Origin: Trichobilharzia regenti
Taxonomy: Eukaryota; Platyhelminthes; Trematoda; Strigeidida; Schistosomatidae
DNA: 64,000 bases
Assembly: GCA_944472135.2 (NCBI GenBank)
Contig: OX235268.1
Location: 8,252,589-8,316,588 of the forward strand
Direction of reading: 5' to 3'
A program made the position numbers and the translations under genes. Within the stretch, counting starts at the first letter, position 1; every line of letters begins with the position of its first letter. The notes beneath the pieces are model-generated. The model was given only the letters and a program-made list of their open reading frames with translations. It did not search any database and was not told where the DNA came from. Below are positions 1 through 64,000 of this stretch, piece after piece.

Positions 1-260
1 TTTCATTTGACTGCTACCAGTCACTAACCAAGACACTGCAAGGTTGGAATAAAGCCTCCTACTTCGAAGTTAGGTTAGTTAGTGTGCTTCAGATTTATCA
101 GCGTAAAGTCACAGTTGTCAGTTGGATTACAGCCAGAAACAAGAAGAACCACGATCGTTTCAAAATGTCTTCTATTTATTTATTTATTGAATATTTACAA
201 ACAACTGATAAAGGAGTTTGAAATGATTGGATTGTTTTATGTGTGTAACTTTGTTTGCAG

Positions 261-381
261 GAAAGCCTCCTGTTACCGACCAGTTGACACTTGGGGCTGC
301 TTTTTAGATAAGTTACCAAACATTCTCGGAGGAAAAGGTTCCTCATGCTTAGAAGCCATATCCGCAGGTCCATCAGGATAA
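261..381 (+). CDS. Terminal exon of an upstream micro-exon-type gene (partial)
   Basis: This is the last coding exon of a gene whose other exons lie before the window. It follows a textbook acceptor (tttgtttgcag, ending at 260) and starts in phase 2, so its first G completes a TG|G Trp codon from the previous exon. It encodes about 39 residues beginning KASCYRPVDTWGCFLDKLP, with three cysteines spaced C-x8-C and C-x15-C and an LGGK motif, then a variable tail ending GPSG and TAA. The same exon recurs at 7787, 17536, 31151, 44583 and 61047, which is the best evidence that it is real. An AATAAA at 440-445 is conserved in the CYR-type copies. By analogy with the intact copies it would be the C-terminal two thirds of a small secreted protein. 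The exon call is strong; the function is unknown. Confidence 0.7.
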
Positions 382-505
382 TTTAACTCACAAACTATTT
401 CGAATAACCTCATTATGTAAATGGAGTAATGAATCGAAAAATAAACTGTTTTGGAGATGATGAGTATTTTGAATTTATATCCACAGATGCAGACTGTTAG
501 AGGAG

Positions 506-737
506 GCTAAGGAGGCCTTTGTGTGACATCGCGCGTTAGGACCTCAAGTGGAACCCGAAAGGGAAGCGACAAGTGAGACGTCCAAGGGTGACGTGAAGTA
601 GGTCATGTGAAGAGGAGTTAAAACAGTATAGACTAACATGAATGCATGTGAATAGTACAGCAGAAGACTGATGCAAGTAGAGACGTGCAGTTGAAGCCCT
701 ATGTTCCACTGGGAACCCAAGGGAACAATAATAATAG
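506..737 (+). mobile_element. RTE-type LINE, 3'-end fragment
   Basis: A 5'-truncated copy of the extreme 3' end of the RTE element that is nearly complete at 27086-30347. It holds the coding for the basic C-terminal tail (the stretch equivalent to WNPKGKRRVGR) with several stops, then the conserved 3' end (gttccactgggaacccaagg) and a short AATAAT tail at about 727-737. It interrupts the conserved downstream flank of the terminal exon, which runs uninterrupted after 31271. Confidence 0.8.
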
Positions 738-3300
738 CCCGAGAAATTAGCAGGATGAAATGAGGATGGATTGGAGATACGGTTAGGGCTCATTCAGTTG
801 AGAACACACGTCAGGTCCTCGTTAGAGGGATTTGACGTGTGACCGATGTTGACACAAAGGGAACTAACCGAGAGAGGGGATGGAGGTTTGTGTGAAGATG
901 CGGAGCTAACTGAACCTCCTAGTATCAGGAGTGAATCAGATGGGAAGTATAGCCTAAAACCCTGTGTTTTACTCATAAACACAGGAGTAGTCGGTGAATG
1001 ACTAATAAAATAATTATTTTTGGTAAATCAATAGAAAACAGTATGCTTTAATAATATACTTCCAAAATAATAAAGTTTCTCTGAAATAAGACTCTTCCAG
1101 ACTTTAATCTTAAGGAATCAATAGCACATTTACATACTTATTCGGTGATGAGTACTCAGTTAAATAGGCCAATACACAGAAAAATACGACAAGGATGAAC
1201 TAACTACTCAGTTACTTTGACATTTTCTTTTCGGTAAATTGAACTCATTCCGCTTCAGAAAACGGAAGCCAATAGTGACCTCTACAGTGTATGCTTGTTA
1301 AAACATAGGAGATAATGTTCTTACATTCTTCATTTCAAGTCATGCAAATATTTGGAAGTCGTATGCATTTAATGGCTTCATTTTGTATTCGCCTACTCAG
1401 TGTTACAGAGGGTGATCACAATGGATAAAGACATTTCTCATTGTTCGTCACCAATAGTCACGCAATAACAATTGGTTCATTAAACAACTATACGTTTAGT
1501 TTGTAAAGCTAAACATTATGACTTCGAATGACAAGTGTATTGATTTTTGCTTTGTAGGTGATTTTCAGATTGAACTTCTAGTGGTTAGGCAAACATTACC
1601 TACCCAACCGGAACATAAGCAGACTAAGAGCAAATGTTTTTACACATGTGGTTATTCAGTAACTTGCAAAAACGTATAGATGTGTGAGCATTCTATTATG
1701 TTTCCACAAAAGAAGGACTGATAGACTATAAGACAAAAAGCCAAATTGTTAACAATATTTAAGTATTGTTAGAGAAACAGTGGCTTATGCCTTTATTAAG
1801 TGAGTCTTCTTCTATGAAGGAAATAAGACGTTTAACCACACTTGCTTCTGATTTGACTCTTGGCTTAAGTACGTTCGGGGAAAGATTAGATGATGCTACC
1901 TTCATATCAGTGCATTTCTAATGAGCGATGAAAATCTTCAGGGTCGTTTCACTAATATCAAGAACAACACTGAATACGTCACCGTCAAATAATATTCAAC
2001 ACAGAAATTTCATACGTTCAATTAAGGCCATACTGTGTTGGCATTTTTTAACATGATTTAGTATTTCATCACTCACGTAAACGACATTTAGCGCGAAGAT
2101 TAGAAACAATTAGCTCAAACATTTAGCATAATTTGTTTCTTTTTTAAAATAAACATCACTATGCTTAACAATTGAATACAGCCAGTGTTTTATGAGATAA
2201 AGGAAACATGACTCTACTGTTTACTCTGTAGTGTATCTCAATTATTTATTAAGTGACAACCCAACTTTATAACGTGATCGTTTTGTTTCTTTCGTCAACG
2301 GATATCTAATTGCTGTAGGGTCTCGTCAAATTCATGAACACTGATCGAAAACTTACGTTGTGTTGTACTGTGATGAGAGCTGACTGCTAGCTAAATTGAT
2401 AGACTGTAAACTTACGTCAAATTTTATGCCCCAAATATTGGTCATGTGAAAATAAGAACAAAGACTGATTCAATAATCAACCACTGTAGACTCTGTGTAG
2501 GCAGATACAGTTAACATATAGATGATTTGGCGTTCGCGAAACAGCCACGAAGAGGTGAAAGAATAACTTTCAGTGGGAAACAACCAATCAAAAGACCTGT
2601 GTTTGTATACTAAGAATAATCTATATTATTGTACGTGAAAATCTAAAAATATGTTTTGGTTTCCTTAATATATGATCTGTTGACTGGCCCTTGTCTTCCG
2701 TTTTCACAGTACATCTCAGGATATCATTCCACGAGATTTTATTCAAAAACACTTTCTATTTTGGGCTCAGTTTTAAGATCATTCTATTTTTTTGTTATTT
2801 ATCATATCTGGTCAGCTGTAAGATTCAGGAGGTGCATGTTAGCCTACTTATCGCTTATTAACCGTAGAAAGGCATTCTCACTGAGACTCGAACACAACAT
2901 ATCTCGCTTTGAACATCAAATCTCCCCTCTTTCTTAAGTGAAATGCTTAACATTTCAATACCTTTCACATCAACAAACCCAAAATTCAAACCAGATATTC
3001 AAAACAAAAAGAAAACTTCAGTGAACAAGTGATTTTAACAACTTCCACGGAAATCTGTACTGTTTTGAATCCATAGAGATTATCAGAATCTATATTATAA
3101 TGAAATTCGATTGAACCAAGATGTGAAATATTCATCTCCTTGTTTTGATAGTGATTTAAATGCATATGAAACGTAACTATCTTTGAAATGAGATGACATG
3201 ATTACGTGATTTGTTATTGAAACTAACGATTCTGGTTACATGGATTCAGCTGCAATTATTTGGAAGGCTGGTTATGTGTATAGAAAAAGCCACGTTGTCT
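738..3300. other. AT-rich intergenic stretch without a recognisable gene
   Basis: I see no conserved exon, RNA gene or transposon coding here. Short open frames (for example 2656-2937 +) have no recognisable motif and no paralogous counterpart elsewhere in the window. Similarity to the other gene units only resumes at about 3310. No first exon for gene 0 was found in this interval. Confidence 0.5.
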
Positions 3301-3656
3301 GGTGGAGTTTTAGCTACAACATTCGTACGATGACTATTCGTTTGCTTAAGTGGAAAGCTGTTAGAAATTACACCATCTAACCAATGCCAGAAACAATATT
3401 GAATGAAATAACAGTTCATGAAAAGTCAGATAAATTGATCTTTCGTGGTTGTCGAAACCGCACTAGGTATTTCCAATAAGTTTACGAAGGCAGCCAATCA
3501 GTAGGCGACTTGAATTGTGGGTAACTGAGCAAGTCAAAATTCCTGCGTATTTTCAAGCGGAAACATCTGCTTTCGCATAGCCAACATGTTAAGAGGTGAC
3601 AAGGTGTCAACTGATTCACATCCTCTTACATTTTTTCCTTAATTTCTTACTTGAAG

Positions 3657-6600
3657 TGGACGGTAAGTGAATATTTTTCAAAGCTTATTCACGGTTAATT
3701 CACCACACATGCGGGAATAATTTTATCAAACATATACAAATTGTACTGAAGTATTCAAACAATTCAGCAGTGCTCAGCCACTGTGTAATCAGATAGCATT
3801 AAAGATACATATGCAACAGTAAGCCTCAGTAGTTAGTTGTAAAGTGTAGCACATACGCACAGATTTTATGTAATTCAACTGGTGAATTCATTGTTGTGCC
3901 GGTGAACGGCTGTCTAGTAAATGATTAGACTGTGAGTGATCGGAAATCATTGTTGATTACTATCGAATATGTCATTTCGGATAATCTCCAGAAGGCTGTT
4001 GTTATGGTGATAGTGTCATTGCGAATGCAACCTCAAACGCAGATGACATTATTGAGTGGTTTACGTTAGCTGGCAAGTTGTCCAGCACCTTGGTTTTTTT
4101 GCTTAAATCTACTCGTCATGGTGAAAGTTATGTAACCACAAAAGAAATTATACGAGATTCAGGCACTCGCTACCAAGTGCTGGACTCTGATTTGTTCTTC
4201 AGCGAGAATAAGAGTGGGTATAAACTCATGACAATTGTGGAGAAGGAAAAACGTGTCGACATAACAATAGCCTTGTGTATGTGGTTTGATGCCGTGAACG
4301 AAAACACCAATTTTTCAGCGAACAATAATGCTCACATAGATGAGAAAGTAAACGATTGTGTCTATCTCCTCAGTCAAAGGTATTTCTCTATGGTATATAA
4401 AAGCTTGCGAATTGATCAAGAAGTGCCACAACAGATCATTCATAAATGCAGCAGTATGCGTTGAGCCGAATTAAGACGATGAACACACAATGTGTGAAGA
4501 TTGGCAATTACGGTACGTTTGTCCTCTCAATTCCAATATCAATTCACGTATTTTCAATGCATCTGAAATGTGAATTGAAGACTTCAAACTACATTCAGCC
4601 GATCTGAAACCACCTCACCTTAATTTTAGTTATGATAATTTTGAGACGTCCCACACGTTTCTCATCCTCAGTCATTGATAATACCAAAAATTGTTTGGTT
4701 TTAACACTATCCACGAGTTCATATTTTTTCAGTGGAAATTTTATCAGTTTCGAGTTTGATGAGTGCTGGTTAGCACTTGATAATTATTGGGAAATTAAAT
4801 TCAGCTTTTCATATCAGACCGATTTCTTTCGTCATACATGCAGAGGGTGAAAGAGTATCAGTGATATTACCTAACTGTTTTTCTACATGCATTAACAAAG
4901 GGATATTTGACGTGTTAAAAGTGAACACACAGGTTATTCACTGGATGTTTTATCGAATTAGGGATCCATGGAAAATCAATTTCAGATACACTTATGGTTG
5001 AAGCCCCTGAAGTCAAGAGGTCCTGTGAATAAGACCCTTTTGATTTTGAGCATGAAAGTTTCATCCACTTAATACTTCTGTATCAAGATTTGTTATATAA
5101 ATTTATATAAAATGCACACAATTAAAACTTACAATACAAATTTTACGTAATTTCAAATACCAGTGGTCTTGTATTATGCATTGTCAAAATGTAACTCAAT
5201 CAGTAATAGAAGGGCTGTAATCTGTAATGGCTGGTGATTTACCCATCATTTTAGTTTATTCTGCATTCCATCACCTCATTGTTCTGTATACAGTGATCTT
5301 CAATTTGAAGTAAGTACAAAAAGAGTTATTTCTCTAATGCACTTTCATTAAATGGATAGCAACCTTAAAAAGATGTACTATTAATACCGAAAACCATTAG
5401 TCTTGCCTATTTTCCGATCAACAAACATGTGTTGGGTGAAACCGGATATCTATGAGTTATTCTCTAAGAACTCCATCACACGCGGCATCAGTTTTTCAAC
5501 CTGTTTGAATAGTTTTTTGTGCAAGTATGTAAAAACAGTGTCTGTCACTAGTGCACTGCAACACTCCAGATTCCAAAGATATCTGTTCCAAGTAGATTGT
5601 TCTTGGATTTTGTTATGTGAATTCGATTGGCAATTTTTGATTGATGTGTTGGCGAATCACATATTCTAATGTAGTGGATTATATCGTGTGAGTATCAGTT
5701 GGTGGGAACATATTGCCCTAAATTATGAACTGACAAAAGTAGGAAGATATGCAATGATTCTACTGTGAATCCCATGAATTATCTAAAGAAACCCTCAATC
5801 AGCCGTGCGTAAAATATGTTCGTGAATTCTTTATGGCAATTTTGTGTTAAATTTGTATACTATGTAGAGAAATTATGACCATTAACGCATCAGTTTCCAT
5901 TTTGTGCGAGACGTTTTCATAGAGCATCACTAGCTCAGCGTACCTGCATTTTCCTGGCGTTAAGGACATTCTTGAATATAATCTGCATCTTACACTTTCT
6001 CTGAACTCTACGCTTTGTTGACAACTTTTTCAAGTCTATCCGCCTCATATGTGACTAAGTTTTGTGAAGTCAGCAGAAAATAAGGGTGTCTCATTTTTGA
6101 TTGTCTAAACCTTTTTAGTTTTCTTCAACTGTTTCAACAGTCATTCGGTGATATTCGATCATGCCTATTATAAACGTTGCACATTACGTTTTGGTAGACT
6201 TTATCCAAGAAGAGCCTGAATAACTGCAGGTATTCGAAGTCTGTATTTAATATTGCTTAACGTTGTTCATGAGAAAGACTTATGCAAAACCACTGAAACT
6301 GTCATACTTCCTTTATGATTCGAAAATCAGCGGTTTCTCTACCAAGATATTCTCATTCAAATTTGCTTTCTGTAGAAGCGATTCATTCACGTAGTGCAGT
6401 ATTGTGATGGTCAACTATACACTTGACTGTTCCTCAAGTTCCTGAAAATTAATCAGCATTTTCAATGATATACTTACGATGTCTGGAAGACTAGAACTAC
6501 AACAGTCACCATAATGTCACCATTTCATTTCCCCGGCAAAATGAGTAGATGAAAAGGATATACTGCCAATTATGAAAGAGAGCTTAGAAGAAAAATGTCC

Positions 6601-7907
6601 ACAAAAATTACTACCATGGCTCTATTCATGATTGGACATCATGTGTGAGTTTGTCTCCAGATGACAGACGGTGAAGGTGTCTGTGTTTAATATTTGTCTG
6701 GTGGAATATGCTGATCTCTTGTAAGTTTATTTTTTAAACCAAACGACACATTGATTTTTCATCCAACTATTAGGGAATTCCTTCTTGATATCTGGTGATT
6801 TTATTCGAGTATTCATACATCTCACTTCATTTTGATTTAAGTGGTTGTTTAGTTACTACGTGTGACTATACACTATGATGAAGACATGAAATTCAACACT
6901 GCAAAACTGTTATTTGTTAGAATTAAACTGCGCGAAATTCAAAACTAGTTCAGAGAATTCATACTCGAAAAAAGTTCTAAATTCAACCAAATCTACACCA
7001 GTCTACTTCATCTCTTCAATCCTTTGACTTTCCATTTGTAAAGTGATTTATCCATTTACTGAACAATTCTAGACGATCAGGTGGAGGAATTGTCTGGTTA
7101 ATTTATTATCTATCCTAAAGCATCACAGTATTTTGACAGGAATATAATACGGATGAACCCTAGCCTTAACGGTTTCACAGTAAATGGATCAAACCCTTCA
7201 AGTGGAACAAAACTTAAGAATCACTAATTTAATGCTCTATCTGAAATGAATAGAAAATGAGTTTGTCAGATCTATGTGAAGAAACTTCCTGGTTATTCGA
7301 CACGCATGGTGAATTCATAATATGTGGAAGTGATGTTTGAATTAGTGACTTTGATGTTCGAAAATCTGCAACCTATAAGGTTGGGCTTATCAATGTGCTC
7401 AAGTCTCAATAATTAATACAAAATTTATGTGAGTATCAAATAACTCTACATCTTAATACACAAATATTTGAAATACGCTTCCAGTTGTCTAAAAGTAACT
7501 TTGACAGGTATGGTGCACGTTAATCATTTCGCTGCTACCAATCACTAATGAAGTAAGTGCAAGCATGAAATCAAGCCTCGAAGCCTTCGAAGTGAGGTGA
7601 GTCTGTGTGCTTCAGATTAATCAGCGTAAAATCTAGTTGTCAGTTAGATATCAGCCAGAAACAAAAAGAATTACGAATATTCCAAAATATCTTCTATTTA
7701 TTTATTTATTTATTACATATTTACAAATAACGTTTGAAGGAGTTTGAATTGATTACATCGTTTTGATGTGTATAACGTTTTTGTAGGAAAGCCTCCTGTT
7801 ACCGACTAGTTGATACTTGGGGCTGCTTTTTAGATAAGCTGCCGCAAAATCTTGGAGGAAAGAGTGCGAACTGTTTAGAAACAACAACCGCGAGTGGGAC
7901 AGGATAA
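3657..7907 (+). pseudogene. Gene 0: micro-exon-type gene copy, first exon not found
   Basis: Four exons can be placed by comparison with intact copies: a 6-nt exon at 3657-3662 (tggacg, acceptor ttgaag, donor gtaagt), the 16-nt exon at 5294-5309, the 21-nt exon at 6774-6794 and the terminal exon at 7787-7907 (acceptor tttttgtag). They join in one frame and give an MD-VIFNL-KEFLLDIW core, then KASCYRLVDTWGCFLDKLPQ with the C-x8-C-x15-C cysteines and LGGK. The 21-nt exon donor is gtgatt instead of gtgagt, a weaker site. No signal-peptide exon like those at 21547, 39105 and 55994 is visible upstream, so this copy is probably headless or uses an unrecognised first exon. AATAAA lies at 7966-7971. 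Confidence 0.55.
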
Positions 7908-8799
7908 TTCAATTGAGACTTTATTTCATATCATCTGACTATGTCCATGGAGTAAACAATTGAAAAATAAAAATTCTGTTGGAGATAATGAGCATTCTAG
8001 AACGTCATTCACAGATGCAAACTGTTGGAGGAAGTATGCTTTTTTCTTACTAATTTCAAATGGTTGATGTTTTATCGATTATCGAGATAAAGATTGTTCC
8101 TCATCACTTGGTCACAAATTTATTCATGCACTAAAACTGATACAGTGTCGAATGATGTAACTCATTTTTGGCTCGGAAATCGGACACAGGCTATAGAATT
8201 CGGAAATCTCTAGAGGGACTCTGAAATATAAAAACACAACCTACACCCTTCATTCTACGGATAGTTGATAACTTGGCTCTAGCATCTTGCGATATTATCG
8301 TGTAAATAGCGAATGAATGCGAAGATTCGTTCTTGAGCATAATCTAAAAATAACTATGGCCTCCGATTACACTGGGTAACCAAAGATGCTCAAATGGAAA
8401 CTAACTTAAATTTCCTCGAAACCAGCATGAACAGTAGTTAGTTACGTTGGCCGAATACGTAGAAAAGCTATAGGTGAGAGCTTTCAACGGACAACTATTT
8501 AGGTGCATAAACGATACGACCTAGAACTGATGAGTCATACGCGAAATAATCATTCTGAGGAAATTCTCCCTCAAGTTACTCCTCAAAATATACGACAGGA
8601 TCAATAAGGCTGGCCTTGAGGTAGGCCTAATTCGCCCAGCATCCAACACCAACCTACATAAGATGTAGATACAGCCACTCCATATGTTACTGAGGTGACA
8701 AATATTGTCTCTGATCTGAAATGACAGAGGCCAGGCAACAGATGGTTTATCTTTGAAATCAATAGATAAAGATTTTCATGTATATTATTATAGATAATT

Positions 8800-9003
8800 G
8801 TGCGTTGGTGGTAAAGTGTTTCGGACACTCGCCGACCATGCACATGGTCTGAGGTTCGATCCCCTGCCGACGCGCAACTGATATCTATGGTCGGCCTGCA
8901 AAATTTGGGCTACCAAAATCCATGCTGAAAATTCCATACTAGTACCAAAAATACAGTGTGGAATAAAGCTGTAATCAAAAATAAAAAAATAAATTAAATA
9001 TAA
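8800..9003 (+). mobile_element. tRNA-derived SINE (cgtcggtggcacagtgg type)
   Basis: A tRNA-like head with an A-box-like part (tgcgttggtggtaaagtg) and a B box (ggttcgatccc, about 8853-8863) is followed by the family body (gatatctatggtcggcctgc, tttgggctacc, gaaaattccatac, gtggaataaagctgtaatc) and an A-rich tail. Close relatives lie at 38110 and 49511 (+), with a rearranged copy at 24334. I read it as a pol III-transcribed retroposon, not a tRNA gene, because the head does not fold into a proper anticodon arm and the body is shared. Confidence 0.8.
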
Positions 9004-9016
9004 ATAATTTTCTTGT

Positions 9017-9222
9017 GATGGACAGAAGCATAATTCCGCACCAGTTCTTGTATTGACCTAAGACTCCTTTCTTTAGTGGTGTGAATAAATACTCTTTCTT
9101 CCAATCCTCGGGTACTTTGCCCTCTTTCCACACCTTCTCCAGTTATGGCGTCATCAAGTCCGCTGCTGTCTCTCGGTCTATTTTCAATGCTTCTGCTGGG
9201 ATTCCACCTGGTCCTACCGCGT
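9017..9222 (-). mobile_element. RTE-type LINE fragment (reverse transcriptase part)
   Basis: On the minus strand this matches the RTE segment encoding AGPDGIPPEAL, a run through MLTPLLQKVWKEGKVP-like residues and LVKLPKKG-like residues, but with frameshifts. It abuts the SINE at 8800-9003. The flank that follows (gcgttaccaccatgacccgg) has an uninterrupted counterpart at 45850. Confidence 0.75.
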
Positions 9223-10125
9223 TACCACCATGACCCGGAGGAAAATACAACACATGTTTAAGTGAGACGACTAAAAATAGTTAGTGAACATTTACTTTTG
9301 AGATTTATCGAGGCGATGAATGGGTTGATCATAGACTTCAAACAGAGAATCACACATACCGGATGCCAAACTGTTGGTATTACATAAACAAAAAGTCTTT
9401 TACTCATAAACAGAAACGAAACATATTCATTGTCTGACTTCATGACCAATAATTCGAATAAGCTGGTGTGATTATTTCTCAGCTACAAATCTAGAATCAC
9501 TTTACGCTGACGTGTTTTCTACTTAATTTCATTACGCAGAATAAAATCAGGATGAAGTCTAACGCATAACAATATTCAGACAAGAACATAATGAGTATAA
9601 TCAAAGCAGCAAAGGTTTCACAGAAGATGCACCTACAACTCTTAGTGATAAAACATTCTATTAGACCATAACACAACTACTCATCCGGTAAGAACACAAA
9701 CTGCGAGTTTGCATAATCAAAGTGGAGAAACGCTTAGATAACTGACAAGTGTGATTACATCATAAGATACGGGTGCCATATTCATATGCGTGACTTTGAT
9801 CTACTGAAATTACCTGTGACTTTAGAATAATTCAACATTTAAATACTCGTGCTTTTCAAGGAGGTTTTCAGTTGTGTAAGAATAGCACCAATAGATATGG
9901 TGCGCGTTATTTATTTTATAGCTAGCTGTCACTAGATGCATTAGAAATCAAGGCGCTTACTTCAAAGTGAGACCAATTCAGTTTGCTTCAGATTTGCCAG
10001 AGCTCAATCACATGTCTTATTTGGAGCACATGAAAGTTAACGAATACTGTGTTATGTTTCAAGTTATTTAATACCGTAAACTAACTAATGAAAGAATCTG
10101 AACCGATTGTATGGCTTTACGAAAC

Positions 10126-10219
10126 TGTTTTCAAAAGAATGCCCTCTGTACCCGAGTAAGTGAAACATGGGGTGCTATTAAGAAGCGTTCCCATTGCAGC
10201 TTGGAGGAAAACACAATAC
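10126..10219 (+). pseudogene. Decayed terminal exon of the micro-exon family
   Basis: Clear similarity to the terminal exon (ctctgtacccgagtaagtgaaacatgggg against the intact ctgtacccgaatggtagaaacatgggg at 17546), but the acceptor AG region is altered (ttttcaaaag), CGA-ATG has become a GAG-TAA stop and there is an indel before the LGGK part. It cannot be spliced in frame. A matching relic is at 46751-46832. Confidence 0.65.
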
Positions 10220-10456
10220 ATGTATAAATAAATAACTGAGAAAATTAGGTGATCAATAACATTTCAGGTTTGGGCATGCCAAAAGTCACGTCGTGAATTT
10301 TTACACAGGGCTAACGGTCGACGTTGATTGGGAGGATACCTGGTAACGAATGCAATCGTGATGATACTCACCAAATATGAAGTAAAATGTCTTCTAATCA
10401 AGAATACGACGTGTTTTTGTCATTGCAATGCATTGTGTTTGTAAACTGTGCATATT

Positions 10457-10478
10457 ACACACACACACACATACACAC
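10457..10478. repeat. (AC)n microsatellite
   Basis: An interrupted run of AC dinucleotides, with one AT interruption. The paralogous spot at about 49083 keeps only a short acacac run. Confidence 0.8.
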
Positions 10479-11224
10479 GAGAAGCAACTGTTCTTATTCC
10501 ATCAATGTATAATTTCAACTAAATATATGGAATCGATGTTTTTGCGAATAAGAAGCAAGTGTTAACTAGGACATGAGCACTTTAGTACGTTTAATGCTTT
10601 CCTTAGACAGGTTAAACATAATAACTTTAATTACAAACAATTTAGAATAATCTTTTTGTTGACAAGGAGTAAATATTTGAAAAACAAGTCCTTTCGAAAA
10701 TGCAGAGTATTCTGCAACAGCATTTAAAAATGTAGTTTGAAAATCGAAGGTAAACTTCTTCATCACTGATTTCAAGTGGTTGATATTCTGTTCATTATTG
10801 GAGATCAGATCACACATTTATAGTCACACCGTGAAGACTGCTCAATCTCTTCACTGCCCATTGACTTGACTGACATTCAACTAATCATCATTATTCTCTT
10901 TACATTCGGGAGAATAGATGAAAACTTGGACCAGATTTTATATCACTGCATCAATAGACACTTTTAGTTTTAATTTCTTGCACACCAAGTGAAACACAGA
11001 GAACAAGACACTGAGGATGAGCAGTGGAGAGTTGTTTTATTAAACATTGTGAGTCACTATCATTTTGTAGCAGATTGAACACACCTCTAAGGATAGGGGA
11101 GTCACCAGTGAAATCATAGAGAATTTCTAAACACAAGATTCATTTTTATTTCACCGGATGATATTACCCTGGCTCTTGATAAATTAAGAATTTATCACAG
11201 AAATGGGATTCGTTCGTGATCACA

Positions 11225-11690
11225 TATCGGTGCAGTCGTCAACATTGTTGGATCAGGAAGTTCAAAGACACTGAGAATTCACCGTTAGTAGGTATTATCA
11301 GACAAGTATCTAAGCGAAATTAAGAAATGGCTTGCAAGGGAAAAACGATAAACGAAACAATCCCCAAGGAAAACGGCATTTAATTTGTCCTGCAGGATAC
11401 AAAACAGAAACGTTGTAGGTAATACTTAGAGTGACAAGCTAGTTGGCCTGCAGGAGTCCCAACGCGACGGAAATTTAACAGCTATATGAAAGAGATGTAG
11501 GCATCAATATTCGGTCTTCATATGAGCATATAAAAGTCGTCTTTATCTTGGAATGAGGCGAAATAGTGGAACCTAATTGAATGATTCCAGATTATCTAAA
11601 GACTGCTAGAGAGCAGTCTTGTTGTCTGACAGTATTCGAATGACATTGTTCTTCTAGTGCAACACTAAATTCAAAAATAAAAAGCACAGT
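11225..11690 (+). mobile_element. Highly degenerate non-LTR retrotransposon remnant
   Basis: Weak but collinear similarity to the LINE at 47005-48990 and to the remnants at 50061-51060: the segment before the RT domain (aacattg...attcaccgttagtaggtattatcagacaa) and a later piece (gagagcagtcttgttgtctgacag). No open frame remains. It marks the same ancient insertion seen before gene 4. Confidence 0.5.
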
Positions 11691-13152
11691 TGCCGCTGCG
11701 TTCGAGAGAAAAAAATCGCGTGAGTCAAAAAACAGGACGACGATACCTGAAAAGAAAACGATGAGTTCGCAATGATGCAGATAGTGATGTGTGAGAGAAC
11801 CTGTGTAGATTAAGCGAAAGCTTATTGGCAGTCGTTGAGCGAAGTAAGGCTGAAGAGAACAGAATGGATAATGGATGTACTGCTAAAACCCTAATTTCCA
11901 CCGAAAACACAAAGAATAATAATACGAGTAATGAAATCAACACTTATTTATTTATCACTATTTCAAACGTGGTTCGACTGTTCGAGCAATCCACTTTACA
12001 CGAACGCAATATCACTCATTCCGCATTTGGTGTTCAATCACCAATTGTATAAAAACTTCAACTGAACACTTGCTGATTCTCGGAAGAAATAGATCGCCTA
12101 AAATTTCAGCAGTGATGTATAAATATATAGGTATCAGATGGAATATCTTTTAAAACCGTTTGTCAGGTACGATTATCAATCACAAAATAAAATGAGTGAT
12201 TACTGAAAATGTTCCGGACAACAATTTAGGAGTTTGTATCCGTGTATGACACTGTTCCAAAGCAATAGGCAGTTGAAATTCTCCTCAATATTGTTGATAA
12301 GCAGCATTTAAGAATAGAAGAAGGCATAAATACAGTTCACGTAGTTTCCATCCAATTTACTGAAACCTCATTCGTCGCTTCTCATTCGAATATCACTTGA
12401 TGTCCTGGTATGAATTATCAGCCGACAGTATCCTCAGCATATCCAACCTATTTTCCTCTGAAGATTTGTTAGCTAATACCATTGTTGGATCGTTCACCTC
12501 TAGGACCTTTTGTTGTTTTTCCATCTAGTCTAGTCACTTTACAATCAGCATCGTTCGATAACCACTGTGAATTAAAGTCTGCAGCACTGGGTTTCAGCGA
12601 CGCACATGCCAAGCTGCTGTACAAAAAAGGTTTGTAGATTTCCTATATTGATTTTGGTGTTAAGAATGCCTGATTTGACGTGTTAATCCCATACTATCTG
12701 ATTTCAATCTACTGAGAGCTGATATGGTATAAGAAATACTTTAGTCTACCCAATGAAGAGTAAAATGTGACGTCTTTTTGTATGCTCAAGTTTAGATTTG
12801 TGTGGAACCAACTAGTGGCAATATTGTTTTGTCGCCACTCACTAAACTACAAAAGTGAAAAAACACATTTCGTTAGCGGGTGCAACGCCAAAATAACTGA
12901 CTGATTGATGCATATTTGTTGACAAATAAATCTTGGTCATAATGATACGTAAGCCTAGACATTTCAAAACATTTGGTCAAAGCCATTGAAATTTATATTA
13001 TGGGATATACTTAAAACGTTTAATTAAACAGATCCTTTTCCAATCGAATGAACATCGTTCTAATGATAGCAGAAGATAAAATGCTGATCACCGATTAAGG
13101 GTGGTGAGTACATAATTCGTCAAAAAAACAACGATCGTGATACAGACATGCA

Positions 13153-13160
13153 ATGCAAAC
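13153..13160 (+). promoter_or_regulatory. Conserved ATGCAAAC octamer upstream of gene 1
   Basis: The octamer ATGCAAAC is kept about 80-105 bases before the start of all four first exons (here, 21451, 39022, 55890) inside a conserved block that also has cacattac and caatgag. It resembles a POU-type octamer. A role in transcription is inference from conservation only. Confidence 0.3.
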
Positions 13161-13306
13161 TTACATCACATTACACCGCACATTTCAATGAGAACGTAGT
13201 CAGTATTGTTTTCATTCACACTCAAGGAAAACTAAACAAGCCTCTCGAAGTGACGGGATTCAGTATTTCATTACTTGGATTGGTTACTATACTATTAACA
13301 CTTATT

Positions 13307-13538
13307 AAATTGAATTCTTGATTTTCCCGTCGATTGATTGGACCGAAGTGCTCAGTCTCAGGTTGACATGTCGGCTTCTTGTGCAGATGCTTCGATGATT
13401 TCTGGGTATTTAATTAGTATACATTAGTGGATGGTGGCTAGCAGACATCGGCGAAGCATCTGCACAAGAAGCTGACATGTCAACCTGAGACCGAGCACTT
13501 CGGTCCAATCAATCGATGGGAAAATCAAAAATTCAATT
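13307..13538. repeat. Long inverted repeat (about 86-bp arms, about 57-bp loop)
   Basis: Positions about 13307-13394 and 13452-13538 are near-perfect reverse complements (for example gattttcccgtcgattgatt against aatcaatcgatgggaaaatc). It could form a strong hairpin. A single-armed short version sits at 50162-50255. Confidence 0.8.
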
Positions 13539-13673
13539 CAGTAATTAATATGACCCGTTGCACAAGAGGTGGCTCTCGTGGCCCAAGTGGTCTAGTGGAT
13601 AACGCTTTGGCGTTTGAAACTATGGGTACTGGGTTCGAGCCTCAGTGGGAACATCATCACTCACTGAGAAATG

Positions 13674-13735
13674 CAGGTGCATCCAGCTGACGAGTCCCAA
13701 ATAGGACGAAATGCGCATCCTGGATTCCACTGCTA
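13674..13735 (+). ncRNA. Hammerhead ribozyme (Sm-alpha type)
   Basis: Seen in order: stem I strand atCCAG, core CTGACGA, stem II GTCC-caaata-GGAC, core GAAA, a very short stem III TGC/GCA, the cleavage triplet ATC and stem I return CTGGat. The core matches the CUGANGA/GAAA consensus (position 7 is free to vary) and the cleavage site fits the NUH rule. The published S. mansoni ribozyme has CGC/GCG in stem III, so TGC/GCA here is a compensatory pair. Self-cleavage in vitro is predicted, not shown. Confidence 0.85.
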
Positions 13736-14355
13736 GCCACCATCCACCAATTGTACACATACTATTAACACTTCTATTAAGCGAAGTCTATGGCACGTCT
13801 GACAAGGATAGTGACAGTGTCATACACTGTAAATACTGTTATGATTGTCATCACTCTATACTATGTATGCATCACTAGTTGATAATGTAGTCACAATAAG
13901 GTGAGCACTTGGTGTATGAAGTAAATGTGAATGGAGATGAACTTCCTTACAAAGGGTGAAATGTAAAAGAAACTTTACGTAGAGTAATTTCCAATAGCTT
14001 ATGTTTATTCATAGTGATAATATCTAACATCAAATGAGTAAGTTATGTGGGGATCAACCAGTTACAGTTGATTTCATACGTGAATGTTTCTTTTTAAATT
14101 TGGAAAGTGAAAGAATAGAACTTTTTGTAGAATAGACTGCATCCAGGTTATTCTACACTGACATTTTTGAACTTGTTTGTCAGTGAGCATTGAAGTTAAC
14201 CTCCTTTCAGTGAGTTCACTAATCCTCGACAAAGATATGTTTATGTATCAGGAGACGTAGTTCTTCTGAACGTATATGAAGTCGTTAGTTAACATCAACT
14301 GTGGAAACATTGTACATCAAATCAGTTTATTCTTCGTAGCACGCAACGCAGTATT

Positions 14356-14389
14356 AATATAAATATAAATAAATATATAAATATAAATA
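14356..14389. repeat. AT-rich simple repeat (ATAAAT)n
   Basis: Short low-complexity run of taaatataaataaatata type in the first large intron of the pseudogene, absent from the paralogous spot near 57320. Confidence 0.7.
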
Positions 14390-16364
14390 CTACCTTATCC
14401 TACCCTTAAAATAAGAGAAGAAAACGTGAAATGGTAGAAGGTAACAGCCGTTGGTCGCTATATTCTTCTGACGAATCAGAACAAAAATAGGAAATAGAAG
14501 TGTAAGAACACTGATCGTGTATTTCGACACAGGAGAGAGTGAAGCTATGTTAAGCAAGTTGAGAAGTTCTGTGAATATATTTATGCGATTTCGCGCAATA
14601 AATTGTTATCCATCAATCACTACTGTATCAATGCATGTCATTTAAAATCATCATATGTATTAGGGAATTTCATTCCACTATAGTATCCACCATATATCAC
14701 TTGTATTGATAATTCGACATTTTTAGAATATATGCGTTCTCACGTCATGCATTACTACAGAGTGCCCCATATACTGTTAGAAGCAGTACAGAATCCATTC
14801 ATTAATATTTTAACCATCGTTTTATTTCACGCTGTGATTCTCATCCAAAACTTCATTCCGTTCTTCCATTATTCTGTTTACAGTTATCTTCGATTTCAAG
14901 TAAGTACAATAAGAGTGACTTTTAAAACATTCTCACGGTTAAACATTCATCAATTTCTTCAGAACTTGTTTCAGTAATATGAAAACTAGATAAGTCTCTT
15001 ATTTATTGATAATTGAGGGACGTCACAGCGAAATATGGATTCCAAACTTTAAAGACATTTCTGAATCTAATCATTTTGCTGCACTTTGAACGCTGAGCTG
15101 GGATAAATTTTACCAGATTTGTATGAACTTTGATCAGGTTTTCTGAAATGCCTATAAATTGATCCGTTAATTACTTCTGAAATAACTTTGAGTCTTTTAT
15201 ACACGCCTTGTATCACATGTGATAACATTATTTCACGACTAACCGAAATAACTGCAGGTATTGGAAGTTAACCGATTGAAATCTTTTGACCTTGACGTAA
15301 AATTGGTTAACGTTCATAAAAACAGCTTAAGTGAAACTATTTTTAGGGCCATATACTCTCTTTTATTCAAATCTACATCGGTAGAATCCAAAAGGTATAT
15401 GCAGACTAAATCCTGCTTTCCGTAGAAATGATAGATGTACATATGGTAATCAGATGGTAATTGAATCATCCGACCATTCCCTGAATTACTAAATGCAGGT
15501 AATTAATTTCGTAATTGTTAAAGTGAGGACACTTTTACAAATAAAACAATAATGATCACTATCATGCCATTCTGCGAAATTCTATAACGGACACTTTTAA
15601 GACTGGAAAATATGTGAGATGTTGTCTTCAGATAACAAACGATGCGGCTGTCTACACTTATAATTATCAAACAAAATCCACAGAGAGAGAGTTTTTTTTC
15701 TAAATAAAATAGCGTATTACATTTGACTATTACATTAAATTGGCTGTTTCTTAAGTATGATTCGATGATCGCAACAGACATGTGGTTGACTGAATGCAAT
15801 CAACTGACTTACAGGTTAACATCATCATCATGTCTGAGAGAACATCCACTTTCGTTATCTCAGACTAGACACTTAGACAGCTTGACATATTCATAACCAT
15901 GTTTTGTATGTAAGCTTGCATTACCTAAGCAGAAATCTATCTTACTCCTAGAAAGTTTCTATTGGATATTTGGTGAGTTTATCTGAGGATTGATACATTC
16001 CAGTGCATTTTGGTGAAGGTTTTGATTAGTTCCCAGAGATGAACGAGTGCCACGAGAGAAGTATCTTTAAAGAGATGGAACTGCTATTCATCAGAATTAT
16101 TGACTAAATTTCCAGAATGTTGTTTCTCTGTTTCTCTACTATGGTGATTCGACGTCTAGACCATTTCCATCCGGTGGAATGAATCTATGGGCAGTTCAGG
16201 GTAGAATTAGCATTAATATCCATAGACACTAATTCGGAATCATTAGGGTTTTTAACTTAAACTACCCCTACTCCGCCTCTGCAATCTCTTGTCATTCCAC
16301 TTCGGGAAGTGACTGATTCACTGTCTGAAAGATCAAAATAGGTATAGGGAACACATTCAGCCTT

Positions 16365-17282
16365 ATTACTATTATATCCTTTCATTCCTGCGGGAACATA
16401 GGGCTTCAGCTGTGCATCTCCATTTCCTTCGGGTTTCTGCCAACGTTTTCACCCCGCTCAACGATTGCCCACACGTGTTCATCTCCTCTTCACATGGCCT
16501 CCTCCATGTCAACCTTGGACGACTAAATCGCCGCTTCCCTTTCGAGTTCCACTCGAGGAGTGGCTTGTATAGTGGTCTAAATTGATGGTTTGTTTCCTCA
16601 GAGTGTAGCTAATCCATCTCCATTTATTCCTGCCTATTTGTTTCACAATCGCTTCCTGTCGGGCTGGTTCACTCATCGTCAGAGATCCCTGTTGCTAATC
16701 CTTTCTGGCCAGCCATCTGATCTTAAGCAGTACTGAGCGAGGACAACTGTTGATGAAGGTTTGTAGTGTGTTTGAGATGCTCTTTTTGACACGCTGACTA
16801 AGTCTCTGATCTGTGTGGTAGCTCTGACTCCACATCGGAGTTGAAAATCCGGATCTTATTTTTGATGCTGAGTGCTGTTGTCCACCACACAGACTTGAGA
16901 GTCATGAAAGTTTGTCTTACTTTTCCGATTCTTGCTTTGATATCCTCGTCAGTTCCGTCCGTCCGTAGTTTAAATGATGCTTCCCAGGTCAGCAGATGAA
17001 GAAGGTTGTTTCTTTCAGGTTCCTCCTATTCATGCTGGTTGATTGTTGTCTCTTGATGCGATATTAGGCAACCAGCCTTTCTTACTTCCGTCTTCACTTT
17101 GGTGGATTCCGTCAGCTTACCGTCGTGAATTAATTGGCATGTAGCATTGTCATACAACTGTTGAATGGAATGTGTACTTGTTGGCGGCGACCCGTGGTAG
17201 CGAAGTGGTTACCAAATCACCACTCCATCGACCCTGTCGAAGGACATTTTCAAAGTCAGTGAAGTTGAGATAGAGGGTAAGA
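16365..17282 (-). mobile_element. RTE-type LINE fragment, internally deleted
   Basis: The 3' end of the element lies at about 16365 (tattactattatatcctttc, inverse of the AATAAT tail). Reading the minus strand gives the basic C-terminal region, the YLGS-like region and, after a deletion, part of the RT core (equivalent of FEKAFDSVDREVIW, near 17200-17280). Many frameshifts and stops; not functional. It lies in the last intron of pseudogene 1, between the 21-nt and terminal exons. Confidence 0.8.
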
Positions 17283-17653
17283 GTAATTATGACTTATTTT
17301 TTGCACGTTTTCAATTTCCTCACAACCGGTAACTGGCTGCGTAACTTTAAGTTCCTTATTAAGGTGCACACTTTACAGTGGAACCAATAGTAAAATCACA
17401 AGTATCAGTTGGATAGCAGTCAGAAATACCAACGACAATACTCAATGCATAATGCCCTTACTTATTTAATACTTAAAAAAAACTTTTGATGGAAATCAAA
17501 TTTATTGTATTGTTTTTACAAAACTTATTTTGCAGGTCAGCTTTCTGTACCCGAATGGTAGAAACATGGGGCTGCCTTTTAGATGGGCTGCCAGATAACC
17601 TTGGTGGAAAAATTCACTTATGCACAACTAAAATGAGTGAGAAAATTAAATAA

Positions 17654-20600
17654 ACATTTTCATTTTAAACTCGACTCAGACGTGACCATGAACTCATAAT
17701 GATCTTATTGTACACTCTCGTTTGGAAAACAAATCATAACAAATAATGAAGTGATCATACTACTGAAATATGAAAAACAATGTCTTCCTCTCATCATTAC
17801 AATGTATTTTCTAATTGAAATGCGTGGCATATTTGTGAAATAAATTTACTACACATGTTTGAGAAATACCTTCACATATTTCATCAATGTATAATTTCAA
17901 CCAAATATTTGGAATCGGTGTTTATACAGACTGAAAAGGAAGAGTTAATTAGGAGTCGATCGATTCAGTACGCCTAATGTTTTCCTTGCATAGCCTAGAC
18001 AGCACCAATTTATTTAAAAAAACAATGATGGATACTCTTTTTTGTTTACACGGAGTAAACAGTCGGAAAAGTAAGCTGTATGGGGGACAAAGAGTATTAA
18101 GAGACATCATTTGTATTCATATTAATTTGTATATTGCAACAGCAGGTAAACATTCTCGTAGACAGATTCTAGTTTATCAATCACAAATATATTCATGTTT
18201 CCAAGGCGTAGAGAAAACGTTAACCAATGATGTCCTGAAGATGGAGCGATTAAGATGGTAAAGACACTTATTGTACATATCAAATTACCACCCACCTCAT
18301 GGATTCTGGTTTGTCTTGGAGTGAGAGTTGGTATATCCAAAACTGGTAATCATTCCATAAATTCATTGACAGTTAGTTTGGTTCACATAGAGAGGCACTG
18401 ACTACCTGATCGTATTATCTAAGATGATGATAAGGAATGACAACAGACTCTTGGAGATATGGCTTTAAGTCTTTCACAGTGGCACAGATACACTTATGTT
18501 TTGTAATACCTCAGGTATAATGAATCCCCAGTATTGATTCTCTTGCTTATATTTTTTGAATTTCTTTTATACCTCATGTTGCTACCATCATGTGCTAATT
18601 GCAGCAGTCTTACGAAAAATAACTTGTGGTATGTAAAGCGCTAACTTCTTTCGTGGCCGACACAAGTATGGTGTTGGTTGTACGCTGGAAATACTGTAAT
18701 AGCACTGTTCCCTTACTGGTCAGTGAACAGGAGTAATGAATAATTTTCACAGTTGGTAGTACTCAGAGTATCACGATACAAATTTTAAACCACTACTGAT
18801 AAAGTTAATGATTTGTTAGGAGTAAAAGAAAGAATACTTACTCTCTTCAAATGCAGAAGAAGCGAAAGACTTACCTGAGTTAACCCGTGGAACGAAACGT
18901 GCAATCTTTATTTCAATGCTAAACACCATGCAGAAAATTCTTCGTAGCATGCGCATCCTTCCCTTTCTCAGTAACGAGTAAGTGTGATATAAAAATGACA
19001 GTGAGTTGGGTCCATTCCGAGAAACCAAGCAGTAGTATGGTACTGACTCCTGTTTCTGAAGTCTCGCTGAAGTATACATTTGGTGGTTTCGGATCCCTCT
19101 TATGTGTGGAACAATTCGTATCTGAGGTTACTCTTCAGTCACTGAACGGTTTCACCACATAATTTCAGCAAGTCCAAAAGATTATCTTCAAGTGACAAAC
19201 TGCCAATGGTTTCTGGCTTCTTTCCGGTGGTAGTACAGAGCTAAGTAGAAATCAATAATTAGATGGCAAGATTCAAGCATAAGCAATTCGTATCAGCGAA
19301 ATAAGCCTCTTGTATCACTGCGATAATAAGCAAAAACCTAATGTAAGAGAACACAAATCTGTGGAACATGCCAACCCATAATTGAGCATTGCATATACAT
19401 CAATAAATAGCCTTCGAAGTAATCATCGCGCTTAGGGTTTATTTACTACTGTTTATGTGCTGTAAAGGATAGACGTAAGCAGTTTGGTTAGAATGATAAC
19501 TGCAGAGTATATAAACCTCCAGTAATCGGAATGAATAAGACAGCTATCCTATGAAAAAGAAGTAGTGGTTAGTACAAGATGACGTAGCTCAGCGATCAAC
19601 ACACGCCTAATGCTGGTTGTAGATTGGAAATATTTTTAAGAAACCGTTCGTTTTTCATACATTGAAAAATAGTAAAGGATATGTAGCCCAAAGTGCCTAA
19701 AAGCACCTTAATAATTAAAAATAAATTCGAAATCGTCAGTGACGACTTTTGGTAATGTGAGAAAGGAGGTGTCCTCCCGTCAATTCATTTCTAGAAATGT
19801 CTTCAGCTTCATGAAATGAAAATAAAATAAAATAACCACTTGTAAACTGATTTGTCAGGTGCTGAACCTTCGTCGTTCCAGGTGCATATACGGATAGGTG
19901 AATTTTTTATACTATTATTGCCAGGCTAATATTTATCAAGAAGTTTCTGCGATATATTTCCATGCTTCTCGTAGAACTGTACAGCATACACAACTGTTTT
20001 GTGGATGACATGTTCCTGTTGTTAAATTTTGATGCGTCATTAACAGACACATTTGTATAGACGCGCAGAGGCGTGGACATTGGTGAAATCCTAATTTACA
20101 GCTAAAAATAAGAATTATCGAGAAAATACAGAATTCTGATATATGGAAATCCACCGAGTATAGAATAAAGCAAGTGTTTTCATATCATCACAGTCTAAAA
20201 CAAATGTGAAATCTATCAACAGTTGATAAGCAAGCATACATCAAAAGGCGATTGCAGTGTATCTACCTTGTGCTCACAGTTAGCTGTCTAGGTGACGTTA
20301 ACACTCAGTACTTTGCAACAAAATCTTCGGTCCGTCTAACCATTGATCTTTCGTGTATCATAAAACTACTGTATGCTCATAAACAACTTGACTCATATAC
20401 TGAGAGTTTCATTCTGTCATGATGAAAGTGAAGACCAAACGTGTCCAGTAATTATATGATTACCCTCGATGAAACTTTAATTCCACAAGTAAATATTCAT
20501 AAGCTGGCAAAGTGTTCTCTATTCGTAGCTTCCTCTTCAGACTGTACAGCTTTTCAGGTGTATAATGTAAAATATTGATCGCAAACAAAGGTCAAGAGTT

Positions 20601-21400
20601 AATGGTAGCTGCATAACACAGAAACAATAATGCGCATAATTTAGGGTAAACTTGAAAGCTGAAAACTAGCTAATTACGTGATGAATAGCTAAATCGTGTT
20701 AACTGATAGAAAATGGAAACTATCTGAGAATACAAAGTTCAGGTCAGTCGTGCGGTTTGGAAGAGTTCTCATTGCATGCAAATAAAAGTAAAATCCATTT
20801 TAAAGTTTATTTTTACTTAATATATGACTCTGCACAACGTCTAGTCATCCTGTATCGTGAGAAATATTTATATACTCTAGAATTGAGCTGTTGAATTTTC
20901 TATGTTCTCCGTTAGATAATTATGCCGATAATTGTTGATAAAACAATATAAATAACCTCTTCCTAATACTGTGTACGTACTTGAATCTAGAAGAGCAAGT
21001 AGACTGTTAATCTGACAAATGATCTGTCACCGAAGTATATCCTCTCAGATATTAAGATGAACAAGGGAATGCGTTGAAATGCGGCAAACAAAATTCACCA
21101 AACAGCACGCGACAGTAGACTTAATAAAGTTATCACCTGGTGATAATATGACCTATTCGCAACTCATTTCGTTATCATTGTGATGAACAGAATCTTTCAG
21201 TGGCTTTCTGCTTTATCGAACCATATTTGTTTGAAAATGCAATGTGGTTATGATGATGAATCTGGTGAGACATTTTGAAAATGTACTGTTTAAAGCAACT
21301 GAAGTCGATATTACGAGTTACTTCAATACGTTTTATCAATCAGAAACACAGAGATTTCTAATCGAATAAGCACAATTGAAATATTGACATAACACAATCC
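17654..21400. other. Intergenic spacer between gene 1 and gene 2
   Basis: The stretch 17654-20000 is paralogous to 61165-63500 downstream of gene 4 (for example ggaagagttaattag, gtaaacattctcgtagacag, gaaaccaagcagtag), without conserved reading frames. I see no gene or transposon between 20000 and 21150. From about 21150 the spacer resembles the promoter-side flank before 39105. Confidence 0.5.
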
Positions 21401-21450
21401 AGTACACAGTTTGTCAGTGCAACACTGACCGAGATATAGACATGCAACCA

Positions 21451-21458
21451 ATGCAAAC
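21451..21458 (+). promoter_or_regulatory. Conserved ATGCAAAC octamer upstream of gene 2
   Basis: It lies 96 bases before the ATG at 21547, in the same conserved block as the octamers before the other first exons. Regulatory role inferred from conservation. Confidence 0.3.
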
Positions 21459-21543
21459 TCATATAATACACCAGACATTACAATGAGAATTTAATCACTA
21501 TCTTTTCATACACACTCGGAGAAAATCGAACAAGCGTTTTGAA

Positions 21544-24500
21544 ATGATGGGGTTTAGTATTTCACTACTTGGACTTTGTATCCTATTTCCAGAAATTCTA
21601 TTGAAAGAAGTCAACGGTACGTTTCAAAGAGCATTTTGTAAGATCAGTGACAGTGTCATTCATTGTTATACTCTGTTAAAATATTCTGACTGTCATCACA
21701 CTGCTCTACATGTCACTAACTGATGACATGGGCACAATCAATCTAAGATGGGGTGATTCAAGTAAATCGGAGGTAGACTGAACCCATGTGAAGACAGCTG
21801 AATATTCTACAGGTTGAAAGCGCTGGTATCGCTGAGAGAATTTCCTCTGTAACAGTTATTTCCACATATTGATTATATTCAACATCATGTAATTAGCTTA
21901 TGTAGGGATCAACTACCGAAATTAAATCTCATACACGACTTCCTCCAACCTGATGTATATGCGTCAATTTATTCACAGTTTCCTGCATTCCCTCCATAAT
22001 TTCTCGAGTCAGCAGCAAAAAGGTAAGTGACAGATAGTGACGAATTATACAAAACTGATTTATCAAGTACACGAACTTTTGCTTGTTAGTGATGAAGTTA
22101 AAGTGATACTTACAGTGTAAGACCTAAGTCGAACACAAAAAGTGACTTCATTTTTACGAATATGAGCACGGATTGATATCTGTTAGAGAAACATTGAAAA
22201 CCGAAAGAGAGTACTGGATAGTTGTTTCGTCCTAGTTTGGGACTCTTCATCAGTATGCAATCCACCGGGATTCGATTCCAGGACCTTCCGGTTACAAGGC
22301 GAGCTCGTAAACCATTAGGCCACTGGGACCCGATCCATTGGCTTTTGAATTCTAACTCCTGCTAACTTCTGGGTGCGCACTGTTGAAGAGTCCTAAACTA
22401 AGGCGAAACGGCTGCCCAGTATGCACTGATAATAAAAATTACCGTATTCTTCTATGAGAAATTCCAATGGTATTCAAAGTTAGGCTTCCTGTATCAGCAA
22501 TGAAGACCAAGACTCGATAGGTAACAGAAGTAGAAAACTGAAATTTTAAACTGATGGAGTAATGCCGTTCACTGACCATGCAGAATATCTCGAATTCAGT
22601 CAATGATAATCCAAATACCTGATGAATCATTAACACAGTACATGAATTCCTACATTTTGAAAAGTGATAGTCTCACAATCAATAATTTCCCCGTCATATT
22701 TTTCCTGCATATTCATAAATTTCAACAACATATAAGTACTTGATGCAGGAATCAACTACCGACATTGGATTTCATGCACGACTTCCTGTCAACTCATTTG
22801 GATGAGTCAATTCAACAATCTTTTCATGCATTTCCTCCATAATATTTCAGCTCAACAAGTCAGTAAGTGACAGCTTTTTAAAAGTTACACAAAATTGATA
22901 ATTCAAGTGCACTGACAACATATGACGAAACACCTGCTTAATAGTGAGGAAATTTAAAAAGTGCTAATATTCAGTCGAATTAAGAAAAATTTGTTCAATG
23001 ATTTGAGTCAGCAAGTAGGTTGTTCTGAGCTTGGATTTTAAAGCTGACTTTAAATCTTTAGCTCCAATTAACTGATATTCCCCATTAGAGATTCAGCCAT
23101 ACATCACTCAATGTTGAACCATGAATCGTCTAGTACCGGAAACATTAGTGAGGATAAAAACGCATCTTTGATTCAACTAAACGCAGACAAATTCACCTAA
23201 GTATCAGGTTTATGACGATGTGATTAGCCAATACTTAGATTCAGTTGTTATTTGACATAATTTACTGAGCTATGCCCGTGATCTTATACATTCTGATGGA
23301 AAGCCTTCATTCATGGAATTGATAAAAGTGATGAATTCACTCTATGACTATTCGTATGCTTTAGTGGAAAGCTGCCAGTAATTACACTAACTACACAATG
23401 TCAGAAACACTATTGAATTGAATAAGAGTTTCGTGAAAATCGAAGTCAGTAAAATGGATCCTTGGTGGTTGTCGAAACCTGAATTGTGGGTAACTGACAA
23501 AGTCGAATTCCTGCGTATTTGCAAGCGGAAACATCTACATTTGCATTGCCTACACGTTATCGAGTGACGAGGTGTCAATTGATTCACACCCTTCGACATT
23601 CTTTCCTTATTTGCCTACTTGAAGTGGAAGGTGAGTGAATATTTTTCAAAGTTTATTCATGGTTAATTCACGACACATGCGGATAGGATTTTATGAAAAA
23701 ATATACTTATTGTACTGAAGTATTCAAACAATTCAGCAGTACTCACTCACTGGGTAGTCAAATCGCATTAATGATTCATATGCAATAGTATTCCGCATTC
23801 TCGCTTTCTTAATACCATAGATAATAAGTAGCTAATTGTAAAGTGTAGCAAATACCCACATACTTTATGTATTTGAATTAGTTAATTCATTGTTGTGCCA
23901 GTAAAAGCCTGTCTAGTGAATGATTAGACTGTGAGTGAACGGAAACCACTGTTGATTACTATTGAATATGTCATTTCAAATAATCTCCAGAAGGCTGCTG
24001 TTAGGTTGATAGTGTCGATGCAGATGCTGACTCAAATGCAGATAATATTATTGATTGGTTAAAGTTAGACAGCAGGTTGTCGAGCACCTAGGAGTGGTGT
24101 GCCTAAATCTACTCGTCACTTGAAAAGTTGTGTAACCACAAAAAAAATTATATGAGATTCAGGCATTCACTACCAAGTCCTGGACTCTGATTTGTCCACC
24201 AGCGAGAATGAGATATGTGAAACAAAGACACACACAGGTTATTCACTGGATGTTTAATCGAATTCTGGGTCCATGGAAAATCAAATTTAGATACATATAG
24301 GGTCGGGGCTATTGAAGTCAAGAAGTCTTGTGAATACGCTCCTTTCTTGTTTTGATTACAGCTTGATTCCACACCGTATGTTTGGTACAGGTATGGAATT
24401 TTTAGCATGAATATCTCTAGCCCAAATTTCTCAGGCCGATCATAAATATAAGGTGTGCGTAGGCAGGGGATCGAACATCGCCGACCACGCACATGGTCTA

Positions 24501-27500
24501 ACGTCCGATCCCCTGCCGAGCACGAAAGTGTCATTCATTTAAAACTTCTGTATAAAGATTTGTTATATTAATTTATATAAAAATGTTCACAGTTAAAGCT
24601 TACAATAATCATTTTACGTAATTTCGAATACCAGCTATCTTATGCTATTCATATTCGAAGTGTTCCGTATTCAGTAATACAACGGCTGTAATCTGTCATG
24701 GCTGGTAATTGACACATCATTTTACTATATTCTGTGATTCTAATAAAAAAGAACTTCATTCCGTCACCTCATTGTTCACTAAACAGTGATCTTCAATTTG
24801 AAGTAAGTACAACAAGAGTTAATTCTGTAATGCCTTTTCATTAAATGTATAGCAACTTTGAAAACATGCATCATTCATACGGATAATCATTAGTCTTGTC
24901 TATTTTCTGATAAACAAACACGTGTTGGGTAAAACCGGATTTTGATCGGTTATTCCCTGAGAACTTCATCAGACACTTATGAATATGAATCATGTTTGCT
25001 AGCACTCAGTGATACACTCTGGATTTTCAACCTGTTTGAATAGTTTTCCGTGGAAGTATGTTAAAATAGTGAATGTCACTAGTGGGCTGCAACACTTCAG
25101 ATTCCAAAGATATCTGTTCCAAGTAGTTTATTCTCGGATTTTCTTTTGTGAATTCGTTTGACATTTAAGTGATCGGTGTATTGGCAAATCACACATTCTA
25201 ATGTAGTGGATTATATCGTGTGAGCATCAGTTGGTGGGAAAATATTAACTTGAATTATAAACTGAAAAAAGTATGAGGATATGTAATAATCTTACTGAGA
25301 ATCGTTTCAATTATCTGAGGAAAACATCAATCAGCCGTTCCTACATTATGTTCGTGAATTCTTAATGGCATTTTTTGTCATGTAGATGTACACCAAACGG
25401 AGAAAAAACGTGACCATCACTCCACTGGATTCACATTTGACGTATTCAGAGAGCATGACTAGCTTAGCTTTTGCCTTGTTTAACGTTAAGGACATTCCTG
25501 AATAAAACTTTTACGTTACACGTGGTCATACTTTGTTGACAACTTTTACAAATCCATTAGCATCAAATGTGACTCAGTTTTGTGAAGTCAGCAGAAACTT
25601 CAAATTTTCACTCTTTTGTATGACCGTATTACACCTGGAAAACTTTTCATGCTTTCATACACGTGGCACATCACTTTTGGTAAACTTTATATTTGAGAAG
25701 CAGAAATAATTGCAGGTATTCGAAGTCTGTGTTTAACATTGTTTAATGTTCATGAGAAAGGCTTATGCGAAACCACTGTTAATGTCATACTTCCCCTGTG
25801 ATTCGAATTTGCACTAGAGTAAGTGAAAATCAAACCTGACTTCTGTAAAAGCGATTCATTCATGTAATACAGTACTCTGATGGTCACCTATACATCTGAA
25901 TGTTTCTCAAATTCCTCAAAATGTGTCATCATTTTCCCTGATATATTTAGGATATCTGTAAGACTAGAACTACAAACAGTCACCGTAATGCCACCATATC
26001 ATTTTCTCAACAAAATGAGTTGATTATTATTATTGTATCCTTTAGTTCCTAGAGAAACAAAGGGCTTCAGCTGCGCACCTCCATTGCCTTCGGTTTTCTG
26101 CCAACGCTTTCACTCCGCTCCAAGTCTGCCCACATGTTTTCATCTCCTCCTCGCATAACCTCCTCCAAGTCACCCTTGGACGACCGACTCGCCGTTTCCC
26201 TTTAGGGTTCCACTTGAGGGCTTGTCTAGTGATGTCGCTTGATGGCTTCCTCAGGGTGTGGCCAGTCCATTTCCATGTCTTCCTGCCTATTTGTTTCACA
26301 ATTGGTTGCTGGTTGGTTCGCCCCCAGAGTTGATGGAAAGGATATACTGCAAATTATGAAAGAGAGCTTAGAAGAAAATCGCCCTCACAAATTCCTACCA
26401 TGGACCTATTAATGATTGCACATCGTGTATGAGTTTGTTTCTAGATAACCAACTGTGAAGATGTCTGTGTTTATATTTGTCTGGTGGAATATGGCGATCT
26501 CCGGTTCAGTTTATTTTCTAAACTAAACGACACATTGATTTTGCATCCCTACTCCCGATTTGAAATTTGATCCTTGTAAAATCCAACGTCATAGTGAAGT
26601 GAATCACAATTAGATTCGGCAATGATTCATTTGAATCGATGATCATGACTGACGTGTGACTAAGATATTTCACTGCACACATAACTGGGCAGCCACCATT
26701 TAAAGGACAACTGTCCTTGTAAAAGCATGACAAATAACCAACAACTTTTTGTACACAAGTATGCAATTTCTAAACAGGAATCTATCCAACACTTAGAGAA
26801 TTCCTTCTGGATATCTGGTGAGTTTATTCAAGTATTTGTGTATCTCACTTCATTTCGATATAAGTGGTTGTTCAGTTAAAATGTGTGAGTAAATACTATG
26901 ATAAAGACATCTGAAATGAAATCCAACACAGCGAAACAGCTATTTGTTAAAACCTTTAAACTGCGAAAAATTCAACATTCATTCTGACAATTATTACTCG
27001 AAAAAGTTCTAAAATCCTTCGAATGGATACTAGTCCATTTCAACCCTACATTCCTTCGAGTTTCTTCTTGGAATGTGAACGATTCTAGCCGTTCAGCATT
27101 ATTATTATTGCTCCCTTGGGTTCCTAGTGGAACATAGGGCTTCAACTGCACGTCTCCATTTGCTTCTGTCTTTTGCTGTACTTTTCACCTGCATCCATGT
27201 TAGTCCATATTCTTTCAACTCCTCTTCACACGATCTCCTCCATGTCACCCTTGCACTGACGTCCCACACGCCGCTTCCCTTTCGGGTTCCACTCGAGGGC
27301 TTGGCGCGCGATGTCACCCAGCGGTCTCCTCAGCGAGTGTCCGATCCATCTCCACTTTCTCCTGCATATTTGTTGGGCGATTGGTTCTTGCTTTGTTTGT
27401 TCCCATAGTTCCTTGTTGGTGATTCTTTCCGGCACAGCCATCTGATCTTCAGTATAGAGCGAAGACAGTTGTTAATAAAGGTCTGCAACAGGCTGTTGGA

Positions 27501-30500
27501 AATATTCTTTGTGACCCACCCTCCACCTCCAAGAACTGACTGACTTGACGTTTGTATTGAAAATCCGAATTTTGTTGGTGATGCTGAGTGACGAAGATTT
27601 CCAGATTGATTTCAGGCTGATGAATGTGTTTCTCGCCTTCCCGATTCTCGCCATTTGACATCCTCGTCCGCTCCTCCTGTAGTTGAGACAATGCTCCCTA
27701 GATAAGTGAATGAAGTAACCTCTTTCAAATCCCTCCCGTTGATGGTGATTGACGTTGGATGTTGTTGCTGTTGTTGGTTGGTTATTTTCATAACCTCCGT
27801 CTTGTCTATGTTACCTGGAGTCCTGTCTTTTCTGCTTCTTCGACCAGTTTGTCGGTTTTCGCTTGTAAGTCTTCGATTTTGTGTGACATCAAACATATAT
27901 CATCCGCGAAATCCAGGTCTTCTAGGTTCTTCACGTCGGTCCAGGATATTCCTGTCTTCTCGTTTCCCACTGACTGACGCATAATCCAGTCAGTCCACCA
28001 CAATTAGGAATATCATTGGTGATAAAAAGCCCTTGTCTGACTCCTGTGTTTACTCCAAACGCCTTGCTGAGTCTTCCGTTGTGGATCACTTGACATGTGC
28101 CGTTGTCGTACAGCTGTTGAATAAGGTTGATGAATATTTGGGGTACGCCGTAGTACTCGAGTAATTTCCAAATTACTTCACGATCAACGCTGTCGAAGGC
28201 CTTCTCAAAGTCTATAAAGTTGAGGTAGAGGTTTGATTGCCATTCCATGCTTTGTTCGATGATGATGCGTAGAGTTGCAATTTGGTCAGTACATGATTTG
28301 CCTTTCCTGAATCCAGCTTGTTCTGGTCGGAGTTCTGTCTCCAGTGCGTCCTTTAATCTCTCCAGGATGATGCGACTCAGGATTTTACTTGGCGTCGATA
28401 GGAGCATGATTCCTCGCCAGTTCTTGCAGAGTGGGCCTAAGTCCCCTTCTTTGGTAGTTTCACGAGGTAACCTTTCCTCCAGTCAGTAGGCACCTTTCCC
28501 TCCTTCCAGACCTTTTGCAATAATGGAGTCAGCATGTCTGCTGTAGTCTCTGGGTCCGCTTTCAGTGCTTCAGGGGGTATTCCATCTGGTCCGGCTGCTT
28601 TTCCAGCTTTCAGAAGCTTGATTGCATTCAAGACTTCAGCTCTCGTTGGAGGATTGGTGTCAACTTGCAGTTGTGTGCGCGCTGTTGTTGGTATTTCTGG
28701 ACGGGTTGCAGGTGATGGTCGGTTCAAGAGTCCTTTGAAGTGATCCGCCCATTGTTTAATCTGTTTTTCTTCCTTGGTAATTGGGTTCCCTTGGCTGTCT
28801 TTTATAGGTTTCGCTTGTGTTGATCTCTTCCCGGATAGAGATTTGGTTATCTGATATAGTGTCCTCAGGTCCCTTTTGCCTGCTGCCTTCTCAGCTTCAG
28901 TGGCCATGTTGTCGTAGAATCGTCTTTTGTCCTTCCTAGCACTTTTCTTCACTTCTTTGTCCAGTGCTGTGTAAGTTGAGCTCAGCGTCTCCTTCTCCTG
29001 TCCGTCCTTGCATTGAATCATTTTCTCTTTCACCATTCTCCTCTCTTCTATTAATTTCCAAGTGTCCGTTGAGAGCCATTCCTTGTCTTGTCTCTTCTTT
29101 CTTCCTAGAACCGTTGAACACGTTTCGTTGAGAATCGCCTTCAGAGACTTCCAATGTTCTTCCACGCATGATTCTTCAGTGATGTCGCGTAGTGTTTCCT
29201 GCTTTGCTCTGACAGTTGCAGTGAAAGTGTTTTTTGTGGTTGTGTCCTTCAGTTTGAGTGTTGAACTTGCATTGTGGCCTATCCCCAGCTATCCTCGAGG
29301 CTTTTAGTTTCACCTTGAAAGTCCCTTCACTAGATAGTGGTCTGAACCCACATCTGCTCCTCTCCTTGACCTTGTGTCCAGTAGGCTCCGTCTCCACTTT
29401 CTTGAAATTGAGATGAAGTCTATTTGGTTTTGGTGTTTCCATCTGGTGAAATCCATGTCGTCTTGTGTATATCCTTGTGTTTGAACACACTGCCACCAAT
29501 CACCAAATCATTGAAGGCGCAGAAGTCTGAGAAGAGTTCACCATTGTCGTTCATTTCACCGAGGGCCTCACGACCCATGGTGAGTTCTCTTCCTGTGTTG
29601 TCTCCTCCCAGCTTCGCATTCATGTCGCCCATCAGGATTTTGATATCGCCATTTGGGACGTTGTCCATTATTGCTTGTAGTTGTCTGTAGAACGCCTCCT
29701 TCTTCTCTTGTTCTGAGACGTTTGTAGGCGCATAGCATTGAATGACTGTAACTTTCCTTCCTTTTGAGTTGAACCTGGCTGTCATTATCCTGGAGGAGAT
29801 TGGTTCCCACTGCATGAGAGCTTTGGCTGCTGTTGGTGACATCATGATGGCCACTCCCTCGGTGTGCTCGTGGTTGTCCTCTGGGTGGCCGGAAAAGATT
29901 ACTGTCTCTCCAGTAGGTAGTTGGCACCTTCCAGTTCCGTTCCATCTGCTTTCGCAGATTCCCAACACTTCTATTCTGTACCTTCTCATTTCAGCGGCTA
30001 TCTGGGCAGCCTTTCCAGTTTCGTACATTGTGCGAACATTCCAGGTACCCATCCTTACTTTTGCTTTCATCGAAAGGAAGCGCATCGGCTGACTGGCTTC
30101 CCGAAGGCTTTCACCAGCCTGCGTCATTTCACTTCCCCGATTCCAGCGAAAAATAAGGCTATTGTTTATGTTTTTAGAATTTTTAATATATTTATTCGTT
30201 GAAGTTTCTGTAGCGATTTGGTTGTTTTACGGGGGTGGAGTTGCTAGCACCACGCTCCTACCCTCCCTCTTTACCCGGGCTTGGGACAGGCGAGAAAACT
30301 AGTAAGCTAGTTGCCTAGCAAGCTAGTATCTGGCGAGGTTAACCGTTCGGTAAATGAGCCATAATGTCTGATTTCATGACAGAAATAACCGAATAATGTG
30401 ATCCAATTACTTAATAGTTGAACATGAGTTAGAACAGGTGAAGGAATTATCTACTTAATTTATTATCTATCCCAAAAACATCACAGTATTTTAACAGGAA

Positions 30501-31271
30501 TGTATTCAGGATGATCCCTAACCTCAGCATTTTAACACAAGATGGATTAAATCCTTCAACTAGAGAAAAAAGCTTAAGAATCACTATCTTATTCGTCGAC
30601 TTGAAATGAATAAAAAATGAGTTCGTCAGATCTATCTGAAGAAACGTGCTGATAATTGAAACGCATGGTGAAGTCATAATATGTGGAAGTGTTACTCGTA
30701 TGATTGTCCCTGATATCCGAAAATCTGCAATTTATAATTTTGGGCTTGTCGATATGCTTAAGTCTCAATAATTAAGACAAAATTTGTCTGAGTATCAAAT
30801 AACTCCACATTTGAACACGCAAATATTGGAGGGACACTTACAGTTGTCTAAAAGTAATTTTGACAGATATGGTGCACGTTTATCATTTGACTGCTACCAG
30901 TCACTGACCAAATCACTGCGAGTGTAAAATCAAGCCTCGAAGCCTTCGAAATGAGTTAAGTCAGTGTGCATCAGATTTATCAGCACAAAGTTAAAGGTGT
31001 CAGTTGGATAACAGCCGGATACAAGAAGATTCACGAACATTCTAAAATGTCTTCTTTTTATTTGTTTATTTTTTTATTAAATATTTATAAAAAACTGATG
31101 AAGGAATTTGAACCGATTTCATCGTTTTATGTGTGTAACTTTGTTTGCAGGAAAGCCTCCTGTTACCGACTAGTTGATACTTGGGGCTGCTTTTTAGATA
31201 AGTTGCCGAAAAATCTTGGAGGAAAAGAGTCTCTATGTTTTCATTCAGCACCCCAAAATCCATCAGGATAA
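21544..31271 (+). CDS. Gene 2: small secreted micro-exon-type protein
   Basis: Inferred exons: 21544-21616 (signal peptide MMGFSISLLGLCILFPEIL; two in-frame ATGs, the second at 21547 matches the paralogs), 22851-22862 (12 nt, ctcaacaagtca), 23625-23630 (6 nt, tggaag, optional), 24787-24802 (16 nt), 26797-26817 (21 nt), 31151-31271 (terminal). All have AG/GT borders and join without a stop into about 81 residues counted from the second ATG, or 79 without the 6-nt exon. The mature part reads AQQV-(ME)-VIFNL-KEFLLDIW, then KASCYRLVDTWGCFLDKLP with C-x8-C-x15-C, LGGK and a tail ending QNPSG. A 14-nt relic exon at 22009-22022 has a damaged acceptor. The introns carry a fold-back SINE, a rearranged SINE and two RTE elements. 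AATAAA at 31330-31335. The layout resembles schistosome micro-exon genes encoding secreted proteins; no family number is assigned. Confidence 0.65.
22206..22428 (-). mobile_element. Fold-back SINE with two hammerhead-like arms
   Basis: The central tRNA-like unit reads on the minus strand (A-box-like tggcctaatggtttacgagc, B-box-like gaatcgaatcc). It is flanked by inverted arms of about 42 nt (22212-22253 and 22380-22421). Each arm carries a hammerhead-like string (ctgatgaagagtcc...ggacgaaac), but with an extra AGA between CTGATGA and stem II, so it is probably inactive. A related copy sits at exactly the same intron position in gene 3 (39763-39965). Confidence 0.65.
24334..24522 (-). mobile_element. 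Rearranged tRNA-derived SINE with inverted head
   Basis: The body of the SINE seen at 38110 lies here on the minus strand (gattacagcttgattccaca, gtatggaattttt, cccaaatttc). Its tRNA-like head is present twice in opposite orientations (gtaggcaggggatcgaac and gtccgatcccctgccgagc). The paralogous spot in gene 0 (about 5030) is an empty site (cccttttgattttgagcatg). Confidence 0.7.
26025..26326 (-). mobile_element. RTE-type LINE, 5'-truncated copy with TSD
   Basis: It encodes on the minus strand the basic C-terminal tail (IGRKTWKWTGHTLRKPSSDI, later WNPKGKRRVGRPRVTWRR), open for 85 codons, with a (TAAT)n-type tail. It is bounded by an 8-bp duplication gagttgat (26017-26024, 26327-26334). The paralog at about 6540 (aatgagtagatgaaaagg) is the empty site. 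Confidence 0.85.
27105..27441 (-). pseudogene. RTE C-terminal basic domain (two frames)
   Basis: The end of the RTE polyprotein, split by a frameshift near 27260: RRKWRWIGHSLRRPLGDIAR and WNPKGKRRVGR in one frame, VTWRRSCEEELKEYGLTWMQ and WRRAVEALCSTRNPREQ in the other. The same tail recurs, more or less decayed, at 506, 16370, 26025, 32210, 55200 and 60300. The basic character suggests nucleic acid binding; that is inference. Confidence 0.75.
27612..28407 (-). pseudogene. RTE reverse transcriptase core, frameshifted
   Basis: Contains the RT blocks in order: LRPEQAGFRKGKSCTDQIAT, then FIDFEKAFDSVDREVIWKLL (motif A, catalytic Asp), TGVRQG (motif B), and in a second frame LDFADDICLMS (motif C, the FADD catalytic box, at about 27892-27926). 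A third frame gives TYLGSIVSTTGGADEDVKWR. At least two frameshifts separate these blocks, so no active enzyme is encoded. Confidence 0.85.
28437..29165 (-). CDS. RTE linker and N-terminal RT segment (242 codons open)
   Basis: Minus-strand frame with a basic, helical linker (KEMIQCKDG-like, KKSARKDKRRFYDN) leading to the start of the RT fold: LNRPSPATRPEIPTTARTQL, AIKLLKAGKAAGPDGIPPEA and GYLVKLPKKGT. It is part of one original ORF with the endonuclease upstream and the RT core downstream; the breaks are frameshifts. The same segment is found at 53847-54095 on the + strand. Confidence 0.8.
   Translation of the reverse strand: MEEHWKSLKAILNETCSTVLGRKKRQDKEWLSTDTWKLIEERRMVKEKMIQCKDGQEKETLSSTYTALDKEVKKSARKDKRRFYDNMATEAEKAAGKRDLRTLYQITKSLSGKRSTQAKPIKDSQGNPITKEEKQIKQWADHFKGLLNRPSPATRPEIPTTARTQLQVDTNPPTRAEVLNAIKLLKAGKAAGPDGIPPEALKADPETTADMLTPLLQKVWKEGKVPTDWRKGYLVKLPKKGT
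29420..30127 (-). CDS. RTE APE-type endonuclease domain
   Basis: An open frame of 235 codons encoding the N-terminal nicking endonuclease of the LINE. Visible motifs: MGTWNVRTMYETGKAAQIA (first Asn block), VLGICESRWNG (catalytic Glu block), VIQCYAPTN and ILMGDMNAKLGGDN (Asp-x-Asn block). In this family the enzyme nicks target DNA to prime reverse transcription. The frame ends near WISPDGNTK; the expected final SDH-type motif is not in this frame, so the domain may be truncated by a frameshift. Confidence 0.85.
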   Translation of the reverse strand: MTQAGESLREASQPMRFLSMKAKVRMGTWNVRTMYETGKAAQIAAEMRRYRIEVLGICESRWNGTGRCQLPTGETVIFSGHPEDNHEHTEGVAIMMSPTAAKALMQWEPISSRIMTARFNSKGRKVTVIQCYAPTNVSEQEKKEAFYRQLQAIMDNVPNGDIKILMGDMNAKLGGDNTGRELTMGREALGEMNDNGELFSDFCAFNDLVIGGSVFKHKDIHKTTWISPDGNTKTK

Positions 31272-31329
31272 TTTTGTTGACAAACTATTTCAAATAATTT
31301 AATTATGTCCACGGAGTAAACAATTGAAA

Positions 31330-31335
31330 AATAAA
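31330..31335 (+). terminator. Polyadenylation signal AATAAA of gene 2
   Basis: Canonical hexamer 59 bases after the stop, at the same relative place as 440, 7966 and 44747 in the other CYR-type copies. Confidence 0.55.
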
Positions 31336-31752
31336 CAATTTTTTGAGAGATGTTCGGTATTCTGGAACAATATTTACATATGCAAAGTGTTAGAGGACGT
31401 AAGCTACTTCCTTACTGATTTCAAACGGTTGATGGTTTATTGATTATCGAGAATATAAGTAGGTCTTCTTCACTCAGTCACAAGTTTATTCATACACTAA
31501 AACTGATAAAATGTTGAGTGATGTAACTCATTTTCGGCTAGGAAATCGGACACAATCTTTAGGATTCGGAAATCTCTATAGTTTTAAGAAAACAGCGATT
31601 ATGTTGGCGTCTTGACGAAAGGATGGCTGACAAGGTCAAAATACTCATTTATTTGTCAGTGAAAACGTTTTTACTTCCATTCTTTACATGCTTAGATGGA
31701 TATTGGTGCCCGTTTCTTCATACTTGTCTGCATTCTTTCAACAATATGCCAG

Positions 31753-31761
31753 CTGATGCTG
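31753..31761 (+). pseudogene. Isolated 9-nt micro-exon of a further gene copy
   Basis: The 9-nt segment ctgatgctg lies between acceptor atatgccag and donor gtaagt. The downstream intron (gtaagtgaatg...ttatcaaacacactgata) matches that after the 12-nt exon of gene 4. No 16-, 21- or terminal exon follows before 39 kb, and no signal exon precedes it, so this is a fragmentary copy. An RTE piece inserted just after it (31858). Confidence 0.5.
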
Positions 31762-31857
31762 GTAAGTGAATGTTTTTAAATAACTTATCAAACACACTGA
31801 TAATGGTGATTTCAGTAAAAGTTTGAGCATTGTGGAAAAGATCAAATAAGTTATACA

Positions 31858-32486
31858 TACCTACCTGGGAAGCATCGTTTCAACTGCAGACGGAACTGAT
31901 ATGGATATCAAAGCAAAGTTTGGAAAAGCAGGACAAGCTTTCATTACTCTTTAGTCTGTAGGGAGGTCAACAGCACTACTCAGCATCAAAAACAGATCCG
32001 GGTTTCCACCTCCAATGTGAAGTCAGTCAGTGCTACTATACCGATCAGAGACTTGGCGTGTCATAAGGAAGATCTCAAACAAACTTCAGACCTTCATTAA
32101 TAGTTGTCTTCGATTAGTACTCAAGATCAGATAGCCGGCCAGAAAAGATTAGCAACAGGGATCTCTGGAAATGAGCGAACCAACCCAGCAGGAACCGATT
32201 GTGAAACAAGTAGGCAGGAAGAAATGGAGATGGATCGGACATACGCTGAGGAAATTATCAAGTGAGTGACATCACTAGACAAGCCATCGCTCGAGTGGAA
32301 CGCCAAAGGGAGCGGTGAGTTGGTCGTCCCACGGTGGGGTGACTTGGAGGAGGTCATGTGAAGAGGAGATGAAAGCATGTGAGCAAACTTGAAGCGAGGT
32401 GATAAAGTTGGCAGAAAACCGAAGGCAATGGAGACGCGTGGCTGACACCCTGTGTTCCTCTAGGAATTAAAGGATATAATAATAAT
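31858..32486 (+). mobile_element. RTE-type LINE, 3' fragment
   Basis: Begins at the YLGSIVST-equivalent (ctacctgggaagcatcgttt), continues through the C-terminal region (gaggaaattatc, cggtgagttggtcgtcccac) and ends with the conserved 3' end and an ataataat tail (about 32474-32486). 5'-truncated, with frameshifts. Confidence 0.8.
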
Positions 32487-33900
32487 GTATGAGCTTCAGT
32501 AATTTGCACACAGAGATAACGCACCCTCATAACAGAAGGCAAAACATCTAATTTTCCTTAATGAAGTATTCATGCAGTTCAGAAGTACTCAATGACTGTG
32601 CTGTCAGATCATATGAATGTTTCGCATCAAAAACCGCCTTATTCTTGCTTCTTTAACACTGAAAAATGTTAAGAAAGGACACAATCAGCTTTGAGCTACT
32701 TGAGTTGATCAATTTATTTGCCTGTATCAAAAGGCATGAATGTATTGGAAACCTTGCATTCTGTTTCCCTCAGACAGAACTATGCAGTAGTGAATCGAAA
32801 CCACTATTGATTACTTTCTAATTTAGCGTATAATGTAATCTCTTAAAGGCTATTGTAAAATTGATGAATGATGCTGATCCTGACATTATTGAAAAAAAAA
32901 CACGGTTAAGCGAACAGTCCTGTTTCGGCGAATTCATTTAGTGACTGTACAATCATAATTAACTTATTTTATATGGGTTTACATTGAGTATGTCTGATAA
33001 GAATAAGCATAAATAGTCAAGAAATTTCAAAAAACATGTGATGAGCAATCAAATCGTAAATATTGGGGGTATCAATGGACGTGAACACTGAACGATTGTT
33101 TATTGGAATTGGTAGACAATGGTGGGAAACTCAGAGGCGGGAATGGTTCAGTCGTGTACAAGTTCGAAGAAGACGGAAGAATACCAACAAAGGGACATTG
33201 TATTTTGTATAAAACATTTTCCTATAGACTTATACTTATCCAGACTTTAATTTTCAAGCAATACAACTTTCTTAAAGTACTGGTGTTTTGGAGTAAAAGT
33301 CGAGGAAGTCATGGTAATTATCGGTTCGGAGAGTCTTCGTTACAATAGGAACTTGGGGTTAAGTTCCTTGACAAGGTGTGTGAAGATTAGTTTTGTCAGA
33401 AAACATAGATTTTAATAGTGATCAACATATAAAAGAAGCGCAATACAGTTACGTAATACGATGAATTGCTAAATAAGTGCTTCATGATTCGGAAGCTCAT
33501 CAAAACGAAGAGAACTATGGAATTATGTAAGAGTTCTGAAAATTACAAATGTAATAAGGAGTTTGAAAAAGAATAAAACAAGCACTCATACATCAAGTTG
33601 GCATAAGTCAGCACCATTATTACCATGATAGTAGAAGTGATTGGATGATTTGCTTTACTATGCATAACTCCGAGTTTTTCTAACTAAATGGCTACAGCTT
33701 CAGCAGTACAAAGGAGACGAAAGCGTAGTGAGATTGATAGGCCTCCTTGACTTTGTAGGTTACTTTGAAAGAAGCATTTGTTGAGGTGCAATGACCTGTG
33801 TTGAGAAAATGTTCAATTATTCCACTAATTATACAATCATCAACAACACATCAACCCTACTCTCGCACCAGTGTTCACCCTTACCTCTAGTTACAATTTT
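32487..33900. other. AT-rich stretch, no gene recognised
   Basis: The first part (about 32560-32860) is paralogous to intron sequence after 3700 and 23690 in genes 0 and 2. The rest has no counterpart in the window and only short, motif-free open frames (for example 33103-33348 +). Confidence 0.45.
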
Positions 33901-33910
33901 ACTATTCATG

Positions 33911-34760
33911 ACGTTATTACAAGACGGAGATTATCTGAGAAGTGTGATGTATTTGCGCTATACATTTCGAACATTCCGATCCCTCACACATATACTTGTC
34001 AAGTCAATATATATGGAAATGTTAAATTAAACAAAGTGACAAAAAAACAATTAAGAATAATTAACACAAACATTTGGTAATCCAATCAAATAAGGATTAC
34101 CAAGGTAGGTTAAGCGTAATGACGAACTGTTTTTGAATACACAAGAGGGGCTTAAGTCTATGAATAGCTATAGCCTCAGCGTATTTCAGTAAACGCCCTT
34201 GACCGATTTTACAGATGACCTTAAAGGCTGAGTTAACATCAATCTTATGATTCATCTCGATTAGATGTTTAGCTATAGACGAATTTGGTAGTCTGCCACC
34301 TGCATCTATTGGCTTGTCACAATTCATCTGTTTTTCAAACCATTTTGGGATATGCTCTCCCACCCTCACATGCAAAGCGCGATTACTTCTCCCTATGTAT
34401 GTCAGTTCACACAAAAATTGGTAAATTTTGTGGGATGTGATATAATCACTTGTGCATATTTTTAGCTTGTTCCACAGTTACAAGCTGGGCTGCATAGTAC
34501 TTTCTATGGATGATCGAATTCCACCTTGTATATTCAAAACCAGTTTGTTATTACTCTTAACCTACCTTGGTAATCCTTATTTGATTGGATTTCCAAACGT
34601 TTGTGTTATTTATTCTTCATTCTTTTTTTGTCATTTTGTTTAATTCAACTTTTACATATATATTGACTGGACAAGTAAAGGTGTGAGGGAGAGGATTGTT
34701 CGAAATGTATAGCACAAATACATCACATTTCTTCATATAATCTCCGTCTTCTAATAACGC
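33911..34760 (-). mobile_element. Penelope-like element fragment between inverted arms
   Basis: Arms of about 235 bp at 33911-34145 and 34525-34760 are reverse complements with high identity (shared core aatcaaataaggattacc). Between them, on the minus strand, lies a GIY-YIG endonuclease coding segment. Penelope-like elements are known for terminal repeats in direct or inverted arrangement and for this endonuclease, so I read this as a 5'-truncated element with its repeat inverted. Confidence 0.75.
34097..34414 (-). CDS. GIY-YIG endonuclease domain of a Penelope-like element
   Basis: An open frame of 105 codons. It starts inside the domain with ELTYIGRSNRALHVRVGEH, the YIG half of the motif with its Arg/Glu-His block, then SIAKHLIEMNHKIDVNSAF (the helix with the downstream His) and LLKYAEAIAIHRLKPLL, with the conserved Glu. 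The N-terminal GIY strand and the reverse transcriptase are missing. The frame runs into the left inverted arm. Family assignment rests on these motifs. Confidence 0.75.
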   Translation of the reverse strand: MCELTYIGRSNRALHVRVGEHIPKWFEKQMNCDKPIDAGGRLPNSSIAKHLIEMNHKIDVNSAFKVICKIGQGRLLKYAEAIAIHRLKPLLCIQKQFVITLNLPW

Positions 34761-37700
34761 TATCAAAATTTATAAAAGGGACTAATTCTTTTAAACTATT
34801 CATTACATTTTTGAAATTTAGAAAACAGAAGGATTGAGCGAATATACATTTACTTTTCAATTAGATCCCCATCTCAATCTGCCTGTACTTTAATTTATAT
34901 GCAGCATTTTAAATACAATACACAACAAATTACCAATCAAGTGGCAATATGATTGTTAGCAATAATTAGTCAGTATCAGCGTGTCAAGGAGATGGGTGGT
35001 AATTAACGCAGAAAATTGATACACACAATTAAAAAGTAGAAATGGTTACAACTCTTGGATTTCATAATGCATAATTTCGGAAAAATGAAGAGTACTTAAG
35101 GAATAAGCGTGTTTACACAGCCTGATTACGTTACAGATTGTTAAAGAAAATAAAACGATCTGGACAATGATAATTTGTAACTAAGGTTGAAATGCTCATA
35201 AGAATAAAATAATTTGGACGAGGATAACATGTAATTAATGATGATTTAGTCTACACAACAATAATCCTTATCTGATAAACTCAATATACATACACTTATG
35301 CAAAAAAAACTATTCATAACTGGCAATGTACAGCTAATGAATACGCCAAAAAGGGAGACACTTCGCTGAACTACGTGTTTTGTTTTCATTATTGCAATAT
35401 GCTATTGACAATATTTATTCTGAGTCATATATGGATAAATTTACCAAATAGTTCGAGTCAGTCACCAGACGGTTCGCAGCCTGGATTTTGTGATTAGTTA
35501 TGCTAGTTACCAACCGAATTATGTGCTGTTAATTCTACATATTTTTAAACTTTTTCAATGGCATTTCAGGCTGAAGCTTTTTGATGATTAACGTAAAATA
35601 AATGAACGTATTCAAAGTCAACTGGCTCGAAGCACCCAACCTACACTCAGTATTGATTAGCTTTCACGAAGAATACTTGCATGAAACCATTTTAAAGGTT
35701 ACAATTTTTAAATGGAGTCAAAGCCAGCAGTATATTCCTTTGAAATGTAGATATTGCATTGGGCTTTTGTAGAAGTGACTGATATACATAATACGGTAAT
35801 GGAATGATTATTAATGTATTTGGCGGCTCCTTAAATTTGCGATTGGAAGTTGTGTTCAATGTAAGTGAGGAGAATGCTTCGAGCAGTAGAAAACCTTATG
35901 GGTTACAACAAAATCACCATCTTCTCTTGCATGTTTTCAACAGAATCAGACAGTTAGGAAGGTTAACTGCCGTTTTTTGAGATATATTCACAGAAACATC
36001 AACTAATTGGAAACTTATAGATACAAACGGACATCTTCATGACTTGATTCTTTGTATGAGTTTCTGTTCGGATTATAAACGGTGTAACTGCTCACGTTTT
36101 TTTAACTAGGCGGGCGAAATCTAAAGATATGGTGTTTTCTCTTTACTTTTTTAATCAAATGACAACACTGAGTTTAATCACGGCATTCCATCTACAATCA
36201 AATATGAATCTAAAGTTAGTCAGAATGACTAGTGACAATGGGTCAGTTGACTCAAAAATTTGATAGATGCATGAGAAAGATTATTCTATCAAATCGCTCA
36301 CAATACAACAGCCACAACCGTCACCTAGAGTATACACGTTCTATAAATCAACAATTTTTGAACAAGAATCACAAATTACTAATCACATTTTTGTATTCAA
36401 GCTTGAAATGTCTGAATAGAAATTCATGTCATTTTGAAATTGTTGACTAAGTTCCTCACTGATTAACTTTAGTAAACCGAAACGCTGAGTTTGTAGAATT
36501 CACCCATGAATTTAGCTGGACAAGTGAATGTGTTATATGCGACAAAGAACGTTCTACAGTGTGCTCTCAACAGATGACTCCGAAAGGTTTCACTCATTTA
36601 ATTTCAGATGCAAAATAAACCGTTACTACGGCACACTTCGTACTGCGGCGCATCAGTGTTTGCCTTCAAGTGTTTATCAATGAAAGAAGGTGAATACTCA
36701 TTTTGGCTGAACTGTTTTTGTAGCGAGTTCAATGTCTAGTCCAATATATCTTCAATGCATACGCGACAGGTTGTAGTCTCAAGACAGGTGGTGAAATTTA
36801 TTTTCTACACATTGAGGTAGACAACTGAGTTTGTCAGCTTTATGTTGCATTTTGGCTTGCAGTAAAATAATCTTTGTAGAGCTCCATCCTTTGAAATTAA
36901 AAAAACTGAACATCTATGTAGGAAAATTTACGCAACGACTGCAGCTCAGTTTTACAGTCAACTGATCGGTGCTTAGAGATTTTCAGGATTTGACTAAGCA
37001 CAATATTTGTATCTATATCGCAAAATATAACGCTTTTAAACTACAAATTTATTGATGATTGTTCAGGGACTATTCAGTTCTAAAGACGCTATGAGGTGTT
37101 TGACGACTGAAGAGTCGTCCATATCTGGACCAACATTTTTGCATATATTTGACGCTTAAAGACAGACTGCAGATTTAATGTGAACCTTAGTATCATTAAT
37201 TCGATTTATTTCACAACTCTGCCTAGAGACAGTCAAATTAGTTGTGGCTTTAAACCATCATCGGTAGTACACGGTCTCCCTAACATCTAATTCAACTGAA
37301 AACTAACTTTTCACTACCACAGCTTGAAGTCAGCTCATTCCGTAAATCAGTGTACAAAGAAAGCGTAACATGATTGCTGTGAGCGAAATGTAACTTTATT
37401 ATGGAACTTTAAGCGTTAATTCATCGAATTCATCAATTCCAGTTGTAAACAGCAGACGAAAATATTGCAAAAAAAAGGAAGCCATCTTTTGTTGCTTAAG
37501 GTGTTCTGACTGGATATTGGAAAGCATCCTTGTCAACGCTCTGCTTGTTTGTGCTACCTTATTTGTGGTCAACTTTGTTAAAGCATGAAATATCGGCTTT
37601 TATTACGTAGATAATAGTGACAATATTCTTCGGAAATGAAGTGACCATTTTATTAGATGTTTAAAACAGAGCACATGCATACAGGTGGACTCTGAATGTG

Positions 37701-38100
37701 TTTACGGGGAATCCATACATTTTTCACATATGTGATCACGCTTTGGATGCGTAACACTTGAGAAAGTGAAAAAGTGATGACAGACTTCAAGTAAATTCTA
37801 TAAAAACAGAAGTTTTCTCTATCATGCCAGGTGTTTCATAATTGAAGCTACTTAATTTTGGTTGTGTGAGAACAATGGCTTACAGTTTAACTCAGGTATT
37901 AGTAAACCTTCTGTGGTAAGTTGAATAAAGAAGCACGCATTCTGATTTCTCACAGCCAAGCTTACTTCGATATTTCCCACGGGCTCCACTTTATTTTAAC
38001 ATTATCTCCACTTCACATCTAGATGCCAACATAGCCACATTCTTTTTGATTAACACTCAAAAGCATACTTACCTGGCGCCGGGTTCAGGGTGATCAAGAA
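34761..38100. other. Long AT-rich spacer without a recognised gene
   Basis: I find no splice-bounded family exon, transposon coding or RNA gene here. Around 36150-36180 there is faint similarity to the intron sequence before the 21-nt exon (aaatgacaacactg), but no exon follows. The part from about 37950 to 38100 matches 63740-63860 near the end of the window (agccaagcttac, ctccacttt, tggctac-like), so it is the flank of a duplicated unit. Confidence 0.4.
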
Positions 38101-38109
38101 TGCTCTGAG

Positions 38110-38308
38110 TGCGTCGGTGGCACAGTGGTTAGGACTCTCGTCGACCACGCACATGGTCCCGGGTTCGAGCCCTCACCGACGCACACCTGATATCTATGGT
38201 CGGCCTGCGAAATTTGGGCTACCGATATCCACGCTGAAAATTCCATACTTGTACCAAAAATACTGTGTGGAATCAAGCTGTAATCAAAAAAATAAAAAAA
38301 AAAATAGT
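38110..38308 (+). mobile_element. tRNA-derived SINE, good full copy
   Basis: Begins gtgcgtcggtggcacagtgg, with A box tggcacagtggttagg (about 38118-38133) and B box gggttcgagccc (about 38161-38172). It continues with the family body and ends in a long A-rich tail (38286-38308). The closest relative is at 49511. The flanking DNA continues in register with 63880, which has no SINE. Confidence 0.85.
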
Positions 38309-39021
38309 GAGTATCGGCACTGAAGGGTTTCATCAGATTATGAACAATCCACTTTTATATATAGGTTCTTCTGTAGTTCAGTGGTATCGTTTATCCTTTC
38401 TGCCATGTCATGTGATCGTTAGCACCACTAGATGGTAACTAATGATGGAAGTTTGCTTTTATGTATTCACAAAGCTCTAGGTGATCCACCCACGAATTTT
38501 GTGAAGCATATAAAAGTAAGGACTTGTTATTAGTGTTTATAATTCGTATGTGCTAATTCTTGTGCATCTCTTTACTTATTTCTGTGAAACGAATGATGGG
38601 ACTGCTCGCATCTTTCTATCCTCGCTGATTCCCAAAAGGCTAGTGTTTAAATCGTGTAATAAAGATATGATATCTTTCTTTTACGTTAAAAAAAGTTTCC
38701 TGGAATCACTTGACGATAATTAGATCTTTTCGCTACCCATTACATCAAAACTGTGATGGACAGAATGTTTCCGTGGCTTTCTGTAACGTGGTTATGATGA
38801 TGAATGTGGTGAGACGTTTTAAACATTCATCTTGTGAAAGCCACTGTAATTCAAATCACGAGATATTTTAACATGTTTTATCAATCAGAAACACAGAAAA
38901 TTCTAATGCAATAAGCACCGTTGAAATGTTAACAAAACACAATCCAGTACTTAGCCATTAACAGTGTTAGGTAAACACAGTTTATCAGTGCAACACTGAC
39001 CGAGATATAGACACGCGATCA

Positions 39022-39029
39022 ATGCAAAC
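39022..39029 (+). promoter_or_regulatory. Conserved ATGCAAAC octamer upstream of gene 3
   Basis: It lies 83 bases before the ATG at 39105, in the block shared by all first exons (cgagatatag before it, acattacaatgag after it). Confidence 0.3.
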
Positions 39030-39104
39030 TCATACACAACACCACACATTACAATGAGCATTTAATCCGTAACTCGAAGATAATCAAACGAGCCTTTCGA
39101 AGTG

Positions 39105-42100
39105 ATGGGAATCAGTATTTCACAACTTGGATTCGTTATCGTATTTCTAACAATTCTATTAAATGAAGTCAATGGTACGTTTCAAAGAGTGTTTATGACA
39201 GCAATAACAGTTTCACATATGGTTATACTCTGTTGAAATATTCTAACTCTCATCAGACTACGCTAATTATCACTGTCTGGTGACATGGAAATAATTAGGC
39301 GAAGATGAGGTGTTTCAAGTAAATCTGAATTAGATTGAACCCATGTGAAGACGGCTGAATATTCTACAGGTTGAAAGTGATGGTATCACAGAGAGAATTC
39401 CTACAGCAACAGTTGTTTTCACATATTGATTATATTCAACACCACATAATGAGCTAATGTAAGGATCCGCTGCCGACATTTTATTTCATACACGACTTCC
39501 TTCTGAATAATTTGGATGTGTCACAGTCTATTTACAGTTTCCTGCATTCCCTCCATAATTTCTCAGGTCAGCAGCAAGCAGGTAAGTGAAAGATTTTTAA
39601 GAATAATACAAAACTGATTTATCAAGTACACAAACACCTGTTTGTTAGTGATGAAGTTAAAGTGATACTGAAAGTGTAATACCCAAGTCGAATACAAAAA
39701 CTTTTTTACGAATATGACCACGGATTGATATCAGTTAGGGAACCACTGAAAACCGCCAGAAGGTACTGTATAGCTGTTTTGATCTAGTTTGGGAATCATC
39801 GTTATCACGTCCCCACTGATAGGATTCGAACCCAGGATCTTCCAGTTGCTTGGCAAGCTCGTATACTATTCAGCCACCGGGATCTGATCTAATGGCAGAA
39901 GCATTCTAACTTGTGCCAGTTCGTGATTCGGCGCGACCACCGACCAGTGTCATCGGTGGAAAATGCATTCTCAAACTTGACTCAATAAAAACCCACTAGT
40001 CACGACTTCTCACTGGAATTCTTGGAAAATCCGTCAATTTTGTAGCAAGTCACTAGCGAGCATGAGATTAATTTTCATGAGTTCGTTTTTAGGGAGTATA
40101 TTTTTTTGCTTATGACCACGGCTACCTGAAATCCTTACAAAACAACTCTTCCCAGTGATTTGAGTCAACTGATAGGGTGTCCTGGTGCTGGATTTTGGGT
40201 TGAATTATAATCCTTACCTCCATGTTGCCGATATTCCTTTTTGAGATTCGGGGATGTATCACTCAGTGTTGGACCAGGAATAGGCTTTTACGGAAAAAAC
40301 ATGTGTATAAAAACTCACTACAGTTTTCTGAAAAGACAGAACAGTGTTCATGAAATAATGACCTCATATGTTTGGCTTGATTCTGGTAACGAAAACAGAA
40401 TTTTTCGAATTAAGTATGTATTATTGGAAATTTTGTTCAAAATGTCAGACTTATGGGAGACAAGAGATGCGTGTTCGTTATCATTTGTTTTTAATTTGCT
40501 GAAACTCAAGCCAGTCATTTCATTTTACATCAGTTAATTCATAAATTTTGCAGCGGTGCAGTACTACTGGTAATATAACTTATTCGTGTCTTTACATACA
40601 ATTAGAATCTTACAGGTTGGTTAGTCACTGAATGTCTTATGGAATCCAGGCAATACACGGAAAGATAATGCTAGCAAAACCGATGCTGTATATGTGTGGA
40701 AAATTTCATTTAGATAGAGAAGTGAGCGACGATGACCAAAAGCAAGTTAGGAATTCATGTGAAGTGCATTAATACTATTTTGAGAAATGACAAGTCATCC
40801 AGCTGTCGATGATTTATCAATGTTTTTTAAATACGGAATTTCATTTTAATAAAATACATCGATAATTTAACATAACTTTGAATATATGTGGCATCATTCC
40901 ATAAAAGATCCCAGTTTAGTTTTCGAAGGGATATAATATGCCATGAATAATGTTAATGACATCGTTTCATTTTATGCTGTGATCCCAAGCTTAAAATCCA
41001 TCCATTCTGTAACCTCCTTACTTTGTCTACAGTCGTTTTCAATTTGAGGTAAGTACAGCGAGATTTACTTTCAATGTTCTTTCAGTAAAATATTACTTAT
41101 TTTCAAAAAACATGTTCTGTTAGTCCAAAGTAAAATACTGAATGTTACACAGAAACGTTCACAGAACGTAAAAATGCCATTGTTTGCTTGCTAGAGGAAA
41201 CCTAATGTAGACCTTTTATTCATTGGATTCTTTCAGATATGATAGAGAAGATTTTTAGCTCAGATGGATGATTTTGATGTGGTTGTGTTCTATGAGCTGA
41301 ATGGTTGATTTCCAAAGCTTTCATCACCTTACTGGGTGACATCTTCAGCGCATACTTCAATTTCATGAAGTGAGATTTTAGATTTCTCCACAAGTTTATT
41401 AATCATCTCTCCTGGTGACCTTGGATGTGATTGGTTGTTTTTGTGTGCTTTCATACCTTCTAGGTTACTTGTATTGGAACTGACTGTTTCTTTGACTTGA
41501 ACTTTGACCCTTTGTGTATGAAGTTTCTTTCTTATTGGTTGATAAATTTTGTCTATCTCGATGTGTCTATTGATTGATGATTCACTGGAATGACAAGCTA
41601 CTAATATTCTCTAGCATTCTTGTTGTTTCCTCTGTCTAATATTTGAACAATGATTGTCCCATTCGAATTGATGTCCGTAGTTGTCTGTGTTTAGTGAAAT
41701 GAGGGAGTGGATATCATGTCTTTTGACAGCTAGCCTGTGTTCGTGGATACGAAGACGAAGCGGACGTCCACTTTGACCAATGTAGTGTTTTCGCAGTTGT
41801 TGCAATTTATTTTGTGGATTATTTTGGTTTTATCTTCTTTCGCTGTTGAGTCTTTTGTTTGACACATATCGAGCTCAGCCAAGTGATTTCATTGATTTGT
41901 GTGCTATGTCTAGACCTAAAGTTTTCAAGAGTCTTGTATTTATTTCTGAGATATCGTTTATATATGGTAAGGCGATTTACTTTGTCCTTTCCTTGGATGC
42001 TTTTGGTTTGATAGGTTGGCTTGGGGCTTTATGTCTTTTGATGACATTCGTGGATATCCATTCTTTTGGAAGACGTCCATGAGATAATTTTCTTCAATTT

Positions 42101-44703
42101 TCCTTAAGATGGGAGTGTTGCAATGAGTCCTTGCTCTCTTGAATAGTGTTTGTATGCAATTCCTTTTGTGTGTTATTGGGTTGTTGCTGTTGTAATTCAG
42201 TATTTGGTCTGTTTGAGTTGATTTCCTATACACTTGAGTTTCTAATTCTCCTGTAGTTGTTCGCCTGACTAAGACGTCCAAAAATGGTATTTTGTTCTCG
42301 GATTCCTCTTCTCTTGTGAGTTTGATGTCGTTGAAGACGTTGTTTTTTAAGCTGTGAGTAATTCGTATGCAACAGCTTTACAAACTCTTAAGACATCTGT
42401 GCTCCAGGACTTTGTTTCCAGAATCAGCTGGATTATTCAGTGTTCTATGTCTTGATTGTTTTTAGTTTCTAATGTAGTGGATTAAATTGTTTGACTATCA
42501 GTTGGCGTGGAAAATGAAATTAAATGAGAAATTGACGATAGAATGATAACATAAATTTATTAATAACAGAGAACTTTTTTAACTATCATAACCAAAAACA
42601 CCTACCAGTCGTGTTCATAGTATGTTCGTGAAATTTTTTGCAGCAACTGCATGATATATTTGTACATTCAGTAGACAAATTGTGACCACCACCATCATCG
42701 GTTTCCATATTTTCAGAGATATGTCTGTGTGTGTAGAGGGTACAACCAGCTTAGCCTCACTCATTGCTTTTACCCACGTTGAGGACATTTGATGAATGTA
42801 ACCATAATCATTATGTCACACTCTAAATTTTACAAATCTATCCATCTTAACTGTGACCAAGTTCTGTGAAGTAAATGAGGTACAGCATTTTCTTTTATTC
42901 CATAGTGTAAAATCTTCCGTTTTCCTTATTTTGGATAATCGGATTACAGTTGGAACACTGTTGATGTTTTTATACACGTTACATACCATATTTGATAAAA
43001 ATTATTCGAGAAACGCCAAAACAACTGCATGTATTTAAAATTTATTTCACCGGTGGGATGCTCTTGATCTAGACTTAAAATTGGTCAGCGTCTCATAAAT
43101 TACTGCAAACATTTACCAGCATTATCAATCATATACTAAAGACGCTTAGAAAACGAGAAATACAACGCTCACCATCATGCTTTCGTTGCCTTTCAGCAAC
43201 AAAACGACTTGATGAAGATGCGATATTGTCAACTATAGAATACAACTCAGAGAAAAGTTGTCCACACAAATTTCTTTCGACATTCCTACCACAGACCTAT
43301 TCAAGACTGGATAATGTGTAAATGCGTTTGTCTCCCGGTAGTAAACGGTGTTGCTGTTTACATTTGAATTTTGCTGATGGAAACCACCGATCACTTGTAC
43401 AGCTTAATTTCTCAATCAAACAACAGACTGATTTTGCATCGTTATTTTCGAATTGGCTTCTCATGAAATCCAGTGTGACACTAGAGTGAATCATCATTAG
43501 ATTTATTGAATATTCAGCTGAATTGTTCGATGATCATGACTGACATGTGACTGAGATACTTCAGTTACTTCATGCACAACTGGACGGCCTGCAGTGAATA
43601 GACAACTGTCTTTTTGAAATCGTTATCGGTCACCTAGCCCTTTTTTGTACATAATGTATACGATTTCTAAACATGAATCTATCAAACTCTTAGAGATTAC
43701 CTTCTGGATATCTGGTGAGTTCATTCAAGTATTCATACCTCACAAAGCATTTTGATATTCGTTTTCGATGAATAAGCATAGGTGACTAAATGCTATGACG
43801 AAGATGTCATTCACTTACTGAACGATTCTTACAACCAAAATGTCTGATTTCATCATAAAAAATCCGAATAATGTGATACAGTTACTTACAAGTTGAACAA
43901 CAGGAGTTAGAACAGGTGGAGGCTTTGTCTGCTCAATTTACTATTCATCCTAACGCATCACAATATTTAGACAATAATTTACTGGGAATTCTCCCCTAGT
44001 CCTAAGTGTTTCTGGGAAGATGGATTTAACTCTTTACCTTGAAAATACATATGAATCCCTAAATCGACTGTCGATCTCAAATAACTAGCAAATGAGTTTG
44101 TAACATCTGAGTGAAGAAACCTCCTGATAATTGAAACGAATAGTTGAGTCATAATATGTGGAAGTGATATTCGTATTAGTGACTTTGATATCAGATAATC
44201 TGAAAATTTTAAGGTTAGGCTTATCAATATGCTCAATCCTCAATAATAAGGCAAACCTGATCTGAGTATTAAATAACTCCACATTTCAATACAAAAACAT
44301 TTGAGGGACGCATAAAGATGTCTTGAAGTAACTTTGACAGATATGGTGCACGTTAATCATTTCACTGCTACCAGTCGAGCCTCATACTCCGAAGTGAGGT
44401 TAGTCAGTGTGCTTCAGATTTAACAGCGTATTGTCACAGGTGTCAGTTGGATGACAGCCGGAAACAAGAAGTATAAGAAACATTTCAAAATGTTCTTTTA
44501 TTTATTTATTGAATATTTACAAACAACTGATGAAGGAATTCGAATTGATTGCATCTTTTTATGTGTGTAACTTTGTTTGCAGGAGAGCCTTCTGTTACCG
44601 AATGGTCCAAACATGGGGCTGCTTCTTAGATTGGCTGTCGCCAGATCTTGGAGGAAAGAATTCCACATGCTTAGCTAGAGCACGTTCAGGTTCAGGAGGA
44701 TAA
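39105..44703 (+). CDS. Gene 3: small secreted micro-exon-type protein
   Basis: Inferred exons: 39105-39174 (70 nt), 39567-39581 (15 nt, gtcagcagcaagcag), 41033-41048 (16 nt), 43694-43714 (21 nt), 44583-44703 (121 nt). Every border is AG/GT (donors gtacgt, gtaagt, gtaagt, gtgagt). The joined frame is open for 80 codons. Residues 1-24 form a signal peptide (MGISISQLGFVIVFLTILLN, then EVNG). The mature peptide starts about QQQAVVFNLRDYLLDIW, then RAFCYRMVQTWGCFLDWLS with C-x8-C-x15-C, LGGK and a glycine- and serine-rich end. Three cysteines leave one unpaired, so a dimer is possible (inference). Introns hold a SINE (39763) and a Penelope element (about 41290). AATAAA at 44747. This is the cleanest copy. 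I assign it to the schistosome micro-exon type by architecture, not by name. Confidence 0.7.
39763..39965 (-). mobile_element. tRNA-like SINE, same family as 22206
   Basis: On the minus strand: gatcccggtggctgaatagt (A-box region) and ctgggttcgaatcctatcag (B box). One arm with the hammerhead-like string is left at about 39763-39805 (degenerate). It sits at the same point of the intron as the copy in gene 2, right after a shared gatatc(a/t)gttag stretch. Confidence 0.65.
41611..41805 (-). pseudogene. Penelope GIY-YIG endonuclease segment
   Basis: The frame reads HYIGQSGRPLRLRIHEHRLA, then a run with HDIHSLISLN and HQFEWDNHCSNI. This fits the YIG-to-His part of the Penelope endonuclease. The GIY half lies upstream in another frame, if present. 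Confidence 0.7.
41958..42281 (-). pseudogene. Penelope reverse transcriptase, C-terminal part
   Basis: The frame reads MDVLVRRTTTGELETQVYRK, then STQTDQILNYNSNNPITHKR, then IQTLFKRARTHCNT. The upstream sequence (about 42282-42310) adds ENKIPFLDV in the same frame. FLDVL, VYRK-T-TD-L and HK---TL--RA are hallmarks of the Penelope RT thumb region. The catalytic YxDD part is not present. Confidence 0.8.
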
Positions 44704-44746
44704 TTTTGTTGACAAACAATTATGTTTATGGATTGAACATTGGAAA

Positions 44747-44752
44747 AATAAA
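44747..44752 (+). terminator. Polyadenylation signal AATAAA of gene 3
   Basis: Canonical hexamer 44 bases after the stop, in a conserved context (ttggaaaaataaac). Confidence 0.55.
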
Positions 44753-44759
44753 CAATATT

Positions 44760-46740
44760 TTGAGGGATATTCAGTATTCTGGAACAAGATTTACATAAGC
44801 AAACTATTGGAGGAAGTAAGCTACTTTCTTACGGATTTCATATGGTTGATACTTCATCGATTATCGAGAAAAAAGGTACTTCCTCATCACTCAGTCAAAA
44901 ATTTATTGATACACTAAAACTGATACAATATAAAGTGATGTGATTCAATGTCGGCTCCAAAACTTGACGTAACCTTTAGGATTCTGAAATCTGTAGCGAA
45001 GCCATAGGGATTCTGAAATATAAAAACACAACCTACACACTTTGTTCTACCAACAGTGATAACTTGGCTCTAGGATTTAGCGATATTATCGTAGGAATAG
45101 TGAATGTATGGAGGATTTCTTCGGCCTCCGAATACACCGAGGAGCCAAAGATGCTCAAACTGAAACCAATTAAAAGTCTTTGAAGTCATTATAGACAGTA
45201 GTTGTTGACATTAGCCGGATACGTAGGAAATCTTCCGACGACAGTTATCAGCGAACAACTATTCATTGTTGTATGAAGAAAACGAACAGTAATAAAAAAA
45301 CTATAAGCGAAACAATCTCATGGAATGTGCCGCTTGACATCACTCCTCAAAAGATACAAGAAGATCAAAATAGCTGACCTTGAGTCAGGCTCATTTCATC
45401 AGCACTCATCACCAACCTGCATAAGATGTATACATAGCTAGTCAATATGTAACTGAGGTCACAAATACTGTCTCCAATGTAAAACGAACGTAAGCAGTTG
45501 AAGTTGATCGAATGAATTAAGCACTGTTGAAATACGCCAGTGATTCACTTTTCTCTGGGTTAATTAAAGTATTTTCTAATGTTTGAGAAACAGGGTTAGT
45601 TACGTTGTTAAAGTGCAAATCGTCTTAGGAAGTCTATTTGCCGTTTACTAATCGTACAGGAATAAGATTGATTCACATAATATGTGAAATCCTTATTCAG
45701 TATTGAGGCATAGATTAAGCTGTGCTTGTAAAGAGCAAAACCAAGAAGAACAGACAGGCTTTTGGTAAAGACGACGCTATATTGATCATGTATTGATCTA
45801 TGGACTGATCTCTACCCGACTCGCTCAAACACGAGGTTTTTGAAATGCGTTACCACCACGACCCGGAGAAAATTACAGCACATGTTTAATTGAGACGACC
45901 GAAATTATTGAGTGAACATTTATTTTTGCCGTTTATCGAGGCGATGTATGAGTTGATCATAGACTTCGATCAAAAGAATTACAAATAACGGATACTAAAC
46001 TGTTGGTATCACATACATAAAAAGTCTTCTACTCATAAACAGAAGCGCAATCTATTCACTGTTTGACTTCATGACCAATAATACGAACAGCGTGATATGA
46101 TTATTTCTCAGTTACAAATCTTGAATTAGTGTAGTTTGACGTGCTTTCCACTTATTTCATTATGAGGCATAAAATGTCCATCAAGTCTAAAGCATCACAA
46201 TATTTCAACGAGAACATAATCAGGATAATGAGAGCACTAAGTGTTTCACAGAAGATGCACGTACAACTCTTGCTGATAAAACATTCAAGTATACCATAAC
46301 ACAACTGCTCATCTGATAAGAACATCAGCTGCGGGTTTGCAACATCAAAGTAGAGAAACGTTTAGATAATTGACAGGTGTGATGACGCAGTAATATAAGC
46401 GTGCCATATTCATATGCTTGATTTTGATCTACTAAAATTACCTATGAGTATTGAATAGTTTAACATTTCAATACTCGCGCTTTTGAGGAAGGTCTCCAGT
46501 TGCCTAAGAATTACACCAACAGATACGGCGCTTGTTTTTTATTTTATTGCTAGCTGCCATTAAATGAGTTTGAAATCAAGGTGCCTAATTCAAACTGAGA
46601 CTAGTTCAGTTTGCTTCAGATTGACCAGAGTTAAATCACATTTCTCACTCGGAAACATGAAAGTAAACGAATATTGTGTTATGTTTAAAGTTATTTAATA
46701 CTATAAAATAACTAATGAAAGAATCTGAACCGATTGTGTG
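44760..46740. other. Spacer downstream of gene 3, paralogous to 7970-10120
   Basis: Collinear with the flank of gene 0 (for example ggctctaggatttagcgatattatcg, gcgttaccaccacgacccgg, gcataacacaactgctcat), but without the SINE and LINE fragment found there at 8800-9222. No gene seen. Confidence 0.55.
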
Positions 46741-46750
46741 GCTTTACGAA

Positions 46751-46832
46751 ACTGTTTTTCAAGTATGCCTGTGAACATGAGGCTGCTATTTAGGTGCGTT
46801 CCCACTGAAGCTTGAAGGAAAACACAATACGT
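46751..46832 (+). pseudogene. Decayed terminal exon of the micro-exon family
   Basis: A relic matching 10126-10219, shortened by a deletion around the first cysteine block (caagtatgcctgtgaacatg, then aggctgctatttag). The acceptor is lost and the frame is broken. Confidence 0.6.
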
Positions 46833-46953
46833 GTACAACTATATAACTGAGAAAATTGAGTGATCACTTACGTTTTAGGTTTGTCTATGCCAGCACTGGG
46901 CTAACCGCCGACTTTGATTGGGAGGATAACTGTTAACCATTGGACTCGTGATG

Positions 46954-47003
46954 ATACTCGTTAAGTATGAAGTACCTACTTATACTTCATACTTAACGAG
47001 TAT
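46954..47003. repeat. Perfect 21-bp palindrome at a LINE 5' junction
   Basis: Arms 46954-46974 and 46983-47003 (atactcgttaagtatgaag... and its exact reverse complement) are separated by cctactta. The LINE coding starts right after the right arm. The uninterrupted paralog at about 10370 has only the left-arm equivalent. Confidence 0.85.
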
Positions 47004-47041
47004 GAAGTCGTGAACAGTGGTGGCTGACAAAGGCAAAAGAG

Positions 47042-47275
47042 ATGGAAAAAGCATCGACGATAGGCAACACTAGGCAACTCTTTAGACTCATCAGGGAAAC
47101 GGGTGGGAGAAGGCAATTCATAAGTGAGACTATTTCTGAGAAAAATGGCTCCTTAATTAGCTCTCAGGATAGACGCCTTGAACGCTGGAAAGAACACTTT
47201 GAGGGACAATTTAACTTGCCTACAGCCACACTGAACCTCCCGAATAGGATAGAGACACTGGTCCGCCGTCTGTAA
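47042..47275 (+). pseudogene. LINE pre-RT segment
   Basis: Encodes MEKASTIGNTRQLFRLIRET, then RRLERWKEHFEGQFNLP, a region that precedes the RT in such LINEs. The frame ends at a TAA created by a frameshift; the continuation PPSVSEVTKAISNLKRGKAA is in another frame. Confidence 0.75.
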
Positions 47276-47301
47276 GTGAGGTCACAAAAGCTATCAGTAA
47301 T

Positions 47302-48159
47302 TTGAAACGAGGCAAAGCGGCAGGACCCGACGGAATTATTCCGGAGGTGTTTAAATATGGGGGTGACATACTAGTTTGTAGATTAACTGAGGTACTAGGC
47401 AAAGTCTGGGAATCAGAGACAGTGCCATCAGACTGGGGTAAGTCACTTATTATACCGATATTCAAGAAGGGAAACAAGTCCTCGTGTGATAATCATAGGG
47501 GGATCAGCCTAACGAACATAGTCTCTAAAATCCTAGGCTCAGTAATCATGCATAGACTAAGCAGAACTCGGGAGGAACAGACAAGGGAAAATCAAGCAGG
47601 CTTTAGACCAGGTAGAGGGTGCATAGATCATATCTTCACTCTTCGACAGATTCTAGAACATAGACACACTTTTCGGCGTCCAACAATTGTCATATTTCTT
47701 GACTTGAAGGCGGCCTTCGACTCCGTGGATCGAAAGGTACTATGGCAATGTCTGACTGTGAAGGGAGTGCCAAGAAAGTACATTGCACTAATCAAGGCAC
47801 TCTATTCAAACTCACGTAGTCGTGTAAGGGCTTATGGGGAATTGTCATCTGAATTGGTAACAACCAGTGGTGTCCGACAGGGATGTCCACTTTCCCCATT
47901 TCTGTTTAACTTCATCATAGATATGCTAATGGAAGTATCCTTAACTGAACGTAATGACTTAGGAATCGACTTGTTACCAGGGAATAGTCTTATGGACTTA
48001 GAATATGCAGATGACATAGTCCTGTTAGGGGAGGATGCTGACAAAATGCAGAGTCTTCTGAACACCTTGAGCAGCAATCTTCGTATGTTTGGCATGCGAT
48101 TCGCCCCTACAAAATGTAAGATGCTGCTACAGGACTGGACACGTCAACTCCTAACTTAG
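47302..48159 (+). CDS. LINE reverse transcriptase domain
   Basis: An open frame of 285 codons: KRGKAAGPDGIIPEV, IIPIFKKGNKSSCDNHRGIS (RT block), NQAGFRPGRGCIDHIFTLRQ, VIFLDLKAAFDSVDRKVLW (motif A Asp), TSGVRQGCPLSPFLFNFIID (motif B) and LEYADDIVLLGEDADKM (motif C, catalytic YADD, about 48001-48020). All catalytic blocks are intact. It copies element RNA into DNA at the nicked target. The upstream endonuclease is missing (5' truncation), so this copy is not autonomous. Confidence 0.9.
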   Translation: MKRGKAAGPDGIIPEVFKYGGDILVCRLTEVLGKVWESETVPSDWGKSLIIPIFKKGNKSSCDNHRGISLTNIVSKILGSVIMHRLSRTREEQTRENQAGFRPGRGCIDHIFTLRQILEHRHTFRRPTIVIFLDLKAAFDSVDRKVLWQCLTVKGVPRKYIALIKALYSNSRSRVRAYGELSSELVTTSGVRQGCPLSPFLFNFIIDMLMEVSLTERNDLGIDLLPGNSLMDLEYADDIVLLGEDADKMQSLLNTLSSNLRMFGMRFAPTKCKMLLQDWTRQLLT

Positions 48160-48833
48160 TGATAGGGAGTGAAGTGATAGAACATGTTGACCACTTCACC
48201 TATTTGGGAAGTTGTATTAGCACCAACGGACTGATTGGCGATGAAATCTCAGCACGGATCCGAAAAGCTCGAGCTGCTTTCGCTGACTTACACCATCTCT
48301 GGCGTAGGCGTGACATCCGGTTATCAACCAAGGGACGTGTGTACTGCTCATCAGTTCGCTCCGTCCTTCTCTATGGCTCTGAAACATGGCCAATACGCGT
48401 TGAAGACATGAAAAGGTTGACTGCTTTCGATCATAGATGTCTGCGATCTCTGTCTCACGTTAGGTGGTTTAATAAGGTAAGTAATGTTGACGTTAGGCGT
48501 AGAGTGTTGGGCAAAGAGGGAAAATCAATCGACGAGGCTATAAAGTTACATAGACTGAGATGGCTAGGTCACGTGCTGCGCATGCCTAACCACCGCCTCC
48601 CCCGACGGGCATTGCTAGCTGATATAGGTGCAGGTTGGAAAAGAGCCAGTGGTGGCCAAACAAAAACATGGCCTCATCAATCCATGAAATCCTTGACAGT
48701 TAAACTGAGTCAGGTAGGGAGATGCAGACTCCCGGGTTGGGGCCCTCGGGACTCTAGGAATCAATGGCTGGAGACAATAGGTGACATGGCTCAAAATCGT
48801 TGTCAATGGCGCAGATGTATTCAGTCTCTGTAA
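48159..48833 (+). CDS. LINE C-terminal domain after the RT
   Basis: An open frame of 224 codons that continues the RT protein after a one-base frameshift at about 48137. It starts [16 protein letters not shown], then [37 protein letters not shown] and [20 protein letters not shown]. These blocks (YLGS, YGSETW, HRCLR, RWLGHV-RM) are typical of the tail of RTE-related and similar LINE proteins. It ends [11 protein letters not shown] at the TAA. Confidence 0.85.
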
Positions 48834-49510
48834 TCTTTCATATTCCTTTCTACCATTACCCATTCTGTTTCACTCTTATACTTGTCAAACTCTATTGATT
48901 CTCTTCACTCATCTTCTTGTCTACCTCTGTGTGCTATTTGGAACGTGGCAACTCGAACTGCTGCACTTCGGTGCCAAGTTCTATGTTGAATCCAGACAGA
49001 AGTATGGAGTAAAATGTCTTCTAATCATGAATACAACGTGTTTTGTCATTGCAGTGCATTGCATTGGTTAACTGTGTATATATCACACACACGAGAAGCA
49101 ACTGTTCTTATTCCATCAGTATATAATTTCAACTAAATATCTGGAATCGATGTTTCTGTGAATAAGAAGCTGGTTTTAACTAGAAAATTGTTAATTAGGA
49201 CATAAGCAATTCAGTGCGATTAATGCTATCCTTAGAGAGGTTAAACAGAATAACTTTAATAACAAACAATTTAGAATGATGCTTTTTGTTGACATGGAGT
49301 AAATATTTGAAAAATAAGGCCTTTAGAAGATGCAGAAATTTTTCCAAGAATAATATTTACAAATGAAATTTGCAAAACGAAGGTAAACATTTTCATCACT
49401 GATTTCAAGTGATTGATGGTCTATTCAGTATTGAAGATCAAATGTGGTTCTCACAAGCATATTAACAACATGAAGACTGCTCAATCTGTTCACTGCTCAT
49501 TGACGACACT

Positions 49511-49725
49511 GTGCGTCGGTGGCACAGTGGTTAGGACTCTCGCCGACCATGCACATGGCCCGAGCTTCGAGCCCACGCCGACGCACACTTGGTATCTATG
49601 GTCGGCCTGCTAATTTTGGGCTACCGATAACCACGCTGAAAATTCCATACGTGTTCCAAAAATACGGTGTGGAATCAAGCTGTAATCAAAAATAAAATAA
49701 ATAAATTAAATAAATTAAAGTAATC
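49511..49725 (+). mobile_element. tRNA-derived SINE, good full copy
   Basis: Same family as 38110: gtgcgtcggtggcacagtgg head, a B-box-like gcttcgagccc, and the body ending gtggaatcaagctgtaatc, followed by an (A)n(TAAA)n tail. The paralogous site at about 10865 has no SINE. Confidence 0.85.
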
Positions 49726-50060
49726 ACACCATCTCATCACATTCGGGCAGAATAATAAACACTTTAATTTGATTTTGTATTACTGAATTAATTGCGACTT
49801 TCATTTTCGGATTCTTCATTAAATGTTGGCACACCGACTGAAACTGACAACATCAGATATTGAGGATGTGTAGTGGGATTATTTTTATTGAACAGTGTGA
49901 GTCACTGGTATTGAGTAAAGCAAACACAACTTTAAGTATCCGGAAGTCACCAGTGAAATCATAAGGCATATCTATGCACACGATTTATTTTAATTGTCCG
50001 GAGTATATTACCCTGACTCCTGGTAAATTAAGAATTTATCGTAGAAGTGGGATTCATTCA

Positions 50061-51060
50061 AGATCACACAGTGGTCAAGTCGTCAACAGTGGCGTGTCAG
50101 GAAATCTAAAAATATTCAGAAGTCACCACTGGTAGGTATAATCAGACAATTATCTGAGCTCCAATTAGTGGATAGTGACTAGCAGTAGAATCCAGGATGA
50201 GACCGAGTACTTCGATGCAGTCAATCGACGGGAAAATCAAAAAAAAATCCAATTCGACAATTATCTAAGCTCGTTGAAAAATGGCTTGTAAGAGACAAAC
50301 GGTAAGCGAAACAACCCTCAAGTAATACGCCGTTTGCTTTGTCCTGTGAGATGCACAACAGAAACATCATAGGTAACATTTTGAGTGGCAAGCTAGTTAG
50401 CCTGAGAGAGTCTAATTACGCATAGAATCCAACAGCTATATGAAAGAGACGTAGGCATCAATATTCAGTCTTCAAATGAGCTAATAAAAGTCGTCTTTAT
50501 TCTGGACAGGGAAAAAGAGTCGGACTTAATGGAATGGTTCTAGATCACTCAAGGAGGCTGATGATCTATCGTCCAGGTTAGCTGAGGTACTAGGTAATGT
50601 TCGAAAACCAGAGATGGATCTGTTAATGTGGTGTAAATCACTGAATATATCTGTGTGTCAGAAGAGAGACAATTTCTCTTCTGATAATCATGGGGTGATA
50701 TGGATGACTAGTGGATTTGTAATTATGTGTAGCCTAAGCAATGTTTCGGAGGATCAAATCCGTGAAAAATAGTCACTCTTCAAGCTACAACGAGGATACA
50801 TCTGTCATATGTCACCCTTCCGATAGATTCCCAGTATACTTACCAGTTTTCAACACTTCAATATTTCTTGGTCAATATGCGGTATGTAACTCCGTTGGTA
50901 GAAAGGTTCTGTTAGAATGCTTGACAATGATAGCAGAACCAAAAATTTATGTCATCAGAAATGCACTGGGGGTACTGATGCCCACTGATTTTAGAGACAA
51001 AGCGATTGAGATTCTGCTAGAGAACAGTCTTGTTTTCTGACAGTATTCAACTGACATTGT
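50061..51060 (+). mobile_element. Degenerate LINE remnant (RT part), with a nested mini-SINE
   Basis: Ordered similarity to the LINE at 47005: gctgaggtactaggtaatgt, tctgataatcatgggg, gtagaaaggttctgttag and the decayed YADD region (ctgacagtattcaactgaca). No frame survives. The remnant at 11225 is its paralog. Confidence 0.6.
50162..50255 (-). mobile_element. Truncated mini-SINE (Sm-alpha-like ends)
   Basis: A 94-bp insert joining the reversed 3' end of the hammerhead SINE (gactagcagtagaatccagg) to the arm found at 13500 (cagtcaatcgacgggaaaatc) and an A run. It is bounded by a 17-bp duplication with one mismatch (gacaattatctgagctc at 50145-50161, gacaattatctaagctc at 50256-50272). The empty site is at about 11305. 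Confidence 0.75.
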
Positions 51061-51179
51061 CCTTCCAGTGGAACACGAATTGAAGAATCTGTTAAGCTGA
51101 TTATTTACTCATTGGTTGCACCATGAGAGCATCAAGCTTAAACTTTAAAATAGCGGCACTAAGCCTGAAAGTCAACTGG

Positions 51180-51730
51180 TAGTTTAGACAGCATCTATTT
51201 GGATTTGGATAGTGATTGTGAAGCCATACTTTTTCTGGAATATCTGAACACAAAATTTGAGTTTCCAGACTCGGTTAATATTATCTTCTCCTTAGGTAAA
51301 CTAGGTCATAGAAAACAGAGAAGGTATTCATTTCCAACCAAAAAACAATTTATCCTAATAAAATTAGAAGAAAAAGCTTCTCTAACGCAAGCTGACCTAA
51401 ACTCCTATCAGCAACTGTGAGCAGTGGTGGGTGATGAAAGACAGAGACACGGGCAATTCTCCAGCGGTAGGTATCACCAGACATTTACTTAGGCACATTA
51501 AGGAAATGACTTACGAGAGGTAGATAATATGCGAAACAATCTCCCAGAAGAGTTTCAATTAATTTACTTCTTAGATGACATGAAAGTTATGAGACAACAC
51601 TTTGATGAGAAATTCAGGTCTCCTACATTCATTTTTTGTCGGCCTAGCATAAAAAGCTTATCTGAAAGGGATGTAGACATCCATACCGCATTAAATATGT
51701 TCAAACTAAGTTCAATTTTAACGGTTTGAA
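51180..51730 (+). mobile_element. Degenerate LINE remnant (pre-RT part)
   Basis: Two short frames (51199-51420 and 51529-51729) follow the order of the pre-RT region of the LINE at 47042, for example tttgatgagaaattcag against the EHFEGQFN coding. Too decayed for a sure boundary. Confidence 0.45.
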
Positions 51731-51869
51731 AAAATTTGGGCATTGGGTATATGATATACAACACCCCACTCCCCATGAAGTAGCAAAATCAACACAAATG
51801 TGATAAGCTGGTTCACTATGTAAACGCACACTACTTTCATAATTCTACACACTGACAAAATCCAACAAT

Positions 51870-52043
51870 CTACACTTGGTTTTACTATCTTTATCAATTC
51901 GCCAACTTGACAACAAAAAACGACCCAGACTGACGAACGATGATCAAGGATTTTACAACCTACACTTGATTTGGTTACCTTTACCTATTCTTCAACTTGA
52001 CAACCACAAATGACCCCAGATTAACGAACGATGATCAAGTTAG
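51870..52043. repeat. Two tandem copies of a 90-bp repeat
   Basis: Units start at 51870 and 51960 (ctacacttg, then caacttgacaac, then gacgaacgatgatcaag / taacgaacgatgatcaag). They lie in an insert (about 51730-52540) absent from the paralogous region near 11750. The insert has no recognisable coding. Confidence 0.75.
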
Positions 52044-52539
52044 TAAATTTTGTTTTGATATAATAACAGATATAATATTACCTTCGATATTTGGTTTGAA
52101 CGATCTTCATTGTTATTTTGACTTTCAATATGTCCTTTTAAGTTGAAATAAGTCTATATTTTTCTCACCCCTAACTCTTTGTTATATATATGCTGAGTGG
52201 ATTTTGTAAATTCCGGTTTAATAATACTTTGAGAAAGCTATTAGCAGCATTAAATAGCGAAACGTCAGTAAATACAATCTCGTTTTGTTTTTCATTCATT
52301 GGGAAATACAAAAACCTCTATTATAATCCATACTGCATCTTTAGTTGATGATATAACACTTGTCTGGAATCTCAAATGAGACAAATCAATGAAAACTATC
52401 AGAATATGCTGCTCAAGGAGATTAGTGCTGAACATTTGTGTCCGTTATTCAGGTAATATTCTGAATTCTCGTACAGTTCCTTTATAGTGGTGTATAGCGT
52501 TAAAAATTCTAGTTCGTAAGAACGGTACGAGGTTGTCCT

Positions 52540-53737
52540 GTCATAATCGAAATGGTATAAGATCGACTAGTATATTATCGGAAGTGAAAATTCGAAATAT
52601 ATTGCATAGACGGAGCGGTACATGAGAGGAACAATGTATGGTATAACCTGTGTAGATGAATTGAAAGCTTATTGGCGGTCGTGGAGCGAAGTAAGACTGC
52701 TGAAAACAGAATGGAATAGTGATGTACTGCTGAAGCCCTAATTTGTCTCCCGAAACACAACCATGAATAATAATATGAGTAATGAAATTAACAGTTATAA
52801 TGCGTCGGTAACGAATCAATGGACTAATAAGGACCAATTCACGTTTGTCTTGGAATTTATTTATCTTTTTTTAAAAGTGTTTTGAATACCTTCCTTTTTC
52901 TCCAATTAACAACATATTTGAGAAATAAAACTACAAATGGATATCTAAATTCTACATTTGTCAAGAATATTACTCTGCTGAGGATGTTCCGTGCTTCAAC
53001 TGTTCGAGCACTGCACTTTACAGGAAAGCAATATCCCTCATTCCACATTTAGTGTTGAATCACCAATTGTAAAAAAACTTTAAGTGAACATTTGCTGATT
53101 TTCTGAGGAAATCGATGACCTAAGTGTTCAACAATGGTGTATACATATAAAGGTTCCAGATGGTTAGGCTTCTAAAACTCATTGTCAAGTACGGTTAATA
53201 ATCACGAAACGAAATTTTTGATTACTGAAAATGTTCCGGACAACATTTTAGAAGCTCGTATCCGTGTAAGACACTGTTTCAAAGCAATAGCGAGTTAGAA
53301 CTCTTATCAAAATTGAAAACAAGCAGCATATAAGAATACAAGAAGGTATAAATACAGTTCACATGGTTTCAATCTCACACTTTGAATCCCAATTCGTCAC
53401 TTTTAATTCCAGCGGCAGTTCAAGACTTGCTGTGAAATATCAAATGACAGTATCCTCAGTGTATATCCAACCTGTTATCTGATGAAGATTTATTACGTAA
53501 TATCACTGTTGGATAGTTCAGCTTTAAAACATTTTAAAGCTAATCCTTCTAGTCCAATCACTTAACAATCAGCATTGGGCGATAGCCACTGTAGATGAAA
53601 GTCTGCAGCACCGGGTTTCGATGACGCACATGCGAAGCTACTATAAAAACAAGGTTTGTAGATTTTCTCTATTGACTTTAGTGTAAACAAGGCCTGAATT
53701 GCTCTGTTTATCCCTTCCTATCTGATTTCAATGCACT
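52540..53737. other. Spacer paralogous to 11750-12700, no gene seen
   Basis: Collinear with the flank upstream of gene 1 (for example gaaagcttattggcggtcg, gaagattt, caccgggtttcgatgacgcac). Open frames here are short and not conserved between the copies. Confidence 0.5.
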
Positions 53738-53748
53738 CAGAGCACTTT

Positions 53749-55465
53749 GATCAACACAAGCGAAACCTATAAAAGACAGCCAAGGGAACCCAACCACCAA
53801 AGAAGGAAAACAGATTGGACAGCGGGCGGATCACCTCAAAGGACTTTTGAACCGACCATCACCTGCAACACGTCCAGAAATACCAAAAACAGCGCGCACA
53901 CAACTGCAAGTTGACACCAATCCTCTAGCGAGAGCTGAAGTCTTGAACGCAATCAAGCTTCTGAAAGCTGGAAAAGCAGGCGGACCAGATGGAATACTCC
54001 CTGAAGCACTAAAAGCGGACCCAGAGACTACAGGAGACATGCTTACTGACTCCATTATTGCAAAAGGTCTGGAAGGAGGGAAAGGTGACTACTGACAGGA
54101 AGAAAGGCTACCTCGTGAACTATTAGAGGAGGGCGGCTAAGGACTCTGCAAGAACTGGCGAGGAATCATGCTCCTTTCGACGCCAAGTAAAATTCTGAGT
54201 CGCATCATCCTGGAGAGATTGAAGGACGCACTCCAGACAGAACTCCGACCAGAACAAGCTGGATTCAGGAAAGGCAAATCATGTACTGATCAGATTGCAA
54301 CTCTACGCATCATCATCGAACAAAGCATGGAATAGCAAACAAACCTCTACCTCAATTTCATAGACTTTGAGAAGACCTTCGACTGCGTTGATCGTGAAGT
54401 AATTTGGAAACTACTGGAGTACTACGGCGTACCCCAAATTTTCATCGACGTCATTCAACAGCTGTACGACAACGGCGCATGTCAAGTGATCCACAACGGA
54501 AAACCCAGCAAGGCGTTTGGAGTAAACACAGTAGTCAGACAAGAGCGTTTATTATCATCAATGATATTCCTAATTGTGGTGGACTGGATTATGCGCCAGA
54601 CAGCGATTGGGAAACGAGAAGACAGAAATATCCTTTACATGGATTTCGCGGATGATATATGTTTGAATTCAGACAAAATTGAAGACTTACAAGCGAAACC
54701 CGACAAACTGGTCGAAGAAGCAGCCGGTGAAGACAGGACTCCAGGTAAACATAGACAAGATGGAGGTGATGAAAAAAATCAACCAAATACGACAGCAGCA
54801 ACATCCAGCGTCAACCACCATCAACGGGGGGAATTTGAAAGAGATTACTTCATTCACTTATCTAGGGAGCATTGTCTCAACTACAGCCGGCCGGAACGGA
54901 CAAGAATGTCAAATTGAGCGAGAATCAGGAAGGCGAGAAGCACATTCATCAACCTGAAATCAATCTGGAAATCTTCGTCACTCACCATCAACAACAAAAT
55001 TCGGTCGGATTTTCACTACAAACGTCAAGTCAGTCAGTTCTTCTATACGGATCAGAAACTTGGTGGGTGGGTCACAAAGAATATTTCAACCAGACCTTCA
55101 TTAACAACTGCTTTCGCTCTATACTGAAGATCAAATGGCTGTGCCGGAAAGAATCTCCAACAAGGAACTATGAGAACAAACAAAGTAAGAACCGATCGCC
55201 CAACAAATATGCAGGAGAAAGTGGAGATGGATCGCTGAGGAGACCGCTTGGTGACATCGCGCGTCAAGTCCTTAAGTTGAACGGGAAAGGCAAGTGGCGT
55301 GTGGGACGTTCAAGGGTGAAATGGATGAGATCGTGTGAAGAGGAGTTGAAAAAATATGGACTAACATGGATGCAGGTGAAATGTACAGCAAAAGACAGAA
55401 GCAAATGGAGACGTGCAGTCGAAGCCCTATGTTCCACTAGGAACACAAGGGAGCAATAATAATCA
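53749..55465 (+). mobile_element. RTE-type LINE, 5'-truncated (1.7 kb) with TSD
   Basis: A plus-strand copy starting in the linker and running to the 3' end with an aataataat tail, bounded by an 11-bp duplication cagagcacttt (53738-53748, 55466-55476). It encodes, in broken frames, LNAIKLLKAGKAGGPDGILP, FEKTFDCVDREVIWKLLEYY, YMDFADDICLNS, TYLGSIVSTTAG and the basic tail ending RNTREQ. In-frame stops (for example TAG near 54334) and frameshifts make it inactive. Confidence 0.9.
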
Positions 55466-55889
55466 CAGAGCACTTTAGTCTACCTAATGATATGAGTAAA
55501 ATGTGAATTCTTCTTCTATGCAGGAACGTAGATTTGTGTGCAACCACCTAGTGGCTGTATTATTTCATCGCCACTCGTTAAAATATAAACATGGAAAACA
55601 CACTTTTTGTAGCGGATGTGACGCAAAAATAACAGACTGGCGCATATTTGTTGACAAATAAATCTTGGTCAAAGTGATTAGTCTACCAAGACATCTCAAA
55701 TCATGTGGTCAAACCCATTGAAGTTCAGATTATGGGGTATACTTTAAACATTTCATTAAACAGATCACTTCCAGTTGAATAAACATCGTCGAAATGATGA
55801 CGTAATCTAAAACACTGATCACCAATTAAGGGTGGTAAGTACATAATTCGTCATAAAGAAAAAAACAACGATGGTTATACAGACATGTA

Positions 55890-55897
55890 ATGCAAAC
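55890..55897 (+). promoter_or_regulatory. Conserved ATGCAAAC octamer upstream of gene 4
   Basis: It lies 104 bases before the ATG at 55994, in the block shared by all first exons (cagacatgtaatgcaaac, acaccacattacacc). Confidence 0.3.
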
Positions 55898-55993
55898 TTA
55901 CACCACATTACACCACACATTTCAATGAGAACGTAGTCATTTTTTTTGGTTTTCATTCACACTCAAAGAAAACCAAACAAGCACCTCGAAGTG

Positions 55994-58900
55994 ATGGGAT
56001 TCAGAATTTCACCACTTAGGTTTGTTACTATATTATTAACACTTCTATTGAATGAAGTCAGCGGTAAGTCTGACAAGCGTAGTGAATTTGTATTATGGTC
56101 ATACTCTGTAAATACTATTCTCACTGTCATCACTCTCTACTATGCATCACTAGTTAATTATGTAGTCACTAGCAAAGCCATCACATGGTGTATGAAGTAA
56201 TTGTGAACGGGGATGAACTACCGTAGAAACGGTGAAATATCACAGGGATTATCAAGCAAAGTAACTTCACGTAGAGTAATTTTCCGTAGCTGATGTTTAT
56301 TCATGCTGATAATATCTAACATCATTCGATAAGTTCTGTGGGGATCAACCAGTGACATTCTTTATAAATTTGGGAAGGGGAAGAATAGACATTTGTGTAC
56401 AATAAACTAGATCCACGTTTGTCAGTGAAGATTGAAGCAGCCCTCCCTTCAGTGAGTTTACTAATCCTCGGCGCAGATTTGTTTAAGTATGAAATGTACG
56501 ACAACGTTGTTATTCTGAACAGAAATGAAGCCATCAGTTAACGTCGAAGAAGAAGGAGCTCTTTGCTTTTGACTTGATACATTCGTCTGAAAAACGTCTA
56601 ACAAGATTATAAAAATAGTTATAACATTATACTTATACTTATACTTTAGTCAAAATATAACACAAATACCTCTAACTATCAAATGTGAGAATTTAAACTG
56701 AACTGGATAATAACTGATGAAAAAACGAGTGAGGTAAATGGCTGTGTTGACAGTGATTGAAATGGAGTCAGGCCTTCCCACAATAACTTTCTTCTAAAGC
56801 AGAGAATTACTAGGCACTCTGAACGATGATTGACTGACGAAGGCAAAAGCAACTCAGATATTTGCAAGTGCAAATATTCACATTTGCATTCCTCACATGC
56901 TCAGGAATATCGATCGAGGCGTCAATTCATTCATACCTTCCTGCATTCTCTCGCTTATTTTCCAGGTCAGGATGGAGGTAAGTGAATCCTTTGAAAATTT
57001 TGACAAGCATAATTTATCAAACAAACTGACAGCAGGTGGCAAAACACCTACTTGCTGGGATTTATGCATTTCAGAAGTACCCACTTTACCAGTCAGATAG
57101 AACGTTGCACTAGTGAATTGAATACACCTATGATTACTATCGAATTTAATTCCTTATTAGTTTGTTTCTCATTCAGTCAATGGGGATTTTAGTAATTGCT
57201 TGTGTTTCAACACTCTACTTGAATTCAGCGAAAATTCGAAATCTCACCTGTGTTGTGAGGTCTGAAACTCAAGTCACCGCTTCATATCAGATCAATTTAT
57301 TCTACGAAGCACACAGCACTACAGTAATAATAATAAAATCACCTTATCCTACACTTACAATAACACAAGAGAATGTGGCATGATAGAAGGTGACAGAGAT
57401 GATGGCCACTGCATTCTTCTAACGAATCAACACAAAAATAGGAAGGAAAACTGACGGAACACTCATCGTGTAATTCAACACAGGAGGGGGCGATGCTGTG
57501 TTAAGCAAGTTGAGAAGTTCTGTGTATACATTTATGCGATTTTGTGCAATAAAGTGTCATCCATTTATCAGTTCTTTATCAACCCATGTTATTTAAAATA
57601 ATCCTATGTATTAGGGGAATTCATTCGAATATAGTGTCCACATTTAAAATTTGTATTGATATTTTCACATTTTTTCGGACATGTACGATTTCATGTCGTT
57701 CATCATTGCATAACGCCTCATTTATTGTTGGAAGCAATATAGAACACACTGAATAATATTTTAACCATCGTTTCATTTCACGCTGTGATTCTTATCGAGA
57801 ATTTCATTCCGTTGTTCCATTATTCTGTTTACAGTTGTCTTTGATTTGAAGTAAGTACAACAAGAGTTACTTTTTAAATGTTTTCTCCGTGAAAATGCAT
57901 CAGTTTATTCAGAACGTGGCTCATTAATACGAAAACTAGATAAGTCTCAGGTTAATTCTAAACTATAAAAACGTATCCCTGTGAATGACTTGGAATGAGT
58001 CCACATTTATGTCCTTTATTCCAAAGAGTGGAACTAAATTTAGGCTGATTTTTCAAAGAGAAATTCATCAAATTCTTCGAACTAATAATTCTACCAGCTT
58101 ACAATGAGTGATATGCTCTAAACCAATGTGAGCTGTTTACCATGTCATTATGTGAATGAGTGGCATCCATTTGTACATTCTATCACTGCAGATATCTATT
58201 GTACATTCTGAGTTCTTAGATTTCTGTTTAGGAATTATACTGACAACTGAGCAACGTCAAGGGAAAATATGGATTCCTTACTTTAAAGACATTTCTGAAG
58301 CTGTGCTAAAACATTTAGTAGATCTCTCTCACCTGTGGTCAGGGTTTCTGAAATGCGCATTAACGGATCAGTGAACCACTTCTGCAATAATTTTGATTCT
58401 TTTTTATGCAAGTCTTGATAAAACTTATTCAAGACTTACCAAAATAACCGCGGGTATTCTAAGTCAACCAACCGGTCACTCTTGACATAGACTTTAAATT
58501 GGTTAACGTTCATACAAACACCTTAATTAAAACAATTTCTATGACCATATTCTTTCACTTTTATTCAAATCTGCATCGGTAGAATTCATAAATAGATAGG
58601 CAAACTAAATCCTGCTTTCCGGTAGAAATAATAAATGTACATATGGTAATCTGATGGTTATTAATTCCTCTGACTACTCCTTGAATGCAAGTAATAAATT
58701 TCAGAAATGTTAAAGTGAGGACACGTAGAACAACAAAACATTAATGGTCAATATCATGCCACCTTGCGAAAATTCTATAACGGACAGCTTCAATATTGGA
58801 TAAAATGTTCGATTTTGTCTCCAGATGACAAATGACATATCTGCCTTCACGTACAATTTTCTGACAAAATCCACAGACAATGCGTATTACTTTTCAGCAC

Positions 58901-61164
58901 TCATACTTAGCATGAAATTGGTTGCTTCTTAAGTCTAGCATGAAAGTAAAGTAAATTAGAATTGGAAATGTCAATGCGTCAATTGATTCGATGATCGTGA
59001 AAGACATGTGACTGACTGAATGCAATCAACTGACATACAGGTTAACATCTCCATCATGTCGAAGTGAACATCTTTGATTACCCCACACTAGATAGTTTGC
59101 ATAAAACGGCCGTTCACGTGAAAGCTTGACATATTCATAACCATTTTTTGTACATAAGCTTGCAATATCTAAGCAGAAATGTATCTTACTCACAGGAAAT
59201 TGCTTCTGGATATTTGGTGAGTTTATTTGAGTACTGATCCTATGCAGTGTACTTCAATGAAGGTTTGGATTAACTGCTAGATATGAACAAGTGCCACGAG
59301 AAACGTATCTTCAAGGAGATGAAATTGCTATTCATTGGAATTATTAATTAAATTTCTCGTCAACGGATTTAAGTAAACCCAAAATGTTGTTCCTCTGCAG
59401 AAATATAGGAAGCTGCTAGGGTGATTCGACGTACAGACCGTTTCCATCCAGTGCAGTTAATCTAAGGGCAGTTCAGAATTTAATTTGCAGAGAAAAACAC
59501 TGATTCTAATTCGGAATCATTTAGGAATATTTTTAACTTAAATTATCCCACTCCACTTCTGCAGTCTTTTAACATTCCACTTCGAGAATTGACTGATTCA
59601 CTGTTTGAAATATCCAAGCAAGCTTAGGGGGCAAATTCAGCTTTAATCTACAAAATATCTGATTTAATGACAAGTGATTCGAATAATGTGATACGGTCAC
59701 TTGTCAGTCGTGATATATCGATCAGCATATAAGGAGGATATGCGTCGGTGGCACATCGGTTAGGACGCTCGCCGACCATGCACATGGTCCGGGGTTTGAT
59801 CCCAGGCCGACGAACTCCTTTACCTCGCTAAGCCACAAATAATGCTGATAAAAGGGAAAGGTTGGGGATGAGGCTAGCAACTTCATCCTGTAAAATAAAC
59901 ACTGCTACAGAAACTTCAAGCCACTAGCTTGAAGCCCTATGTTCCAATGGGAACATGATGGAAAAATTATTATTATATAAGGAGGATAACTGGAGTCTTA
60001 AGGACTTTAGAGAAGATAGATGCAAAATTCTACCTTATAATATACTGAAGTGTTATTATTGATGTGGAAGTTACATTTGAGAATAAACTAACTTAACAGT
60101 TTACACTTAAAAATTTCAGGAACGTTTTTAATATACTAAAAATAATTCTGACTGATAAAATGCACGTTTTCGATACCATCACTAACCGTAACTAGCTGCG
60201 TTCCTTCAATTTTTGTATGACGGTGTGTCCAAAAGTTTCCCTCGAATGTATCAGAGTAAAATCACAGGTGTCAAAAGGACTATTATTATTGTTCCCTTGG
60301 GTTCCTAGTGGAACCTAGGGCTTCAAATGCACGTCACCACTTGCTTCTGTCTTGTTGTTGGTTGGTTATTTTCATCAACTCCGTCTTGTCTATGTTCACT
60401 TGGAGTCCTATCTTCGCCAGCTTCTTCTTCGACCAGTTTGTCGGTCAATTATTGCTTGTTAGTCTTCGATTTTGTGTGGCATCAACCATAAAGCATCCAC
60501 ACGCGAAATCCAGGTCTTCTAGTTTCTTGAGTCGGTCCAGGGTATTCCTGTCTTCTCGTTTCCCACTGTCTGAGGCATAATCCAGTCCACCACAATTAGG
60601 AAAATCATTGGTGATAATAAGCCAGCACCCTTGTCTGACTCGTGTGTTTACTCCAAACGCCTTGCTGAGTTTTCTGTTGTGGATCACTTGACATTAGCCG
60701 CTATTGTACGGCTGATGCATAATGTTGATGAATTTTTAGGGTACGCCGTAGTACTCGAGTAATTTCCAAATTACTTCGCAATCAACGCTGTCTGTCGAAG
60801 GCTTTTCCAAAGTCTATAAATTTGAGTAAACGGGTTTGATTGCTATTCCATGCTTTGTTCTGTGATGATGATGTCTAGAGTTGCAATTTGGTCGGAACAT
60901 GACTTGCCTGTCCTGAATTCAGGTCAATAGGAAAGCAGTTAGAAGCACGAATGATAATGCATAATGCTTTTAGTTATCTGATATTTACAAAAAACTAAGG
61001 GAGGAATTTAAATTTATTATTTTGCTTTACGAAACTGATTTTGCAGGTCGGCTTTCTGTACCCGAATGGCAGAAACATGGGGATGCCTTTTAGATGGGCT
61101 GCCAAATAAACTTGGTGGAAAAGATCACATATGCACAGCTAATCTGAGTGAGAAACTTAAATAA
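55994..61164 (+). CDS. Gene 4: small secreted micro-exon-type protein
   Basis: Inferred exons: 55994-56063 (70 nt), 56966-56977 (12 nt, gtcaggatggag), 57845-57860 (16 nt), 59196-59216 (21 nt), 61047-61164 (118 nt). Donors are gtaagt, gtaagt, gtaagt, gtgagt; acceptors ttttccag, tttacag, ctcacag, ttttgcag. The joined frame is open for 78 codons. Signal peptide MGFRISPLRFVTILLTLLLN plus EVSG; mature part QDGVVFDLKKLLLDIW, then SAFCTRMAETWGCLLDGLP with C-x8-C-x15-C, LGGK and a charged tail ending SEKLK. This CTR type differs from genes 2 and 3 in the core and tail. The stop lies inside AATAAA (61160-61165); a second AATAAA is at 61284-61289. The last intron holds a composite SINE and an RTE fragment. 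Function unknown; secretion is the only well-supported property. Confidence 0.7.
56626..56646. repeat. (ATACTT)n short tandem repeat
   Basis: Three to four units of atactt in the first intron of gene 4. Confidence 0.7.
59741..59974 (+). mobile_element. Composite SINE: tRNA head joined to RTE ends
   Basis: A 234-bp insert with a perfect 14-bp duplication atataaggaggata (59727-59740 and 59975-59988). It is built of three parts: the tRNA-like head of the SINE family (tgcgtcggtggcac to ggccgacga, B-box-like ggtttgatccc); a stretch like the RTE 5' leader (gaggctagcaacttc, ctacagaaacttcaa, inverse of 30195-30260); and the RTE 3' end (gaagccctatgttcc, tgggaacatgatgg) with an ATTATTATT tail. The RTE 3' end suggests mobilisation by the RTE machinery. 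Confidence 0.85.
60278..60922 (-). mobile_element. RTE-type LINE fragment, internally deleted
   Basis: Minus strand: the RT core (FEKAFDS-equivalent to FADD-equivalent, about 60460-60922) is joined to the last 80 bases of the element (gttcccttgggttcctagtg, 60290-60350), with the C-terminal domain missing. The FADD box is disrupted. It sits about 125 bases before the terminal exon of gene 4. Confidence 0.8.
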
Positions 61165-64000
61165 ACCTTTTCATTTTAGACTTGAATGCAGCGCTGCCAT
61201 GAATCACAATGAACGTATCACACTCTCTTGTTGATACAATGACTAACAACAAATAACGCAGTGGTAATACTACTGAAATAAGAAATAAAATGTCTTCTCC
61301 TTATGCATGGATTATATTTTGTAATTGATGTGCATTGTTATTGTCTAATAAATACGGTACACACGTTTCAGAAATACCTTCACATATTTCATCAATACAT
61401 AATTTCATCCAAATATTTGCAATCGATGTTTATACACACTGAAAAGGAAGAGTTAATTAAAAGTCAATCAATGCAGTACGGTTAATGTTTTCCTTGCAAA
61501 GCCTAAACAGCACCATTTTATTAAAAGAAACAATATTGAATACACTTTTTGTTTACATGGAGTAAACAGTCGGAAAAGTGAGCTGTCTAGGAGACAAAGA
61601 TTATTAAGAGACATTATTTGTAGTCATAATATACTGTATTTATATCAGTTTGTATATTGTACTAGCAGGTAAACATTCTGGTAAACAGATTATAGTTTAT
61701 CAATCGCAAATAAATATTCACTTTTCCAAAATTGAGGTTGGACGTAAAGGAAAAGCTAGTCAATGACGTCCAGAAGATGGAGCAAATAAGATGGTCAGAA
61801 CACGTATTGTACACAGCAAGTTACCACCTTCCTCATGAATTTCTGTCTGTAGTCGAGTAAGGGGTGGTAAATACAAAACCGATAATCGTTCCATGAAGTC
61901 ATTGACAGTTAGTTTGTTTCACGTAATGAGGCAGTAGTCACCGTGACTACTTGATCGGAGTATTTGAGATGACGATAAAGAATGACTACAGACTGTTGGT
62001 TATATGGCTTTAAGTCTTTCAAAGTGACAGAGATTTGTTCACTGTTTTAATACCTCAAGTACAACGAATCTTCAGTATTGATTCTCTTGCACAAATTTTG
62101 GAATTCCTTTTTCCCTCATGTTGATACCAAAATGTACTATACAGATAGTGATAACTGGAGCAGTTTTATGAAAGACAATTTGTGATATCAAAAGCACTAC
62201 CTTGTTTGGTGACTGACACAAGTATGGTGTTAGTTGTACGCTGGAGATACTGTAATGCTGCTGTTCCATTCCTGGACGCTGAACTACAGTAATGAATAAT
62301 TTTCACAACTGGTAGCACTCAGGTTATCACAAACAAAATTTTAAATCACTAGTGATAAAGTTTATGATTTGTTAGCAGTATAAGAAGCAATGGTTACTCT
62401 CCTCAAATGTAGAAGAAACTATCGATTTAGGTTAGTTAACCCGTAGAACGAAGTGTGCACATCATCCAGAAAATTACTGGTAGCAAAAACGTCCTTCCCA
62501 ATCTGAGTAAGGAGTAAGAGTGATATGAAAATGACAGTAATTCAAGTCCATTCCTGGAAACCAAGCAGTAATATAGCACCGCAGTAATCACATTTTTTCC
62601 TGATATCAAGAATACGTCAACGTGGTACAATTGAACAGAGGACGGACGTTTGATTCCAGTTAATCAAAGAGAAAAACCAAAATTGAATTTGAAACTAATA
62701 GGAGGTGTTCAAAGAGCCTAAATGCATAATGCTTTGGTATTTGAATCGTGAGGTGATGGGCTTGCGTCCAAGTGGTAACGCTTACGTCACCAATGTGTAA
62801 TACAGGTCACAAGTAGAGTTAACATGAGGATGACAGACACTAGAGTCAATTCCGGAAAAACAAGCGGTGCTATACCATTAAAGTCTGTTTCTGAAGTATC
62901 CCTGGAGAATACAGTTGATAGTTTAGTATCTCATTATGTGTGAAACAATTCGTTTCTAAGGGAAATACTCTTTAGTCACTGACCGGCTTCATCAAATTAT
63001 TTGAACTAGATCCACAGATGATCATCACGTGACAAATGAACAGTGGTTCCTGGCTTCTTTGCATTGGTAGCACAAAGTTTAGTGGAGATCAATAATTGGA
63101 TAGCAAGAACTAAGCATGAGCAATTTGAATCAGCAAATAAGGCAGCTTACGTTGTTATGATAAAAAGTGAAACACCCGTGTCAGCGTAAGCAACATTATC
63201 TGTGGAATATGGCCACCGAGGGTAGAAAATTAGCTACAGACCAATAAACAGTTTTCAAAGTAATGCTCTCACTTCTGTTTAACTTCCGTATAGGTACTTT
63301 TAAGAGTATAAAGTTGGCCTTTAAGTTAGAATGTCAACTGCTTCAATAATAAGAATGAATGAAACATCCGTCCGATGAAAATAAGGCAGTGGTAAGCACA
63401 AGACTCCGCATCTCCGTGACTGACATAAGTGTGATGTTGGTTTAATACTGAAAATATTATCAGAAAACTGTTACTTTGTCAGACACTGAGCAGCACTGGC
63501 ACCTAAACTACTGCGAAGGAAGTAGAAATCATCAGTGATGACATTACCAAATTATTTGTTAAATGAGAAGAAATGAGCGCTTCTGTATTCAGTGTGAGAC
63601 GGCCGATATTGGCACCTAATTCCACTTGTGAGAATGTGTTCGACTGCATGAAACAAAAACTAAACAAAATAACAACTAAATTAGTATGCCCTTGATTATA
63701 GAAGACAAATAGTGCTCAGTTAAACTCAGCACTGTTAATTGATCAAAGAAATGCGCATTTTGACATCACATAGCCAGGCTTACCTCAATGTTTTTCACAA
63801 ACTCCACTTTCTTTTTCAAATTAACTCCAACCCAACACTTGGATGCGCATATGGCTACATTTCATTCGCTTAACAATCAACAGCTTAGTGAAAATCACCG
63901 CTGAACGGTTTAATCAATGTATGACAAATCCAGTTTTAATTCGTTTCGCACAGTTGTTACATTACATATTGTTCTCTAGTTCAATGCTGGAATTATTTAG
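61165..64000. other. Downstream flank of gene 4
   Basis: Up to about 63500 it is paralogous to 17654-20000 after gene 1. From about 63700 to the end it matches 37900-38390 before gene 3, so another gene unit of the cluster probably starts beyond the window. No exon or transposon coding seen. Confidence 0.5.

Follow-up and report, generated by a model that had tools for sequence, protein, structure and literature searches.

Micro-exon genes (MEGs) supply blood flukes with a distinctive repertoire of secreted proteins and are often missed by gene finders (PMC4671649). In the layout set out in Wilson 2015, 5' and 3' exons flank a centre of micro-exons, and the signal peptide is mostly encoded by the 5' exon (PMC4671649). 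MEGs have been defined, in Philippsen 2015 and in a 2021 review, as genes in which very small symmetric exons (no more than 36 bp) make up most of the coding region (PMC4350168). The rule of Olson 2020 asks for seven or more exons, of which half or more are micro-exons (divisible by three and <70 nt), and for a run of four or more micro-exons (PMC7653826). In several MEG families, though not all, the genes lie in tandem, no more than 50 kb apart (PMC4350168). MEG products are presumed to act on the host.

A window of 64,000 nucleotides from contig OX235268.1 of Trichobilharzia regenti, the whole stretch of DNA that was analysed, holds six units of one gene family in tandem within 61 kb, all on the + strand and with neighbours within 50 kb, as in the clustered MEG families. 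Three units are intact (g3, 21544-31271; g4, 39105-44703; g5, 55994-61164) and three are partial or broken (g0, g1 and g2); there are also two relic last exons. Retroelements surround the array units, and a tRNA scan of the window returned none. The features are as follows, with the exons of a unit numbered E1 to E5.

261..381, + strand: g0 last exon E5, with AG acceptor, frame open to the stop and AATAAA 59 nt past the stop (remaining g0 exons fall upstream of the window start)
3657..3662, + strand: g1 6-nt micro-exon, E2c type, homologous to 23625-23630
5294..5309, + strand: g1 16-nt exon E3
6774..6794, + strand: g1 21-nt exon E4
7787..7907, + strand: g1 last exon E5
10135..10230, + strand: relic last exon of a third, diverged type, with internal stop
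13250..17653, + strand: g2, broken unit; recognisable exons E3 (14884-14899), E4 (15952-15972) and E5 (17536-17653)
21544..21616, + strand: g3 first exon E1, apparent signal peptide
22013..22022, + strand: g3 E2a-like segment, probably unused by splicing since the available AG acceptors give it a length not divisible by three
22851..22862, + strand: g3 12-nt micro-exon E2b, which duplicates the E2a region
23625..23630, + strand: g3 6-nt micro-exon E2c
24787..24802, + strand: g3 16-nt exon E3
26797..26817, + strand: g3 21-nt exon E4, putative cassette by analogy with P0004/P0007 (see below)
31151..31271, + strand: g3 last exon E5 including stop
39105..39174, + strand: g4 E1
39567..39581, + strand: g4 15-nt micro-exon E2, whose residues occur in P0001
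41033..41048, + strand: g4 E3
43694..43714, + strand: g4 E4
44583..44703, + strand: g4 E5 including stop
46760..46850, + strand: relic last exon of the third, diverged type
55994..56063, + strand: g5 E1
56966..56977, + strand: g5 12-nt micro-exon E2
57835..57850, + strand: g5 E3
59196..59216, + strand: g5 E4
61047..61164, + strand: g5 E5 including stop

The exons measure 73 (70 counted from the second ATG), 6 or 12, 16, 21 and 121 nt in g3; 70, 15, 16, 21 and 121 nt in g4; and 70, 12, 16, 21 and 118 nt in g5. AG/GT borders are present at the exons of all three units and, when joined in silico, each of the three reads open from ATG to stop. This bears out the preliminary description of the array, which listed recurring segments of 70, 6-15, 16, 21 and 118-121 nt. 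The products have 78 residues in g3 (80 with the 12-nt exon), 80 in g4 and 78 in g5, within the 78-81 residues first proposed; g3 with both E2 exons would exceed that range at 82. The claim of a constant C-x8-C-x15-C pattern also held, in 3/3 window proteins and in all eight database relatives found. An extra cysteine occurs in the signal region of g3 and of the relative P0008. Unlike the 16-nt E3, E4 and the five in-frame forms of E2 (6, 12, 6, 15 and 12 nt) all have lengths divisible by three. Identity between units in exon versus flank is 0.76 versus 0.57 for E1, 0.78 versus 0.57 for E3, 0.77 versus 0.61 for E4 and 0.70 versus 0.65 for E5. In all six last exons the coding frame is the sole stop-free frame, and in 6/6 units an AATAAA is found either across the stop or 44-59 nt past it.

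Of two profile searches, the first listed 7 proteins and the second, which scored the best 7992 candidates by shared words, listed 8. The relatives among the matches listed are seven T. regenti proteins (P0001-P0007; A0AA85J5Q6, A0AA85J5R3, A0AA85J4T0, A0AA85IZD6, A0AA85J7Y7, A0AA85J703 and A0AA85IY45, all unnamed) and one from Heterobilharzia americana (P0008), all of which may be gene predictions and not sequenced transcripts; none of the matches listed in either search is named as Schistosoma. They share with the array the cysteine spacing, the core WGC/FGC and LGG, and the blocks of the T. regenti proteins correspond to array exons; compared as proteins, they differ in signal peptides, E2 residues and tails. 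P0001 equals g4 exactly over the last 60 residues, across the E1/E2, E2/E3, E3/E4 and E4/E5 junctions, but departs from it at six of the 24 aligned residues nearest the N-terminus; none of the window's first exons gives a good match to this part of P0001. Thus, the window may represent another haplotype or strain, or P0001 may derive from a near-copy. Among the matches listed, g4 is the only one of the three intact units with a near-exact copy, the best identities being 71% for g3 and 65% for g5. P0007 is P0004 minus exactly EFLLDIW, the seven-residue block that E4 encodes; P0003 has no E4 block either. As two T. regenti proteins, albeit possibly predicted ones, differ by exactly these residues, E4 looks like a cassette. 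As the database proteins share its junctions, its cysteine spacing and the E4-length difference, the splicing model is very likely correct. A PDB sequence search returned no relative, Pfam gave one weak match (DUF5453, E 0.015) from one of six members, which was discounted, and a scan of bacterial and archaeal contigs with a P0001 pattern gave 141 pattern matches, 0 confirmed, which says little about flukes.

The reading we favour, with a probability of roughly 0.6, is that the array is a lineage-restricted, tandemly duplicated MEG-like family of secreted schistosomatid proteins, whose micro-exons build one amphipathic helix. E1 would encode the secretion signal; the N-terminus that it encodes is hydrophobic by eye, AlphaFold2 places a low-confidence helix there, and one record is named 'Secreted protein', so a signal peptide is apparent and the products are presumably secreted. 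The optional E2 exon or exons (6-15 nt, phase 1-1) would vary the mature N-terminus, the obligatory E3 (phase 1 to 2) would fix the frame, and the cassette E4 (phase 2-2) would contribute seven residues, or two helical turns. E5 would carry the conserved cysteine core plus a variable tail, and one helix would run from E3 through E4 into the start of E5, with a length of about 29 residues, or 22 if E4 is skipped. In keeping with this, the hydrophobic moment is 0.42-0.52 over the stretch chosen as helix in 10/10 sequences (shuffle p 0.002-0.017; P0008 left out), and AlphaFold2 draws a single helix from E3 to the start of E5 in both models, at low confidence (mean pLDDT 54 and 57). Unlike strongly charged lytic helices, this one is near-neutral, with a charge of -1 to +1 across its best 18 residues. 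By analogy with other amphipathic MEG products it may act by binding membranes or host proteins, E4 inclusion may tune the activity of the peptide, and the core, with its odd cysteine count, would permit one intramolecular disulfide plus dimerisation.

A stronger form of the favoured reading, which we put forward tentatively and think less probable, is that this is an undescribed family of Trichobilharzia and Heterobilharzia, with no Schistosoma relative listed, in which the 21-nt cassette adds or removes exactly two turns of the helix. Splicing would then switch membrane- or partner-binding reach whilst keeping the hydrophobic face and the cysteine core in register. No description of the family came to light among the papers listed in the literature searches. 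Bird schistosomes cause cercarial dermatitis in people, and this array gives them an apparently secreted family of their own that can be studied; the E4-skipping pair makes the long-standing question of how micro-exon skipping affects function addressable with two peptides.

Whether the array belongs among the MEGs depends on the definition used. It shares with the class 5' and 3' exons around micro-exons, an apparent signal peptide, small products, apparently skippable symmetric exons, tandem clustering and nearby retroelements (PMC4671649, PMC4350168, PMC10526429), and coding flanks of 70-73 and 118-121 nt around central exons of 6-21 nt follow the Wilson 2015 layout (PMC4671649). It differs in its obligatory asymmetric 16-nt exon, in having the bulk of the mature protein in one last exon, and in the minor coding share of its micro-exons: those of up to 36 nt are symmetric in two of three cases (three of four in the longer g3 form) and provide just 18-22% of coding bases, far from most of the coding region (PMC4350168). 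By the Olson 2020 rule, two of five coding exons are micro-exons (three of six in the longer g3 form), five or six coding exons fall below the seven required, and runs reach at most two because E3 is not divisible by three (PMC7653826). The preliminary description of a MEG family, perhaps an undescribed subfamily, stands in part, as regards a tandem schistosomatid family of small, apparently secreted, micro-exon-built proteins. As the array, judged by its coding exons, falls outside both of these definitions and no sequence link to a numbered MEG family emerged, 'MEG-like family' is better stated than 'subfamily of MEG'. The array is a form with a conserved three-cysteine core in a single large last exon, in which micro-exons merely trim a helix, and it raises the question of whether MEG-type variation was derived from such simpler genes.

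An unlikely alternative, which overlaps the favoured reading, is that these are diverged members of an existing numbered family (e.g. MEG-2, MEG-8/9, MEG-15 or MEG-26), novel in host genus alone. The general gene architecture is that of MEGs 26-32 (PMC4671649), and divergence too fast for homology searches is one published MEG scenario (PMC5825161). With MEG-8 and MEG-9 the array shares a phase-2 last exon and an amphipathic helix, and for these MEGs too orthologues have been reported from both Trichobilharzia and Heterobilharzia (PMC5825161, PMC12998952). MEG-8.2, however, counts 15 micro-exons among its 17 exons (PMC12998952), and its conserved residues are missing from the array: W-x-L-F-x3-F-L in the last exon was found in 0/6 proteins tested, and comparison with each of the three MEG-8.2 helices of S. 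mansoni gave no similarity beyond chance (shuffle p at least 0.10 in 15/15 comparisons), which gives no support to MEG-8/9 membership. MEG-26, compared by its published description, likewise encodes short peptides that are secreted and contain an amphipathic helix, has species-specific duplications and is present in T. regenti; it is set apart by a described net charge beyond 3 (PMC5825161). Six of the seven motifs given by Nedvedova 2023 were tested, and each matched 0/10 proteins, which gives no support to red or blue clade membership (PMC10526429). The comparison with MEG families proposed with the preliminary description thus yielded, by motif and by search, no sequence link to a numbered family, and neither profile search listed a protein named Schistosoma.

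We also think it improbable, to a similar degree, that these are ordinary small secreted-peptide genes whose short exons are constitutive and unrelated to MEG-type variation. The few coding exons and the small coding share of the micro-exons would fit this, and S. mansoni meg-8.2 exon skipping, seen in 1/10 cDNA clones, may itself be minor (PMC12998952); against it, g3 carries a duplicated E2, the optional exons all have lengths divisible by three, and P0004/P0007 and P0003 suggest E4 skipping among database proteins.

Far less probable is a decaying array in which most of the units no longer function and open frames persist as remnants. Decay is visible in the two relic last exons, in g1 (3657-7907), where a search for the first exon found none, and in g2, whose first exon lacks a start codon and is interrupted by inserted sequence at about 13316-13758. 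Three units are nonetheless fully open, g4 has its exact 60-residue match in a T. regenti protein, and dN/dS is below 1 in 15/15 pairs of last-exon cores; the core is under purifying selection. For E1, dN/dS is 1.11 in one of three pairs.

Chance finds of short exons are easy, but an artefact of choosing AG/GT borders by eye is ruled out for practical purposes by shuffling bases within exons, which left the joins open in just 0.55%, 0.66% and 0.36% of shuffles for the three intact units, and by independent proteins with the same junctions, unless those database models lack transcript support.

The forkhead promoter signature reported for esophageal-gland genes showed no clear enrichment: it was counted 2, 1, 4 and 2 times where 1.3-1.5 occurrences were expected, and g4 alone had the motif in its strict form.

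The 64-kb window is flatworm-type DNA that contains retroelements. Self-comparison reveals old duplications whose pieces are about 65-89% identical, at offsets of about 17.6, 20, 23, 37 and 43 kb, among others. Inside these duplications, five splice-bounded segments (exon types E1 to E5) keep a single order on the + strand each time they recur, bearing out the constant order given in the preliminary description. In a pattern search of the window, E3 (16 nt) and E4 (21 nt) each occur once per unit in g1-g5, the last five of six tandem units, on the + strand, and are absent from the - strand. Six last exons (E5) were located, and a translated search recovered two extra ones, diverged and damaged. 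Judged from the sequence, the array is a real multi-copy family, with three of the six units in view (g3, 21544-31271; g4, 39105-44703; g5, 55994-61164) intact.

The earlier claim that joined units stay open from ATG to stop also holds, as the joined exons of g3, g4 and g5 contain no internal stop. Their exons measure 73 or 70 nt (E1), 6-15 (E2), 16 (E3), 21 (E4) and 118-121 (E5), with introns of 392-4333 nt. We put the probability that this predicted exon structure is correct at about 95%. As the lengths of E2 and E4 are divisible by three, every combination of their inclusion and skipping would preserve the frame; the length of E3 is not, making its inclusion obligatory. In g3 the E2 region is duplicated (copies 71% identical in self-comparison), so that a 12-nt E2, a 6-nt E2 or the two together could be used; an additional E2-like segment is out of frame given the AG acceptors present.

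After within-exon base shuffling only 0.36-0.66% of joins stay open, although the figures for g3, g4 and g5 are not independent, the units being related. The sole open frame is the coding frame in all six last exons. Identity between units is higher in exons than in flanks (60 nt, minus 8 nt at splice sites): 0.76 versus 0.57 for E1, 0.78 versus 0.57 for E3, 0.77 versus 0.61 for E4 and 0.70 versus 0.65 for E5. Across the 27 opening codons of E5, all 15 pairs give dN/dS values of 0.20-0.76, and visual inspection shows a variable tail beyond the third cysteine; for E1, three pairs give 0.39, 0.56 and 1.11. AATAAA accompanies every unit, overlapping the stop in g2 and g5 and lying 44-59 nt 3' of it in g0, g1, g3 and g4. 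The units share conserved sequence over about 270 bp upstream of 21544, 39105, 55994 and 13250, which may be a promoter; a forkhead motif shows no clear excess in these four sequences.

With the g4 product as query, the first database search returned three candidates, all from T. regenti. A six-sequence profile (one sequence approximate) found seven T. regenti proteins among 1280 candidates, and an eight-sequence profile (7992 candidates scored) at least eight proteins, adding one from Heterobilharzia americana (E 8e-20). T. regenti, a bird schistosome, is the closest named organism. The constant C-x8-C-x15-C pattern noted earlier is present in the three window proteins and eight relatives. 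One database protein, P0001, is identical to g4 across the last 60 residues, spanning all four exon junctions, yet differs at 6 of 24 aligned residues in the signal region (g4 E1, 39105-39174). This could reflect exchange or separate evolution of the first exon. P0007 equals P0004 minus EFLLDIW, precisely the E4 block, and P0003 likewise lacks it. No close database copy was found of g3 or g5, the best identities being about 71% (g3, approximate query string) and 65% (g5).

The family had been read as micro-exon genes (MEGs). This reading is partly supported. The layout agrees with the description in PMC4671649: two flanking exons around a micro-exon centre, an apparent signal in the first exon and a small product. 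Membership depends on the definition. In PMC4350168 and PMC8293314, most of a MEG coding region consists of very small symmetric exons, whereas here micro-exons make up only 18-22% of coding bases; the family also falls outside the counting rule given in PMC7653826. It is therefore not filed as a MEG member, though working like one. According to PMC6362228, MEG transcripts of T. szidati and T. regenti were found through similarity to six reference MEG sequences, so the present family would probably be missing from that set.

The 29-residue stretch (22 without E4) encoded by E3, E4 and the first half of E5, its ends chosen by hand, has a hydrophobic moment of 0.42-0.52 in 10 of 10 sequences tested, and both AlphaFold2 models predict a single helix here at low confidence. 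Seven residues amount to 700 degrees of helix, two turns minus 20, so by this arithmetic E4 skipping would give a shorter amphipathic helix, hardly turned and with its hydrophobic face nearly in place. Amphipathic helices of S. mansoni MEG-8.2 lyse host blood cells (PMC12998952). The family helix is near neutral in charge and sequence comparison detected no relationship to those of MEG-8.2, so binding to a membrane or host protein is proposed by analogy only, and is possible rather than probable.

Joining was confined to the intact units; the damaged ones are g0, g1 and g2. g0 runs off the edge of the window, searches for a first exon of g1 found none, and the first exon of g2 is without a start codon and split by an insertion carrying the first of two ribozymes.

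13681-13725, + strand, type I hammerhead ribozyme (Rfam, 69.1 bits), within the insertion splitting the g2 first exon
22211-22256, - strand, type I hammerhead ribozyme (Rfam, 34.7 bits; gathering score 34), between two of the g3 E2 segments

Type I hammerhead elements are typical of schistosome SINE-like repeats. Other features lie in or between the units.

27931-30226, - strand, non-LTR retroelement fragments with reverse transcriptase and endonuclease domains, within the final g3 intron
33912-34145 and 34525-34759, two copies of an inverted repeat, with 89% identity across 235 nt in self-comparison
41961-42377, - strand, open frame of 139 codons inside one of the g4 introns, its sub-threshold Pfam match probably spurious
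47248-48830, + strand, reverse-transcriptase pieces
54336-55456, + strand, reverse-transcriptase pieces

In self-comparison, the stretch at 53.7-55.5 kb matches 27101-28825 in antisense with 88% identity.
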